Source: Pseudomonas sp. JQ170C (GTDB taxonomy: Bacteria; Pseudomonadota; Gammaproteobacteria; Pseudomonadales; Pseudomonadaceae). From it: a stretch of 64,000 nucleotides of DNA. The position numbers and the translations under genes were made by a program. The stretch is taken from NCBI RefSeq assembly GCF_035581345.1, contig NZ_CP141608.1:3316501-3380500 (forward strand), given 5' to 3'. Below the pieces are notes generated by a model that saw only the letters and a program-made list of their open reading frames with translations, did no database searches and had not been told where the DNA came from. Shown here piece by piece: positions 1 to 64,000 of this stretch (the stretch's first letter is position 1; each line of letters opens with the position of its first letter).

Positions 1-3141
<3,141 letters not shown>

Positions 3142-3145
<4 letters not shown>

Positions 3146-6100
3146 GGTGCCTCCACTTCGGCAAACAGATTTTCCAACGCGTCCAGATCGCTTGCAGGCG
3201 CCTGTTGCATCTCGGCGACCTTGGCGGCAAAGCGCTCAAGCGTTTCGCCCTCGAAGAACAGCCGCAGCGGCAGCTCGATGCCCAACTGCGCTTGCAGCCG
3301 CGCACGCAGGCGGGTGGCCAGCAACGAGTGGCCGCCGAGGGCAAAGAAGTTGTCTTGCAGGCCCACCCGCTCGATCCCCAGCGCCTCCTGCCAGACTTCG
3401 GCGAGCAAGCGTTGCAGGTCAGTCTGCGGCGCCTGGTAGGCCTGCTCGAGCACCGCCTCGGCGGCCAGCGCACGGCGGTCGACTTTGCCGTTGGGCATCA
3501 ACGGCAGGCGTTCGAGACGACGCACGGCACTCGGCAGCATGTGCGCAGGCAGGCGCTGTGCCAGCTGGGCTTGCAGGCGAGCCGAACGCTGCGGGTCCGG
3601 CTCATCGGCAGGTGCAACGATGAACGCCACCAGCTGCGCGCCGCTGGCCGTTTCACGGACCACCACGGCGGCCTCGTTGACCCCTTCGCAACTTGCCAGC
3701 ACGGCTTCCACCTCGCCCAGCTCGATGCGGTATCCGCGAATCTTCACTTGCGCATCGACCCGCCCGAGGAACTCCAGCAGGCCGTCGGCGCGCCAGCGCG
3801 CCAGATCGCCGGTGCGGTAGCCACGGCTGCCGTCGGCCAGCGTCGGGTAGCGTTCGGCGGTCAGCGCCGGGCGATCCAGGTAGCCGCGGGTGACACCCGG
3901 GCCTGCCACGTACAACTCGCCGATCTGCCCGACCGGTACCGGCTCGAGGTCTGCGTCCAGCAGCAGCACGCGCATGCCCGGTGCCGGGCGACCGATCGAC
4001 ACCGGCCCGAGGTCGGCATTCCAGGCGCTGCACCAGACACTGCCTTCGGTCGGCCCGTATTCATTGCTCAATACCGTGGCCGGCAAGCGCTCGCGATGCC
4101 GGGCCAGCAACGCCGGCGTGCAGGCCTCGCCGGCCACCACGACCACGCGCAGGCGCTGCTCGCCCAGGTGTTCCAGCACTTCGCTGTGCAGGCCGGGCAA
4201 GGCCAGGTAATGGGAGATGCCCTGTTCACCCAGCAGCCGGGCGATGGCCCGCGGGTCCTTGGCCTGCTCGTGGGTGGGCAGGTGCAGGCAGCCGCCCTGG
4301 CCCAAGGTCCAGAACAGCCCGGCCACGGAGCTGTCGAACGACAGCGACGAGAGCAGCAGGAACGACGCCACCGGCGCCGGGTAGTGAACGAAACGCGCCA
4401 GCGTCGACGCCAGGGCATTGGCATGGCTGACCGCAACGCCCTTGGGCGTGCCGGTGGAACCTGAGGTATAGATGACATAGGCCAGGTCATCGCTGCCCAC
4501 GGCCACCGGCAAGGGTTCGGCCGGGCCCTGCCACACCGGCGAGTCCGGCGCCAGGGACAGCACCGTCAGCCCGGCGGGCAGGGTCAGGTCGGCGCCCTGG
4601 GCATCCAGGGCCAGCAGGCAATGCACGCCGGCATCGGCGAGCATGAAGTTCAGGCGATCGGCCGGGTAGTCCGGGTCCAGCGGCAGATAGGCACCCCCGG
4701 CCTTGAGGATGCCCAGCATCGCCACCAGGGCCGACAGCGAGCGCGGCGCGTAGACGCCGACGATGCACTCGCGCTCGACTCCCACCGCCTGCAAGGCCCG
4801 TGCGAGCTGATTGGCACGCCACTCAAGGGTGGCGTAGTCGAGGGCGTCGTTGCCCTGGCGCACCGCCGGGCGGTCGTGCTGCCCGGCCACCTGGGCCTCG
4901 AACAGGCGATGCAACAGCCCAGGCGAGGCCAGCGGCATGTCCGGACCCTGCTCGAACACCGCCAGACGCTCACGTTCCGCGGCCCCAAGCAGGCTGACCT
5001 GGGCAAGCCGCTGATCGAAATCGGCCAGGGCGTTGCCGGCAAACACACAGAACTGTTCCAGCCACAGTGCCGCCACAGCGGAGTCCAGGCACTCGACGGC
5101 ATGCTCCAGGCGCAGGACCTGGCCTTCCCGGCCAAGACTCAGCAGCGGCAAATGGCACGGGTCCAGCTCGACCTCGATACCCGCCACCGGGCGGTACTCG
5201 GCGCGGAACCCATAGCCTGTGGCAATGCCGTGTGCGGCCACGGCAACGTCGTCCAGGCACTCAAGCCACGAGCGTGCCTCGTCCAGACGACCTCGCACCT
5301 CCTCCAGCACCTGCGCCAGGCTGGCATCGCCGGCAAAGGCCAGGTTGAGAGGCAACTGGCGCTCGAAACGGCCCAGCATGTGCCGCACCTGTTCGTTGCG
5401 GCTGTCCAGGGCCACGGTCAGGGCCACCTGGCGCTGGTCGCTCACGCGGCACAGGAAACCACCCCAGAGGAACAGCAACAGATCGTCGCAGGCCACGCCC
5501 AGCGCCTGGGCGCGGGCATCCAGCGCTTGCAGCAACGCGTCTGCCGGCACCTCTACGTGCGCCAGGCGGGTGGCCAGGGCATCGCGCTCGAACGGCAACG
5601 ACGCCCGTGGCAACACGGCCTCCTGCACCCCGCGCCAATAGCTCGTGCCCTGTACGCCGATGTCTGCCGCGAGCAGCTCGCCTTGCCAGTCGGCGTAGTC
5701 GATGTACTGCAACGCCTCGTCATCGGCAGGCGGCAAACCGCTGCCGTAGCCTTGACGCAGTTCGACGGCAAGTTGCTGCAAGGCCCGGGCATCGACGCTG
5801 GCCAGGGATACGCCCAGCACCACCACGAATGCGCTGGCATCACCGGCCTCTTCCACCGCGGCGGCAAACGCCACCTGCTGCAAGGCGTTGCGCACTACCT
5901 CGCCTGCCTCACCGGCTCGCGCGGGGTACAACGGCGATGCAACGTCCTGCTCGACCACCTGCACCGGGCGGCGCAAGCCGTCCATGCGCTGATAGCGGGT
6001 ACGCAGGACTTCATGACGCAGCTGCAAGGCCTCGAGCAGCGCCTGCAGGCGCGCGGGGTCGAAAGCGCCATCGATGCGCACACGCACAAAAGCGCATAAC

Positions 6101-6186
6101 GGTCGACCGAGACGCTCCTGGCGGGTCAGTACGGCGCCTTGCTGGGCACAGAGTGGGAAGGCGTCTAGGTGGGCAGGCAGTTGCAT
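3142..6186 (-). CDS. NRPS module with degenerate C-like (interface) domain, A (His-like) and T
   Basis: This is a synthetase of 1014 residues. The start is placed at 6186, 11 bases after the TauD stop and behind a TTGAGG ribosome site; a longer upstream reading would run through tauD. The N-terminal 450 residues look like a condensation domain, but the HHxxxDG motif is replaced by SLASVDA (127-133), so it should not condense. The adenylation domain (about 500-910) reads D-S-A-L-V-A-E-V-W; six of nine positions agree with the histidine code D-S-E-L-T-A-E-V-C. A carrier domain with LGGHSL closes the protein. Inactive C-like 'interface' domains are known beside stand-alone siderophore beta-hydroxylases, and the neighbouring TauD gene fits this. 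Likely role: load His and present it for hydroxylation (inference). Confidence 0.92.
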
Positions 6187-6197
6187 ATAAGGGAACC

Positions 6198-7253
6198 TCA
6201 ATCGAGTGCCAGGTCGGCGCTTTTCTGGGCAATCGCCATCGCGGTGAGAATCTTGCGCGGGCCGGTGAATGCATTGCGGGCGTGCAGCGAGAGCATGTTG
6301 TCCAGCAGGACCACATCGCCTTTCTGCCAGGGGAATTCGACCATCACATCGCGGTAGGCCTGTTGCAGGTGACGGATGATCTCGTCGGGGATCGCCGCGC
6401 CGTCGCCGAAGAAGGTGTTCTGCGGCAGGTCCTCGGGCGCGAATTCGGCCATCAGCGCGGCGCGCAGGGTTTCGGGCAGGGTCAGGGCATTGAAGAACGT
6501 GCCATGGTTGAACCACAGCGCTTCGCCGCTACGCGGGTGACGGACAATGGCCGGCCCCACCTGGCGGGTACGCAGGCGGTTGCCGGGCTTCCACTGCGGG
6601 CGGATACCGATGCGTGCGCAGTAGGCTTCCACTTCGCCGCGGTCCTCGCTCTGGAACACGGTCTGCCAGGGCAGGCCCATGCCGTCGCCGTAGTTGCGCA
6701 CGTACATGATCCGGCGCTGGCGGAATTCCTCGCGCACCGCCGGGTCGATGCGTTGCAGCAGCGCGCGGGTGTCGCCCAATGGCGTCTCGCCGCCGGTCAG
6801 CGACGGCAGGTCGCAATAGAAATACAGGTGCAACGGGAACACCGGCGAGTAGGAGTGCTCGTTGTGCGGGAAGATCCGTTCGTTGCTCGGGTAGTCGGTG
6901 GAACTGTAGATATTGAACTGGCGGGTGATCTGCGTGCGCGGCGAGGCCCGGAACAGGTATTCCAGCGCCCCGCCCGAGACGGCCTGGACACAGCGGTCGA
7001 AACCGTCGATGCCGTCCACGTCGAAACCGCGCAAAAGGATCGCGCCGTGCTCGAGCAAGCGCGCCTCGATCAGCTCACGGTGCTGGGCAAGCCACTCCAC
7101 CAGGTCGGTGCCGGCGTACCGTGGCCGGCACAGCAACGGCAGTCTTTGCCCCTCGAACAGGGGCGCGAATATCACCCGCTCCTCCTGGCCCCCGTTGATG
7201 CTTCGACGGGCCCGGCCCATGGTCGGCAGTGCCGTGACGTTGGCGTCGCTCAT
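6198..7253 (-). CDS. TauD/SyrP-like Fe(II)/2-oxoglutarate oxygenase, probable amino-acid beta-hydroxylase
   Basis: This is a 351-residue member of the TauD/TfdA/clavaminate-synthase family. The metal site is visible as H130-x-E132 (HNEHSYS) and distal H324 (SLHARNAFTGPRK), with R333 placed to bind 2-oxoglutarate. The HxE rather than HxD triad resembles SyrP and VioC relatives that hydroxylate carrier-bound or free amino acids. The ATG overlaps the stop of the acyl-AMP ligase gene (ATGA), and the next module begins 11 bases after its stop, so it belongs to the NRPS operon. Because the following module has a His-like code and an interface-type domain, beta-hydroxylation of carrier-bound His is the likely reaction. 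Asp is the main alternative substrate in siderophore pathways. The exact substrate is inference. Confidence 0.88.
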   Translation of the reverse strand: MSDANVTALPTMGRARRSINGGQEERVIFAPLFEGQRLPLLCRPRYAGTDLVEWLAQHRELIEARLLEHGAILLRGFDVDGIDGFDRCVQAVSGGALEYLFRASPRTQITRQFNIYSSTDYPSNERIFPHNEHSYSPVFPLHLYFYCDLPSLTGGETPLGDTRALLQRIDPAVREEFRQRRIMYVRNYGDGMGLPWQTVFQSEDRGEVEAYCARIGIRPQWKPGNRLRTRQVGPAIVRHPRSGEALWFNHGTFFNALTLPETLRAALMAEFAPEDLPQNTFFGDGAAIPDEIIRHLQQAYRDVMVEFPWQKGDVVLLDNMLSLHARNAFTGPRKILTAMAIAQKSADLALD

Positions 7254-10200
7254 GATTGCTCCTGAACACTGTGCGGTTGAGGGATGGAAGCCTGCGCAGC
7301 GCGCCGGCGCATCGGCCGCTGGCTGCCGATCAGGCTGTGGCGCTGCTGACTATCGGCGGCCCGCGCCTCGCGACGCACCTGGGCGGCGGCCTCCAGCAGC
7401 GCGGCCTGGGTCTGCCCCGCCTTGCTCATCCAGGCGTCGAGTACCGCCTGAATCTGCGCGAACAGCTGGGCGATCTCGCCAGGCTCGAACAGCCCTTCGG
7501 GCATCTCGAAGCGTGCTTCCAGGCGGCTGGCACTGCTGTAGAAGCCCAGGATCAGGTCCAGCTCGGCAGCCTGCTGGCCAGCGTCGAAGCCTTCCACGCG
7601 CACACCGCGCAAACGCGGCAGCGGCGGCTCGCCTTCCTGGTAATTGAGCTTGATGCTGAAGAACGGCGAGCGGCCGGCACGACGCGGCGGGCGCAGGGCC
7701 TCCACCACCTGCTCGAACGGCAGGTCCTGGTGCTCGGCGGCGCCCAGCACCACGCCACGGCACTGCTCCAGCAGCGCATCGGTGCTGGCGGCCAGGTCCA
7801 GGTCGACCTGCAACACCAATTGATTGATGAAGAACCCCACCAACGGCTCGGCGGCCGGGTGGCTGCGGTTGGCGATGTCACTGCCCAGGCGGATGCGCGA
7901 CTGGCCGCTGTGCTCGCGCAGGGTGACCGCGAACGCACCGAGCAGCAGCATGAACGGCGTGACCCCGCGCGCCGTGGCGAAGCGGCGCAGGGCGCTGGTT
8001 TGCACGCCACTGAAGGCAAACTGTTCGCACACCGCCATCGCGGTCTTGCTGCGCGGCCGTTGCCCGTGAAGCTCCAGCCAACTCTGCTCGCCGGCCAGCG
8101 CTTGACGCCAGTAGCCAAGCTGGCGGGCATGCTCGGGACCGGCCAGCAACGCTCGCTGCCAGCGGGCAAAGTCGCCATAGCCCACCGCCAGCGCCGGCAT
8201 CTGCGCTTCGATGCCGTCCAGGTGGGCGATGTAGAGCGCTTCCAGCTCATCCACCAGGTTGCGCATCGACCAGCCATCCACCGCGATGTGGTGGGTGGTC
8301 AGCAGCAGCACATGCTCGCGCTCGTCCAGGCGCAGCAGGTGAACGCGCTGCAGCGGCCCGGTGCTCAGGTCGAAGGGCTGGCGGGCCTGTGAGGCGGCGC
8401 GCTGGCGGGCCTGGTCCAAGCGCTGCTGGGACAACAGGCCGAACAGGTCCTCGACGGCAAAGTCCAGGCGCATGGCCTCATGCAGCACCAGGCGCACGCC
8501 CTGGCCCTCGGGGACGAAGGTGGTGCGCAGCACCTCATGACGCTGCTGCAGCGCGGCGAACGACGCGCGCAACGCCTCGACATCCAGTGGCCCACGCAGG
8601 TGCAGCGCCAGCGGCACGTTGTAGACCGAACCCAGCGGGTCCAGCTGCCAGGCGAACCACAAGCGCTCCTGGGCATAGGACGGCAGCCGTTCGCCCGTCG
8701 CGGACGCGGCCAGCACCGGCCGACCCTCACCGCCTGCAGCCTCGGCCACACGCGCGGCGAAACGGGCCAGTTCGGGGTTGTCGAACACGCAGGCCAGCGC
8801 GAGGTTCACCCCCAGCCGCTCGCGCAGGCGCCCGATGATCTGGGCGGCGGCAATGGAGTTGCCGCCCAGGGCGAAGAAGTTGTCGTCGCGAAACAGTTCA
8901 TCCAGCCCCAGGACTTCGGCCCAGACCGCCGCGACCGCACGCTCGTGATCGTCGGCCAAGGCCTGGCCCTGGCGCACCACGGGCTGGTCGTTGCGCCGCA
9001 GATGGAAGCAGTCCAGCTCGGCGCGTTCGAGCATTTGCCGGCAGGCCGAACGCTGCAGCTTGCCGCTGGAGGTCTTGGGCAGTTCGCCGGGGTTGAGCAA
9101 GGCAATCCATACCGGCGTCTGCTGACAGACATCCGCCACGACCCGGTCGATGTCGGCGCACAGCTGGGCGGCGCTGATCTTGCGCTGGGTGGTGCGACCG
9201 ATCTCGACCGCGATACCGATGCCTTCACCGTGGGCCTGCTCTACCACGAAGGCCGTGACCCGGCCCTTGCGTGCGCCTTCGACGTTGTACTCCACCGCGC
9301 GTTCCAGGTCCTGCGGGTAGATGTTCTGGCCGCGGACAATGATCATGTCCTTCAGCCGCCCGGTGACGAACAAGCGACCTTCGCGCACAAAGCCCAGGTC
9401 GCCGGTGCGCAGCCAGGTGCGCCCTTCGCGGCTGACGAACGCCCGGGCGCTCGCTTGCGGGTTGCGCCAGTAGCCGCGCGCGACGCTGTCGCCGCTGGTC
9501 CAGATCTCGCCAATGTGGCTGTCGGGCTTGATGTCGCCGGTGTTTGGGTCCACCAGTATCACGTCCAACCCCGGGTGCAGGACGCCGCTGCTGACCAGCA
9601 GGCTGCCCTCGCCCGGCTCGGCGCGGTCTTCGCCCAGTGCATGGCTGTCGAAACTGGTGCTGACAAAGGGCTCGTCAGCGGTGGTGCCGGTGACGAACAG
9701 GGTGGCTTCGGCCAGGCCATAGCACGGCAGGAACGCCAGCGGGTTGAAGCCGGTGCCGGCGAAGTGCCGGGCGAAGGCGTGCAGGCTGTCCTGGCGCACC
9801 GGCTCGGAACCGGAGAACAGTACGCGCAGGCAGCTCAGGTCCAGTGTCGCCAGCACGCTCTCGTTCACCCGCTCGGCCGCCAGGCGGAAGGCGAAGTCCG
9901 GGGCGCCGGTGTGGGTGGCGCGGTACTGGCTGATCGCTTCGAGCCAGCGGGCAGGACGCTCGACGAAATGCCGCGGCGACATCAGCACCAGGGTCGCGCC
10001 CCGGTACAGCGACAGCAACAGGCAACCGATCAGGCCCATGTCGTGGTACAGCGGCAACCAGCTCACGAAGGTGTCGCCTTCATGCAGGTCGAAGCCCCTC
10101 ACCATCATTCGCTCGTTGGCGACCAGGTTGCCGTGGCTCACTTCCACGCCCTTGGGGGTGGCCGTGGACCCGGAGGTGTATTGCAGGAAGGCGATGTCAT

Positions 10201-10678
10201 CAAAGGCCGGGCGCCGCACCAGGCCGTTGTCGCTGCCGGACGGCGCCAGGGCGTCGACCGACAGCGTGGTCGGCAACGCCTGGTCGAAGGCCTGTACCAG
10301 CGACTCGCGCAGGTGGCTCTCGGTCAGCACCAGGCTGGGCTGGGCATCGTCGAGGATCGCCCGCACCCGGCTCAGCTCGTACTGGCGCAACGACTCGGGC
10401 GGCAGTGCAGGCACGGCGATGATGCCGGCATACAGGCAGGCGTAGAACGACACGACATAGCTCGGGCCGCTCTGCATCAGCAACAGCGCCCGCTCACCGA
10501 CGCCGGCATGGCGCGACAGTTCGCCGGCCAGCTCACGGGCCCGGCGGTCGAGCTCGGCGTAAGTCAGCGTCAGGCGCTGCGCTTCGCCATCGAGGAGAAA
10601 GTGCACCGCCGGCTTGTCAGGGTGCCGGCCTGCATGCGCGATGAGCGCTTCGACCAGCGACGTAGGGAGGGCTGTCAT
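7250..10678 (-). CDS. Fatty-acyl-AMP ligase - ACP - condensation protein (lipoinitiation)
   Basis: This 1142-residue protein starts a lipopeptide. Residues 1-570 form a fatty-acyl-AMP ligase (YTSGSTATPKG, near 165). An acyl carrier domain follows, with LGGNSI and the phosphopantetheine serine near 608. A condensation domain comes last, with intact HHIAVDG near 796-802, then a basic tail. The ligase would activate a fatty acid as acyl-AMP, load the ACP, and the C domain would acylate the first amino acid held by the next protein. The order matches the N-terminal part of PvdL, but here the gene stops and the synthetase continues as separate proteins. The ATG at 10678 overlaps the thioesterase stop; an in-frame codon five residues earlier lacks that coupling. 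The fatty-acid length cannot be read. Confidence 0.94.
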   Translation of the reverse strand: MTALPTSLVEALIAHAGRHPDKPAVHFLLDGEAQRLTLTYAELDRRARELAGELSRHAGVGERALLLMQSGPSYVVSFYACLYAGIIAVPALPPESLRQYELSRVRAILDDAQPSLVLTESHLRESLVQAFDQALPTTLSVDALAPSGSDNGLVRRPAFDDIAFLQYTSGSTATPKGVEVSHGNLVANERMMVRGFDLHEGDTFVSWLPLYHDMGLIGCLLLSLYRGATLVLMSPRHFVERPARWLEAISQYRATHTGAPDFAFRLAAERVNESVLATLDLSCLRVLFSGSEPVRQDSLHAFARHFAGTGFNPLAFLPCYGLAEATLFVTGTTADEPFVSTSFDSHALGEDRAEPGEGSLLVSSGVLHPGLDVILVDPNTGDIKPDSHIGEIWTSGDSVARGYWRNPQASARAFVSREGRTWLRTGDLGFVREGRLFVTGRLKDMIIVRGQNIYPQDLERAVEYNVEGARKGRVTAFVVEQAHGEGIGIAVEIGRTTQRKISAAQLCADIDRVVADVCQQTPVWIALLNPGELPKTSSGKLQRSACRQMLERAELDCFHLRRNDQPVVRQGQALADDHERAVAAVWAEVLGLDELFRDDNFFALGGNSIAAAQIIGRLRERLGVNLALACVFDNPELARFAARVAEAAGGEGRPVLAASATGERLPSYAQERLWFAWQLDPLGSVYNVPLALHLRGPLDVEALRASFAALQQRHEVLRTTFVPEGQGVRLVLHEAMRLDFAVEDLFGLLSQQRLDQARQRAASQARQPFDLSTGPLQRVHLLRLDEREHVLLLTTHHIAVDGWSMRNLVDELEALYIAHLDGIEAQMPALAVGYGDFARWQRALLAGPEHARQLGYWRQALAGEQSWLELHGQRPRSKTAMAVCEQFAFSGVQTSALRRFATARGVTPFMLLLGAFAVTLREHSGQSRIRLGSDIANRSHPAAEPLVGFFINQLVLQVDLDLAASTDALLEQCRGVVLGAAEHQDLPFEQVVEALRPPRRAGRSPFFSIKLNYQEGEPPLPRLRGVRVEGFDAGQQAAELDLILGFYSSASRLEARFEMPEGLFEPGEIAQLFAQIQAVLDAWMSKAGQTQAALLEAAAQVRREARAADSQQRHSLIGSQRPMRRRAAQASIPQPHSVQEQS

Positions 10679-11454
10679 GTCGCACCTTTGCAAAGAAAGT
10701 GAGAGTCAGGGCGTACGCCGGCCAGGCCTGGCAACGGCATGGCCGGACTTGCCAGGGTGGTCTCCAGGCAGGCCACCAAGTGGTCGAGCACCGCGCGCTC
10801 CTGTTCCTGGATGAAGAAGTGGCCGCCGGCAAACAGCTCAAGGCTGAAGCCGGCGCCGGCATGCTCGCGCCAGGCCAGCAGCTGCGCCTCGCTGGCGCGG
10901 TCCTCGGTGCCGGCCAGTACATGCACGGGGCACTGCAGCGGCGCCATCGGCTGATAGCGATAACGGCCGCACAGGAGGAAGTCCGCGCGCAGCACAGGCA
11001 GGGCCAGACGCATCAGTTCGGGGTCTTGCAGCGCCTCCGGGGGCGTGCCTTGCAGGGAGGTCAGTTCGGCCAGCAGTTGTGCGTCGTTCAGGGGTTGGCG
11101 AAAGCGCAGGTAGTCGCGATGGGCCGGCGCCGAGCCGCCCGACACCAGCAACGCCCGCGGTGCCGGCAAGTTGTGCGCCCGCAAGGCACAGGCCAGCTCG
11201 AATGCCAGCAGCGAACCCATGCTGTGGCCGAACAGCGCATACGGCCGATAGGTCTCGCCCCGCAGTTCGCGCGCCAGTTGCGCCGCCAGGTCGACCAGGT
11301 CGGTTGCCAGCGGCTCACCCGCACGGGCGCCGCGTCCGGGGAGTTCGACCGGGCGAATATCCAGCCAGGCCGGCACGTTGCGGCGCCAGCGCGCATAGCT
11401 CATGGCACTGGCACCGGCGTAGGGCAGGCAGAACAGCGTCAGCACAGCGCTCAC
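10675..11454 (-). CDS. Type II thioesterase (PvdG-like)
   Basis: This is an alpha/beta hydrolase of 259 residues. It has LPYAGAS near the N-terminus, the nucleophile motif GHSMGS around residue 75, an acid residue candidate in GTEDR, and the catalytic histidine in GGHFF near the end. Stand-alone thioesterases of this kind clear misloaded acyl groups from NRPS carrier domains; PvdG does this in pyoverdine synthesis. The ATG overlaps the mbtH-like stop by four bases, and its own stop overlaps the next start in the same way. It is therefore the second gene of the lipopeptide operon. Confidence 0.93.
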
Positions 11455-11666
11455 CGACCGGCCTGCCCGTCCATGTGCTGGCGCAGGCTCAGGGGGCGCA
11501 TGTCGGTCCAGACCGACTCGATGTAGTCCAGGCAGTCTTGCTTCGGGCCGCTTTTACCCGCTTCCCGCCAGCCTGCCGGCAGCGCCTTGTAGTCGGGCCA
11601 CAGCGAGTACTGCTCCTCGGCGTTGACGAGTACTTTGAACGTTGCATCTTCGCGGTCGAAAGCCAT
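11451..11666 (-). CDS. MbtH-like NRPS chaperone
   Basis: This 71-residue protein has the MbtH signature [10 protein letters not shown], followed by PAGW and a C-terminal [14 protein letters not shown] segment. MbtH proteins bind adenylation domains and are needed for folding or activity of many NRPSs. It is the first gene of the minus-strand operon; all later junctions are ATGA overlaps except the 11-base gap before the His-type module. The promoter should lie in the 218-base gap shared with the sigma-factor gene. Confidence 0.95.
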
Positions 11667-11811
11667 TTCCGATTCCTCAATCTGTCGAGTAAAAGCGACA
11701 CGGCTTACGCCTTGCCGCTCGGTTTCCTAAACGACGAATGACTGGGAAAGAACTTCAGAAGGTGGTTTTGCGAGCGCTCAGGGTAGGAAAAAACTGAATA
11801 AGAGTGTTGTT

Positions 11812-11830
11812 GCAAATAGTTCTTAATAAG
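11812..11830. promoter_or_regulatory. Weak candidate Fur site in divergent promoter region
   Basis: The 218 bases between the mbtH-like gene and the sigma-factor gene are AT-rich compared with their surroundings. GCAAATAGTTCTTAATAAG at this position resembles pseudomonad Fur boxes only loosely, with 9 of 19 matches to the classic consensus. I found no convincing TAAAT-N16-CGT iron-starvation promoter. Iron control is expected from the gene content, but this site is a guess. Confidence 0.25.
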
Positions 11831-11884
11831 TCTAGATTCTCCACCCTCGCTGGCAGACTTCCACAAGAACAGATCAGGTGCCTC

Positions 11885-12403
11885 ATGCAAAAACTCGGTG
11901 CAGCCAGAAGTGGTTCCCCCTTGCTTGACGTGTTCTATGACCAGCGCTCACGCCTGATCGGTCTTGCTGCCCGGATCACCGGGTGTCGCAGCCATGCCGA
12001 GGACATCGTTCATGAAGCCTTCATGAAAGTCGACGATGCTGGTGAGACCGAGCAAATCCGCTCTCAGGCGTCGTACCTCACTCGCGTGGTGCGCAACTTG
12101 TCGATCGACCACTACCGGCGACGCCAGTTCGAGGAACGGCTCATCAGCCAGGACACCGACAGCTACGAGGCGCCTGTGCACCATGCCGAGACGCCCGAAG
12201 CGCTGGTGTCGGACCAGCAACTGCTGGAGCGGGTGTCCGGGGCACTGGCCGACCTGCCCGAACGCACCCGCTATGCATTTGAAATGTGCAGGATCCACGG
12301 CATGAAGCAAAAGGACATCGCCAAGGCCCTCGGCGTCTCCCCGCCCCTGGTCCACGCGATGATCCGCGAAGCACTGCTGCATTGCCGGGAGAAGGCGCTC
12401 TGA
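11885..12403 (+). CDS. ECF sigma-70 factor, PvdS/FecI iron-starvation type
   Basis: This is a sigma factor of 172 residues from the ATG at 11885, preceded by AGGTG; an in-frame ATG 27 codons upstream has no good ribosome site. Region 2 includes AARITGCRSHAEDIVHEAF and RNLSIDHYRR. Region 4 includes LPERTRYAFEMCRIHG and QKDIAKALGVSPPLV. Both regions are very like PvdS, which turns on pyoverdine genes when Fur repression is lifted. No anti-sigma or TonB receptor gene is adjacent, again as for PvdS. It is divergent from the lipopeptide operon and is probably its activator. Whether it is also the strain's pyoverdine sigma factor cannot be decided here. Confidence 0.9.
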   Translation: MQKLGAARSGSPLLDVFYDQRSRLIGLAARITGCRSHAEDIVHEAFMKVDDAGETEQIRSQASYLTRVVRNLSIDHYRRRQFEERLISQDTDSYEAPVHHAETPEALVSDQQLLERVSGALADLPERTRYAFEMCRIHGMKQKDIAKALGVSPPLVHAMIREALLHCREKAL

Positions 12404-12414
12404 GCCAAGAGCGC
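12395..12414 (+). terminator. Hairpin overlapping the sigma-factor stop codon
   Basis: GCGCTCT and AGAGCGC form a perfect 7-bp stem around a 6-base loop, with the TGA stop inside. No T-run follows, so termination strength is uncertain. Confidence 0.4.
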
Positions 12415-12495
12415 ATGATCCCTGTGAGCTGAACAGGGTGCGGCTGGCATCGCGGCGGGTATACTGCGCCGCTCTTGAATTTCACAGCCTTTCCC

Positions 12496-13464
12496 ATGAA
12501 AAAATTGCTTTGCGCCGTTGCTGTTTTCTTCGCTGTCACCAGCCCTGCTTTCGCCACTCCCCCCGCTACATTCACCGAAGCCAAGGTCGTCGCCAAACAG
12601 AAGGTCTACCTCGATCAAGCCACCAGCGCGATGGGGGACCTGTACTGCGGCTGCAAATGGACCTGGGTCGGCAAGTCCGGTGGCCGGGTCGATGCCGGCT
12701 CGTGTGGCTACGAGACCCGCAAGCAACAAAGCCGCGCTGAACGCACGGAGTGGGAACACATCGTGCCGGCCTGGACCTTCGGCCACCAACGCCAGTGCTG
12801 GCAGAACGGCGGCCGGGAACAATGCGTGGACACCGACCCCGTGTTCCGTGCCATGGAAGCCGACCTGTTCAACCTCTATCCGGCTGTGGGTGAAGTGAAC
12901 GGCGATCGCAGCAACTTCAACTACGGCATGGTCTCTGGGGTTTCGCCGCAATATGGCCAGTGCACGACGAAGGTGGACTTCCAGCAAAAAGCCGCCGAGC
13001 CTCGCGACGAAGTGAAGGGCCTGGTGGCCAGGACCACCTTCTACATGTTCGATCGCTACCGGCTGAACATGTCGCGCCAGCAGCAACAGCTGCTCATGGC
13101 CTGGGACAGGCAGCATCCGGTGACGACCTGGGAGCGCGAACGCAATCGGCGCATCGCCGCGGTCATGGGGCACGCCAACCCCTTCGTCACCGGTGAGCGC
13201 AGTTGGACATTGGGCTACAAGCCGGTGGGCGGCGCGGTCACAGCGGCCGTGAACGCACCCAAGGAAAAAGCGCCAAAACAGACGGCCCAGCCGACCCTCG
13301 CCAGCGCCGACGGCATGATCATCGGCAACCGCAACAGCCACGTGTATCACCTGTCCAGCGGCTGCCCGGGTTATACCCAGGTGGCGACGAAGAACCAGGT
13401 GACCTTCGCATCGGAGTCCCAGGCCCAGGCGGCCGGGTACCGCAAGGCAGGCAACTGCAAGTAG
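12496..13464 (+). CDS. endA: Secreted endonuclease I with C-terminal Cys/His extension
   Basis: The protein is 322 residues from the ATG at 12496, beginning with a Sec signal peptide (MKKLLCAVAVFFAVTSPAFA). The endonuclease I core carries the catalytic-histidine segment EWEHIVPAWTFG and then DLFNLYPAVGEVNGDRSN. These enzymes are periplasmic or extracellular DNases that use a beta-beta-alpha metal site. After about residue 265 comes an extra segment, GNRNSHVYHLSSGCPGY ... AAGYRKAGNC. It is like the Cys/His metal-binding tail of Ada and of some thermonucleases. This makes the protein longer than classic EndA (about 235 residues). It is a single gene on the plus strand. Confidence 0.9.
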   Translation: MKKLLCAVAVFFAVTSPAFATPPATFTEAKVVAKQKVYLDQATSAMGDLYCGCKWTWVGKSGGRVDAGSCGYETRKQQSRAERTEWEHIVPAWTFGHQRQCWQNGGREQCVDTDPVFRAMEADLFNLYPAVGEVNGDRSNFNYGMVSGVSPQYGQCTTKVDFQQKAAEPRDEVKGLVARTTFYMFDRYRLNMSRQQQQLLMAWDRQHPVTTWERERNRRIAAVMGHANPFVTGERSWTLGYKPVGGAVTAAVNAPKEKAPKQTAQPTLASADGMIIGNRNSHVYHLSSGCPGYTQVATKNQVTFASESQAQAAGYRKAGNCK

Positions 13465-13483
13465 CGGGCAGTCCGACCGCATC

Positions 13484-13538
13484 GCGGGGCAAGCCCGCTC
13501 CTACCGGGGGTAATTCTGTGGGAGCGGGCTTGCCCCGC
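13484..13538. repeat. REP palindrome pair 1
   Basis: GCGGGGCAAGCCCGCTCC (13484-13501) and its inverse GGAGCGGGCTTGCCCCGC (13521-13538) face each other. This is a typical pseudomonad REP pair in the 266-base gap between endA and kup; that gap holds only repeats. Confidence 0.9.
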
Positions 13539-13580
13539 GAGAGGCCCTTTCGGCTTGTACCGATGTTATGGCCTGAACCA

Positions 13581-13622
13581 CGACCGCTGCGCGGCCGATC
13601 GCAGGCTGGCGCCAGCGGCTAC
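13581..13622. repeat. Second dispersed repeat family, single copy
   Basis: This segment contains GATCGCAGGCTGGCGCCAGC and is flanked by GACCGCTGCGCGG and GGCTAC. The same sequence recurs inverted at 59512-59553 downstream of napC. It is unlike the REP core. Confidence 0.7.
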
Positions 13623-13660
13623 GAAAAGCGGGGCTTCCCCACATGCAACATCCTGCGTAT

Positions 13661-13718
13661 CGCGGGGCAAGCCAGCTCCTACCGGGGGTAACTCTGTGGG
13701 AGCGGGCTTGCCCCGCGA
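13661..13718. repeat. REP palindrome pair 2
   Basis: This is a second copy of the inverted REP pair found 180 bases upstream, including the same CTACCGGGGGTAA-CTGTGGGAG spacer. The left arm carries one change (GCCAGCTCC for GCCCGCTCC). It lies directly before the convergent end of kup and could terminate both transcripts. Confidence 0.9.
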
Positions 13719-13730
13719 GGGCGCAGCGAA

Positions 13731-15632
13731 TCACATCTCCACTTGCGTCCCCAACTCGATCACCCGGTTGAGCGGCAAGTTGAAATAGCGAAGGTTGCTG
13801 TTGGCATTCTTCAGCAAAAACGCGAACAACCCTTCCCGCCACCGCGCCATGCCCATGCGCTTGGTGGCGATCACTGTTTCGCGGCTCAAAAAGTAGGTGG
13901 TGCCCATCGGGCTGAAATCCAGCTCCGGCAAATGACACAGCTGCAATGCCGCCGGCACGTCCGGCTCTTCGATAAAGCCGAAGTTCAGGTTGACCCGATA
14001 AAACCCTTCACCAAAGCCCTGTACTTCAAAGCGCTCGGCCAGCGGCACCCGCGGCCGGTCCTGGGACACCACGGTCAACAGCACCACCCGCTCATGCAAC
14101 ACCTGGTTGTGCAGCAAGTTGTGCAGTAACGCATGGGGCACGGCACCCGCGCGGGCGGTCAGGAACACTGCCGTACCCTGCACCCGGTGCGGTGGCTGTG
14201 CGGCGATGCTGGCGATGAACAAGGGCAGCGGCAGCGCCGACTCATCCAGTCGCTCGACGATCATCTTGCGCCCGCGCTTCCAGGTGGTCATCAGGAGGAA
14301 CAAGCCGATCCCGGCGATCACCGGGAAGGCCCCGCCCTGGAAGATCTTCGGCGCGTTGGCGGCGAAGTACAGGCTGTCGACCAGCAGGAAACCCAGCAGC
14401 AACGGCACCGCCAGCCAGCGCGGCGTCTTCCACAGCAACAGCACCACGGCCGCCGACAGCAAGGTGGTGATCAACATGGTGCCGGTCACCGCCACGCCAT
14501 AGGCGGCCGCCAGGGCACCGGAGGATTCAAAGCCGATCACCAGCAGCACCACGCCAACCATCAACGCCCAGTTCACCGTGCCGATGTAGATCTGCCCCTG
14601 CTCCTGGCTCGAGGTGTGCTGGATGAACATGCGCGGCACATAGCCCAGCTGGATGGCCTGGCGGGTCAGGGAGAACGCCCCGGAAATCACCGCCTGGGAG
14701 GCGATGATGGTGGCCAGGGTCGACAGTGCGATCATCGGCACCAGCGCCCAGCCCGGCGCCAGCAGGTAGAACGGGTTGCGCACGGCCTCCGGGTTGCCGA
14801 GGATCAACGCCCCCTGGCCGAAGTAGTTGAGCACCAACCCCGGCAGCACCAGCAGGATCCAGGCCCGGGCAATGGGCTTGCGACCAAAGTGACCCATGTC
14901 GGCATACAGCGCCTCGGCGCCGGTCAAGGCCAGTACCACTGCACCCAGGATGGCGACGCCGATACCCGGGTGGACCACAAAGAACTGCACCGCCCAGACC
15001 GGGTTCAGCGCCTGCAGCACTTCCGGGCGCTGGACAATGCCGTGGATACCCAAGGCCCCCAATACGGTGAACCACAGCACCATCACCGGGCCGAACAGTA
15101 TGCCGATGCGCGCCGTGCCGTGTTTCTGGATCAGGAACAGGCCCACCAGCACCACCAGCGCAATCGGCACCACCCAATGTTCGATGCCGTCGAAGGCCAG
15201 TTGCAGCCCCTCGACCGCCGACAGTACCGAGATCGCCGGGGTGATCATGCTGTCGCCATAGAACAGCGCGGCGCCGAACAACCCCAGCAGCACCAGCACC
15301 CGGCTCAGTCGCGGATACGGCGCCGCAGCCCGCCGCGCCAGTGCGGTCAGGGCCATGATGCCGCCCTCGCCCTGGTTGTCGGCACGCAGCACGAACAGCA
15401 CATACTTGACGGTCACCACCCAGATCAACGACCAGAACACCAGCGACAGGATCCCCAGCACGCCGTCATGGTTGGCCTGCACGCCATAGTGGCCGGCGAA
15501 GACTTCCTTGAGGGTGTACAGCGGGCTGGTACCGATGTCGCCGTAGACCACGCCGACGGCGGCGACGAGCAGGCTGATTGACGAGGTTTTTGCAGGGTTC
15601 TGGTGTGTTGCGTGGGAAGCAGATGAGCTCAC
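13731..15632 (-). CDS. kup: Kup low-affinity potassium transporter
   Basis: Kup imports potassium, probably with protons. The protein is 633 residues from the GTG at 15632; the reading frame stays open further upstream, but homologues begin with [16 protein letters not shown] sequence. The signature [20 protein letters not shown] follows the start, then about twelve hydrophobic segments to near residue 440 and a soluble C-terminal domain. No kdp or trk genes are nearby. The start region is followed upstream by repeat element A. Confidence 0.95.
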
Positions 15633-15814
15633 AGTAAGCGGTCTCGAACACGGAGGGTCTGGACACCGCTGCCCGGCACCGGGGTTCGATGCACAGGCAG
15701 TCAGGAGATAACGCCGCCAGTATCCTTGCAAGCGTTGGCGGGCGGCGTAAAAAGTCCGTAAAAAAATGGTTCATCACGGATTGTCGGGAACGTTTGGCTT
15801 GGCTGGCTTGGGCG

Positions 15815-15856
15815 GTGGCTGTGGCTGTGGCTGTGGCTGTGGCTGTGGCTGTGGCT
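15815..15856. repeat. Hexamer tandem repeat (GTGGCT)7
   Basis: Seven perfect head-to-tail GTGGCT copies lie at the left margin of element A. The equivalent position in element B carries a different hexamer run. Confidence 0.95.
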
Positions 15857-16212
15857 TGGGCGGTGGCGAGCTTATCCATTTTGTGTGGTGGGGCCACTGG
15901 CCCCTTCCGCCCTTACGGCGGCTTACTTTTTTTCAGTCGAAAAAAAAAGTAAGCAAAAAATTCTTGCCCCACCAGGGGCCCTACGCTTCGCTTCGGGTCC
16001 CCTCGCTACGGTGTCGCTACGGGGCATTGCGAGCTACGACTTGCTTCGCCAAGTCTACGCTTCGCAACTTCGGCCACGGCCGAAGGCGCTTCGCGCTAGC
16101 CCCTACACGACACCTCCGCTCGGCCCTTCTGGTTAACGGGGCGGGTGGATCAAGATCAAGAGCACAATTCGCTGCGCTCTTGCTTTTGGACCCCGGTGAA
16201 TCAGTAGGCACC

Positions 16213-16284
16213 GCTCTTTTGCTCTTTTGCTCTTTTGCTCTTTTGCTCTTTTGCTCTTCTGCTCTTCTGCTCTTCTGCTCTTCT
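16213..16284. repeat. Octamer tandem repeat in centre of element A
   Basis: Five GCTCTTTT units are followed by four GCTCTTCT units, between the two inverted arms. Element B has an irregular version of the same run. Confidence 0.95.
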
Positions 16285-16690
16285 GCTTTTTCTTTTGCTT
16301 TTGATCTTGCTTTTGATCTACCTGCCCCGTTAACCAGAAGGGCCGAGCGGAGGTGTTGCGAAGGGGTGAGTGCGAAGCACCTTCGGCGTTAGCCGAAGTC
16401 GCGAGACGTAGACTTGGCGAAGCAAGTCGTAGGCCGCGATACCCCGTAGCGACACCGGAGAGAGGGGACCCGTAGCGAAGCGTAGGGCCCCTGGTGGGGC
16501 GAGAATTTTTTGCTTACTTTTTTTTTCGACTGAAAAAAAGTAAGGCGCCGTAAGGGCGCAAAGGTGACTCAGCGCCGCCTTGGCAAACGGATAAGCCCGC
16601 AGCACTAAAAGCCACAAAGCCACAAAGCCACAAAGCCACAAAGAACATCAAACCCGTAAATCCGTGAAGAACCTAAAAAATGCCCGCCGC

Positions 16691-17614
16691 CTAGAGCATG
16701 TGCCCCGCCCAGACCTGCCGCTCGATAAGGTCAGCGGCAATGTCGGTGAAGGCCTGGGCCACGAATTTGGCCGCAGGGCTGACCCTTCGATCCGCCGGGA
16801 ACACCTGCACCAGCGTGCGCATCGGTGTCGGGTCGACCAGCGGGGCTGCGCTCAGGCTGCCGTTCTGCAGTTGGCTGTAGATGGAGGCCAGGGGCAGTAC
16901 GGTGAGGCCGAAGCCATTGCGGACCAGGTCGACCATCGCCGTAAAGGAGTCGGCCTCGAGGCTGGTGCGCAAGGTGATGCCGGCCTTGCGCGCGCACTCG
17001 TCGACGATCAGCCGCAGCCCGTGGCGCGCACTGGGCAGCACCAACTCGCGCGCTTGCAGCTGCGCAAAGGCGACCGGCGTGTCCAGCCGCAGACCGGCGT
17101 CGGCGGGGCCGACCAGTATCAGGTTTTCCATCATCACCGGGACGATACGCAAGGTGTGCAGCGGCGGCGGGTCGTAGGAGATGGCCAGCTCCAGCTCGCC
17201 GCGCTGCAGCCAATCCAGCAGATAGCCGCTGTAGGCCGAGGAAAAGCGGATACCCAGGTGGGGCTGCACTTCGCGCATTTTGCGCACCCAGGGAACGGTG
17301 GCGATTTCGGCCACCGTCGGCGTGGTGCCGACCACCACAGTGCCGCGAAACAGCGAACCGCCGCCGGCCACGGTGCTGCGGATCGACTCCATCTCTTCCA
17401 TGATCCGCGTGGCATGGGCCAGCACCTCGCGGCCCATCTCGGTGATTTGCATGCCACGCCCATGGCGCTCGAACAGGTAGCCGCCCAACTCCTGCTCCAA
17501 CTGGCGAATCTGCCGGCTAAGGGCCGGCTGGGCGATATGCAGGCGATCAGCCGCCTTGCTCAGGCTGCCGAGCTCGGCAACGTGGATCAGCGTCTTGAGT
17601 TGAACGACATCCAT
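16691..17614 (-). CDS. LysR-type regulator of the adjacent itaconate-type genes
   Basis: This is a 307-residue LysR-family protein. The N-terminal helix-turn-helix spans LKTLIHVAELGSLSKAADRL and the following QPALSRQIRQLE; the effector-binding domain runs from about residue 90. It is divergent from the acyl-CoA dehydrogenase gene with 131 bases between the starts, the usual layout for a LysR activator and its target operon. A regulator is similarly placed beside the itaconate genes of P. aeruginosa. The effector, perhaps itaconate or its CoA ester, is not shown by the sequence. Confidence 0.92.
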   Translation of the reverse strand: MDVVQLKTLIHVAELGSLSKAADRLHIAQPALSRQIRQLEQELGGYLFERHGRGMQITEMGREVLAHATRIMEEMESIRSTVAGGGSLFRGTVVVGTTPTVAEIATVPWVRKMREVQPHLGIRFSSAYSGYLLDWLQRGELELAISYDPPPLHTLRIVPVMMENLILVGPADAGLRLDTPVAFAQLQARELVLPSARHGLRLIVDECARKAGITLRTSLEADSFTAMVDLVRNGFGLTVLPLASIYSQLQNGSLSAAPLVDPTPMRTLVQVFPADRRVSPAAKFVAQAFTDIAADLIERQVWAGHML

Positions 17615-17745
17615 AGAAAAACCACCCCGGGGGTCATCATTGAGCTATGCCGAACCAGCATACCTCAAAGACAAAAACGGTAGTCGTCCTCTACTCCCTG
17701 CCTCGTCAGAATCACTGCATCCGTATCCCGGCGAGTCCAATAACA

Positions 17746-18909
17746 ATGACCGATCGCAACCACGAAGCACTCAATGCCATCCGCGAAGGTGTACGCGCAC
17801 TGTGTGCCGATTTTCCTGCCGAATACTGGCGCACGATTGATGAACACAAAGGCTTCCCCGAGGCCTTCGTCAGCGCCATGACCGAAGCCGGCTGGCTGTC
17901 GGCAATGATCCCTGAAGAGTACGGCGGCTCCGGCCTGGGCCTGGCCGAGGCGTCGGTGATCCTTGAAGAGGTCAACCGCTGCGGCGGCAACTCCGGCACC
18001 ATTCACGGCCAGATGTACAACATGTTCACCCTGCTGCGTCACGGCAGTGACGAGCAGAAACGCTACTACCTGCCCAAGCTCGCCAGTGGCGAACTGCGCC
18101 TGCAGTCGATGGGGGTCACCGAGCCGACCACCGGCACCGACACCACCAAGATCAAGACCACCGCCGTGCGCCAGGGCGACCACTACCTGATCAATGGCCA
18201 GAAGGTGTGGATCTCGCGGGTCCAGCATTCGGACCTGATGATCCTGCTGGCCCGCACCACGCCCCTGGCCGAGGTCAAGAAGAAGTCCGAAGGCATGTCG
18301 ATCTTCCTGGTCGACCTGCGCGAAGCCATCGGCAACGGCCTGACCGTGCAGCCCATCGCCAACATGGTCAACCACGAAACCAACGAGCTGTTCTTCGACA
18401 ACCTGCACATTCCGGCCAGCAGCCTGATCGGTGAAGAAGGCAAAGGCTTCAAGTACATCCTCGATGGTCTCAACGCCGAACGCACCCTGATCGCCGCCGA
18501 ATGCATCGGCGATGGCCGGTGGTTCATCGAGAAGTCCAGCCACTACGCCCGCGACCGCGTGGTGTTCGGCCGGCCGATCGGCCAGAACCAGGGGGTGCAG
18601 TTCCCGATTGCCGAAGCGCACATCGAGATCGAGGCGGCCGACCTGATGCGCTGGCGCGCCTGTGAGGAATACGACAGCGGCAAGAACGCCGGCGCTGCGG
18701 CCAACATGGCCAAGTACCTGGCGGCCAAGGCCAGTTGGGAAGCCGCCAACGCCTGCCTGCAAACCCACGGTGGCTTCGGCTTTGCCAATGAATACGACGT
18801 CGAGCGCAAGTTCCGCGAGACCCGCCTGTACCAGGTCGCGCCGATTTCCACCAACCTGATCCTGTCGTACGTGGCCGAGCACCTGCTGGAGCTGCCGCGT
18901 TCGTTCTAG
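17746..18909 (+). CDS. Acyl-CoA dehydrogenase of itaconate-type cluster
   Basis: This is a 387-residue FAD-dependent acyl-CoA dehydrogenase. It has the FAD/substrate motif LQSMGVTEPTTGTDTTKIKT, then GQKVWISRVQ, and near the C-terminus QTHGGFGFANEYDVERKFRE with RLYQVAPIS. The ATG at 17746 is preferred to one 33 codons earlier because the extra N-terminus has no family character. It is the first gene of a plus-strand set with a CoA-transferase, hydratase and lyase. P. aeruginosa has a similar dehydrogenase inside its itaconate cluster, with unclear function there. The substrate is not predictable from sequence alone. Confidence 0.88.
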   Translation: MTDRNHEALNAIREGVRALCADFPAEYWRTIDEHKGFPEAFVSAMTEAGWLSAMIPEEYGGSGLGLAEASVILEEVNRCGGNSGTIHGQMYNMFTLLRHGSDEQKRYYLPKLASGELRLQSMGVTEPTTGTDTTKIKTTAVRQGDHYLINGQKVWISRVQHSDLMILLARTTPLAEVKKKSEGMSIFLVDLREAIGNGLTVQPIANMVNHETNELFFDNLHIPASSLIGEEGKGFKYILDGLNAERTLIAAECIGDGRWFIEKSSHYARDRVVFGRPIGQNQGVQFPIAEAHIEIEAADLMRWRACEEYDSGKNAGAAANMAKYLAAKASWEAANACLQTHGGFGFANEYDVERKFRETRLYQVAPISTNLILSYVAEHLLELPRSF

Positions 18910-18941
18910 GTTTTGTATGAAAAGTCTTGTGTGGCCCGTTG

Positions 18942-19027
18942 TGGGAGCGGGCTCGCCCCGCGATCGGGTGCGTCGGTACCCGCTATAGCGCTGAATCCGG
19001 CCTTATCGCGGGGCAAGCCCGCTCCTA
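18942..19027. repeat. REP palindrome pair inside the catabolic operon
   Basis: TGGGAGCGGGCTCGCCCCGCGA and TCGCGGGGCAAGCCCGCTCCTA are inverted around a 42-base spacer. The pair occupies the 201-base gap between the dehydrogenase and CoA-transferase genes. It could reduce or stabilise the downstream message. Confidence 0.9.
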
Positions 19028-19110
19028 CATGCAAGTATTTTTCGTACGCCGAATCACCGCACCCTACCGTGCGGTGCCCCAGGATGCGCCATGACAAGAG
19101 AGACAACAGC

Positions 19111-20313
19111 ATGAGCCAGCCCACACGCCCTCGCCCCCTGGACGGCATTACTGTCGTCAGCCTTGAACATGCGATTGCCGCGCCCTTCTGTACCCGCCAG
19201 CTGGCCGACCTCGGTGCCCGCGTCATCAAGGTCGAGCGGCCCGGTGTTGGCGACTTTGCCCGGGGTTACGACCAGCGGGTGAACGGCCTGGCCTCGCACT
19301 TCGTATGGACCAACCGCTCCAAGCAGAGCCTGACCCTGGACCTCAAGCAAGCGGTCGCAACCGAGGTGCTCGACGACCTGCTCGCCGGCGCCGATGTCCT
19401 GGTGCAGAACCTTGCCCCCGGCGCCGCCGCGCGCCTGGGCCTGTCGTTCGAGGCGTTGCACGCGCGCTTCCCACGCCTGATCGTGTGTGACATTTCCGGC
19501 TATGGCAAAGGCGGGCCCTATGAGCAGAAAAAAGCCTATGACCTGCTGATCCAGAGCGAGGGTGGCTTTTTGTCGGTGACCGGCGGCCCGGAAGAATCGC
19601 AGATGGCCAAGGCCGGTTGCTCGATCGCCGACATCGCGGCCGGCATGTACGCCTACACCGGCATCCTCAGTGCCCTGCTGCTGCGGGAGAAAACCGGCGA
19701 AGGCAGTCACCTGGACGTGTCGATGCTCGAAAGCCTGGTCGAGTGGATGAACTTTCCGCTGTACTACGCCTATGCCGGCGCCTCGGCGCCCGTGCGCGCG
19801 GGGGCGGCCCACGCCACCATCTACCCCTATGGGCCGTTCCCGACGGGCGATGGCAACACCGTGATGCTCGGTGTGCAGAACGAGCGCGAGTGGCAGCAGT
19901 TCTGCCTCAAGGTGCTGCAGCAGCCACCCTTGGCGAACGATGAGCGCTTCCAGAGCAACGTCAAGCGTGTGGAAAACCGCGCGGTGCTGCGCGAGCTGAT
20001 TGTGCAGGCCTTCGCCAGCCTGAGCCTTGCGGCGGTGACCGAACGCCTTGAGCAGGCCCAGATCGCCAATGCCCAGGTCAACGACATGCAAGGGGTGTGG
20101 GAGCATCCGCAGCTGCAGGCCCGTGAGCGCTGGACTCAGGTCGACACCCCCGCCGGCACCATCCCCGGCCTGTTGCCGCCGGCCACCAGCAATGCCTATA
20201 CACCGCGCATGGACCCGGTACCCGGCCTTGGCGAACACACCGATCAGGTACTGGCAGGCCTGGGTTTGTCGGCCGAACGGATTGGCCAACTGCGTGCAAG
20301 CGGGGCGGTATGA
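19111..20313 (+). CDS. CaiB/BaiF (class III) CoA-transferase, Ict-like
   Basis: This is a 400-residue class III CoA-transferase that moves CoA between carboxylic acids. The N-terminus has LDGITVVSLEHAIAAPFCTR and LADLGARVIKVERPG, typical of the family. The catalytic aspartate is expected in the CSIADIAAGMYAYTGIL segment. The ATG at 19111 follows AGAGAGACA; upstream in-frame codons run into the REP pair. With the hydratase and lyase genes that follow, the set reproduces ict-ich-ccl, which convert itaconate through itaconyl-CoA and citramalyl-CoA to acetyl-CoA and pyruvate. Mesaconate or another C5 acid is an alternative substrate. Confidence 0.88.
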   Translation: MSQPTRPRPLDGITVVSLEHAIAAPFCTRQLADLGARVIKVERPGVGDFARGYDQRVNGLASHFVWTNRSKQSLTLDLKQAVATEVLDDLLAGADVLVQNLAPGAAARLGLSFEALHARFPRLIVCDISGYGKGGPYEQKKAYDLLIQSEGGFLSVTGGPEESQMAKAGCSIADIAAGMYAYTGILSALLLREKTGEGSHLDVSMLESLVEWMNFPLYYAYAGASAPVRAGAAHATIYPYGPFPTGDGNTVMLGVQNEREWQQFCLKVLQQPPLANDERFQSNVKRVENRAVLRELIVQAFASLSLAAVTERLEQAQIANAQVNDMQGVWEHPQLQARERWTQVDTPAGTIPGLLPPATSNAYTPRMDPVPGLGEHTDQVLAGLGLSAERIGQLRASGAV

Positions 20314-20351
20314 CCCTGTCCCCTCGCCCCGCCACCTTGAAGGAACCCGCC

Positions 20352-21194
20352 ATGAACACCCCTGATTACGCGAGCTGGGTTGGCCGCATCGAAGAAAGCC
20401 GCGACCAGCTCAGCCATACCCTGGTCAAGCGCATCGCCGCCACCCTGGGCCAGGCAGCCCCCAACCCCGGGGAGGCCCTGCCACTGCTCTGGCACTGGGC
20501 GTTCTTCCAGGAACCGGTGACCGGGGCCGGTCTTGGGCCCGACGGTCACCCGGCACTGGGCGGCTTCCTGCCACCGGCCCACAACCGCCAGCGCATGTGG
20601 GCGGGCAGCCGCTTGAGCTTCCATCACCCGCTGCGGGTCGATGCCCAGGTCGAGCGCATTTCCACGCTGCTCAAGGTCGAGGAAAAGCACGGGCGCACCG
20701 GCTCGCTGCTGTTCGTCACGGTGCGCCACGAGATCTACCAGAACGGTGAGTGCGCCCTGGTCGATGAACAGGACATCGTCTATCGCGAACCCTCGCCGCC
20801 GAAGCTGAGCAACACCGAAGCGCTGATGGCCGGCCAATGGCAGGAAACCATCGAACCCGATGCCACCCTGCTGTTCCGCTATTCGGCGGTCACCTTCAAC
20901 GGCCACCGCATTCATTACGACTGGCCCTATGTCACCGAGACCGAAGGCTATCCGGGGCTGGTGGTACACGGCCCGCTGATCGCGACCTTGAACCTGCGTG
21001 CCTTCCAGCGCGCCCACCCGCAGGCCATCGTCAAAACCTTCAGTTTTCGTGGCGTGCGCCCGCTGATTTCACCCCAGCCGTTCCAGGTTGTCGGCGCGCT
21101 GGTGGCCCCCGGGAAGGCCCAGCTGCAAGCGGGCAACCAGGACGGCACCGCGCAAGTCGGCGACGTCACCTATATAGAAGGAGGCGCGCAATGA
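20352..21194 (+). CDS. MaoC-like / FAS1-like hydratase, Ich-like
   Basis: The protein is 280 residues and starts at an ATG eight bases after AAGGA. It has two hot-dog halves: the first holds the LLWHWAFFQEP and MWAGSRLSFHHPL segments, the second GYPGLVVHGPLIATL with the likely catalytic histidine. This form is typical of mesaconyl-C4-CoA and itaconyl-CoA hydratases. Between a CoA-transferase and a CitE-like lyase, hydration of itaconyl-CoA to citramalyl-CoA is the expected step. Its stop overlaps the lyase start (ATGA). Confidence 0.87.
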   Translation: MNTPDYASWVGRIEESRDQLSHTLVKRIAATLGQAAPNPGEALPLLWHWAFFQEPVTGAGLGPDGHPALGGFLPPAHNRQRMWAGSRLSFHHPLRVDAQVERISTLLKVEEKHGRTGSLLFVTVRHEIYQNGECALVDEQDIVYREPSPPKLSNTEALMAGQWQETIEPDATLLFRYSAVTFNGHRIHYDWPYVTETEGYPGLVVHGPLIATLNLRAFQRAHPQAIVKTFSFRGVRPLISPQPFQVVGALVAPGKAQLQAGNQDGTAQVGDVTYIEGGAQ

Positions 21195-22012
21195 CCCAGG
21201 CAGTGATCCGCAGTGCCCTGTTCGTACCCGCCACCCGTCCCGAGCGCATTCCCAAGGCCCTGGCCAGTGGCGCCGACCGGGTCATCGTCGACCTCGAAGA
21301 CGCCGTCGAGGAGTCCCTCAAGGATCAGGCCCGCGAACATCTGGAGCGCTTTCTGCACGGGCATCCTGGCGTACAGGTGCTGGTGCGGGTCAATGCACCT
21401 GAGCACCGGGCACACGCGGCGGACCTGGCCTTGTGCCAACGCTATGTCGAGGTCTGCGGCGTTGTACTGCCCAAGGCCGAGTCACCCGCCCAGGTGCTGC
21501 TGGCCGCTGCGACCGGCAAGCCGGTCCTGCCGATCATCGAAAGCGCCCGGGGCCTGGCGGCGCTACCGGCCATTGCCGGCACAGCGGGCGTCGAGCGCCT
21601 GGCCTTCGGCAGCCTGGACCTGGGCCTGGACCTGAACCTGCGCAGTGGCAGCCCCGGCGCCGAACGGCTACTGGACCAGGCCCGCTATGCGGTGCTGCTG
21701 CACACCCGTGTCGCTGGCCTGGCGCCGGCCCTGGACGGGGTGTTCCCCGGCATCCACGACACGGCCGGCCTGTGCCTGGCCGCCCAGACCGCCCGCGACA
21801 TGGGCTTTGGCGGTGCCCTGTGCATTCACCCAGGCCAGGTCGCGGTGATTCACGCCGCCTTGCGCCCCAGCGACGAGGCTTTGGACTGGGCCAGGCGGGT
21901 GCTGCGAGCGGCGCACCACACTGATGGAGCCTTCGCCCTGGACGGCGAGATGGTCGACGCACCGGTCATCGCCCGTGCCCGCTCGCTACTCGCACAGGGG
22001 GGTGATGCCTGA
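21191..22012 (+). CDS. CitE-family lyase, citramalyl-CoA lyase-like
   Basis: This is a 273-residue HpcH/HpaI/CitE-family aldolase. Motifs include SALFVPATRPERIPKAL, DRVIVDLEDAVEE (Mg and CoA contact region), VLVRVNAPEH and PIIESARGL. The ribosome site AGAAGGAGG is strong and the start overlaps the hydratase stop, so the two are coupled. The family cleaves malyl-, citryl- or citramalyl-CoA. Here the neighbours favour (S)-citramalyl-CoA to acetyl-CoA plus pyruvate. It is the last gene of the set; 133 bases with no clear terminator separate it from the giant surface-protein gene. Confidence 0.87.
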   Translation: MTQAVIRSALFVPATRPERIPKALASGADRVIVDLEDAVEESLKDQAREHLERFLHGHPGVQVLVRVNAPEHRAHAADLALCQRYVEVCGVVLPKAESPAQVLLAAATGKPVLPIIESARGLAALPAIAGTAGVERLAFGSLDLGLDLNLRSGSPGAERLLDQARYAVLLHTRVAGLAPALDGVFPGIHDTAGLCLAAQTARDMGFGGALCIHPGQVAVIHAALRPSDEALDWARRVLRAAHHTDGAFALDGEMVDAPVIARARSLLAQGGDA

Positions 22013-22145
22013 TTCGGTTGCGACCGGGACTACATATGTCGTCGTAACAACTGGAAATACCTCAGAATCCTCCTACGCTTTCGGTGTTCAGTGCCGTGAA
22101 TGAACTCAATGGAATGGTTCGTCGTGTTTTCTGAGGGTTGTTGCT

Positions 22146-25100
22146 ATGCATGGTTCGCGTGGTTTTTCCCCTGCCCCACATCTGCGTCCACAAGCCCAGA
22201 CGCTTGCACTGGAGCCCAGGATTCTGTTCGACGGCGCTGCTGCCACGGCAGCGGCCGATCAGCAGCACGCCGATACGACGGCCCCCAAGGACGATGCCTC
22301 GGCGCACACCACGCCCACCGATGCCCCGGCGCGCAGCGAGCCTGCACCTTCGGCCGCCCGGCATCTGCTGGTGCTCGACAGCCGTATCGAAAATAAAGAG
22401 CAGTTGGTCGCGCAGTTGCCCAGCGACGTCACTGCCCTGGTGGTCGACAGCAGCCAGGACGGGCTGGCGGCCATTTCCGCGGCCCTGGCACAGCTGGGCA
22501 AGGTCGACTCGATCCAGGTGCTGTCCCACGGCGGCGCCGGGCAGTTCACCCTGGGCAACCGCACCATCACGGCCGACAACATCGCCACCCTCGCCCCCAC
22601 CCTGCAACAGTGGCAAGTCAACCTGACCCAGGACGCCGATATCCAGCTGTATGGCTGCAACATTGGTGCAGGAACGGCCGGCAAGACCCTGGTCACCGAA
22701 CTGGCGCGCTGGACCGGCGCCGATGTCGCGGCCTCCGACAACGACACCGGGAACGCTGCCGCCGGCGGTGACTGGAACCTGGAGGTGCGCAACGGCACCA
22801 TCGACCAGCACATTGCCCTGAGTGCGGTGGCCCTGGCCGACTTCGACGGCCTGCTGGCCGATGCAGCGCCCACGGCGAGCGTGCCGGTGGCCGGCGACGA
22901 CGTTCTGCTGGGCAACACCTTCAACTTCACGGTGAACTTCAACAACACCTCGGGGCAGGCAGGCTACGCACCGTTTCTCAATATTTTCATGCCGGTTACC
23001 GGCAGAGACGGCGACGATGGCGTCACTTTCATCTCCGCCAGCTACCTGGGCCAGAGCCTGGTGGCCCATGCGGTCACCTTCGATGCCTCCGGCAATGCCA
23101 CCCACCCCTTGGCCAAGGACGCCAGCGGCAACTTCGTGGTGCTCAATGCCGGCACCTACGGCCTGCGCGCAGGCGATCAGCTCGTGGTGCTGGAGCTGCC
23201 GTTCGCCAGTGTGACGGCCGACCAGCCGGTGATTCCGGTACAGATCACCGCCAGCCTCAGCCCCCTGGCCGACACCGCCTTTTCCGACGGCTCGCCTGAC
23301 CTGGTGATCAAGACCAGCGGCGGCTTCGAGTTCGGCAACGACGCCCTCGACAACCCCACGGGCGACCCCAGCCTGATGCAGATCGGCACGGCCGATTACA
23401 CCGTGCACCCCACGGTACTGACCATCGACCAGACCCTCTCGACCCCCGAAGGCGAGACGGTCACCGGGCCGAACTTCGGCCGGACCCTGACCGTGACCAT
23501 CACCCCGGCCCCCGGGCAGACCCTGAGCAATGTGCAGGTCACCCAGCCCTTGCCCGATAACGTCCAGGTCACGGCCATCACCCCCGGCCCCGGGGGCGTG
23601 CTGCGCTCGATCACCCTGCACGACGGCACGGTGATCACTGATCCGACCGGCATCGCGGCGGCCATTGCCGCCAATGACATCTTTATCGACTCGTTCACCG
23701 TCGAGTACGCCACGCTGTCTGCCGCCACCGATACCCAGGTGGTGTTCTATGTGCCCGAATTCGATGCCAACGCCCTGCCGGTGCTCGATCCAGTCACCGG
23801 CAACCCGGTGACCATCACCGTGGGCGCACCGACCGCCAGCGGCCAATGGGCGCCGCTGGACCCCCGTGATGTGGTGGCACCGAACACCACCATCGACTTC
23901 AGCGGCACCGGCGACCCCGTGCAGTTCGTCGCCAAGTCGATCACCCTGCTCAAGCAAGTGGGCATTACCAACGATATCGGCCAGGTCGGCGTGACCCCGG
24001 GCGACACCTTGCAGTACACCTTGAACCTTGCCATTTCGGACTTCTTCGCCTTCGGCAAGGACTTCTTCAATGAAGGCCAGCTGGTGGTGCGCGACCAGCT
24101 CAGCGACGGCCAGACGCTGGTCGGCACCCCGACCATTACCGTGACCATCAATGGCGTGGCGCGCACCATCACCCTGGTGACCAGTACCGTCACCAACACC
24201 GACGGCAGCACCTCCCTGGTGTTCGATATTGCCCAGTCGCTGCGTGATGCCGCCGCCGTGGTCGGCGGCTGGTTCAATGGCGACCTGGCCTTCGACGACC
24301 GCCTCGAAGGCGCCGCGCTGGCCGTGCTCAGCTACACCGCACTGGTCGGGCAAAGCTACCGCCCGCCGTCAGGCGCACCCCACAGCGAAATCAACGAAGG
24401 CGACGACCTGGGCAACTCGGCGGTGGTCGAAGGCACGCTGCTGCAGGATGTGCTCAACCTCACCGGCGCGTCGCAGTCCGACGATTCGTCGACGGTGAGC
24501 ACGGTGCCGACGCGCACCGTGGATATCCAGATCCTCGACGTCAACAACCAGCCACCCCCCGCCAACGGCGAACTGCGCCCGGGCGATGAGGTGACCTTCC
24601 AGCTCAGTTACGACCTGGTCACCGGCGACTACGAGAACTTCAAGCTCACCGCCTACCTGCCCCTGCCGCTGTTCGATGTCACCGGCATCACCTGGGCAGT
24701 GGGCGACCAGGCCGGTCAATGGCAGATCGGTGACGGCAACACCAACCTCGGGGGTGTGATCTCGGTCACCAGCGCCAACGGCAACTCGGTGGTGTTCGAC
24801 TTCGGCAGTTTCGTCACCGCCGGTACCGCCGGCAGCCGCATCGTGGTGCGCTTTACCCTGCGCGTGGGCGACCAGCCGTTTGCCGACCAGCGCTCACTGG
24901 ACGTGCTGGCCCAATCCAGCCAACAGACCACCCTCACCGACCGCACGCTGATCTCTTCGGACATCGCGGTGATCGTCTCGGTCGCCGAACCTGTACTCAA
25001 CATCAAGCATGGCGTGGTCTCGGGCTCCAACGGCACGGTCACCAACACCACCGGCAGCTGGAACCCGCCGGGCAGTACCGGCGTGCCCTTCAACGGCACC

Positions 25101-28100
25101 CTCACCGACCTTGCCGCCGTGGACGGCAACATCAGCGGCATCGACGGTGCCGATCGCCTGCGCCTGGTCACGGCGATCGAGAACAGCGGCGGTGGCGGCG
25201 CGTTCGACGTGACCACCAGCATCACCTTGCCCACGGGCCTGAGCTTTGTGGGCGGCAGCCTGGCCAATGCCAACTTGCAGATCTACCGCGGCGACGGTAC
25301 ACAACTGATCGCCGGCACCGACTACCGCGTCATCGGCAACCAGATCACCTTCCTCGATGCCGGTGGCCAGGCCACCCTGCTGGCCGGGCGCAACGGCACG
25401 GCCGCCGACACCAGCGGCGCCAACCTGGTGGTGATCAGCTATGACGTCGAGGTCAGCGCCAGCATCGAAGCCAGTCGCAGCCTGCAAAGCACCGCCATCC
25501 TGAGCAACTACGCCAGTGTCGATGGCGGCAGCGACTTCACCCCCACTGACCTGCAAGACCTCGCCAATCAGCAAGTCGCCGCCCCGGAGATACGCAAGAC
25601 CTTCGCCGACGGCAGCCTCGACAACGGCGACTCCAGCGCCAGCCACACCACCGGCAGCGACCTGGTGGTGGGTGAGTCGATGCGTTACGACATCATTGTC
25701 ACGCTGCCCGAAGGCGGCACCCAGAACCTGCGCATCGACGACCTGATTCCCCCGGGCATGCGTCTGGACACCAGCTTCAACGGCGGCCTGGGCTATCAGA
25801 TCATTACCACCACCGCCGGCAGCGGCGCCCTGGGCGCCAACTTTGTCGGCAGCGTGGTGGTCAGCGGTATTGGTGGCCAGGGCGGTACCCTGGGCGACGA
25901 CGGTGTGGACGCCCGCCTGACCTTCAGCGTGTCCGGCGCCAGTGCCGACAACCTGACCGGCAACAACAGCTTTGTGATCCGCCTGCAGCTGGTGGCCAGC
26001 AACGTCATCGGCAACCAGGCCAACAAGGCGCTGCAGAACAGCGCCCAGTTGCTCTACAGCGACCCGGACGCCGACACGCCCAACGGCACTGCGCCGGTGG
26101 ACCGCACCGTCGCCCTCAGTGGCGGCCAGCCTACCGTCACCCTGCGCGAGCCGACCTTGCAGGTGACCCAGCAACTGACCTCCACCACAGGCCCTGCCGG
26201 CTATGACGAAGGCGACCCTGTCGAGTTCACCATCACCATCAGCAATGGCACGGGCAGCAGCGACTTCAACGCCTTCGACATCACCCTGCTGGACAACCTG
26301 CCCACCGAAATCGACAACCTGACCCTGGTCGGCGTGCTGTACCAGAACGGCGCCACCAACAATGGCGGCGTCGATTTTGAAATCGTCAACGGCCAGTTGC
26401 GCACGGTCAGCGGCGCCAATATCGACATCGCCAAGGGCGGCAGCATCGTCTTGCGCATCAGCGGTGTGATCAACTCCACGGCCGCTGCCGAGGCTTCCTT
26501 CGACAACCAGGCCGCAGTGCAGTGGACCAGCCTGGACGGTGCCCAGGCCGGTGAACGTACCGGTGTCGATGGCACCCTCAACAGCGGCGTGCTCAACGAC
26601 TACCAGCTGGTTTCCACCCTGATCGTGCCGGTGGCCCAGGCCATCAGCCTTTCGCGGGTCGGCGGCTTGCCGGATACCGCGCCGTCCAACCCCACCGATG
26701 GCCCGGTGGAACAGGTGACGGTCGGTGAAGTCATCCGCTACCGGGTGGTGGTGCTGGTGCCCGAGGGCAACAACCCCAACTACCAGATCCAGATCACCCT
26801 GGCCGCCGGGCTGGAATTCATCGCCCCGGATCAGTTGGCCAATGCCCTGCGCATCGCCTTTATCTCCAATGGCGGCCTGACCAGCGACGCCAACCTGATC
26901 ATCGGCGGCACCCTGAATATCGACGGCAACGAGGACAGCCCCGAAGCCCTGCCCATTACCCCGGACCTCTCCGGGGCGGCGCCCACGGGGATATTCGACC
27001 CTTCCCGGGTGGTGATCGTGAACAACCTCGATGGCACCCAGACCATCACCTTCAACCTGGGCAATGTGACCAATGGCAACGGCAACGACGACGACCTCGA
27101 AGGGATCTCCCTGGAGTTCAACGTGCGCGTCAACAACGAAGCCGCCGCCTTTGCCGGCGCCCAGCTGGGCGTAAGCGCCCAGGAAATCGTCAACGGCAAC
27201 GCCCGGGCCAGCAGCGATACCCTGTTCGAGCAAGTGGTGGAGCCCAGCTTCACCGGCCTGGACAAACACATCAGCAGCTTTGACCCCAACCCCGGCGGCA
27301 GCACCGGCACCGCCACGGTACAGATCGACTTCACCCAGAACGGCGGCCTGCCGGCCTTCGACACCCAGCTCACCGACAGCTTTGCCGGGGGCAGCGGCTA
27401 TACCCTGCTCAGCATCCAGATCAACGGCGTGACCTATGGCCCCGGCAACCTGCCCGCCGGCGTGAGCTTCAGCACCACGGGCGGTGTGAGCGTGAACTTC
27501 GACCAGCTCGATGTCGGCGCCCAGGTCAGCGTGGTGTACCAGGTGACCCTGCCCAACGCCCAGGTGATCGCCAGCAGCGACGCCACCCTGACCTGGAGCA
27601 GCCTGCCGGAAGACTTCACCAGCTTTGCCGGCTCCAGCGTGGGTGCCGATGGCCAGCCCGATGGCGAGCGCACCGGCAGCGGCAGCGGCCCCAACCAGTA
27701 CATTCTGCACGACAGCGCCGGCCTGGGCGTGATCAGCGGCACCCTGTGGAACGACACCGCCTCGGCCGACTCCAGCGTTACCCCCGACGGCCCGGGCCTG
27801 GCCGGTCAGACGGTGATTCTGACCTGGGCCGGGGCCGATGGCCTGCTCGATACCACCGCCGACAACCTGCAATTCAGCACCGTGACCGATGCCAACGGCC
27901 AGTACCGCTTCGGTGTCCTGCCGGCAGGCGTATTCCGCATCGACGTGCCCACCGGCCGAATCAACTACCCGCAGCCGCTGGGCGACCTGCGCGTACGCAT
28001 CGACAGCGATGCCAGCACCGGCCTGGGCCAGATCAACGTGACCCTGGGCGATGCCGCGACCGGCACGGCCGACGCCGGCTTCGTGGAGCAGAACGACGCG

Positions 28101-31100
28101 CCGGTCAACAGCCTGCCGGGCACCCAGAACGGCCTGGAAGACACGCCCCTGGCGATCACCGGCATCAGCGTCGGCGATGTCGATGCCAATCGCGATCCCG
28201 ACAGCAATAGCCGCACCCTGACCATCACCCTGACCGTGCATGACGGCACCCTGTCGCTGAGCAGCACCCCTGCCGGCGTGGCGGTCGGCGGCAACAACTC
28301 CAGCACCCTGACCCTGACCGGCAACCTGGCCGACCTCAACCTGGCCCTGGCCAACCTGATGTACCTGGGCAATGCCAACTTCAACGGCACCGACACCTTG
28401 ACCGTGTTCAGCAATGACCAGGGCAACTACGGTGATGCCGACGGCGACGGTATACCGGGTACGCCCAACGACGCACTGACCGACCAGGACCGCCTGCAGA
28501 TCATCCTCGCCGCGGTGAATGACACGCCGATAGCGCAGCCTGACAGCGCTACGGCCGTCGAGGCCGGCGGCACCAACAACAACGTCGCCGGTATCGACCC
28601 GCGCGGCAATGTGCTGACCAACGACACCGATGTCGACATCGCCACCAACGCCGATCGCCTGCGGGTGATCTCGGCAGGCACGCTGCCCACGAACCAGCAG
28701 ACCCTGCCCGACGCCGGCATCGTCGTGGTGGGCGGCCGCTACGGGCAATTGGTGATCGGCACCAATGGCTCCTACCAGTACTTTGTCGACAACAACAACG
28801 CCGAGGTCCAGGCCCTGCGCCTGGCCGGGCAAACCGTGTCGGAAACCTTCACCTATGTGATCGCCGACCTTGCCGGTGCCACCAGCAGCACCAGCCTGAC
28901 GGTCACGATTGCAGGTGCCAACGACACGCCGGTGGGCGTCGATGATGACGGCATCGCCGTGGAGGCCGGTGGCGTGGGCAACGCCACGGGCGGCCAGGAT
29001 GCCGTGGGCAATGTGCTGGCCAACGACACCGATGTCGACTCCGTCGCCAACGGCGAGACCCGCACCGTGCTTGGCATCCGCCACCTGCGCGAGACGGCGG
29101 CGGGCGTGTTCACCGATGTCGTGCCGGGCGTGGCCACGACCATCGACGGCACCTTCGGTACCCTCACCATCAACGCCGATGGCAGCTACCGCTACGTCAT
29201 CGACAACAGCAACACGGCAGTTCAGCGCCTGGTGGTCGGTGACCAGTTGATCGAGTTCTTCAGCTACCGGCTCCGTGACACCGGAGGGCTGGACGATATC
29301 GCCCAGTTGCGCATCGTCATCCAGGGGGCCCACGACAATCCCGTGGCCAGCGATGACGAGGCCGCCGCCCAGGCGGCGTCCACCAATGGCAATGCCCAGG
29401 AGAGCAACCCCACCGGCAACGTCATCCTGTTCCCCAGCCGGCCCGGCCCCATCGATCAGGCGGGCGGCAACGGCGTTGACCTGGACGTCGACCGCACCGA
29501 CCGGCCCAGCAGCCAGCTGCAGGTCAATGGCGTGATCGCCTCAACCGAGGCCGACTACGATCCGCTCGTGGACACCCTGACAACCGTCAACACCGGCACC
29601 ACCTCAGCCGACGGCACTGTCATCAACGGCCTGTACGGCACGCTGCGCATTGGCGCCGACGGCTCGTTCTTCTACGACGTGGACAGCGACAACCCTACCG
29701 TCCAGGGCCTGCCCCCAGGCGGTGTCCTGACCGACGTCTTCACCTATCGGATCGTCGACACCGCGGGCCTGACCGATGTGGCGCAACTGACGATCACCGT
29801 GCGCGGCGTCAACGACCCGCCCGTGGCGCAGAACGTCATCGCGGTGGCGACCGAAGCCGGTGGTTTCAATAACCAGAGCCTCGGGGTCAACCCCTCTGGT
29901 GATGCCACCGCCAACGCCTTCGACCCGGACGGCGACCCGCTGACCGTGACCGAGATCCGCGCCGGCGCAGAAAACCAGACCAACCCGCCGGTGGCGGTGG
30001 CGGTGCAGCCAGGCGGCACCCAGGTGGTCGGCCTGTACGGCACCCTGACCATCAACCCCGATGGTACCTACACCTATGTGGTGGACAACGCCAATGCCGC
30101 GGTCCAGGCGCTGCGCCTGAGCAGCGACCTGCTACTCGAACGCTTTACCTACACCATCAGCGACGGCGTCGGGGCCACCCCCGAGACCGACCGTGCCGAA
30201 ATCATCGTGCTCATCCGTGGCCAGAACGACAACCCGGTGGCCAACGACGATACGGCGACCGCGGTCGAAGCCGGCGGCCTGAACAACAACCTGCCGGGCC
30301 AGGACCCCAGAGGCAACGTACTGCACCAGGACCTGCCTGCCAGCCAACTGGGCAACGACACCGATGTCGATGGCGGCGAAGATGCCAGCGACCCGATCGA
30401 CTATGGCGAAACCCAGGCCGTAAGCTCGGTGCGCACCGGCAGCGAAACCCAGGCCGGCACCAACGGCACCCTGGGCACCGAGCTGCGCGGCGCTTATGGC
30501 TGGCTGACGCTCAACGCCGACGGCAGCTACAGCTACCGCCTCGACAATGCCATGACCGAGGTGCAGCAACTGCGCGCGGGCAACAGCCTGCAAGACCTGT
30601 TCAGCTACACCGTGATCGACGCCAGCGGCGCCGAAGACCGCGCCACCCTGACCATCAACATCAACGGTGCCAACGACACCCCGGTCGCCCGCAACGACAT
30701 CGCCACAGCCATCGAGGCCGGTGGCCAGGGCAACAACATTCCGGGCAGCAACCCCAGTGGCAATGTGCTGGGCAACGACACCGACGTCGACGCCTTCGGC
30801 GAAACCCTGAGCGTCACCCGTGTCAGCCAGGGCATCAACGTCGGGATTATCGGCAGCGCCTTCGTCGGCACCTACGGCACCCTGACGCTGGGCGCCGATG
30901 GCAGCTACACCTATGTGCTGGACAACAACAACCCGCAAGTCCAGGCCTTGCGCAGCGCCGCCAATACCCTGACCGAAGCCTTCACCTACAGCATTCGCGA
31001 CCTGGCCGGTGCCACCAGCTCGGCGCAGTTGATCATCATCATCCAGGGCCGTGACGACACGCCGGTGGCGGTCAACGACACCGCCATTGCCGTGGAGGCC

Positions 31101-33503
31101 GGGGGCACCTTCAACGCCACCCCCGGGGTCAACCCCACCGGCAACGTGCTGGCCAATGACACCGACGTCGATGCCAACGACACCAAGACCGTCAACGGCA
31201 TCCGCACCGGCGCCGAAGCCGCGGGCGGAATCTTCACCGCCGTCACCGGCAGCCAGGTCATCAATGGCCTGTACGGCACCCTGACCATCGGCGCCGATGG
31301 CAACTTCACCTATGTCGTCAACAACAGCCTGGCTGCAGTGCAGGCGCTGAAACAGGGCGAATCGCTGATCGAGCAGTTCACCTACAGCATGCGCGACACG
31401 GCCGGGCCTATCGACACCGCGCAGTTGATCATCACCGTCCAGGGTGCCTGGGACGCCCCGGTGGCCACCAACGACGTGACCGTGGCGGTGGCCGACAACG
31501 GCAACGGCAACAGCGTCAACCCCACAGGTAACGTGCTGCCCAACGACACCGATGTCGACCAGGGCGACCAGAAGCACGTCAGCGCTGTCCGTGCCGGCAA
31601 CGAAGCCGCGGCCGGCCCCCTCGACCCGGTCAATGGCGGCACCAACAACACCAACGGCACCGTGATCACCGGGCTGTACGGCCAACTGATCATCGGTGCC
31701 GACGGCAGCTTCATCTACAACATCGACAGCAGCAACCCGACGGTGCTCGCCCTGGGGCCGCTGCAGTTCCTGCGGGATACCTTCACCTACCAGGTCACCG
31801 ACCTGGGTGGCCTGAACGACCTGGCCGAGCTCAACATCATCATTCGCGGGCGCAACGATGCGCCGGTGGCCAACGATGACGCCGCCACCGCCGTCGAGGC
31901 CGGCGGCCTGGACAACAGCGAGGCCGGCATCAACCCCAGCGGCAACGTCATCACTGACAACGACACCGACGCGGAAGGCGACGTACTGCATGTGATCGGC
32001 ATCAGCACCGGCGCAGGCACGGTGGGTACCGTGGGCAGTACCTTGCGCGGCCTGTACGGTGACCTGACGCTGCATGCCGACGGCAGTTGGCAGTATGTGC
32101 TCGACAACAACCTGGACGTGGTCCAGGCCCTGCGCACCAGCGGCCAGACCCTCACCGACGTGTTCAGCTACACCCTGGTCGACTTCTGGGGCGCATTCGA
32201 CACCGCCCAGCTGACCATCACCGTCGATGGCCGCAACGACACGCCCCACGCCCGGGACAATGGCAGCATCGCCGTGGAAGCCGGTGGCGTGGCCAACGGC
32301 ACCCCGGGCCGCGACGGCGTGGGCAACGTGCTGGGCAACGACACCGATGTCGACAGCGTCGCCAACGGTGAGAGCAAACAGGTGCAAAGCTTCAGCAATG
32401 AAGACGGCCAATCGGTCAGCGCCGGCCAGGTACTGGTCGGTCGCTATGGTCGAATGACGCTCAATGCCGATGGCAGCTACACCTACCTGGTCGACAACAG
32501 CAACCCCACCGTCCAGGCCTTGCGCACCGCCGGCGAGACGTTGTCGGAGACCTTCACCTACCGCATGCGCGATACCACGGGGGCCACGTCCGATGCACGC
32601 CTGACTGTGGTGATCCAGGGTGCCAACGACGCGCCCGTGGCGCAGAACGACAGCGCCGTGGCCATCGACCAGGTGCCCGCACCACAAACCAGCGGCAATG
32701 TGCTGCCCAACGACAGCGATGTGGATGGCAACGACCGCTTGCAGGTGGTTGGCGTGCGCACCGGAGCCGAAGCGGCCAGCGGCAACGCCGGCCTGGTCGG
32801 CCAGCCGCTGCAGGGCCTGTACGGCACACTGATCCTCAACGCCGACGGCAGCTACACCTACAGCATCGACCTGAATAACCCGCAGGTACTGGCAGCCGCC
32901 GGCCTGGGCCAGGTGCTGCAGGACGTCTTCACCTACACCGTGGGCGACCTGGCCGGCGGCCAGGACCTGGCGGAACTGGTCATCACCCTGGACATCGCCG
33001 CGCCGTTCATTCCGGCGCCCGCCGGTGAGTTTTTCAACCGCCCGACCAGTGATCCTTTCAATCGTCTGCCGCTTCCCGATGTGCTCCCGGCGATCTTCAT
33101 TACCCCGGTGGTGGAGCGCGATGCACGGCTCAATGAGCTCTCCAGCTGGGAAACCGGCGGCAGCCGGCTGCGCCTGGCAACGGTGGCCGCGCAGCAGAGT
33201 GAATCCATCGGTGCCGGACTGGGGCTGGTGCAGGGTCAGTTTGTCAGCAACAGCGTGCAGCGCAGCCAGCGCGACAGTGAGCTGGACCTTGCGTGGTTGC
33301 TCGGGCGTCAGGGGCGTACCAGCCTCAGTGCCGATGGGCTGCTCAGCGATCCTTCGGTGTTCACCCTGGACCCGGCGCACCTGACCCAGGGCCCGGCGCA
33401 AAGCGAACCCCCTGCCGAGCCCCGCAACGCGCGTGGTTTTACTGCGCAATTGCACGCCGCCGCACAGCGTTTGTACCCGCACGGGCGTAGCGCACCAGAA
33501 TGA
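22146..33503 (+). CDS. Giant DUF4347 / VCBS-repeat surface protein, putative adhesin
   Basis: The protein has 3785 residues and starts behind a GAGGG site. There is no Sec signal; the N-terminus has the LEPRILFDGAA motif (22-32) common in giant secreted proteins. DUF4347 spans about 72-238, with SHG (127-129) and YGC (169-171). DUF11-like beta-rich repeats run from about 240 to 1855, then a CnaB/SdrD-B-like unit (1859-1980) and a cadherin-like unit (about 1984-2123). Eleven VCBS-type repeats of 120-160 residues follow (about 2125-3617), most opening NDxPVA..DxATAVEAGG and containing YGTLTxxADGSYTY. The tail of about 170 residues has no RTX nonapeptides. It probably serves in attachment or biofilm, exported by the operon at 34.4-40.1 kb (inference). 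Confidence 0.92.
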   Translation: MHGSRGFSPAPHLRPQAQTLALEPRILFDGAAATAAADQQHADTTAPKDDASAHTTPTDAPARSEPAPSAARHLLVLDSRIENKEQLVAQLPSDVTALVVDSSQDGLAAISAALAQLGKVDSIQVLSHGGAGQFTLGNRTITADNIATLAPTLQQWQVNLTQDADIQLYGCNIGAGTAGKTLVTELARWTGADVAASDNDTGNAAAGGDWNLEVRNGTIDQHIALSAVALADFDGLLADAAPTASVPVAGDDVLLGNTFNFTVNFNNTSGQAGYAPFLNIFMPVTGRDGDDGVTFISASYLGQSLVAHAVTFDASGNATHPLAKDASGNFVVLNAGTYGLRAGDQLVVLELPFASVTADQPVIPVQITASLSPLADTAFSDGSPDLVIKTSGGFEFGNDALDNPTGDPSLMQIGTADYTVHPTVLTIDQTLSTPEGETVTGPNFGRTLTVTITPAPGQTLSNVQVTQPLPDNVQVTAITPGPGGVLRSITLHDGTVITDPTGIAAAIAANDIFIDSFTVEYATLSAATDTQVVFYVPEFDANALPVLDPVTGNPVTITVGAPTASGQWAPLDPRDVVAPNTTIDFSGTGDPVQFVAKSITLLKQVGITNDIGQVGVTPGDTLQYTLNLAISDFFAFGKDFFNEGQLVVRDQLSDGQTLVGTPTITVTINGVARTITLVTSTVTNTDGSTSLVFDIAQSLRDAAAVVGGWFNGDLAFDDRLEGAALAVLSYTALVGQSYRPPSGAPHSEINEGDDLGNSAVVEGTLLQDVLNLTGASQSDDSSTVSTVPTRTVDIQILDVNNQPPPANGELRPGDEVTFQLSYDLVTGDYENFKLTAYLPLPLFDVTGITWAVGDQAGQWQIGDGNTNLGGVISVTSANGNSVVFDFGSFVTAGTAGSRIVVRFTLRVGDQPFADQRSLDVLAQSSQQTTLTDRTLISSDIAVIVSVAEPVLNIKHGVVSGSNGTVTNTTGSWNPPGSTGVPFNGTLTDLAAVDGNISGIDGADRLRLVTAIENSGGGGAFDVTTSITLPTGLSFVGGSLANANLQIYRGDGTQLIAGTDYRVIGNQITFLDAGGQATLLAGRNGTAADTSGANLVVISYDVEVSASIEASRSLQSTAILSNYASVDGGSDFTPTDLQDLANQQVAAPEIRKTFADGSLDNGDSSASHTTGSDLVVGESMRYDIIVTLPEGGTQNLRIDDLIPPGMRLDTSFNGGLGYQIITTTAGSGALGANFVGSVVVSGIGGQGGTLGDDGVDARLTFSVSGASADNLTGNNSFVIRLQLVASNVIGNQANKALQNSAQLLYSDPDADTPNGTAPVDRTVALSGGQPTVTLREPTLQVTQQLTSTTGPAGYDEGDPVEFTITISNGTGSSDFNAFDITLLDNLPTEIDNLTLVGVLYQNGATNNGGVDFEIVNGQLRTVSGANIDIAKGGSIVLRISGVINSTAAAEASFDNQAAVQWTSLDGAQAGERTGVDGTLNSGVLNDYQLVSTLIVPVAQAISLSRVGGLPDTAPSNPTDGPVEQVTVGEVIRYRVVVLVPEGNNPNYQIQITLAAGLEFIAPDQLANALRIAFISNGGLTSDANLIIGGTLNIDGNEDSPEALPITPDLSGAAPTGIFDPSRVVIVNNLDGTQTITFNLGNVTNGNGNDDDLEGISLEFNVRVNNEAAAFAGAQLGVSAQEIVNGNARASSDTLFEQVVEPSFTGLDKHISSFDPNPGGSTGTATVQIDFTQNGGLPAFDTQLTDSFAGGSGYTLLSIQINGVTYGPGNLPAGVSFSTTGGVSVNFDQLDVGAQVSVVYQVTLPNAQVIASSDATLTWSSLPEDFTSFAGSSVGADGQPDGERTGSGSGPNQYILHDSAGLGVISGTLWNDTASADSSVTPDGPGLAGQTVILTWAGADGLLDTTADNLQFSTVTDANGQYRFGVLPAGVFRIDVPTGRINYPQPLGDLRVRIDSDASTGLGQINVTLGDAATGTADAGFVEQNDAPVNSLPGTQNGLEDTPLAITGISVGDVDANRDPDSNSRTLTITLTVHDGTLSLSSTPAGVAVGGNNSSTLTLTGNLADLNLALANLMYLGNANFNGTDTLTVFSNDQGNYGDADGDGIPGTPNDALTDQDRLQIILAAVNDTPIAQPDSATAVEAGGTNNNVAGIDPRGNVLTNDTDVDIATNADRLRVISAGTLPTNQQTLPDAGIVVVGGRYGQLVIGTNGSYQYFVDNNNAEVQALRLAGQTVSETFTYVIADLAGATSSTSLTVTIAGANDTPVGVDDDGIAVEAGGVGNATGGQDAVGNVLANDTDVDSVANGETRTVLGIRHLRETAAGVFTDVVPGVATTIDGTFGTLTINADGSYRYVIDNSNTAVQRLVVGDQLIEFFSYRLRDTGGLDDIAQLRIVIQGAHDNPVASDDEAAAQAASTNGNAQESNPTGNVILFPSRPGPIDQAGGNGVDLDVDRTDRPSSQLQVNGVIASTEADYDPLVDTLTTVNTGTTSADGTVINGLYGTLRIGADGSFFYDVDSDNPTVQGLPPGGVLTDVFTYRIVDTAGLTDVAQLTITVRGVNDPPVAQNVIAVATEAGGFNNQSLGVNPSGDATANAFDPDGDPLTVTEIRAGAENQTNPPVAVAVQPGGTQVVGLYGTLTINPDGTYTYVVDNANAAVQALRLSSDLLLERFTYTISDGVGATPETDRAEIIVLIRGQNDNPVANDDTATAVEAGGLNNNLPGQDPRGNVLHQDLPASQLGNDTDVDGGEDASDPIDYGETQAVSSVRTGSETQAGTNGTLGTELRGAYGWLTLNADGSYSYRLDNAMTEVQQLRAGNSLQDLFSYTVIDASGAEDRATLTININGANDTPVARNDIATAIEAGGQGNNIPGSNPSGNVLGNDTDVDAFGETLSVTRVSQGINVGIIGSAFVGTYGTLTLGADGSYTYVLDNNNPQVQALRSAANTLTEAFTYSIRDLAGATSSAQLIIIIQGRDDTPVAVNDTAIAVEAGGTFNATPGVNPTGNVLANDTDVDANDTKTVNGIRTGAEAAGGIFTAVTGSQVINGLYGTLTIGADGNFTYVVNNSLAAVQALKQGESLIEQFTYSMRDTAGPIDTAQLIITVQGAWDAPVATNDVTVAVADNGNGNSVNPTGNVLPNDTDVDQGDQKHVSAVRAGNEAAAGPLDPVNGGTNNTNGTVITGLYGQLIIGADGSFIYNIDSSNPTVLALGPLQFLRDTFTYQVTDLGGLNDLAELNIIIRGRNDAPVANDDAATAVEAGGLDNSEAGINPSGNVITDNDTDAEGDVLHVIGISTGAGTVGTVGSTLRGLYGDLTLHADGSWQYVLDNNLDVVQALRTSGQTLTDVFSYTLVDFWGAFDTAQLTITVDGRNDTPHARDNGSIAVEAGGVANGTPGRDGVGNVLGNDTDVDSVANGESKQVQSFSNEDGQSVSAGQVLVGRYGRMTLNADGSYTYLVDNSNPTVQALRTAGETLSETFTYRMRDTTGATSDARLTVVIQGANDAPVAQNDSAVAIDQVPAPQTSGNVLPNDSDVDGNDRLQVVGVRTGAEAASGNAGLVGQPLQGLYGTLILNADGSYTYSIDLNNPQVLAAAGLGQVLQDVFTYTVGDLAGGQDLAELVITLDIAAPFIPAPAGEFFNRPTSDPFNRLPLPDVLPAIFITPVVERDARLNELSSWETGGSRLRLATVAAQQSESIGAGLGLVQGQFVSNSVQRSQRDSELDLAWLLGRQGRTSLSADGLLSDPSVFTLDPAHLTQGPAQSEPPAEPRNARGFTAQLHAAAQRLYPHGRSAPE

Positions 33504-33512
33504 ATGGTGCTT

Positions 33513-34340
33513 TGTGGATTGTCGGGAAAGGTTGGCTTGGATGGTGATGGTGATGGTGACGGTGACGGTGACGGTGACGGTGTGCTTATCCATTTTGTGT
33601 GGTGGGGCCACTGGCCCCTTCCGCCCTTACGGCGGGTTCCTTTGGCAAACGCCCCAAAGGAACACAAAGGTCTCGCCCCACCAGGGGCCCTACGCTTCGC
33701 TACGGGTCCCCTCACTACGGCGTCGCTACGGGGCATTGCGAGCTACGAGTTGCAAGCAACTCTACGCTTCGCAACTTCGGCCATGGCCGAAGGCGCTTCG
33801 CGCTAGCCCCTCCACGACACCTCCGCTCGGCCCTTCTGGTTAACGGGGCCGGTGGATCAAGATCAAGAGCACAATTCGCTGCGCTCTTGCTTTTGAACCA
33901 CAGTGAGTCAGTAGGCACCGCTCTTTTGTTTTTGTTCTTTTGTTTTTGCTCTTTTGCTCTTTTGCTCTTTTGCTCTTTTGCTTTTGATCTTGCTTTTGAT
34001 CTACCTGCCCCGTTAACCAGAAGGGCCGAGCGTAGGTGTCGTGGAGGGGTGAGTGCGAAGCACCTTCGGCGCTAACCGAAGTCGCGAGACGTAGAGTTGC
34101 TTGCAACTCGTAGGCCGCGATACCCCGTAGCGACACCGGAGTGAGGGGACCCGAAGCGAAGCGTAGGGCCCCTGGTGGGGCGAGAATTTTTTGCTTACTT
34201 TTTTTCGACTGAAAAAAAGTAAGGCGCCGTAAGGGCGCAAAGGTGACTCGGCGCCGCCTTGGCAAATGGATAAGTCCGCGAAAGCCACAAGCCACAAGCT
34301 ACAAAGCTACAAAGCTACAAAGCTACAAAGCTACAAACCC
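33513..34340. repeat. Large palindromic repeat element B
   Basis: This is the second copy of the element at 15776-16645, in the same orientation. It starts 10 bases after the giant-protein stop and ends about 40 bases before the TolC-like gene. The order is the same: hexamer run, CTTATCCATTTTGTGTGG, left arm (about 33600-33840), octamer-like centre, inverted right arm (about 34010-34260), and CTACAAAG units at the end. The left outer hairpin differs from copy A (TTCCTTTGG...CCAAAGGAA). The 877-base gap holds only this element; frames inside look like read-through. Confidence 0.85.
33543..33578. repeat. Hexamer tandem repeat, GGTGAT/GGTGAC x6
   Basis: Two GGTGAT and four GGTGAC units run head to tail, 40 bases after the giant-protein stop, at the left margin of element B. 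Confidence 0.95.
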
Positions 34341-34380
34341 GTGAAGATCCGAATTCACTGCTCTATACAAAGGACTGAAT

Positions 34381-35916
34381 ATGCCCACAAACGCGACCCG
34401 GTTTACGATAACGGCCCTCACTTCAGCCTTGATACTCAGCGCCTGCGCGTCGCTGGAACCCCAGGCCATCACCGAAGAACAGAACCGCCAGCGCATCGTC
34501 GACGACCAGGCCCGCATGTACCGTGACCAAGAACCGGTCACCGCGCCCATCACCTTTTACGAAGCCGCGGCGCGGGCACTGAAATACAACCTCGACTACC
34601 GGCTCAAACTGATGGAAAGCGCCCTGGCCTCAGACCTGCGCGACGTCTCCAGCCACGAAATGCTACCGCGCCTGGTGGCCTCGGCCGGCTATGCCGGACG
34701 AAACAACGACTCAGGCGGCACCTCCATCGGCATCGAGGACCGCGAAGAGAGCTTGCGCCCATCGACCTCCGAAGACCGCTACCGCACACTCTACGGCCTG
34801 GGCCTGAGCTGGAGCCTGCTCGACTTTGGCGTCGCCTACTACCGCACCCAGCAAAAAGCCGACCAGATGCTGATGGCCGACGAACGCCGGCGCAAGGTGG
34901 CGCAGAACGTCCTGCAGGATGTACGCAACGCATATTGGCGCGCACTGGCCGCGCAACGCCTGATGCCTGAAGTGGACAAACTGCTGGCCCGCACCCACCG
35001 CGCCCTGACCCAGGCCCGCGAGGCCGAGAACAAAGGCTTGCTGCCCCGCCAGGAGATCCTCGCCTACCAGCGCGCCCTGCTCGACTCGGTGTACCTGCTC
35101 ACCGTCCGCCGCCAGGACCTGGAATTCGCCCAGGCCGAGCTGTCAGCCTTGATGTCGCTGCCACCCAAGACCCGCATGGTCCTGGCCGACATGCCCGAGC
35201 CGCAACTGCCGCAGATCGGTACCGGTATCGACCAGCTGGAGCTGCTGTCGCTGCAAAACCGCCCGGAGATCATGGAAGAGTGGTACCGCAAGCGGGTCAA
35301 CGAGAAAGACCTGAAGATTGCCAAAGCGCAACTGTGGCCCAACGTCAGCTTCGACTACGGCTACCGCTACGACTCCAACTCGCTGGCCTACAACAGCCAT
35401 TGGAATGCCACCGGCCTGCAGGTGTCGATGAACCTGCTCAAGCTGCTGCAACTGCCCTCGCTCAACGCCGCCCAGCAGTCGCAAGGCAACACCGACGACA
35501 TGCGCCGGGTCGCGCTGTCGATGGCCATCCTCACCCAGGTGCGGGTGGGCGCCTTGCGCTATCAACTGGCACGCCAGGAGGTGACGTTCTCCGATGAAAG
35601 CCTGCGGGTGGACCAGAGCCTGCTCAACTACGCCCAGGCGGCGCAGCGCAACAACCTGGGATCGGAGCTCGAGCTGATCCGCGCCGAAGGTCGCTACCTG
35701 CTCTCGCGCTACCAGCGCGAGGCGGCGTTCTCCAGTGCCCAGGCGGCCTGGGGCCGGCTCTACAACTCCATCGGCCTGGACATCCTGCCGGCCGAGATCG
35801 ACCAGCACGACATCAAGACCCTGGCCAACGAGATCCACCGCACCCTCAATGAACAGGAACAAAAACGCCTGCTCGTCACCCAGCAAGGAACGCCTCATGC
35901 CCAACCGAGCTTGTGA
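34381..35916 (+). CDS. TolC-family outer-membrane lipoprotein of the M50/HlyD exporter
   Basis: This 511-residue protein has a lipoprotein signal: LSAC places the lipid-bearing cysteine at residue 22. Two long helical TolC repeats follow, for example VAQNVLQDVRNAYWRALAAQ and a later VRVGALRYQLARQEV. TolC proteins form the outer-membrane tunnel of tripartite exporters. It is the first gene of a four-gene operon with overlapping or abutting genes. Only element B separates it from the giant surface-protein gene, so it probably serves that protein. Expression from its own promoter within or after element B is possible; I could not locate one. Confidence 0.92.
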   Translation: MPTNATRFTITALTSALILSACASLEPQAITEEQNRQRIVDDQARMYRDQEPVTAPITFYEAAARALKYNLDYRLKLMESALASDLRDVSSHEMLPRLVASAGYAGRNNDSGGTSIGIEDREESLRPSTSEDRYRTLYGLGLSWSLLDFGVAYYRTQQKADQMLMADERRRKVAQNVLQDVRNAYWRALAAQRLMPEVDKLLARTHRALTQAREAENKGLLPRQEILAYQRALLDSVYLLTVRRQDLEFAQAELSALMSLPPKTRMVLADMPEPQLPQIGTGIDQLELLSLQNRPEIMEEWYRKRVNEKDLKIAKAQLWPNVSFDYGYRYDSNSLAYNSHWNATGLQVSMNLLKLLQLPSLNAAQQSQGNTDDMRRVALSMAILTQVRVGALRYQLARQEVTFSDESLRVDQSLLNYAQAAQRNNLGSELELIRAEGRYLLSRYQREAAFSSAQAAWGRLYNSIGLDILPAEIDQHDIKTLANEIHRTLNEQEQKRLLVTQQGTPHAQPSL

Positions 35917-36679
35917 ATCTGCCGTGATGATTCTGCTGTCGCTCGCCACTGCCCTGCCCGCCTGGGCCGAAGACGCCCCCCAGGCGCCCCTGGTGCCGCC
36001 GCCCCTGGATGAGGCCGCGGCCATTCGCGTGTTGCTGGCCCCTGAGCTGGAAACCACCTTGTCGAGCCAGATGGCCGGCACCCTGACCGAGCTGCGCGGC
36101 AGCTTCGGCCAGCGCGTGGCCAAGGCAGCCCCGCTGGCACGCTTCAATTGCAGCGAAGCCCAGGCCCGGGCCAAGGTGGCCGCCGCCGAGCTGGCCATGG
36201 CCCGGCAGAACCTGGATGCCAAGAGAAACCTGCGCAAACTCGATGCCGTGGGCGATCTGGAAGTGTCCATGGCCAATACCGAAGTGCAGAAGGCCGACGG
36301 CGCCCAGGCCATGGCCGCCGCGCAAACCGGCTATTGCCAGGTGCTGGCGCCGTTTGCCGGGCGAGTGGCCAAGGTCCATGTAAAGCCCTACCAGACCGTG
36401 AGTGCCGGCACGCCGCTGTTCGACCTGGTCAGCGATGGCGACCTCAAGGTGCGCCTGAACGTGCCCTCCACCCGCTTGAAGAACCTCAAGCCCGGCATGC
36501 CCCTGGAGGTGAATATCGTTGAGACCGGCAAGCAGTACCCGGCGCATATCAGCGTCATCAATGCCCGGGTCGATGCCGTGGCGCAGACCGTCGAGCTCGA
36601 AGCCCAGCTCGATAACAAGTACCCCGAATTGATTGCCGGCATGAGCGGCACGGCGCGGTTCCCCGATGACCATGAGTGA
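35897..36679 (+). CDS. HlyD/RND-type periplasmic adaptor subunit
   Basis: This is a 260-residue adaptor with an N-terminal Sec signal (about residues 1-24, ending LPAWAED). The barrel-sandwich halves are SSQMAGTLTELRGSFGQRVAKAAPLARF and, after a helical hairpin, QVLAPFAGRVAKVHVKPYQ. A beta-barrel segment with LFDLVSDGDLKVRLNVPS follows. It is small for the family and has no membrane anchor after cleavage. The ATG follows AAGGAACGCCTC and overlaps the TolC gene by 20 bases. In tripartite exporters such proteins bridge the inner-membrane part and TolC. It is one of three HlyD-type proteins in this operon. Confidence 0.9.
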   Translation: MPNRACESAVMILLSLATALPAWAEDAPQAPLVPPPLDEAAAIRVLLAPELETTLSSQMAGTLTELRGSFGQRVAKAAPLARFNCSEAQARAKVAAAELAMARQNLDAKRNLRKLDAVGDLEVSMANTEVQKADGAQAMAAAQTGYCQVLAPFAGRVAKVHVKPYQTVSAGTPLFDLVSDGDLKVRLNVPSTRLKNLKPGMPLEVNIVETGKQYPAHISVINARVDAVAQTVELEAQLDNKYPELIAGMSGTARFPDDHE

Positions 36680-38009
36680 ATCGCCGCCGCTCAACCTGCT
36701 GCTACAGCTGGGGGCCCTGCGCGATCGTGCCTTGCAGGCCGACTCGCTCAATGCCTTGAGCTTCTCCATGGCCAACGACTTGTACCCGCTGCTGGCGTTC
36801 CACCAGGCCCTGGTGTTCGCCCAGCAGGGCAAGCGTCTTGAGCTGCTGCAGGTGTCGGGCCTGACCCGCCCCAGCGAAGACTCGCCCTACCTGGTGTGGC
36901 TGCAGCGGGCCAGCCGCTGGATCGCCAGCCAAGTGCCCGACGCGGCCCCCGTGTGGCTGACCCGCAGCAGCGTGCAGCCGCCCACTGATGTCGCCGACGG
37001 CTGGGATGAATGGTGGCCCGAGGGGCTGTGGTGCCTGCCGGTACATGATCGCGACGGGCAACGCCTAGGGCTGTTGCTGCTGTTGCTGGAGCAGGCGCCG
37101 CCGGCGGTGATGCAGCAGGCCGTGCCTACCCTGCTCGACACCTGGGGTTACTGCTGGACAGCACTGACGCGCCAGCGCCGGCTGCTGTCCTGGCGCCTGA
37201 GTCGGCGCCAGGGGTTGCTGCTGTTGGCGGCCCTCGGGCTGCTGTTGCTGGTGCCGGTACGCCAGAGCGCATTGGCGCCGGCGGAAATCGTCTCGCGCCA
37301 GGCGCAGATCATCAGTTCACCCATTGATGGCGTCATCGACCAGATCCAGGTACGGCCCAACCAGGTGGTCGACGTCGGGACGCCGTTGTTTTCCCTCGAT
37401 GAAACCACCCTGCGCAGCCGCGCCGAAGTACTGGGCAAGGAAGTCGCGGTGGCCGATGCCGAACTGTCGGCCGCCAGCCAGCGCGCCTTCGACAACCCGC
37501 AAAGCAAGGGCGAACTGACCCTGCTCGAAGGCCGCGCGCGCCAGCGCCGGGCCGAGCTGGCAGCGGTCCAGGCCCAGCTCAAGCGCACCCGGGTACTGGC
37601 GCCGCGCGCGGGCGTTGCGGTGTTCAGCGACCCCAACGACTGGCTGGGCAAACCGGTGGTCACCGGCGAACGCATCATGCAGGTGGCCGACCCAGCGCAA
37701 CCGGCGATGCTCATCCAGTTGCCGGTGGCCGACGCCATTGCCCTGGAACCCGGGGCCGAGGTGACGCTGTTTCTGACCGCCTACCCGCTGACGCCGCTCA
37801 AGGGCAAGATCCTCGAGACCAGCTACCAGGCCCGCAGTACCGATGACAACGTGGTCGCCTATCGGCTGCTGGCGAGCATCGACGAAGCCTCGGAGCATGC
37901 CCGCCTGGGCCTGCACGGCACCGCCAAGCTGTATGGTGGCCGGGTGATGCTCGGCTATTACCTGCTGCGTCGCCCGATTGCGGCGGTCCGTGCCTGGAGC
38001 GGCCTGTAA
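36666..38009 (+). CDS. Membrane-anchored HlyD protein with cytoplasmic sensor-like N-terminus
   Basis: The protein has 447 residues from the ATG at 36666; the ATG two codons later is equally possible. Residues 1-170 are soluble and look GAF-like (SMANDLYPLLAFHQALVFAQ, then LWCLPVHDRDGQRLGLLLLL). One membrane segment follows (about 183-198). The HlyD part then starts with APAEIVSRQAQIISSPIDGV, has a helical hairpin and RTRVLAPRAGVAVF, and ends after a beta-barrel domain. The gene overlaps both neighbours. An inner-membrane adaptor with a cytosolic regulatory domain is unusual for type I secretion. The GAF assignment is tentative. Confidence 0.87.
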   Translation: MTMSESPPLNLLLQLGALRDRALQADSLNALSFSMANDLYPLLAFHQALVFAQQGKRLELLQVSGLTRPSEDSPYLVWLQRASRWIASQVPDAAPVWLTRSSVQPPTDVADGWDEWWPEGLWCLPVHDRDGQRLGLLLLLLEQAPPAVMQQAVPTLLDTWGYCWTALTRQRRLLSWRLSRRQGLLLLAALGLLLLVPVRQSALAPAEIVSRQAQIISSPIDGVIDQIQVRPNQVVDVGTPLFSLDETTLRSRAEVLGKEVAVADAELSAASQRAFDNPQSKGELTLLEGRARQRRAELAAVQAQLKRTRVLAPRAGVAVFSDPNDWLGKPVVTGERIMQVADPAQPAMLIQLPVADAIALEPGAEVTLFLTAYPLTPLKGKILETSYQARSTDDNVVAYRLLASIDEASEHARLGLHGTAKLYGGRVMLGYYLLRRPIAAVRAWSGL

Positions 38010-40105
38010 TGCGCGAGCCCGCCGACCTGCCCTTGCCGCCACTGCGTGAAGACCTGCGCCTGTGCGAAGCGTCCGAAGGCAGCAACGGCGAGCCGGCCTG
38101 GGTGATCCAGGACACGGTGATCAACCGCTTCTACCGGATCGGCTGGCTGGAGTTCGAGTGCCTGCTGCGCTGGGGCCAGACCCCGCGCCAGATCAGCACC
38201 CAGATCGCCGAACAGACGGCCCTCAAGCCCGATGTCGACCAGGTGCTGGGGTTCCAGGCCTTCCTCGAACAGCACCAACTGCTGCGCGCGGGCCCCCAGG
38301 CGCTGGAGCGGCTCAAGGCGCGCGCTGACGAGCGCACCTGGCTGAGTTGGCGCTGGTGGCTGCATCACTACCTGTTCTTCCGTATCCCGCTGGTGCGCCC
38401 GCAACATCACCTGCAGCACCTGGCCCGGTCACTGGGCTGGTTGTTCAGCCCGCTCACGGCAGTGGCGGTGATGGCCTTGAGCGTGCTGGGGATCATCCTG
38501 GTGCTGCACCAGTGGGACACCTTCGTCCACGACGTGGTCGAGTCGTTCTCGGTCGAGGGGCTGCTCAGCTTTGCCTTGGCGCTGATGGTCGCCAAGACCT
38601 TGCACGAGTTGGGCCATGCCTTGGTGGCGACCCGCCTGGGCTTGAAGGTGGGGCACATGGGGATCGCCTTCGTGGTGCTCTGGCCCATGCTCTACACCGA
38701 CACCGGGGAAAGCTGGAAACTGCGCAAGTCGCAGCAGCGCCTGGCCATCGCCGCGGCCGGGATCATCACCGAGCTGTCGCTGGCAGGCCTGAGCACCCTG
38801 GGCTGGGCCCTGTGCGACCCGGGCCCGCTGCGCAATGCCCTGCTGTACCTGGCGACCACTAGCTGGGTGTTGTCGCTGGCCCTCAATGCCAGTCCGTTCA
38901 TGCGCTTTGACGGCTACTTCATCCTTTCCGACCTGCTGGACTTTCCCAACCTGCACGAACGCGCCTCGGCCCTGGCCCGGGTCAGCCTGCGCCGCAGCCT
39001 GCTGGGCCTGGACGAGCCCTGGCCGGAACACTTTGCGGTCGGCAAGCGCCGCCTGCTGGTCACCTTTGCCTTTCTCACCTGGGCCTACCGGCTGGTGCTG
39101 TTCCTGGGTATTGCCCTGGCGGTGTACCTGTTCTTTTTCAAATTGCTGGGGATCGTACTGTTGGTAGTGGAACTGTCGTGGTTTATCGCCATGCCGATCT
39201 GGCGTGAGCTCAAGCACTGGTACACCCAGCGCAGTGCCGTGCCGCAGCGCCGGCGCTGGCTGTTCTATGGCCTGCTGGCGGCGCTGTTGCTGCTGTTGGC
39301 GGTGCCCTGGCGCAGCCAGATCGACGCCGTGGGCGTGGCCCGTGCCGAGCATCAACTGCGGGTGTATGCGCCCTATCCTGCGCGCCTGCAGTCAGTGCGC
39401 GCCGAGGGGGCGGTCAAGGCCGGTGACACCCTGGTGGTACTGGACGAACCCGACATTGCCTCGCGCCTGCAGAGCAGCGAAGCCAACGCCCGCAGCTACC
39501 AGGCACGCCTGGGTGGCCTGCTGGCCGAGCCGGGAGGGCTTGCCGAACAGGCGGCGACCCGTGAGCGCTTGCGCGTGCAGTACGAGGAAGCGCGCTCGGC
39601 GCGCTCGGAAATCGCCCGCCTTAACCTGCAGGCACCGTTTGAAGGGCAATGGCTGGATGTGAACCCTGACTGGCGGCCCGGGCAATGGGTGGGGCGCCAG
39701 GAAGCCCTGGGGGTCTTGATCGACCCGCGCCACTGGCAAGTCGATGCCTATGTCGACCAGGACAAAGTGCACCGCCTGGTCCAGGGTGGCCGGGTGCGTT
39801 TTTACGCCGATGGGCAGCCTGTGCCGGTCAGCGGACAGGTGATCGCCATCGCCAGCACCCGCACCAGCCAGCTCAGCCACCGGCTATTGGCGTCACGCTA
39901 CGGCGGGCCGTTGGCGGTGGCCGCCCATGACAGCGCGCTGATACCGACGACGGCGGTGTTCCAGGTATTGGTGCAACTGGACGCACCCTTGCCGTCGCTG
40001 CGCGAAACCCGCGGGCACCTGAAAATCGAAGGCGAACGCCGCAGCTTGCTGGCCGATGGTGTGACCCACCTGATGGCGGTGTTTCTGCGCGAGAGCGGGT
40101 TCTGA
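38009..40105 (+). CDS. PqqD-like / M50 metalloprotease / HlyD fusion protein
   Basis: The protein has 698 residues; its start overlaps the previous stop (TAATG). Residues 12-95 look like a PqqD or RRE-type winged helix (VINRFYRIGWLEFECLLRWG ... ALKPDVDQVLGFQAFLEQHQLL). A polytopic membrane part follows, with the M50 zinc motif HELGH (199-203) and the second motif N293..PFMRFDG (to 302). Further membrane segments extend to about 430. Residues about 440-698 form a HlyD-like adaptor (YAPYPARLQSVRAEGAVKAG, LQAPFEGQW). Such proteins are often labelled putative peptide zinc metalloproteases. It could be the inner-membrane export or processing unit of this system, since no ABC ATPase is present (inference). 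Confidence 0.9.
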   Translation: MREPADLPLPPLREDLRLCEASEGSNGEPAWVIQDTVINRFYRIGWLEFECLLRWGQTPRQISTQIAEQTALKPDVDQVLGFQAFLEQHQLLRAGPQALERLKARADERTWLSWRWWLHHYLFFRIPLVRPQHHLQHLARSLGWLFSPLTAVAVMALSVLGIILVLHQWDTFVHDVVESFSVEGLLSFALALMVAKTLHELGHALVATRLGLKVGHMGIAFVVLWPMLYTDTGESWKLRKSQQRLAIAAAGIITELSLAGLSTLGWALCDPGPLRNALLYLATTSWVLSLALNASPFMRFDGYFILSDLLDFPNLHERASALARVSLRRSLLGLDEPWPEHFAVGKRRLLVTFAFLTWAYRLVLFLGIALAVYLFFFKLLGIVLLVVELSWFIAMPIWRELKHWYTQRSAVPQRRRWLFYGLLAALLLLLAVPWRSQIDAVGVARAEHQLRVYAPYPARLQSVRAEGAVKAGDTLVVLDEPDIASRLQSSEANARSYQARLGGLLAEPGGLAEQAATRERLRVQYEEARSARSEIARLNLQAPFEGQWLDVNPDWRPGQWVGRQEALGVLIDPRHWQVDAYVDQDKVHRLVQGGRVRFYADGQPVPVSGQVIAIASTRTSQLSHRLLASRYGGPLAVAAHDSALIPTTAVFQVLVQLDAPLPSLRETRGHLKIEGERRSLLADGVTHLMAVFLRESGF

Positions 40106-40109
40106 AGCG

Positions 40110-40145
40110 GATCGGGGATCGCGGGCTTGCCCGCGATCCCCGATC
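40110..40145. terminator. Perfect 17-bp hairpin between convergent genes
   Basis: GATCGGGGATCGCGGGC and its exact inverse GCCCGCGATCCCCGATC are separated by TT. The core resembles the REP sequence. It sits between the M50 gene and the convergent peroxidase gene and probably acts in both directions. Confidence 0.8.
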
Positions 40146-40147
40146 AA

Positions 40148-41026
40148 TCAGCCCAGCACGGCACTCAGGTCGAGCCCGGCTTCACCCATCGGCGGGCACC
40201 AGTAGTAACCGCCAGTCAGCGGCCGGCTGAAGCGGTACAAGGCATCGACCACACCGTCTTCCAGCCCGCTCATGCGCCGCAATTGCACTTCAAATGCGTC
40301 GAACGAATGACCAAAGGCCAGGAAGGCCAACCCTGCCCCGCGCTCGTCCGCCCACGGCATCGAGCGACGCACGATGAACGCCTCGGGCTCGAAGCTTTCC
40401 TGCGCCGTGCGCTTGACATGCGCCGACACCGGCGCCTCGTCGAGTTCCTCGTTGTCGGACTTGCGTCGGCCAATGATGTCGTCCTGTTCGGCCTGTGGCA
40501 GGGCCTTGAAACAGTCCAGGTCATGGCGCCACAGCTGGAACGCGGCGAAGCTCGAACCACTCACCCCCGGGACGTCGCCGGCAACGATCGCCGCCTCGAC
40601 CGCGGCGTCTTCCACCGGGTTCTCGGTGCCATCTTCATAACCGGTCAAATCATGGCCGCTCTTGTGGCGGAAGGCGTCGGTGGCCTCGACCAGCGCAAAC
40701 GCCGGGGCCAGCCGCTTTTCCAGGTCCTGGCTGAGCAACCACAGCTCACCCCGGTCTGCGCCGCGCACCCACAACCAGAGGTCGTGCTGGGTGCAAGGGT
40801 TGTCGACGGCGGCGGTCAGCTGCGGGAAGGCACGCAGGCCTTCGATGCTACGCCCCAGCGCCTGTACCAGCGGCGCGCCGAAACCGGCCACCACGCGGCT
40901 GCCATCGACCTGCAACAACAGCGCATCGAGCACGCCGGCGAGCGCGGCCGGGGTGTGCAGGGAGAAAAACAGGTGACGGGCTTGAGCAGGAACGGGAGCG
41001 TCGAGAATGCCAGGCTGGAACTGCAT
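40148..41026 (-). CDS. DyP-type heme peroxidase
   Basis: This is a 292-residue dye-decolorising peroxidase. The diagnostic GxxDG appears as GYEDG (129-133), the proximal heme histidine is probably H203 (SAHVKRT), and the distal arginine is in FIVRRSMPW near 220. There is no signal peptide, so it is cytoplasmic unless packaged. No encapsulin gene is adjacent. The family oxidises dyes, phenols and heme-like compounds with peroxide; the natural substrate is unknown. The gene is monocistronic, ending at the hairpin above. Confidence 0.93.
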   Translation of the reverse strand: MQFQPGILDAPVPAQARHLFFSLHTPAALAGVLDALLLQVDGSRVVAGFGAPLVQALGRSIEGLRAFPQLTAAVDNPCTQHDLWLWVRGADRGELWLLSQDLEKRLAPAFALVEATDAFRHKSGHDLTGYEDGTENPVEDAAVEAAIVAGDVPGVSGSSFAAFQLWRHDLDCFKALPQAEQDDIIGRRKSDNEELDEAPVSAHVKRTAQESFEPEAFIVRRSMPWADERGAGLAFLAFGHSFDAFEVQLRRMSGLEDGVVDALYRFSRPLTGGYYWCPPMGEAGLDLSAVLG

Positions 41027-41220
41027 CGGGTATCGGATCCTTGAGTAAAGCCGCGAATGCTACTGCCTGGGGCCAGGGTCCACAAGCGCGGCGCCTTGAC
41101 GCAGGCGCGGCCAACAATGGCCAACAAAGATAACAACCTGGCGCCTGGGGTGATTGGGTACAAGGCCCGCGGCTTCTTATGCTCGGCCCAGCCACAACGG
41201 CCTTGACCCTGGAGCCCTGC

Positions 41221-41793
41221 ATGAACGCACGCGCGCGCTTTACCCACATGGACGACAGTACCGCCGAGGACTGGGCAATCATCGCCCGTCACTTTCCCGA
41301 CTTCGCCGCAGGCTTGCCCGAGCGCATCCTCGCTCACCTGAAGTTGCTCGAAGGGGATTTCGGCGGCTTTGCGGTGGATCGCCTGACCCATTCCCTGCAG
41401 ACCGCCACATTGGCCTACAACGCCGGTGAAGACGAAGAGTACGTGGTCTGCGCCCTGCTTCACGATATCGGCGACACCCTGGGCAGCTACAACCACGCCG
41501 ATATCGCCGCGGCGGTGCTCAAGCCTTTTGTCAGTGCCGAGAACCACTGGATGATCGAGCGCCACGGCATCTTTCAGGGTTACTACTTTTTCCATCACCT
41601 GGGCATGGATCGCTTTTTACGCGAGCAATTCAAGAAGCACCCGCAGTATCACCGCACCATCGAGTTCTGCGCCCGCTACGACGCAGCCGCCTTTGACCCG
41701 GCGGCCGAAACCCTGCCCCTGGAGTTCTTCGAGCCGATGCTGCGCCGGGTTTTTGCCCGTCCCCGGCAATCGCTGTACGTGGCCAACGACTAA
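41221..41793 (+). CDS. HD-domain protein, possibly diiron oxygenase-like
   Basis: The protein has 190 residues from the ATG at 41221; an upstream in-frame ATG adds 14 residues of no family character. Metal ligands of an HD domain are visible: H57 (HSLQTA), H81-D82 (LLHDIGD), H92, H115 and D154. This six-ligand pattern also fits the mixed-valent diiron HD oxygenases such as PhnZ, though the spacing to H92 is shorter. It may therefore be either a phosphohydrolase or an oxygenase. Its stop overlaps the convergent araC-type gene by three bases. Confidence 0.75.
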   Translation: MNARARFTHMDDSTAEDWAIIARHFPDFAAGLPERILAHLKLLEGDFGGFAVDRLTHSLQTATLAYNAGEDEEYVVCALLHDIGDTLGSYNHADIAAAVLKPFVSAENHWMIERHGIFQGYYFFHHLGMDRFLREQFKKHPQYHRTIEFCARYDAAAFDPAAETLPLEFFEPMLRRVFARPRQSLYVAND

Positions 41794-42797
41794 GGTGCGC
41801 GGTTGCCGCGGTACTCGTTGGGGGTCGTGGCGAACCAGCGCCGAAAGGCACGAAAGAAGTTGCTCGGTGCGGAGAACCCCAGCAAATAGGAGATCTCCTG
41901 CAGGCTAAGCCCCGGCTGGGCCAGGTATTGCTCGGCCAGGGTACGGCGCGTGTCGTCGAGCAGTTGGTGAAAACTGCTGCCCTCCTCCTGCAGGCGCCGC
42001 TGCAAGGTGCGCTCGGACAGCAACAGGGCCTGGGCCATGACTTCCCGACGCGGCTCCCCCTGGGGCAGCAGGCGACACAGCAACAAGCGCACCTGGTGCG
42101 TCACCTGGCCATCGGCGAAACGTGCCAGGTAGTCATCGGCAAAACGCTGGTGCAGCTTGGCCAGGGCGGCATTGGCCGTGGGCAGCGGCGCGTGCAGGTC
42201 GGCGCGCTCGAAGCACAGGGCGTAATGCTCGGCCTCGAACCGCAAGGGCGCCTGGAATACTTCGGCATAGGGCGCCGGGTCCCGGGGGGCTTCACTGCGA
42301 AAGCACACCCGTCGCAGCTGCACAGGCCGATTGGCCAACCAGCGACAGAACGCCAGAAAGTACGCCAGCGAGCCTTCGGCACTCTGCCGGGTCGAGGGCA
42401 AGCGGTCGCCATGAATGGCCAGGGTCAGGTCATAGCCTTCGTCCGTGGCCTGCAGGGCCAGGTCGGCCCCCTCGCCGATGATGCGCTGATAACGCACCAG
42501 GCTCTCGATCCCCTCCAGCAGCGTATGGCTGGACATCACCGCATAGCCCACCACATGGAAGGCCGACGGCCGCACGGCCCGAGCCATGCCAAGGCCGATG
42601 GCCGGGTTGTCGGTGAGCGCCGTGGCGGCGTGCCACAAGCGGGTCATGCCGTCCTGGGGAAAGCGCGCATCGGCGTCGCTCAAGGCCGCGTAGTTCATGC
42701 CCAGGGCCTGGAACAGCTGGCGACAATCCACGCCCTGGTGCTCCAGGGACTGGACGATGGTGCTGGCCCAATGTGAAGAGGTGGTGCGTTCGGTCAT
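41790..42797 (-). CDS. AraC-family regulator (OruR/ArgR-like architecture)
   Basis: The protein has 335 residues from the ATG at 42797; the frame is open 35 codons further up but without likely start support. An N-terminal ligand-binding domain of the PF12625 type fills the first 220 residues. The C-terminal double helix-turn-helix includes LLSERTLQRRLQEEGSSFHQ and ISYLLGFSAPSNFFRAFRRW. It faces the HD-domain gene tail to tail and is divergent from the class II aldolase gene (173 bases between starts), which may be its target. Confidence 0.9.
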   Translation of the reverse strand: MTERTTSSHWASTIVQSLEHQGVDCRQLFQALGMNYAALSDADARFPQDGMTRLWHAATALTDNPAIGLGMARAVRPSAFHVVGYAVMSSHTLLEGIESLVRYQRIIGEGADLALQATDEGYDLTLAIHGDRLPSTRQSAEGSLAYFLAFCRWLANRPVQLRRVCFRSEAPRDPAPYAEVFQAPLRFEAEHYALCFERADLHAPLPTANAALAKLHQRFADDYLARFADGQVTHQVRLLLCRLLPQGEPRREVMAQALLLSERTLQRRLQEEGSSFHQLLDDTRRTLAEQYLAQPGLSLQEISYLLGFSAPSNFFRAFRRWFATTPNEYRGNRAP

Positions 42798-42970
42798 CAA
42801 AGGACTCTTGTTCGATCGGTGCGCAGCAGTTCTACACCACTGCCCGCAGACGAACAACCTCAGCGGTCGGTTGACCCGCAAGGCTACCAGTCTGGCTGCC
42901 AAGGCGAGTTCCGGGCGCGCGCCGGCTGGCTAGACTCAGGGCCAAAACCACAAGAACAAGGAATGCCCCC

Positions 42971-43747
42971 ATGCCTAGCGTGAATTCACCCTCCGATGTC
43001 CAGCAACAGGTCTCTGCCCTGGAATGGCAAACCCGTGTCGATCTGGCCGCCTGTTACCGGCTGATCGCCCTGCACGGCTGGGACGATCTGGTGTTCACCC
43101 ATATTTCGGCCAAGGTGCCGGGCACCGACGACTTCCTGATCAACCCCTATGGGCTGATGTTCCACGAAATCACTGCCTCAAGCCTGGTCAAGGTCGACCT
43201 TGAAGGCACCAAGCAGATGGACAGCCCCTTCGAGATCAACCCGGCCGGCTACACCATCCACAGCGCCGTGCATGAGGTGCGCCACGACGTCAATTGCGTG
43301 CTGCACACCCACACCGCCGCCGGCGTTGCCGTATCGGCGCAGCAGGCCGGTATCCTGCCGCTGTCCCAGCAGTCGATGTTCGTGCTGGCCAGCCTGAGCT
43401 ACCACGACTACGAAGGTGTCGCCCTGCACGCCGAAGAAAAGGCCCGCCTGCAGGCCGACCTGGGCCTGAGCCACTACATGGTGCTGCGCAACCACGGCCT
43501 GATGACCTGCGCCAGCAGCGTGGCCGACGCGTTCCTGATGATGTTCATTTTCCAGCGCACCTGCGAGATCCAGCTGATGGCCCAGGGCAGCGGCGCGGCG
43601 CTCACCGAAATCCCCAAGAGCATCCTCGCCGGCACCCAGGCCATGCTCGCCGGCGTGCTGCGCAGCAGTACCGGCATGGGCGGCGCCTTGCCGTGGCCGG
43701 CCCTGCTGCGCAAGCTCGATGCGCAGATGCCGGGCTACGCGGCCTGA
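42971..43747 (+). CDS. Class II aldolase/adducin-family protein
   Basis: This is a 258-residue protein starting after AAGGA. Zinc ligands of the family are visible at H112 and H114 (HTHTAAG) and H175 (RNHGLM). The glutamate normally used by FucA-type aldolases is not obvious at its usual place, as in adducin-like members. Members with this layout include sugar-phosphate aldolases and decarboxylases of unknown substrate. The bile-acid-symporter-like gene follows after 46 bases on the same strand. The true reaction cannot be inferred. Confidence 0.88.
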   Translation: MPSVNSPSDVQQQVSALEWQTRVDLAACYRLIALHGWDDLVFTHISAKVPGTDDFLINPYGLMFHEITASSLVKVDLEGTKQMDSPFEINPAGYTIHSAVHEVRHDVNCVLHTHTAAGVAVSAQQAGILPLSQQSMFVLASLSYHDYEGVALHAEEKARLQADLGLSHYMVLRNHGLMTCASSVADAFLMMFIFQRTCEIQLMAQGSGAALTEIPKSILAGTQAMLAGVLRSSTGMGGALPWPALLRKLDAQMPGYAA

Positions 43748-43793
43748 GATCCTCGCCTACACTGGCGCTCATCCCTTTGCGTGAGACCCGGAC

Positions 43794-44690
43794 ATGACTG
43801 CATCGCCATTGCTCAGTGCCTTTCTGCCCATTGCCCTGGGCTTCATCATGCTGGGGCTGGGGTTGACCCTGACCCTGGCCGACTTTGCCCGGGTGGTGAA
43901 ATTCCCCCGCCCCGTGCTTATCGGCCTGGCCTGCCAGATCCTGCTGCTGCCGTTCATTTGCTTCCTGATTGCCAAGGGCTTCGGCCTGGCCCCGGCGCTG
44001 GCGGTGGGCCTGATGCTGCTGGCCGCCTCCCCTGGCGGCACCACGGCCAACCTGTTCAGCCACCTGGCCCACGGCGACGTGGCCTTGAACGTGACCCTGA
44101 CTGCCGTCAACTCGCTGATCGCGATCCTGACCATGCCGCTGCTGGTAAACCTGTCGCTGGCCTACTTCATGACCGCCGACCAGGCCATTCCACTGCAATT
44201 CACCAAAGTGCTGCAGGTGTTCGCCATTGTGCTGGTGCCGGTGGCGCTGGGCATGCTGATCCGCCGCCTGGCGCCCGGCTTTGCCGCGCGCATGGAGCGG
44301 CCGATGAAATTGATTGCGGCCTTGTTCCTGGTGTTCACCGTGGTCCTGGCCTTGGTCAAGGACTGGCAGACCGTGGTGGACTACGCCCCCGTGGTGGGTG
44401 GCGCCGCGCTGCTGTTCAACCTGCTCAGCCTGGGTATCGGCTACTGGCTGCCGCGCCTGCTGAAAATCCCCAAGCGCCAGGCGATTGCCATCGGCATGGA
44501 GATCGGCATCCACAACGGCACCCTGGCCATCGCCCTGGCGCTGGCCCCGAGCCTGCTGAACAACTCGACCATGGCGATACCGGCGGCGATCTACAGCCTG
44601 ATCATGTTCTTCACGGCCGCAGCGTTCGGCTGGTGGGTAAGCCGCGAACCCCTCCTGGTAGGCGCGAACGTGCCCCGCGATGCCGAGTGA
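43794..44690 (+). CDS. BASS-family (bile acid:sodium symporter) transporter
   Basis: This is a 298-residue membrane protein with nine or ten hydrophobic segments. Family features include LLAASPGGTTANLFSHLAHGD in the first half and GMEIGIHNGTLAIALALAP in the second, the two sodium-binding crossover regions. Bacterial members import organic anions such as pantoate, 2-keto acids or sulfonates. It probably forms a unit with the class II aldolase gene just upstream, perhaps importing its substrate (inference). The next gene is convergent and its stop codon begins only five bases past this stop. Confidence 0.92.
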   Translation: MTASPLLSAFLPIALGFIMLGLGLTLTLADFARVVKFPRPVLIGLACQILLLPFICFLIAKGFGLAPALAVGLMLLAASPGGTTANLFSHLAHGDVALNVTLTAVNSLIAILTMPLLVNLSLAYFMTADQAIPLQFTKVLQVFAIVLVPVALGMLIRRLAPGFAARMERPMKLIAALFLVFTVVLALVKDWQTVVDYAPVVGGAALLFNLLSLGIGYWLPRLLKIPKRQAIAIGMEIGIHNGTLAIALALAPSLLNNSTMAIPAAIYSLIMFFTAAAFGWWVSREPLLVGANVPRDAE

Positions 44691-44695
44691 CCGGC

Positions 44696-45514
44696 TCAGC
44701 CCCCACCGGCGTTGTGCCTACCCGCGCCTACCAGGGCCCGGGGTGGCGCGCCGTAGGTGCGGCGGAACAGGCGGCTGAAATGCGCCTGGTCGTAAAAACC
44801 CAGGTCCAGCGCGATGCCGGCCAGGGGCTGGCCCGCCAGCACCCGAGGCAAGGCGCGCTCAAGGCGTAGCTGGGTCAGCCATTGCTGCGGGGGCAGCCCG
44901 CAGTGATTGCGAAAACGGCGCAGCAATTGCCAGGGGCTCAAATCGACGAACGCTGCCATTTCTTCCAGGCTCGGCGGCTGGTCCAAGCGCGACTCCAGCC
45001 ACTCGCGCAATTGCTGCCAATGCCTGGGATCGAAGCCGTTGCCGTGGTCACTGACCCTAAGGCTGGAGCCCATGCCCAGCAACAGTGCCAGGGCGTCCCA
45101 AAGCTGGCTCTGGAAGGCCAGCGGGTCGTGCTGCTGGTGCAGGCCATTGAGCAACCGTTGCAATTGCGGGTGGCGCAACTGCGTGGCGTTGAGCGTGGGC
45201 AGACCTTGCCGGCCGTCGCTCAGGTCACGGCTGGCCTCGGCCAGCCAAGTCGGGTCAAGGGTCAGGATACGAATGCCGTAGCCGTGCTCGTCGACGCTGG
45301 CGCCGTCGTGCACATGCTCCGGGGCCATCAGCAGGATGTCCCCTGCCCCGGCCACCTGGCGCTCGCCGCCGGCAGCGTAGCGCTGCTGCCCGGCGACGAT
45401 CAGGCCAATGTGGTACTCCAGGTGAAAATGCCGGGGGAAGGCAAATTGCTGGTACCGGGCATCGATCAGGCGAACCCCTGGATGGCCCGGTGCCTGGTGA
45501 ACGACACTTTCCAA
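44696..45514 (-). CDS. AraC-family regulator with N-terminal cupin sensor
   Basis: The protein has 272 residues from a TTG start at 45514. The codon follows the dehydratase stop by one base, and no ATG or GTG is available near the family start. The N-terminal cupin part includes FPRHFHLEYHIGLIVAGQQR; the C-terminal DNA-binding part includes FVDLSPWQLLRRFRNHCGLP and ALDLGFYDQAHFSRLFRRT. It is co-oriented with the Ser/Thr dehydratase and probably co-transcribed. A role in controlling the dehydratase or an exporter is typical of this group but unproven. Confidence 0.88.
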   Translation of the reverse strand: MESVVHQAPGHPGVRLIDARYQQFAFPRHFHLEYHIGLIVAGQQRYAAGGERQVAGAGDILLMAPEHVHDGASVDEHGYGIRILTLDPTWLAEASRDLSDGRQGLPTLNATQLRHPQLQRLLNGLHQQHDPLAFQSQLWDALALLLGMGSSLRVSDHGNGFDPRHWQQLREWLESRLDQPPSLEEMAAFVDLSPWQLLRRFRNHCGLPPQQWLTQLRLERALPRVLAGQPLAGIALDLGFYDQAHFSRLFRRTYGAPPRALVGAGRHNAGGG

Positions 45515-45515
45515 C

Positions 45516-46433
45516 CTAGCAGGCCGCCCGCCACTGGCGGATCTGGTCCAGGGTCGCGGTCACGCCACCACAGACGATCACCAGCACCTTGGCATAGCCC
45601 TTGAGCGCTTCGCTGGGCGCATAGGCCAGTGCCAGTGCGGCGCCGCAGGCAGGCTCGACCAGCAGGCGCTGGTCCGAGAGGAACCGCTCGCACGCCTCCA
45701 GCGCCGCCTGGTCGCTGACCACATGACTGAACACCGGTCGCGCCTGGCTCCACTCGAACGCCCGCAGGCACACTTGCTTGGCGGCCAGCGAGGTCGCCAC
45801 GGTGTTGACGCTGTCCAGGGCAACCCACTGCTTGTGTGCCATGGCCGCCGCCAGCGACGCCGCGCCGGTGGTTTCCACGGCGAACACCGGCACCTGGCCC
45901 AGGCCGTTGCGCGCCAGACCTTCACACACACCGGAAAACAGCCCGCCACCGCCCACCGCCACCACCACTGCATCAGGCGTGAAACCACTGGCGACGACTT
46001 CATCGATCATGGTCGCGTGGCCTTGCCACAGCAGCGGGTCATCGAAGGGGTGGATATAGGCGTCATCGTCGCCCAGCAGCGACAGCGCCAGCGCATTGGC
46101 TTCGTGCCAGGCCTTGCCATGGACGATCACCTCGGCCTGTTCCTGGCGGATCAGTTGCTTGGCCCGCTCGGTGGTGGTTTCCGGCACCACCACGGTAACG
46201 GCCAGGCCCAGGCAACGCCCGGCGTAGGCCACGGCGATGCCGGCATTGCCGCCCGAAGACGAGACGAAACGGCGCTTGCCTTGCTTGGCATAGGCTTCAC
46301 AGGCGGCGCCGATACCGCGCAACTTGAACGAGCCCGAAGGCTGCAGCGCGTCCAGCTTCAACCAGATGTCCAGGCCGCTGGCCAGGCTCAGCGGGCGGGA
46401 TGCCAGCAGCGGGGTTTCGATATGCAGGCTCAT
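45516..46433 (-). CDS. PLP-dependent serine/threonine dehydratase
   Basis: This is a 305-residue fold-type II PLP enzyme. The lysine that binds PLP is in PSGSFKLRG, the phosphate-facing loop is SSSGGNAGIAVAYAG, and the glycine loop is VAVGGGGLFSGV. It is short and has no regulatory ACT domain, so it resembles catabolic serine dehydratase rather than IlvA. The likely reaction is deamination of L-serine or L-threonine to the 2-keto acid and ammonia. The ATG at 46433 follows GGAG; upstream in-frame sequence reads into the REP region. Confidence 0.9.
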   Translation of the reverse strand: MSLHIETPLLASRPLSLASGLDIWLKLDALQPSGSFKLRGIGAACEAYAKQGKRRFVSSSGGNAGIAVAYAGRCLGLAVTVVVPETTTERAKQLIRQEQAEVIVHGKAWHEANALALSLLGDDDAYIHPFDDPLLWQGHATMIDEVVASGFTPDAVVVAVGGGGLFSGVCEGLARNGLGQVPVFAVETTGAASLAAAMAHKQWVALDSVNTVATSLAAKQVCLRAFEWSQARPVFSHVVSDQAALEACERFLSDQRLLVEPACGAALALAYAPSEALKGYAKVLVIVCGGVTATLDQIRQWRAAC

Positions 46434-46512
46434 GCACGTACTCCATGTGGGAAACAGCTCCAGCGTACGCTTAACGGGATGGGCAATCTTGTATGAAATT
46501 GCGCACCCCCTG

Positions 46513-46586
46513 TGTAGGAGCGGGCTTGCCCCGCGATAGCCATTTGCCTGACACACCGCTATCGCGGGGCAAGCCCGCTCCTACAC
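46513..46586. repeat. REP palindrome pair
   Basis: TGTAGGAGCGGGCTTGCCCC (46513-46532) and its inverse at 46562-46586 lie between the dehydratase and the CrtZ-like gene. The right arm supplies the stop codon of the CrtZ-like gene. Confidence 0.9.
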
Positions 46587-47051
46587 ATGAGTCTTGCGGC
46601 GGGCGCGCAGTTGGCGTTTGAGGCGGTGCAAAGGCGGGGCATACAAGAAGCCGAACGATACGCTGTTGTCCCGCCCCTTCAATGCATGGTGCAGCAGGTG
46701 CGCCTTGTACAGGCGCTTGAGGTAGCGGTTGCGCGGCCTGGGTTTGAACGGCCAGTGCCGGTGGACGATGCCGTCGTGCACGATCACGTAGATAACCCCG
46801 AATGCCGCCACCCCTGCCCCCACCCATTGCAACGGCGCATGACCGGCGCGGCCCAACGCCACCAGGGCAAAGGCGATCAGGGCCAGGGCTGCCAGGTAGA
46901 TATCGTTGGTTTCCAGGGCGCCCAGGTGCGGTTCATGGTGCGAGCGGTGCAGGAACCAGCCCCAGCCGTGCATGATGTAGCGATGGGCCAGGTAGCCGAT
47001 GCCCTCCATGGCCGTCAGGGTGCAGAGAAATACCGCGAGGTTGAGGATCAT
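46581..47051 (-). CDS. CrtZ-like di-iron hydroxylase (fatty acid hydroxylase superfamily)
   Basis: This is a 156-residue membrane hydroxylase with the histidine clusters of beta-carotene hydroxylase: HRYIMHG, HRSHH, HDGIVHRHW and HLLHH. CrtZ adds hydroxyls at the 3-position of beta-ionone rings. No carotenoid synthesis genes lie in the window, so the substrate may be something else or come from outside this region. The TAG stop lies within a REP arm, which suggests that the C-terminus has been altered by REP insertion. Confidence 0.87.
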   Translation of the reverse strand: MILNLAVFLCTLTAMEGIGYLAHRYIMHGWGWFLHRSHHEPHLGALETNDIYLAALALIAFALVALGRAGHAPLQWVGAGVAAFGVIYVIVHDGIVHRHWPFKPRPRNRYLKRLYKAHLLHHALKGRDNSVSFGFLYAPPLHRLKRQLRARRKTHV

Positions 47052-47131
47052 CGAAGGGAGTACGGTTCAAAGGGCATGTGAAGGGCGAAAAGCCTACCAC
47101 CACCGCCCCTTCCGGCACACCCTGCAGCGGG

Positions 47132-47281
47132 TTAAAACCGATTGAATGTCGCGTGTTCGGTGACCTTGGGCAGGTACAGGCTGGTGATTGAAAAGTGTTG
47201 CGGTACCGGGTCGGGCGCGGTGGATGCGGTAGCGGCGCCCACCAGTACGATGACAACCAGGGAAAAGAGGTAGTGACGCAT
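47132..47281 (-). CDS. Small exported or membrane peptide, 49 aa
   Basis: This short gene begins MRHYLFSLVVIVLVGAATAS, a clear signal peptide or single membrane segment, then has a short polar tail ending FNRF. The start has a good ribosome site (CAGGAG, seven bases before ATG). It follows the aaeA-like gene in the same direction after 143 bases. I do not recognise a family; the ribosome site and signal sequence argue that it is real. Confidence 0.6.
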   Translation of the reverse strand: MRHYLFSLVVIVLVGAATASTAPDPVPQHFSITSLYLPKVTEHATFNRF

Positions 47282-47424
47282 AACGATGCTCCTGCACCCG
47301 GGTTAGCCTGGGTGGTGAAGTTTTTTGTTGTAGGTCACCACCATGGACCCTTGTGCAGGGCGTGTCTTGTCTTAGTGCGCCAGTGCCTTATCTTTTCATG
47401 CCAATTCGATGATCTGCCGACATT

Positions 47425-48366
47425 TCAATCGCGCACGGTAACCGTGGCCGTGGTGCCGGCACGCAAGGCGGCCTTGCCGGCATAGGCCGGGTCGATCTCG
47501 ATCCGCACCGGCACCCGCTGGGCCAGTTTGACCCAGGTGTAGCTGGGGTTGACGTTGGCCAGCAGGCGGTTGCCCAGCTCGTTTTCGCGGTCGGTGATGG
47601 CATAGGCGATGCTCTGCACCGTGCCCTCGAAGCGCTCTCCGCTCATCAGCGTGATGTCCACCCGGCTACCGGGGTGAATGCGTGGCAACTTGGTTTCCTC
47701 AAAGTAGCCGCTGACATAGAACGAGGCGCTGTCGACCAGGGCCATCAAGGCCACACCACTGCTTGCATAGTCGCCCTGACGGGTCTGCAGGTTAGTGACG
47801 AAGCCTGTGACCGGCGACACGATACGCGTGCGTTCAAGGTCCAGTTCGGCCTGGGTCAGCGCCGCGCTGGCCAGTCGGCTGTTGGCCAGGGCCAGGCTCA
47901 GGTCCGACTGGCCGCGCATCAGTTCGGCCTGGGCGACGGCGACATCGGTGCTGGATTTTTCCCATTCCTCCCCGGAGATCGCAAAGCCTTGCTTCAAGGT
48001 ACGCCGGCGCTGTTCTTCACTCTGGCGCTGCTTGAGCAAGGCCTGGCTCGAGACAATCTGCGCGCGTGCCTGGCCTTCGCTGGCCTGGGCCACTTCCACC
48101 GCGCGCCGTGCATGCTCCACCGCCAGGGTGTAGCGGGCCGGGTCGATCTCCAGCAGCAGATCGCCCTTGTTCACGTGCTGGTTGTCCTGCACGTGCAGCG
48201 CGGTGATGCGCCCGGACACATCGGCCGACAAGGTCACCACGTCGGCGCGTACCCGCGCATCGCGGGTCCAGGGCGCACGGGTGTAGTGTTCCCAGGCAAA
48301 CCAGCCAAGGATCAATGCCAGTGCCACGATTGCCAGGGTCGAGGCCTGGGCCAGAAACGTCTTCAA
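47425..48366 (-). CDS. aaeA: HlyD/EmrA-type adaptor, AaeA-like
   Basis: This is a 313-residue membrane-fusion protein. One membrane segment (about 8-26) precedes WEHYTRAPWTRDARVRADVV, a motif typical of AaeA and EmrA adaptors, then the lipoyl halves and LERTRIVSPVTGFVTNLQTR. The start is a TTG, supported by GGGGAG seven bases upstream, and the gene begins just after the DUF1656 stop. With the FUSC protein it should form a two-part exporter for aromatic carboxylic acids such as p-hydroxybenzoate (E. coli AaeAB). Substrate is inferred. Confidence 0.9.
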   Translation of the reverse strand: MKTFLAQASTLAIVALALILGWFAWEHYTRAPWTRDARVRADVVTLSADVSGRITALHVQDNQHVNKGDLLLEIDPARYTLAVEHARRAVEVAQASEGQARAQIVSSQALLKQRQSEEQRRRTLKQGFAISGEEWEKSSTDVAVAQAELMRGQSDLSLALANSRLASAALTQAELDLERTRIVSPVTGFVTNLQTRQGDYASSGVALMALVDSASFYVSGYFEETKLPRIHPGSRVDITLMSGERFEGTVQSIAYAITDRENELGNRLLANVNPSYTWVKLAQRVPVRIEIDPAYAGKAALRAGTTATVTVRD

Positions 48367-48369
48367 GGT

Positions 48370-48570
48370 TCAACTCCCCATGAACAGGATGATCAAGGCA
48401 CAAAGGCAGGTGTACAGCGCGCCCTCGAACAGGGCCGGGTGCCACACCCGCTGCATCACGCCCAGGCGTTGCAGCAGCCACAGCAGCACGAACAGCAAGG
48501 GCATGGCCAGCAGCAAGGCCTGGGCAATCGGTGGCAGGTAGACGCCGCCGATCTCGAAATCAATGGGCAA
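48370..48570 (-). CDS. aaeX: DUF1656 small membrane protein, AaeX-like
   Basis: This 66-residue protein has two hydrophobic segments (IAQALLLAMPLLFVLLWLL and ALYTCLCALIILF). It starts at a TTG, since no ATG or GTG is available; AAGGAG lies nine bases upstream. It overlaps the end of the FUSC gene by 11 bases. The segment IDFEIGGVYLPP is typical of AaeX/DUF1656 proteins, which always accompany AaeA/AaeB-type pumps; their role is unknown. Confidence 0.88.
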   Translation of the reverse strand: MPIDFEIGGVYLPPIAQALLLAMPLLFVLLWLLQRLGVMQRVWHPALFEGALYTCLCALIILFMGS

Positions 48571-50707
48571 GGGCCGGTACTCCTTCGGCGGCGGGATCAA
48601 GGTAGGTGCTGTAGTGCCGCAGGAACCCGGCGATGACCAGCAGCGCCACGCGAATCCTGAACAGCGAGCGCAGCTGCTCGGCGGGCGCTTCAAACTGTTC
48701 GCTGTGCAGGGTGTCGAGGTCCTCGCCCAGCGCCTGCAGGGTCTCGAGCAAGGCCGGCAATTGGCCCCGGGTGCGCCCGGCCACATAGCGACCGGTGTTG
48801 CGCAGCACGTGTTCAAGACGTTCGCGGGTCGCCTCGGCCAGTAGCAGGTTACTGCGCCCCTGCTCCTGCAACTGGCGCAAGGCCACGCCAAGCGCCATGC
48901 ATGCCAGGTTGACCTCGAACAGCGCCTTGGAGCGCGGGTCCTGGGTGGCGGGCAGCAGCCCGAGGATCAGGGTCAGGCGGTCGACCATGCGACTTTCAAA
49001 GGCAAACTGCCGCTCATCGCTGGTGGGGCCCTTGAGCAAGGCATAGACCTGCTCGCGGGTCTCGCGGAACAAGCGCTCGATGCGCAGGCGCGGATTGAAC
49101 GGAAACAGCCAGGCATACACCAGCAGCGACAGCACCCCGCCACAGATATAGGCGCCGGCGAACTCGAACCACTGTATCGCGGTGTTCTGCCAGGCACCGA
49201 TGTTCTGCGGCCCGAACAGCAGGAAGCTGGACAGCCCCAGGCCCATGCCGATGCCCGCGGTCATCGGGGTAGAAAGCCCCACCGCCACCACGTACAGCAA
49301 CGGCAACAGCAACAGCGCGAGCATCTCGAAGTCCACCACCTGGGGAATCAGCCAGAACTGGTACAGCGCCGACACCACCAAGGCCATGCCCAGGCCGCGC
49401 ATGTAGTTCTGCGCCGCCATCAACGGGCGTGGAAAGGTCGCCATCAGCGAACACAGGATACCGACCAGAATCACGCCGGCGCGGGCGCCGTCCCAGGCGG
49501 TCTCGATCCAGATCACGCCAGCAACGAGCAAGGCGATGAAGGCGCGGCTGGCGTTCATTGCCGCCAGACGAAAATCCAGGTGCAGCGGATTGGTCAGTGG
49601 CTGGCGGTAGACACAGTCGCCCGCACGCCCATCCTGGATCGCATCGCTCAGCTCCAGCATTTCACCCAGCTGCTCAAGCAAGCGCGCCTGTTCCCAGCGC
49701 AGGGCCCAGGCGAGCGAGCGCAGGGTCGGTGGCAGGTCGTGCTGCAGTTGCTCGGCCTGCAGGGCCGCCTGGTCGAAACGACGCTGCAAGGCGCTGAAGT
49801 GTTCGCGGGCACTGGCCGGCATGGCCCTGCCCTGTTGCGCCAATTGATCGAGGAAGGCCAGTTCGTCGGTGAGCAGGCGGTTGATGAACTCGGGATACGC
49901 GCCCTGCCAGCGCTCGGCAATCATCAGCTTTTGATTGCGCAGTACGGTCAGGCGCGAGCTGAGCAGCACCAACTGATTGCCCAGCAACTGCACCAGGCCG
50001 TTGGCGCCACGCAAGTGCGGGGCATCGAAGTACAGGTGGCGGCGCAGTCCTTCCAGGGCGCTGATTTCACCGAGAATCTGCATTTGTCGCTGACTGAACG
50101 CGGCGCTGGTTTCTTCGCCGCGAATGGCCGCGGCGGCGTGGGCGGCCATCAGCTTGATCAGGTTGTCGACTTTGGCGAAATACCCCGTGGCCACCGCCTG
50201 GGGCCGGGCGCCGAGCAGGCTGACGGCACACACGCAGGCCACCGCCAGCAGGGTTTCGGTGACCCGGGTGATGGCCAGCATCAGGGTATTGCCTTGCTCG
50301 GGAATCGCCAGCATGGCGACCACCACGGCGGTAAAGCCGCTGAGCACAAAAGCATGGGAACTGGTGTAGCGCAGCAAGGTGCCCCCGGCAGTACACAGCG
50401 CCAGCCACAACGCCAGGGTGACAATAAAAGGCACGGGCGCCTGGGGGAACAGCGCCATGATCAGCACCGCCACCGCCGCCCCCACGGTGGTGCCGACCAC
50501 CTGGGCGAAACTGCGCTGCAAGGTCATGCCACCCAGCGGCTGGCTGACGATGAACACGGCCATGATCGACCACTTGGGCTGGTCGAGGTCGAAGATAAAG
50601 GCCAGGTACAAGGTCAGCAGGCAGGCGACGATGGTCCGCAGGGCAAAACGAAACGTGTCCGGCCCTGGGTGCAGGACCATCCGGAAATAGTTGATCAGTG
50701 GCTGCAT
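48560..50707 (-). CDS. aaeB: FUSC-family inner-membrane exporter, AaeB-like
   Basis: This is a 715-residue protein with two sets of about five membrane segments. Each set is followed by a soluble region, the usual FUSC/AaeB layout. Examples are DQPKWSIMAVFIVSQPLGGM near the N-terminus and SRAFIALLVAGVIWIETAWDGA near the middle. The ATG at 50707 follows GGGAG; an earlier in-frame ATG is poorly supported. It is the first gene of aaeB-X-A, an order different from aaeX-A-B of E. coli. It probably exports aromatic acids. Confidence 0.92.
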   Translation of the reverse strand: MQPLINYFRMVLHPGPDTFRFALRTIVACLLTLYLAFIFDLDQPKWSIMAVFIVSQPLGGMTLQRSFAQVVGTTVGAAVAVLIMALFPQAPVPFIVTLALWLALCTAGGTLLRYTSSHAFVLSGFTAVVVAMLAIPEQGNTLMLAITRVTETLLAVACVCAVSLLGARPQAVATGYFAKVDNLIKLMAAHAAAAIRGEETSAAFSQRQMQILGEISALEGLRRHLYFDAPHLRGANGLVQLLGNQLVLLSSRLTVLRNQKLMIAERWQGAYPEFINRLLTDELAFLDQLAQQGRAMPASAREHFSALQRRFDQAALQAEQLQHDLPPTLRSLAWALRWEQARLLEQLGEMLELSDAIQDGRAGDCVYRQPLTNPLHLDFRLAAMNASRAFIALLVAGVIWIETAWDGARAGVILVGILCSLMATFPRPLMAAQNYMRGLGMALVVSALYQFWLIPQVVDFEMLALLLLPLLYVVAVGLSTPMTAGIGMGLGLSSFLLFGPQNIGAWQNTAIQWFEFAGAYICGGVLSLLVYAWLFPFNPRLRIERLFRETREQVYALLKGPTSDERQFAFESRMVDRLTLILGLLPATQDPRSKALFEVNLACMALGVALRQLQEQGRSNLLLAEATRERLEHVLRNTGRYVAGRTRGQLPALLETLQALGEDLDTLHSEQFEAPAEQLRSLFRIRVALLVIAGFLRHYSTYLDPAAEGVPALAH

Positions 50708-50823
50708 ACCGCTCCCTCGACACACTGTGCTACTTACCTTAGTCACAGTGATGGACCGGCGGAAGCGGTGTTGGCACATTACAGCGTTGCAAATTCGGAA
50801 CGGTGGCTAAAGCGACCAAGCCT

Positions 50824-51039
50824 TCAACGGCGATCATCCGACAGCGGTGTCGGCTGGTCCGGTTCAGGCAGGCGATCGTCCAGCTCCGGATCATCAGGCA
50901 CACGCTCGACATCCTGAGGATGCTCGCGCCGTTGCGGGTCGCCATCGACATTGGGGTCGGTGACCGGGTCGTGTTCGCGTTGCGGGTTGTTGAGCGGGTC
51001 CTTCCAGAGCGGATCGTCATCAGGGCGTGGGCTGCTCAT
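50824..51039 (-). CDS. Small acidic hydrophilic protein, 71 aa
   Basis: This short protein is rich in Asp, Pro, Arg and Glu (starts MSSPRPDDDPLWKDPLNNPQ) and has no hydrophobic segment; it is probably disordered. A ribosome site GAGG precedes the ATG by a normal distance. Similar short Pro/Asp-rich proteins are frequent in pseudomonads. Function unknown. Confidence 0.6.
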   Translation of the reverse strand: MSSPRPDDDPLWKDPLNNPQREHDPVTDPNVDGDPQRREHPQDVERVPDDPELDDRLPEPDQPTPLSDDRR

Positions 51040-51230
51040 GGCAATTACCTCAAGAAACCGGCCGGGTGAAATCCTGGCCGTATCCGTTGGAGGTACACCA
51101 GCACCCCGCGTGCCATCGAGGCGATCAATGGTTGGCCAGCGAAAATATGCTCAGTGCCCAGCAAAATCCGCTGCAAGGCGCAACGCCCGGCGGGGTATCG
51201 TGTAGCCAAACAATCAGCCAGAGGTGCACT

Positions 51231-52142
51231 GTGGCGTCCTATACCTTGCGTCAGTTGAAGTACTTCGTCACCACCGTCGAATGCGGCAGCGTGGCCGAAG
51301 CATCGCGCAAGCTGTACATCGCGCAACCGTCGATTTCCACCGCGATCAAGGGCCTGGAAGACAGCTTCGGCGTGCAGCTGTTCATCCGCCACCATGCCCA
51401 GGGGGTCTCGCTCACGCCCAGTGGCGCGCGCTTTTACCGCAAGGCCCAGGAACTGCTGCGCATGGCCCGGGAGTTCGAGCAGAACGCCCTGGCCGACAAT
51501 GACGTGGTGTGCGGCCAGATCGACATCGGCTGCTTCGAGACCGTTGCCCCGCTCTACCTGCCACGCCTGATCAAGGGGTTTCACGAACGCTTCCCGGGGG
51601 TGGAGATCCGCCTGCAGGACGGCGAGCAACAGGAACTGGTGCAGGGCCTGACCGGCGGGCGTTTCGACCTGGCGATTTTCTACGACCATGACCTGGACAG
51701 CACCATCGAGACCGAAGCGCTGATGGCGCCGCAGCGTCCCTACGCCCTGGTGCCGGCCGGGCACCGCTTTGCCGGCCAAGCCCAGGTGTCGCTGCGTGAC
51801 CTGGCCCTGGAGCCGATGATCCTGCTGGACGTGCAGCCCAGCCGTACCTATTTCGTGAGCATCTTCGAGGAGCTGCAACTGAACCCCAACATCGTCTTCA
51901 GTTCGCCGTCGATCGAGATGGTCCGCGGCATGGTCGGCCAGGGCTTCGGCTTTGCCCTGCTGGTGACTCGCCCCCACCTGACCTGCACCTACGACGGCCA
52001 GGAGGTGGTCTGCGTCGAGCTGGCCGAGAATGTCACCGGTTCCGGGCTGGTGGCCGGGTGGCTGAAGCGCGCCCAACTGACCAAGCCTGCGCAATTGTTC
52101 GTCGAATACTGCAAGGAACAATTCACCGCCTGGCTGAAGTGA
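51231..52142 (+). CDS. LysR-type regulator
   Basis: The protein has 303 residues from a GTG at 51231, behind GAGG. The helix-turn-helix includes YFVTTVECGSVAEASRKLYI and QPSISTAIKGLE. The effector domain follows, with GQIDIGCFETVAPLYLPRLI. It could control the RidA gene 94 bases downstream or a more distant operon. Effector unknown. Confidence 0.92.
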   Translation: MASYTLRQLKYFVTTVECGSVAEASRKLYIAQPSISTAIKGLEDSFGVQLFIRHHAQGVSLTPSGARFYRKAQELLRMAREFEQNALADNDVVCGQIDIGCFETVAPLYLPRLIKGFHERFPGVEIRLQDGEQQELVQGLTGGRFDLAIFYDHDLDSTIETEALMAPQRPYALVPAGHRFAGQAQVSLRDLALEPMILLDVQPSRTYFVSIFEELQLNPNIVFSSPSIEMVRGMVGQGFGFALLVTRPHLTCTYDGQEVVCVELAENVTGSGLVAGWLKRAQLTKPAQLFVEYCKEQFTAWLK

Positions 52143-52236
52143 TCGCGCCCGCGCCCCGGCAAGAGGATTTCTGGGCGCAGCGTGGGCCCAGGGATTAGAC
52201 TGGGCGCCTTTTTTTCACATCGAACACGAGGTTCTC

Positions 52237-52617
52237 ATGGCCAACCACGACATCACCTACATCCCGGACCCGGACGTGGACTCCATCTCCAGTGACGTCA
52301 CCGGCTTCGGCGGCCTGCTGGTCTCCACCCAGATCCCGACCCGTGCCGACGGCAGCCTGGAGCTGGGCGACATCACCGCCCAGAGCGAATGCACCCTCGA
52401 GGCGCTCAAGGTGGCCCTGGAGCGTGCCGGCAGCTCCATGGACCGCGTGCTGCACCTGACCATCTACCTCACCGACATGGCTGACCGCCCGGCCTTCAAC
52501 GAAGTGTACAAGCGCTACTTCGCCAAACCCTGGCCGGTGCGCGCCGCCGTAGGCGTCGCGGCCCTGGCAGCGGAAGGCATGCGCGTCGAAGTGACCGCCA
52601 TGGCCGCCAAGGCCTGA
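52237..52617 (+). CDS. RidA/YjgF-family protein
   Basis: This 126-residue protein has the trimeric RidA fold, with the C-terminal PVRAAVGVAALAAEGMRVEV segment that holds the arginine needed for deaminase activity. RidA enzymes hydrolyse reactive enamines/imines from PLP dehydratases. It belongs to one of the divergent RidA subfamilies rather than canonical RidA, judging from its N-terminus. A PLP dehydratase gene lies about 6 kb away in this window, but no operon link is seen. Confidence 0.88.
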   Translation: MANHDITYIPDPDVDSISSDVTGFGGLLVSTQIPTRADGSLELGDITAQSECTLEALKVALERAGSSMDRVLHLTIYLTDMADRPAFNEVYKRYFAKPWPVRAAVGVAALAAEGMRVEVTAMAAKA

Positions 52618-52624
52618 TCCCCCT

Positions 52625-52694
52625 TGTAGGAGCGGGCTTGCCCCCGATAGCGGTGTATCAGTCACATCGTTTCGCGGGGCAAGCCCGCTCCTAC
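52625..52694. repeat. REP palindrome pair, left arm shortened
   Basis: The left arm reads GTAGGAGCGGGCTTGCCCCC and has lost two bases before GATAG; the right arm (TCGCGGGGCAAGCCCGCTCC) is complete. It lies between the RidA and rlhA genes. Confidence 0.88.
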
Positions 52695-52782
52695 CGGCAC
52701 CACCGGGCAGCATTCGGGTGCCGTCGCGCTGTTTCGCCGCTACAATGCGCGCCTTGACCGTGACAGCCTGACTAAAAAAACC

Positions 52783-54777
52783 ATGTCCCTGCCCAAACAT
52801 CATCTTGAATTGCTCAGCCCTGCCCGCGATGTGGCCATCGCCCGCGAGGCCATCCTCCACGGCGCCGACGCCGTGTACATCGGTGGCCCAAGCTTCGGTG
52901 CGCGCCACAACGCCTGCAACGAGGTGAGCGAAATCGCCCAGTTGGTGGAGTTCGCCCGGCGCTACCACGCCCGTATCTTCACCACCATCAACACCATCCT
53001 GCACGACAACGAACTGGAGCCAGCCCGCAAGCTGATCCACCAGCTCTACGACGCCGGCGTCGACGCGCTGATCGTCCAGGACCTGGGTGTGATGGAACTG
53101 GACATCCCGCCGATCGAACTGCACGCCAGTACCCAGACCGATATCCGTACGCTGGGCCGGGCCAAGTTCCTCGACCAGGCCGGCTTCTCGCAACTGGTAC
53201 TGGCCCGCGAGCTCAACCTCAAGGAAATCCGCGCCATTGCCGATGAAACCGATGCCGCCATCGAGTTCTTCATCCACGGCGCGCTGTGCGTGGCCTTCTC
53301 CGGCCAGTGCAACATTTCCCACGCCCAGACCGGGCGCAGTGCCAACCGAGGCGACTGCTCCCAGGCCTGTCGCCTGCCGTACACCCTCAAGGACGAGAAA
53401 GGCGGCGTGATCGCCTATGAAAAGCACCTGCTGTCGATGAAGGACAACAACCAGAGCGCCAACCTGCGCGCCCTGGTCGAGGCCGGCGTGCGCTCGTTCA
53501 AGATCGAAGGGCGCTACAAGGACATGGGCTATGTGAAGAACATCACCGCCTACTACCGCCAGCGCCTGGACGAAATCCTCGAAGACCGCCCGGACCTGGC
53601 CCGCGCCTCCAGCGGCCGCACCGCGCACTTCTTCCTGCCCGACCCGGACAAGACCTTCCACCGCGGTAGCACCGACTACTTCGTCAGCGAGCGCAAGATC
53701 GATATCGGCGCCTTCGATTCACCGACCTTCACCGGCCTGCCGGTGGGCGTGGTAGAGAAAGTCGGCAAGCGCGACCTGATGGTCGTCACCCATGAGCCGC
53801 TGTCCAATGGCGATGGCCTCAACGTGCTGGTCAAGCGTGAAGTGCTGGGCTTTCGCGCCAACATTGCCGAGCCCAAGGGCGAGTTCGATGAAGACGGCGA
53901 GAAGCGCTACCGCTACCGCGTAGAGCCCAACGAGATGCCCAAGGGCCTGCAACTGCGCCCCAACCATCCGCTGAGCCGCAACCTGGACCACAACTGGCAA
54001 CAAGCCCTGCAGAAAACCTCTGCCGAGCGCCGCGTGGGCCTGACCTGGGTGGCGCAGCTGCGCGAGGATCGCCTGCAACTGACCGCGACCAGCGAGGAAG
54101 GCATCAGCGCCAGCGTCGCGCTGGACGGCCCGTTCGGCGCGGCCAACAAGCCGGAGCAGGCGCTTGAGCAACTGCACGACCTGCTTGGCCAACTGGGCAC
54201 CACCCAGTACCACGCCACCGACATCAAGCTTGATGCACCGCAGGCGTACTTCATCCCCAACTCGCAGCTCAAGGCCCTGCGCCGTGAAGTGATCGAAGCC
54301 CTCACCGCCGCCCGCGTTGCCGCCCACCCTCGTGGCGCGCGCAAGGCCGAGAGTGATCCTGCGCCGGTATACCCCGAGTCGCACCTTTCGTTCTTGGCCA
54401 ACGTGTACAACCAGAAGGCCCGCGACTTCTACCACCGTCACGGCGTCAAGCTGATCGACGCAGCCTACGAGGCACACGAAGAAACCGGCGAAGTGCCAGT
54501 GATGATCACCAAGCACTGCCTGCGCTTCTCCTTCAACCTGTGCCCCAAGCAGGCCAAGGGCGTGACGGGCGTGCGCACCAAGGTCGCGCCGATGCAGCTG
54601 GTGCATGGCGATGAAGTGCTGACACTGAAGTTCGACTGCAAGCCGTGCGAGATGCACGTGATCGGCAAGATGAAAGGCCACATCCTCGACCTGCCGCAAC
54701 CCGGCAGCGTGCAGCAGGTGGTCGGCCACATCAGCCCTGAAGACCTGCTCAAGACCATCCCGCGCGCGCCTCACTAA
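52783..54777 (+). CDS. rlhA: RlhA (YdcP), U32-family 23S rRNA C2501 hydroxylation protein
   Basis: This is a 664-residue U32-family protein. The N-terminal barrel begins HLELLSPARDVAIAREAILH, and the cysteine-rich stretch FSGQCNISHAQTGRSANRGD followed by CSQACRLPY probably binds an Fe-S cluster. The long C-terminal part (DUF3656 type) separates RlhA from the shorter TrhP (YegQ). RlhA is required for hydroxylation of C2501 in 23S rRNA. It is monocistronic, flanked by a REP pair and a terminator. Confidence 0.93.
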   Translation: MSLPKHHLELLSPARDVAIAREAILHGADAVYIGGPSFGARHNACNEVSEIAQLVEFARRYHARIFTTINTILHDNELEPARKLIHQLYDAGVDALIVQDLGVMELDIPPIELHASTQTDIRTLGRAKFLDQAGFSQLVLARELNLKEIRAIADETDAAIEFFIHGALCVAFSGQCNISHAQTGRSANRGDCSQACRLPYTLKDEKGGVIAYEKHLLSMKDNNQSANLRALVEAGVRSFKIEGRYKDMGYVKNITAYYRQRLDEILEDRPDLARASSGRTAHFFLPDPDKTFHRGSTDYFVSERKIDIGAFDSPTFTGLPVGVVEKVGKRDLMVVTHEPLSNGDGLNVLVKREVLGFRANIAEPKGEFDEDGEKRYRYRVEPNEMPKGLQLRPNHPLSRNLDHNWQQALQKTSAERRVGLTWVAQLREDRLQLTATSEEGISASVALDGPFGAANKPEQALEQLHDLLGQLGTTQYHATDIKLDAPQAYFIPNSQLKALRREVIEALTAARVAAHPRGARKAESDPAPVYPESHLSFLANVYNQKARDFYHRHGVKLIDAAYEAHEETGEVPVMITKHCLRFSFNLCPKQAKGVTGVRTKVAPMQLVHGDEVLTLKFDCKPCEMHVIGKMKGHILDLPQPGSVQQVVGHISPEDLLKTIPRAPH

Positions 54778-54782
54778 GCGAC

Positions 54783-54825
54783 GGGCAAGCACGGCGCTGT
54801 CATGGCGCCGTGCCGGTTCTTGCCC
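54783..54825 (+). terminator. Terminator hairpin after rlhA
   Basis: The inner stem is GCACGGCGC/GCGCCGTGC (54789-54797, 54805-54813), extended by GGGCAAG/CTTGCCC at the outside with a small bulge. It starts five bases after the rlhA stop. No long T-run. Confidence 0.75.
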
Positions 54826-54860
54826 CCCTGCGGGTAAAAAAACGCGTACTGCAGATACAA

Positions 54861-54910
54861 GAACACCCCGGCGTTCTGGCAGCGCATGCTGCTGAACGAC
54901 CGGGGTGCTC
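54861..54910 (-). terminator. Hairpin downstream of tRNA-Gln
   Basis: GAACACCCCGGCGTTC and GAACGACCGGGGTGCTC pair with one bulge around 17 bases. On the minus strand a T-rich stretch (CGTTTTTTTACC) follows 16-30 bases later. Likely the tRNA terminator. Confidence 0.65.
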
Positions 54911-54919
54911 TTGAGAATA

Positions 54920-54994
54920 TGGCAGGGGCGGCTGGATTCGAACCAACGCATGGCAGGATCAAAACCTGCTGCCTTACCGCTTGGCGACGCCCCT
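54920..54994 (-). tRNA. tRNA-Gln (anticodon TTG)
   Basis: The 75-nt cloverleaf reads AGGGGCGTCGCC... on the minus strand. The acceptor stem AGGGGCG pairs with CGCCCCT, the anticodon loop is TTTTGAT with stem GCAGG/CCTGC, the T loop is GGTTCGAATCC, and CCA is encoded. The anticodon is TTG (Gln). Confidence 0.95.
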
Positions 54995-54999
54995 GTAGA

Positions 55000-55363
55000 C
55001 TTGGCAGCATGCCCGTGAAGGCCTGTGCAAGAATGCGCGCAAATTTACCAACATATTTGCCCCCTGGGAAGCCCCTTCCGCAAAAAAATATCAGTGGAAA
55101 CAGCCGCTTACTGCCCGAGTGACGATTTTTGGCAGCGCAGCCGGGGCTCAGACCCGCTCGTTGATGCCCTGGTACGTACGACTCGGCGCCATTGAACAGC
55201 ATTGAACTATAATTGCTCTTATTAGCGTTTTAACTAATGGCTTAATTAACTTCCGCCTCCATGACCTGTATCAATAAGCCGTCGGTCGCTCTACGGTTTT
55301 ATCGACAAACTCGAAGCACTTGTTGATCTACGCTCAATCAACAGTTCGACTGGAGATCGTTCC
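55000..55363 (+). promoter_or_regulatory. nap upstream region with candidate Anr/Dnr site
   Basis: No gene is seen in these 364 bases between tRNA-Gln and napE; the middle is AT-rich. ATGACCTGTATCAA (55261-55274) matches 8 of the 10 fixed positions of TTGAT-N4-ATCAA and lies 90 bases before napE. This suggests low-oxygen control of the nap operon. The operator call is by eye only. Confidence 0.45.
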
Positions 55364-55534
55364 ATGTCATTGGCTGAAGAACAAAAACCCGCGCGCCGCA
55401 AGGAAGCCAGGCTGTTCATCTTTCTTGTCGCCTTTCTCTTCCCCTTGCTGTCGGTGGCTATCGTCGGCGGCTACGGCTTTATCATCTGGTTCTTGCAAAT
55501 GCTCTACGGCCCGCCTGGGCCGCCCAACGGATAG
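55364..55534 (+). CDS. napE: NapE, small membrane protein of nitrate reductase operon
   Basis: This 56-residue protein has one membrane segment (FIFLVAFLFPLLSVAIVGGY) and ends YGPPGPPNG, typical of NapE. It starts after TGGAG. Function is unknown, but the gene leads nap operons in many pseudomonads. napD follows 33 bases later. Confidence 0.88.
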   Translation: MSLAEEQKPARRKEARLFIFLVAFLFPLLSVAIVGGYGFIIWFLQMLYGPPGPPNG

Positions 55535-55567
55535 ACCTTCCCCTACCGTGTCTATTGGAGCCAGCCC

Positions 55568-55828
55568 ATGGACGAAATGCTGCATATCGCCAGTCTTGTC
55601 GTACTTGCCCGCCCTGAACTGCTAGAAGCGGTAAAAGCCAACTTGCGCCTGCTTGAAGGGCTGGAGTTGCATCAACAAAGTGCCGTTGGGAAGTTGGTGG
55701 TGGTACTTGAAGCCCGTGATGAAACACAGATTCTTCAGTGCATTGAACAGATCAACAACTTGCCCGGCGTATTGAATGCGGCGTTGATCTATCACGAACT
55801 CCTCGACCCTGCAGGAGCGTCCCAATGA
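55568..55828 (+). CDS. napD: NapD, NapA maturation chaperone
   Basis: This 86-residue cytoplasmic chaperone begins [19 protein letters not shown] and has the ferredoxin-like pattern of NapD ([12 protein letters not shown], then [14 protein letters not shown]). NapD binds the twin-arginine signal of NapA to prevent early export. Its stop overlaps the napA start (ATGA). Confidence 0.93.
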
Positions 55829-58329
55829 GCATGACCCGCCGTGAATTTGCCAAGGCCCAGGCTGCCGCCATTGCTGCCGCTGCGGCCGGCTTGCCGATCT
55901 ACACCACCGCCAGCAACCTGATCACCGAAGCCGACATGGTCACCCTGGACTGGAACAAGGCGCCCTGCCGCTTCTGCGGCACCGGTTGCAGCGTGATGGT
56001 CGCCACCCGCGACAACAAGGTCGTGGCCACCCACGGCGACGTCAAGGCCGAGGTCAACCGCGGGCTCAACTGCGTCAAAGGCTATTTCCTGTCCAAGATC
56101 ATGTACGGCAACGATCGCCTGACCCAGCCGCTGCTGCGCATGAAAAATGGCCAGTACGACAAACAGGGCGAGTTCCAGCCCATCAGTTGGGAAAAGGCCT
56201 TCGACATCATGGAGGCCAAGTTCAAGGAGGCCCTGAAGAACAAAGGCCCGGAAGCGGTGGGCATGTTCGGCTCCGGGCAATGGACCGTGTGGGAAGGCTA
56301 TGCCGCCAACAAGCTGATGAAGGCCGGCTTTCGCAGCAACAACATCGACCCCAACGCTCGCCATTGCATGGCCTCGGCGGTCATGGGTTTCATGCGCACC
56401 TTCGGCATGGACGAGCCGATGGGCTGCTACGACGATATCGAAGCCACCGATGCCTTCGTGCTCTGGGGCTCGAACATGGCCGAGATGCACCCGATCCTCT
56501 GGAGCCGGGTCACCGACCGACGCCTGAGCAACCCCCAGGTCAAGGTCGCGGTGCTGTCGACCTTCGAGCACCGCAGCTTCGAGCTGGCCGACATCCCCAT
56601 GGTGTTCACGCCACAGACTGACCTGTTGATCCTCAACTACATCGCCAACCACATCATCGAAAGCGGTGCGGTGAACAAGGACTTCGTCAGCAAGCACACC
56701 CGCTTTGCCAAGGGCGCCGATGACATCGGCTATGGCCTGCGGCCGGACAACCCCCTGGAGGCCAAGGCCAAGAACGCCGACAAGGCCAACACCTGGAGCG
56801 ACATCGACTTCGACCAGTTCGCCGCGTTCGTCAGGCCCTACACCCTGGAGCGCACCGCCAAGGAGACCGGCGTGCCTGCCGAGCGTCTCAAGGCCCTGGC
56901 CGAGCTGTATGCCGATCCCAAGCGCAAGGTGGTGTCGTTCTGGACCATGGGGTTCAACCAGCACACCCGCGGGGTGTGGGCCAACAACCTGATCTACAAC
57001 ATCCACTTGCTCACCGGCAAGATCAGTGAGCCGGGCAACAGCCCCTTCTCCCTCACCGGCCAGCCCTCGGCCTGTGGCACGGCGCGCGAAGTCGGGACCT
57101 TCTCCCACCGCCTGCCGGCGGACCTGGTAGTGACCAACCCAAAGCACCGCGCCACCGCCGAGAAGATCTGGAAGCTGCCCGCCGGCACCATCCAGGAAAA
57201 GGTCGGGTTCCATGCCGTGCAGCAGAGCCGCATGCTCAAGGACGGCGTCCTCAACGTCTACTGGACCCAGGCCAGCAACAACATGCATGCCGGCCCCAAC
57301 ATCATGCAGGAGGTCCTGCCTGGCTGGCGCAAGCCGGACAACTTCGTCATCGTCTCGGACGTCTACCCCACGGTCTCGGCCCAGGCCGCCGACCTGATCC
57401 TGCCCAGCGCCATGTGGGTGGAAAAGGAAGGCGCCTTCGGCAACGCCGAGCGCAGGACCCAGTTCTGGCACCAACTGGTTACCGCACCGGGCGATGCCAA
57501 GTCCGATTTGTGGCAGTTGGTGGAGTTCTCCAAACGCTTTACCACCGATGAAGTCTGGCCGGCGGAGCTGCTGGCCAAGGCCCCCGAGCTCAAGGGCAAG
57601 ACCTTGTACGAGGTGCTGTACAAGAACGGTCAGGTCGATCAGTTCCCGGTCGAGCAACTGGAGGCCGGCTTCAAGAACGATGAGGCCAAGGCCTTCGGCT
57701 TCTACCTGCAAAAGGGCCTGTTCGAGGAGTACGCCCAGTTCGGCCGTGGCCACGGTCATGACCTCGCCACCTTCGACCGCTACCACAGCGAACGCGGGTT
57801 GCGCTGGCCGGTGGTGGACGGCAAGGAAACCCGCTGGCGCTACCGCGAAGGGCTCGACCCCTATGTGCAGGCCGGCAGCGGCGTGCAGTTCTATGGCTAC
57901 CCGGACAAGAAGGCAATCATCTTCGCCCTGCCCTACGAGCCGCCTGCCGAAGCCCCGGACAAGGACTACCCGTTCTGGCTGAGCACCGGCCGCGTGCTGG
58001 AGCACTGGCACACGGGCAGCATGACCCAGCGGGTCGAGGAGCTGTACAAGGCGGTGCCCGACGCCCTGGTGTACATGCACCCGGAGGATGCCAAGGCGCT
58101 GAACGCCCGGCGTGGCAGTGAAGTGAAGGTGATCAGCCGCCGTGGCGAGATCCGTGCGCGCATCGAAACCCGCGGGCGCAACAAGCCACCGCGCGGGCTG
58201 GTGTTCGTGCCGTTCTTCGATGCCAACAAGCTGATCAACAAGGTCACGCTCGATGCCACCGACCCGATCTCCAAGCAGACCGACTACAAAAAATGCGCCA
58301 TTCGCATCGAGTTGATCAGCGTGGCCTGA
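55825..58329 (+). CDS. napA: NapA, catalytic subunit of periplasmic nitrate reductase
   Basis: The protein has 834 residues with a twin-arginine signal ([14 protein letters not shown]). The 4Fe-4S ligands are C48, C51, C55 and C83, and the molybdenum-ligand cysteine is C181 in ARHCMASAV. The remaining domains follow the bis-MGD oxidoreductase pattern, with the C-terminal cofactor-binding segment starting near [18 protein letters not shown]. It reduces nitrate to nitrite in the periplasm with electrons from NapB/NapC. No assimilatory or Nar genes are in the window. Confidence 0.97.
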
Positions 58330-58340
58330 GGAGCACCGTC

Positions 58341-58820
58341 ATGAAGCTACGAATCCTGCCGTTGTGCCTGCTCGCTGCCATAGGTGTGGTGATCGCTGCC
58401 GAGGTTGACTACCCCCTGGACGCGCCCGGGCCGGACGGGCGGCGCCCCGGTGGCACCCTGACCCAGAGCATGCCGGCCCCGGTCATTGCCAACGATGAAA
58501 ACAAGGACCTCAAGCGCGAACGCAACTACCCGGACCAACCCCCGACCATCCCCCACAGCATTCGCGGCTACCAGATCGACATTAACGGCAACAAGTGCCT
58601 GTCGTGCCACAGCCGGGCCAACAGCGCACGCAGCCAGGCCACCATGATCAGCATCACCCACTACATGGACCGCGACGGCCAGGCGCTGGCGGCAGTTTCA
58701 CCCCGGCGCTACTTCTGCAACCAATGCCATGTACCGCAGAAAGAGGTGCAGCCGCTGGTGGGCAACAGCTTCGAGACCATCGACAAGATCCTGCAAGACG
58801 ACGCCAACGCCAAACCTTGA
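58341..58820 (+). CDS. napB: NapB, diheme cytochrome c
   Basis: This 159-residue periplasmic protein has a signal peptide (about 1-20) and two heme sites, CLSCH (86-90) and CNQCH (126-130). It carries electrons from NapC to NapA. The start follows GAGGAGCACC, 11 bases after napA. Confidence 0.95.
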   Translation: MKLRILPLCLLAAIGVVIAAEVDYPLDAPGPDGRRPGGTLTQSMPAPVIANDENKDLKRERNYPDQPPTIPHSIRGYQIDINGNKCLSCHSRANSARSQATMISITHYMDRDGQALAAVSPRRYFCNQCHVPQKEVQPLVGNSFETIDKILQDDANAKP

Positions 58821-58829
58821 GGAGCCGCC

Positions 58830-59426
58830 ATGAAAGCACTGTTCGCCCTGCTCAAGGAGTACTGGGGCATCCTCTGTCGACCCAGCGTGTACTTCAGCCT
58901 GGGCTTCCTGACCCTGGGCGGGTTTATCGCCGGGATCATCTTCTGGGGTGGTTTCAACACGGCGCTGGAGATGACCAACACCGAAAAATTCTGCGTGTCC
59001 TGCCACGAGATGCGCGACAACGTCTTCGTCGAACTCAAGGAAACCATCCACTACACCAACCGCTCGGGCGTGCGCGCCAGCTGCCCGGATTGCCATGTGC
59101 CCCACGAATGGACCCACAAGATCGCCCGCAAGATGCAGGCGTCCAAGGAAGTGTGGGGCAAGCTCTTCGGCACCATCGACACCCGCGACAAATTCGTGGC
59201 CTTGCGCCGGGAACTGGCCGAGCACGAATGGGCGCGGCTCAAGGCCAACGACTCACGGGAGTGTCGTAACTGCCACAACTTCGAGTTCATGGACTTCACC
59301 CGCCAGAGCAAACGGGCAGCGGCCATGCACTCCACCTCACTGGCCAAGGGCGAAGCCACGTGCATTGACTGTCACAAGGGCATCGCCCACAAACTGCCCG
59401 ATATGCATGGGGTCAAGGGCTGGTAG
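58830..59426 (+). CDS. napC: NapC, tetraheme quinol dehydrogenase
   Basis: This 198-residue protein has one N-terminal membrane anchor (about 20-40) and four heme motifs: CVSCH (55), CPDCH (85), CRNCH (145) and CIDCH (178). NapC oxidises quinol and passes electrons to NapB. It ends the operon; napF, G and H are absent, so it is the quinol-dependent NapEDABC type. Confidence 0.96.
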
Positions 59427-59456
59427 CACCGGGAATACGGCAGGGACGCTGGGGCG

Positions 59457-59553
59457 ACTGCTGCGCAGTCGATCGCAGCCTCGTTCCTCGGCAGCGGCTA
59501 CCACGGCCCCTGTAGCCGCTGGCGCCAGCCTGCGATCGACCGCGCAGCGGTCG
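59457..59553. repeat. Inverted repeat of the second dispersed family
   Basis: A left arm with GCGCAGTCGATCGCAGCC ... GGCAGCGGCTACC (59462-59502) faces a right arm GTAGCCGCTGGCGCCAGCCTGC ... CGCAGCGGTCG (59512-59553). The right arm is the inverse of 13581-13622. It lies between convergent napC and the YeeE-type genes and may act as a terminator. Confidence 0.75.
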
Positions 59554-59560
59554 CCCACCG

Positions 59561-59980
59561 CTACCGGCCTCGCGCCCGCTCCAACACGCCAAACACGCCC
59601 ATCCCCAGCAGCATCGCCGCGACAAAGAACAGCACCTGCCAGTTCCCGCTCAACACCAGGGCCAATGAAGGCCCAGGGCAGATCCCGGCGATACCCCAGC
59701 CCACGCCAAACACCAGGCTGCCGATGATCAAGCGCCGATCCAGCTCACGGGCCACCGGCATGCGCATCGGCAGGCCGAGCAACGAGCGGGTATGGCGCTT
59801 GCTCCACTGCATCGGCACCAGCGCAGCCCCGATCGCCCCCACCATCACCAGCCCCAGGGACGGGTCCCACTGCCCGGCAAGGTCCAGAAACCCCAGCACC
59901 TTGGCCGGGTCGGCCATGCCCGCCAGCAACAGGCCAAGACCAAACAACAACCCGGCCACCACCGCCATCACACCCCGCAT
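59561..59980 (-). CDS. YeeE/YedE-type half transporter (DUF6691)
   Basis: This is a 139-residue membrane protein with about four segments and the motif GWGIAGICPGPSLALV, typical of the DUF6691 half of split YeeE transporters. It begins two bases after the stop of its partner gene. Such pairs (PmpA/PmpB type) are linked to sulfur-compound uptake, related to the thiosulfate transporter TsuA. No sulfur oxidation gene is adjacent. Confidence 0.85.
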   Translation of the reverse strand: MRGVMAVVAGLLFGLGLLLAGMADPAKVLGFLDLAGQWDPSLGLVMVGAIGAALVPMQWSKRHTRSLLGLPMRMPVARELDRRLIIGSLVFGVGWGIAGICPGPSLALVLSGNWQVLFFVAAMLLGMGVFGVLERARGR

Positions 59981-59982
59981 GA

Positions 59983-60417
59983 TCAAGCCCCCAGCACATG
60001 ACGAACGATGAACACCACGGCAAAACCGCTGGCCATGAAGCACAGCGTCGCCAGCAATGAACGGGGCGACAGCCGCGCAAGGCCACACACGCCATGGCCA
60101 CTGGTACAACCGGCGGCGTAACGGGTACCCAGGCCGACCAACAGCCCAGCCACGATCAGGCCCCACACGCTGGTCTCGAACATCACCTGCACCGGCCCTG
60201 CCCACAACCACCACAGCAACGGCGAAAGCAGCACGCCAGCAAGAAACAGCGCCTTCTCCCCTCGCCCTTCGCTCCCGGGCTGCAAGACGCTACCCAGCAA
60301 GCCGCTGATGCCAGCGACACGGCCATTGACCAGCGCAAACAGGCTCACCGCCACGCCAATCAGCACGCCGCCCATCAAGGCTGTCCAGGGTGTGAAGTGG
60401 GTCCAGTCGATTGTCAT
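59983..60417 (-). CDS. YeeE/YedE-type half transporter with Cys motif
   Basis: This 144-residue membrane protein carries the conserved [19 protein letters not shown], whose cysteines line the thiosulfate pathway in YeeE/TsuA. It is the first gene of the pair and starts with a normal ATG. Substrate is likely thiosulfate or a related sulfur species (inference from family). Confidence 0.87.
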
Positions 60418-60456
60418 GTGTGCTCCTGCTGTAGAAATGAGGGCGTCGGGCCTGCG

Positions 60457-61818
60457 TCAGAAGTACACCAGTGCCTCGATCAACCCACTCAGTTGACTGC
60501 GGTCCCGGCCATTGCCGTAGACCCGGTCATTGTACAGCGGGTCGAACAGGTCGTAGCGCAGCTCGGGGCGCAGGCTGATATGCCGCGTGGCATCCCAGCG
60601 CAGGCCGACCGTCACGGCATTGAAGTCACCCCGGGCGTTGCTGGTGGGAAACAGCACGAACGCATCACGGTCGCGAAAGTGCTCGGCACGCGCCGAAAAG
60701 CTCAGGTCCTTGCGGTACTGATAGGTCACCACGCCGTTGACACCCCACCACGACGCCCCCGCAAACCCCGGCCCCGTCACGATATCCACGGTGTGCGCCT
60801 TGCCATCGCCGGACTGGCGGCCATACACCGCCTCCGCGCCCATCGACCAGCGGGCATCGAAGGCGTGCCAGGCATTGAGCGAATGCTGCTGGCGCAGCTG
60901 GCCGTCTGGCGAAACCAGGCGTGCGCTGGGCGCTTGCACATCGTCCAGGTCATGGTTTTGCTCATCGCCGAGCATGAACTCGTAGTCGACCCAGGTCTGC
61001 AAGTCGGCGGTGCGCCAGCGCAGCGCGCCAAGCACCGACTTGCCCGGGTTGTTGTCGCGCAAATTGTTGCGGCCCTGCACCACGCCAATCTCGGCGCCCA
61101 GCAGGCTGCGGTCGCCGTTGTACAGCCGGGTGCTGGCCAGCACGCCGGCCACGGTACTGGGTTCGGACACAAAGGCGTAGGTCTTGCTGGCAAAGGGATT
61201 TCGCGCTTCGCGAATGTTCGGCGGAATCTCGTAGCCCAGCGCCGGGCCGAAAATCCCTGCCATCAGGCTGATGCCCGTGCCATAGGGCAGGTAGACCGCG
61301 GCAAACAGATTGGGGGTAGCCACGAAACGCTGTTTGTCGCGCCGGGCGCGCTCCGGGTCATCATCGCCTGGCGAGTTCACCCCCCAATGCATGTCCCAGC
61401 CATAGGTGCGGGCAAATTCGGCATTGCGCCCGTAGAAGGTTTCCAGGCTGAAGCCGAACGACACCGCCTCAGGCGCCGGCCCCGGAAGCGGCGTGACTCG
61501 GGGAATCACGTTGGCCACCAACGGCTTGTCGACGAACAGGTGCAGCGATGCCAGCTCCAGCCCCTCATCGGAAAACCCCGTCAGCGGCAGATTGCTCAAG
61601 CCATCCTCGCGCTCGTCGGCATTGGAGCGGTTGTTGCGCGCATAGCCCAGGTCCAGCAGCCCGGCGATGCGGATGCCGTGATCACGCTCCAGCCCAGGGC
61701 CCAGCAGCCAGCGCGCCAGGGCGCCTTCGCCCTTGTCTTGATCTTCGGCGTGGCCGGCCTGGGTGACCAGGGCCAGGACCGCGGCAGCCCCGAACGATTT
61801 CGTCAGCGTAGTGAACAT
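60457..61818 (-). CDS. Outer-membrane beta-barrel porin (BBP2/OmpL-like)
   Basis: This 453-residue protein has a Sec signal (MFTTLTKSFG ... TQAGHA), many alternating amphipathic strands, and a terminal aromatic residue (LVYF) as expected for Bam-assembled barrels. It resembles the putative porin-2 family (PF07642). The ATG at 61818 follows AAGGGG; a GTG one codon earlier is less likely. It follows the TfdB-like gene in the same direction after a hairpin, so it may serve uptake of that pathway's aromatic substrate. Confidence 0.85.
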   Translation of the reverse strand: MFTTLTKSFGAAAVLALVTQAGHAEDQDKGEGALARWLLGPGLERDHGIRIAGLLDLGYARNNRSNADEREDGLSNLPLTGFSDEGLELASLHLFVDKPLVANVIPRVTPLPGPAPEAVSFGFSLETFYGRNAEFARTYGWDMHWGVNSPGDDDPERARRDKQRFVATPNLFAAVYLPYGTGISLMAGIFGPALGYEIPPNIREARNPFASKTYAFVSEPSTVAGVLASTRLYNGDRSLLGAEIGVVQGRNNLRDNNPGKSVLGALRWRTADLQTWVDYEFMLGDEQNHDLDDVQAPSARLVSPDGQLRQQHSLNAWHAFDARWSMGAEAVYGRQSGDGKAHTVDIVTGPGFAGASWWGVNGVVTYQYRKDLSFSARAEHFRDRDAFVLFPTSNARGDFNAVTVGLRWDATRHISLRPELRYDLFDPLYNDRVYGNGRDRSQLSGLIEALVYF

Positions 61819-61856
61819 CACATGCCCCTTGTTCTTATTGTTCTGGTAACAGCGGG

Positions 61857-61904
61857 CAAACGCTCCCCTTACCCGGCGTTGGCGGCCCGGTTGGGGAGCG
61901 TTTG
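61857..61904 (-). terminator. Hairpin between hydroxylase and porin genes
   Basis: CAAACGCTCCCC (61857-61868) and GGGGAGCGTTTG (61893-61904) form a perfect 12-bp stem around 24 bases. It begins just downstream of the hydroxylase stop; no T-run follows, so it may only attenuate read-through to the porin. Confidence 0.6.
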
Positions 61905-61915
61905 AGGGAGCGCGC

Positions 61916-63682
61916 TTAGTGACGGGCCAGAATGGCCTTCAGCGCATCGAGCAGTTCGGCGTCGCATGCAGGTGAACTGCCATGGGCGCGCCAGGCGACA
62001 TGCTGGTCGGGACGTACCAGCAGGCAGCCGTCTTCGCCGATTTCCCGCTGGCGTGCCCAATCGCCGTAGCTGTCGGCATAGTCGAGGCCCAGGCCGATAC
62101 GCCGCACTTCAAGGTCGATACCCAGTTCGCGAGCCGCCGCCACGGCGGCGCGGCACCAGCCATCACCGCCATGGCCGGTGAGCAGGGTCAGGCGGCCCTG
62201 GCCACAGATATCCAGGGTCGATACCTGCTGCCCCCGTGCATCGTTGAGCCAGGCATGGGGCAAGCGGGCGCCGGGCCAGGTGGTGGGATGGTAGTAGAGC
62301 TCCGGGTCGCGGCTGTAGGCCGGCTGCTCGCTGCCATCGTCCAGCACCGCGGCGCTGCGGTAGCGCTGGCCCAGCTCCACGCCATGGCAGTTGAACTGGT
62401 AGTGCTGCAACTGGATGGCCTGCTCCAGCGCCGCCCGACGCTCGCGCCCCAGTGCCGTGTCGGCGTGCAACTCGTCCAGGCGTTCCCAGCCTTCGGCTTC
62501 GCTTTGGCCCGGCTCGAACCCCAGCGCGCTGGAGATCGGCAGCATGTTGCGCACGCTGGCCATGGCCCGGTTCACCACCTGCTGGCCAACCGGCTGGCGC
62601 TCCTGGGAGTAGCTGTCCAGCAGCCCCGCCCCTGCCTGGCCCTTGAGCACCAGTGCCAGCTTCCAGGCCAGGTTGTAGGCATCCTGCACCGAGGTATTGG
62701 TACCCAGGCCATTGGCCGGGGGATGCCGGTGCACCGCATCGCCGCAACAGAACACCCGGCCTTGCCCGTAGCGGTCGGCCACCACCTGGTTGATCTGCCA
62801 CTTGCTGGTCGAGAGCACTTGCACCGGAATATCGGCATCACCAATCACCCGCCGTGCCCGTTCGATCACCGCCGCCTCGCTGAGGTCGGGCTCGCCCTGG
62901 GCGGGGTCGTACATGAACAGCATCACCCACTCATCCCACGGGCGCACACAGATGAAGGTGCCGCTGCCGACCCAGTAGTCGTTGCCCGGCTGCACCATCC
63001 AGTACAACACCCCCGGGCGGCTTTCGCAGTAGCGACGCAGGTCGGCCCGCAACCAGACGTTGACCGCACAGCCCAGGCCCATCTGCCCTTGCAGGGGGAT
63101 ACCGAGTTGCTCCATGACCCGGCTGCGGGCACCGTCGGCGCCGATCATGTACTGCGCCCGCACGGTGAATTCCCGCCCGGTAACCCGGTCGAGAATGCGA
63201 GCGGTGACGCCGTGGTCGTCCTGGGTGAAGTCGAGCAGTTCGTTGTCAAAGCGCATTTCGCTGCCAGCGCGCAGCGCGGCATTGGCAACAATCGGCTCCA
63301 TCAGGTGCTGGGGAATGTTGCACATGGCCGATGGGCTGGCTTTCTCGTAATCGGACTTGCGCTCGATGGCGTTGCCCCAGGTGAGCAGGCGGCCCAGCTC
63401 CTGGCCGCTGAAGCTGGTGGCCCAGACGTTGTTGGCCATCAGCTCGTGGGGGCTGGCGGCGGCGGTTACCTGGGGCTCGACGCCGGCATCGCGAAACACC
63501 TCCATGGTGCGCTGGTTGGTGATGTGCGCGCGGGGGCTGTTGGCCGTCCAGCGGTACTTGTTGATCAACAGGCTCTTGATGCCATAGCGCGACAACAACA
63601 GCGACGCCGTGAGGCCCGCCGGCCCGCCGCCCACGATCAGGACGGGCACCTCGATGTGCGGGGTCGATTCTTGCTGGTTCAT
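61916..63682 (-). CDS. FAD-dependent aromatic hydroxylase, TfdB-like
   Basis: This is a 588-residue class A flavoprotein monooxygenase. Visible motifs are the Rossmann loop VLIVGGGPAGLTASLLLSRY, then YRWTANSPRAHITNQRTMEV, the YMIGADGARS (DG) motif and GRVFCCGDAVHRHPPANGLG (GD motif), followed by a thioredoxin-like C-terminal domain. The whole resembles 2,4-dichlorophenol 6-monooxygenase TfdB. It probably hydroxylates a phenolic compound to a catechol. The adjacent extradiol dioxygenase fragment supports ring-cleavage catabolism. The actual phenol is not known. Confidence 0.9.
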   Translation of the reverse strand: MNQQESTPHIEVPVLIVGGGPAGLTASLLLSRYGIKSLLINKYRWTANSPRAHITNQRTMEVFRDAGVEPQVTAAASPHELMANNVWATSFSGQELGRLLTWGNAIERKSDYEKASPSAMCNIPQHLMEPIVANAALRAGSEMRFDNELLDFTQDDHGVTARILDRVTGREFTVRAQYMIGADGARSRVMEQLGIPLQGQMGLGCAVNVWLRADLRRYCESRPGVLYWMVQPGNDYWVGSGTFICVRPWDEWVMLFMYDPAQGEPDLSEAAVIERARRVIGDADIPVQVLSTSKWQINQVVADRYGQGRVFCCGDAVHRHPPANGLGTNTSVQDAYNLAWKLALVLKGQAGAGLLDSYSQERQPVGQQVVNRAMASVRNMLPISSALGFEPGQSEAEGWERLDELHADTALGRERRAALEQAIQLQHYQFNCHGVELGQRYRSAAVLDDGSEQPAYSRDPELYYHPTTWPGARLPHAWLNDARGQQVSTLDICGQGRLTLLTGHGGDGWCRAAVAAARELGIDLEVRRIGLGLDYADSYGDWARQREIGEDGCLLVRPDQHVAWRAHGSSPACDAELLDALKAILARH

Positions 63683-63713
63683 TATTGTTCTCCAGTGTTG
63701 CCTGTGTTGCGTA

Positions 63714-64000
63714 TCAAGGCTGCGCCTGATCCGCCGCCTCGGTGTTGAAGATGAAGTAGTCGGGCACTTGCGGGCCCCAGAGGTAGAGCGAGCTTTCGGC
63801 AGGAAAGTCGCCGGCTGGCCACTGCGTCCCCGCCTCGATGTAGTCCATTTCGGTGGAGTACTCGCTGAACGACCCCCAAGGATCGCGCACGTAATGGAAG
63901 TAGTTGGAACCCAGGCAATGGCGCCCGGTACCCCAGCCTTCGCGATAGCCGGCCGCCGCCATCTGCTCGGCGCCGTTGCCCACCTCGTCGATGCTGCCCA
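63714..64000 (-). CDS. Extradiol ring-cleavage dioxygenase (VOC family), C-terminal part
   Basis: The last 95 or so residues of a protein whose 5' part lies beyond the right edge. The segment GTGRHCLGSNYFHYVRDPWG and then EYSTEMDYI is typical of the C-terminal domain of type I extradiol dioxygenases, where the glutamate of SEYST is an iron ligand. It lies 31 bases upstream of the TfdB-like gene. It would cleave the catechol made by that hydroxylase (inference). Confidence 0.85.
   Translation of the reverse strand, partial: GSIDEVGNGAEQMAAAGYREGWGTGRHCLGSNYFHYVRDPWGSFSEYSTEMDYIEAGTQWPAGDFPAESSLYLWGPQVPDYFIFNTEAADQAQP

Follow-up and report, generated by a model that had tools for sequence, protein, structure and literature searches.

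Genes and features of the locus

The window analysed here is a stretch of 64,000 nucleotides from Pseudomonas sp. JQ170C, in which a preliminary description had noted a 3785-residue LEPR-type giant protein, a TolC-like lipoprotein, two HlyD proteins and an M50-HlyD fusion. All five genes are present, and all lie on the forward strand. The giant cargo gene (22146..33503) encodes an LEPR leader with the motif LEPRILFDGA (residues 22-31, 22209..22238), a DUF4347 domain (residues 74-237, 22365..22856), VCBS/cadherin-like repeats and a C-terminal tail with the motif GFTAQLHAAAQRL (residues 3764-3776, 33435..33473). Adhesins of the BapA/LapF kind are a type I cargo family, and the NCBIfam model for BapA/Bap/LapF family adhesins (NF045619) matched the repeat part at 459.1 bits (cut-off 180), in 11 stretches of which the best covers residues 2281-2421. 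Two further NCBIfam models stayed below their cut-offs, namely the T1SS-143 repeat (60.4 against 66.05) and LEPR-XLL (NF012209, 15.8 bits and thus just under 17, with the motif itself present). At E 0.01, the Pfam and NCBIfam profile search matched neither RTX repeats nor a T1SS C-terminal model. The N-terminus of the giant protein is weakly hydrophobic, with an 11-residue maximum hydropathy of 1.41 vs 2.54 for the adaptor, which agrees with the earlier statement that the protein has no Sec signal; a Sec-like hydrophobic N-terminus was likewise not found when it was looked for in three LEPR cargo proteins.

Four genes follow downstream. The first encodes a TolC-like outer-membrane factor (OMF; 34381..35916; Pfam OEP, E 9.8e-35) with the lipobox LSAC (Cys22), which is kept in 76 of 82 homologous ORFs; the model TIGR01844 gave only 54 bits against a cut-off of 225. 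The second (HlyD-1, 35897..36679), whose likely start is an ATG within the listed GTG ORF, is by Pfam and NCBIfam profiles and by hydropathy a periplasmic HlyD-type adaptor with a Sec-like N-terminus, so that the earlier term "soluble" holds in the periplasmic and not in the cytoplasmic sense. The third (36666..38009) is identified by profile matches as a membrane HlyD-type adaptor, with an N-terminal domain of ~180 residues ahead of its TM segment. This domain had been called sensor-like, a label that is tentative at best; it has no significant Pfam match, and a GAF or PAS assignment found no support. The last gene (38009..40105) encodes, by profiles and predicted fold, a fusion of an RRE, an M50 site-2 protease and HlyD, and is the putative inner-membrane component. 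Pfam HlyD_3 was matched in three operon proteins, and TIGR01843, the type I HlyD model, scored below its cut-off on the operon adaptors. Successive genes of the four overlap by 20, 14 and 1 bases, which bears out their description as tightly packed; this does not extend to the giant gene, which is set apart by a dispersed repeat of 877 bp (33504..34380) with 131 matches in the JQ170C genome. The repeat is not part of the machine; in Pseudomonas vranovensis, about 28 bp separate the giant gene from the operon.

As noted before, an ABC gene is absent from the four operon genes. A Walker A pattern occurs in 0/82 OMF, 1/86 HlyD-1, 0/86 membrane HlyD and 0/87 M50 fusion sequences, and the operon is without any visible energy source.

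The RRE-M50-HlyD fusion

By predicted fold, the fusion appears to combine an RRE of the RiPP leader-binding kind (residues 8-94, 38030..38290), an RseP-like site-2 protease and a MacA/EmrA-like adaptor; the periplasmic adaptor part (39305..40048) is also matched by Pfam. It shows both marks of a site-2 protease, an HExxH in a TM helix (HELGH, residues 199-203, 38603..38617) and a second conserved Asp motif (SPFMRFDG, residues 295-302, 38891..38914), in which we take Asp301 to be the third zinc ligand by homology to site-2 proteases. That both motifs are intact had been reported, and the zinc residues are indeed kept in 87/87 loci. The strict HELGH and PFMRFDG patterns match 86 loci each, the two deviants (HEFGH in L084 and PFTRFDG in L061) retaining the zinc ligands. 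The start of the fusion had been termed PqqD-like. Pfam and PDB sequence searches for PqqD gave nothing significant, and it is the fold search alone that supports the term, by showing an RRE-like fold; such a fold suggests signal recognition rather than gating. No listed match of the fold search covered residues about 95-180 and 374-408, a gap that carries no information on how they fold.

Conservation and co-occurrence

Of 87 loci selected for the similarity of their fusion, 82 retain the gene order OMF-HlyD-HlyD-M50, among them loci of Pseudomonas, Variovorax, Caballeronia, Cupriavidus, Azospirillum, Halomonas, Aeromonas, Desulfopila and E. coli/Citrobacter plasmids. This set consists of the JQ170C window, six loci on plasmids and, out of 562 confirmed relatives, the best 80, with many close kin among them, and the HMMs were built from the JQ170C window and five plasmid loci. 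The flanks extend for only 10 kb, and in most loci the region upstream of the giant gene lies beyond them. Among neighbouring ORFs of at least 120 aa, no conserved extra partner gene was present in more than 12 of the 87 loci, and the 12-locus cluster was, judged from first residues, a fortuitous series of ORFs (ABC-like, aminotransferase and regulator), seven of whose members match the ABC pattern at 1.9-8.6 kb from the operon.

Conserved linkage of the giant protein and the operon had been named as a check, and the wider comparison points the same way as the gene order. When 398 Pseudomonadota genomes were scored for the fusion (positive at a best E < 1e-160, two candidates scored per genome) and for DUF4347, 71 had both, 6 the fusion only, 24 DUF4347 only and 297 neither (odds ratio 146, p 5e-50). 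A hand count by genus, tested statistically, gave 32/3/17/160 in the same order, and within the genus of JQ170C the co-occurrence was 5/5 vs 0/6. At least 41 of 112 DUF4347 places are linked to the fusion among the matches listed.

The genomes with the fusion only show that DUF4347 is not the defining feature of the cargo. In three of them (G082, G222 and G298) the LEPR giants next to the operon lack DUF4347, and DUF4347 without LEPR is present in fusion-negative genomes; we therefore rejected DUF4347 as a hallmark of the system. A fourth (G193) has a giant ORF truncated by the limits of the stretch, with the variant tail LAESL, a fifth (G203) an ORF truncated by the end of its stretch, with an LSEQL tail, and in the stretch read from the sixth (G057) no cargo was found. 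The co-occurrence first proposed was borne out in 71 genomes, and LEPR is the better marker of the cargo.

Signals at both ends of the cargo

The N-terminal signature of the cargo is LE-x-R-x-[LM]-F-D-[GA]-A, and the motif counts together with its linkage to the M50-HlyD fusion lead us to propose that LEPRILFDGA is the N-terminal recognition signal. A LEPR regular expression missed in 4 of 43 cases. A degenerate LEPR DNA pattern occurs in 51/77 fusion-positive vs 2/321 fusion-negative genomes and misses 26 of the 77, JQ170C among them. The pattern has 90 places in all; 40 are on the same contig as a listed fusion gene, 39 of them no more than 25 kb away from it; linkage was 16/18 in genomes of at most 60 contigs and 25/27 in a hand-picked subset of places.

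At the other end, the motif F-x-x-Q-L, represented in JQ170C by GFTAQLHAAAQRL, is found in 73 of 74 tails of cargo beside the operon (shuffles: mean 6.3, maximum 13), a count that leaves out six of the 87 loci without a large upstream ORF and seven (L005, L026, L027, L028, L057, L062 and L082) whose upstream ORF is not beside the operon. The loose pattern also occurs in 19 of 86 C-termini of the control family, HlyD-1. Of 25 DUF4347 proteins from fusion-positive genomes, sampled for the most part away from operons, 16 carry the motif, so the tail is not universal. We propose it as a putative C-terminal signal, and LEPR together with, in cargo beside the operon, FxxQL is the better cargo signature. 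Since the conserved four-gene set travels with these double-tagged giant proteins, it looks like an undescribed route of export or display.

The DUF4347 domain (Pfam E 1.4e-50), where it occurs, is probably a cysteine protease domain, as predicted from its modelled fold and its conservation. His128 and Cys171 are invariant in all 66 sequences compared, and the domain is a candidate for the clan-CD-like proteases, in which His-Gly and Cys stand at the ends of neighbouring strands. The giant protein of JQ170C has a single cysteine in total, which is the Cys of DUF4347.

Alternative explanations

The leading alternative is that the cargo crosses the inner membrane through a type I ABC exporter whose gene lies elsewhere, while the operon supplies the channel, the adaptors and a processing protease. 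JQ170C has two LssB-type ABC genes above the family cut-off, away from the operon, and these, with the match of the giant protein above the BapA/LapF cut-off, make help in trans possible; a C-terminal signal is typical for type I cargo as well. More broadly, 52 of the 71 genomes in which fusion and DUF4347 occur together carry an ABC of the LssB, PrtD or HlyB type above cut-off (LssB in 39/71, PrtD in 17/71, and HlyB in 7 of the 26 genomes without either, in which 26 HlyB and C39 were searched). Against this, all three types are below cut-off in the other 19, of which 10 are at least 90% complete and at most 5% contaminated, and five genomes at least 95% complete (G023, G213, G004, G064 and G088) score low throughout, with weak matches only to type I ABC models. 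Near the operon, ABC-like ORFs less than 9 kb away occur in only 7 of 87 loci, at 1.9-8.6 kb, on both strands and in no conserved place, and no ABC exporter is annotated in those parts of the E. coli and Citrobacter plasmids that were read. On balance we consider export by an ABC in trans unlikely, though well short of negligible.

It is improbable, in our judgement, that the operon is a maturation or anchoring device whose cargo arrives in the periplasm via Sec or another route and is then cut, anchored or released. Site-2 proteases normally cut and do not transport, and some DUF4347 proteins of fusion-negative genomes (L110 and L123) have hydrophobic C-terminal tails; however, neither of these two yielded the LEPR motif, the three LEPR cargo proteins mentioned above have no Sec-like start, and a full OMF with three adaptor domains fits a conduit. 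Export of a RiPP-like peptide or small molecule, with the giant gene as a chance neighbour, was already disfavoured and seems to us very remote: RRE and M50 domains do occur in peptide maturation, and the best NCBIfam match of the fusion is a daptide M50 protease, but at 153.7 bits against a cut-off of 300, and the association with giant genes, whose products bear matching tags at either end, is seen again in different classes (the neighbour comparison bearing on this covered ORFs of at least 120 aa).

Proposed mechanism and significance

We favour, as fairly likely, the explanation that the locus encodes a machine for exporting and processing giant LEPR surface proteins, one whose inner-membrane part is not an ABC pump; the machine is probably dedicated and ABC-independent. 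The RRE of the fusion would bind a signal at one end of the cargo; the LEPR leader is the most likely one, the FxxQL tail a possible one. The site-2 protease may then trim or release the bound end inside the membrane. Together with the two other adaptors, the fusion's HlyD part could dock to the lipoprotein TolC-like channel to form one envelope-spanning conduit for the cargo. Where present, the N-terminal DUF4347 may cut the cargo a second time, in a cysteine-dependent manner, and so free or retain the adhesin. Energy would come from a source other than a dedicated type I ABC, such as the proton motive force, folding outside the cell or a general ATPase. More tentatively, and with somewhat less than even confidence, we suggest a separate secretion type, defined by two-end-tagged adhesins, a RiPP-style reader, a site-2 protease-adaptor, a lipoprotein TolC channel and no ABC ATPase, with a caspase-like cargo domain setting release or retention.

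If this is true, the pump of a tripartite exporter has been replaced by a leader-reading protease, which raises the question of how a 3800-residue protein crosses two membranes without an ABC motor. It would also suggest what proteins annotated as DUF4347 or LEPR do, and the two tags could serve as a rule for finding cargo in genomes, including giant genes on some E. coli/Citrobacter plasmids. We found no description of such a system in the open-access PMC literature, subscription papers and preprints being outside the scope of the search.

Comparison with known systems

The RSP proteins of IncHI plasmids are likewise large, plasmid-encoded Ig-like surface proteins; their export is reported to depend on a type IV secretion ATPase, and on account of that reported type IV export they were rejected as the same system (PMC6764697). 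Tce1 (PA0256), a DUF4347 protein whose structure has been solved (9qpe_G), is a stand-alone type VI cargo, whereas in JQ170C DUF4347 heads an adhesin (PMC13323088, PMC8262886).

The individual parts of the fusion have clearer counterparts. Daptide and YydH-type RiPP M50 proteases (NF041824, NF058609) are intramembrane proteases related to it by sequence, but the fusion is below both cut-offs and has an HlyD part, and its cargo is thousands of residues long. Residues 8-94 are predicted to fold like the lasso peptide B1 RRE domains (PDB 6jx3, 5v1u, 5v1v), with the difference that here the RRE is joined to a protease-adaptor protein. RseP (PDB 7w6x) resembles residues 180-373 in predicted fold and HExxH, to which the fusion adds RRE and adaptor domains, and residues 409-698 are predicted to fold like the adaptors MacA, EmrA and MexA. 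These adaptors work with ABC, MFS or RND pumps, and no such pump partner is encoded in the JQ170C operon.

The LapA/LapBCE, BapA and LapF types are type I secretion systems for giant adhesins, and they share with the JQ170C locus a TolC-like channel, HlyD adaptors, a giant repeat adhesin and a C-terminal motif. Unlike them, the JQ170C operon has no ABC ATPase and its adaptor is fused to an RRE and a site-2 protease, and unlike type I cargo, the giant protein carries an LEPR leader and matches no RTX model.

Locus in the Window

The conserved four-gene machine and its tagged giant cargo are one functional unit. The genome carrying the window is one contig of 5.94 Mb, and sequence and family models recovered in the window the giant gene (22146-33503) and the OMF, two HlyD and M50-HlyD fusion genes (fusion at 38009-40105), all of which the preliminary description had listed. 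Its gene layout stood except that the giant does not adjoin the operon, an 877-bp repeat (33504-34380) lying between. The first HlyD adaptor gene is present (+), with its start corrected to, probably, 35897 and a Sec-like N-terminus. The repeat, which the window also has at ~15870-16676, gave 131 matches across the genome, and 17 further copies cover most of its length at 80-89% identity. This dispersed element of ~0.8 kb is a large imperfect palindrome, MITE-like, because its halves match each other inverted. The cargo-operon gap is ~28 bp in Pseudomonas vranovensis, the closest named relative of the fusion among the matches listed (97%; the listing may omit the genome itself), compared with 877 bp here. 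The window also carries NRPS modules (condensation, AMP-binding, PP-binding) at 3142-10693 on the (-) strand.

Conservation of the Operon

With the fusion as tblastn query, 78 plasmid records were matched, and OMF, two HlyD and fusion genes occur in all six plasmid neighbourhoods examined (Caballeronia, Cupriavidus, Azospirillum, Magnetospirillum, Citrobacter and E. coli). Using operon HMMs built from six loci, we found the order OMF-HlyD-HlyD-M50 kept in 82 of 87 loci (the window, six plasmid loci and the best 80 of 562 relatives confirmed in a GTDB genome scan with the fusion); L026, L027, L028, L077 (cut) and L082 depart from it. An alternative layout, fusion then cargo then OMF, is seen in L125-L127. 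The operon was matched in 24 of 5426 complete E. coli genomes, in 22 of them over at least 80% of its length, and 21 of its 25 places were plasmid-borne.

Among the plasmids, the E. coli and Citrobacter units (L006, L007) have cargo of 4457-4465 aa, with HlyD-2 split in L006; tellurium resistance genes lie near the Citrobacter unit and an IS1 copy closely downstream of the E. coli one. The giant gene of Caballeronia NK8 (L002 3618-14185) is broken into two reading frames. On Magnetospirillum plasmid pMSR-1 (L005 12457-13935) the cargo position is held by a 492-aa ELWxxDGT protein whose tail is a variant, FQEEL, and whose annotated start lacks the LEPR motif.

Co-occurrence of Fusion and Cargo

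Across 398 Pseudomonadota genomes, 95 have DUF4347 and 77 a close fusion homologue (best E < 1e-160). The proposed co-occurrence was evident both by genome (fusion and DUF4347 together in 71, the fusion alone in 6, DUF4347 alone in 24, neither one in 297; p 5e-50) and by hand-counted genus (32/3/17/160; p 4e-22), p values that are too strong because related genomes are not independent. Within the genus Pseudomonas the fusion occurred with DUF4347 in 5/5 versus 0/6, and DUF4347 lies within 30 kb of at least 41 of 112 listed fusion places. Four of the DUF4347-only genomes have a more distant fusion homologue, adjoining the DUF4347 gene in G186 and G144 and present in G048 and G287; three fusion-only genomes (G082, G222, G298) encode LEPR giants beside the operon that measure 4385, 3246 and 2163 aa from stop to stop and have no DUF4347.

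A more distant M50-HlyD family (L148-L157, from G186, G144, G287, G297, G010, G159, G332, G014, G069 and G089) scores 240-313 bits against the fusion HMM, often with a longer HlyD-like protein adjacent. The DUF4347 proteins adjoining it in G186 and G144 have LEPRLLFSA or LEERLLLSA leaders.

Tags at Both Ends of the Cargo

N-terminal to DUF4347, LE-x-R-x-h-[FLMY]-[DS]-[GA] was found in 39 of 43 ORFs from fusion-positive genomes versus 3 of 17 from fusion-negative ones, these three coming from G186, G144 and a 57%-complete genome (G189). A degenerate pattern that encodes LE-x-R-x-h-F-D-[GA]-A at the DNA level, which needs no gene calls, matched 53 of the 398 genomes. Among the 77 fusion-positive genomes it matched 51, and among the 321 fusion-negative ones 2 (G189, 57% complete, and G116); its reversed control matched 2 genomes. 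The genome carrying the window is unmatched by this pattern, though its protein carries the motif. Of 90 pattern places, 40 have a listed fusion gene on the same contig, no more than 25 kb away in 39 cases; in genomes with at most 60 contigs, linkage was 16/18.

[FLM]-x-x-Q-[LIVMF] occurs in the last 60 residues of 73 of 74 operon-adjacent cargo tails (consensus TAxGF[SR]xQLRxAAQRL, 14-37 residues from the end), where shuffled tails gave a mean of 6.3 (max 13) and interior windows 83/1071. The operon's own protein ends gave 8/82 (OMF), 19/86 (HlyD-1), 0/86 (HlyD-2) and 6/87 (M50). In DUF4347 proteins mostly away from operons it was found in 16/25 from fusion-positive genomes, part of which may be chance matches, and 1/12 from fusion-negative ones.

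Other tails were also seen. Three DUF4347 proteins without LEPR from fusion-negative genomes (L110, L121, L123) have 9-11 cysteines each, and the C-termini of L110 and L123 are hydrophobic stretches that include basic residues and resemble GlyGly-CTERM tails. Some LEPR/DUF4347 proteins (L131, L135, L137, L139) share an alternative tail that ends in PQTPQYGAMxSAGHxxGGDY and resembles caspase/CHAT ends.

Type I ABC Exporters and Known Systems

The cargo could instead leave through a type I ABC exporter encoded elsewhere. The genome carrying the window has two LssB-type ABCs over cut-off, at least 1.8 Mb from the locus, and the BapA/LapF adhesin model matches the giant protein's repeats over cut-off, which speaks against an ABC-independent reading. 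Over the 71 genomes with fusion and DUF4347, LssB passed its cut-off in 39 and PrtD in 17 (together 45), and HlyB in 7 of the 26 having neither, leaving 19 with none of the three over cut-off. Ten of these 19 have a completeness of 90% or more and a contamination of 5% or less, some scoring high just under a cut-off (e.g. G045, HlyB 668 vs. 725). Five genomes (G023, G213, G004, G064, G088; 95-100% complete) have weak type I ABC matches only (HlyB at most 373 bits), with C39 peptidase matches only in G023 and G213, where the ORFs are short (377 and 273 aa). These genomes weigh against a dedicated type I ABC and not against all ATPases, since general ABC proteins are present everywhere.

We file the operon as a predicted new form of tripartite envelope exporter, with a fair chance that it is a separate secretion type. 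The fusion fails the model score of the daptide M50 protease, and the machine lacks the ABC component by which type I secretion is defined, whereas it is predicted to work in the manner of tripartite exporters.
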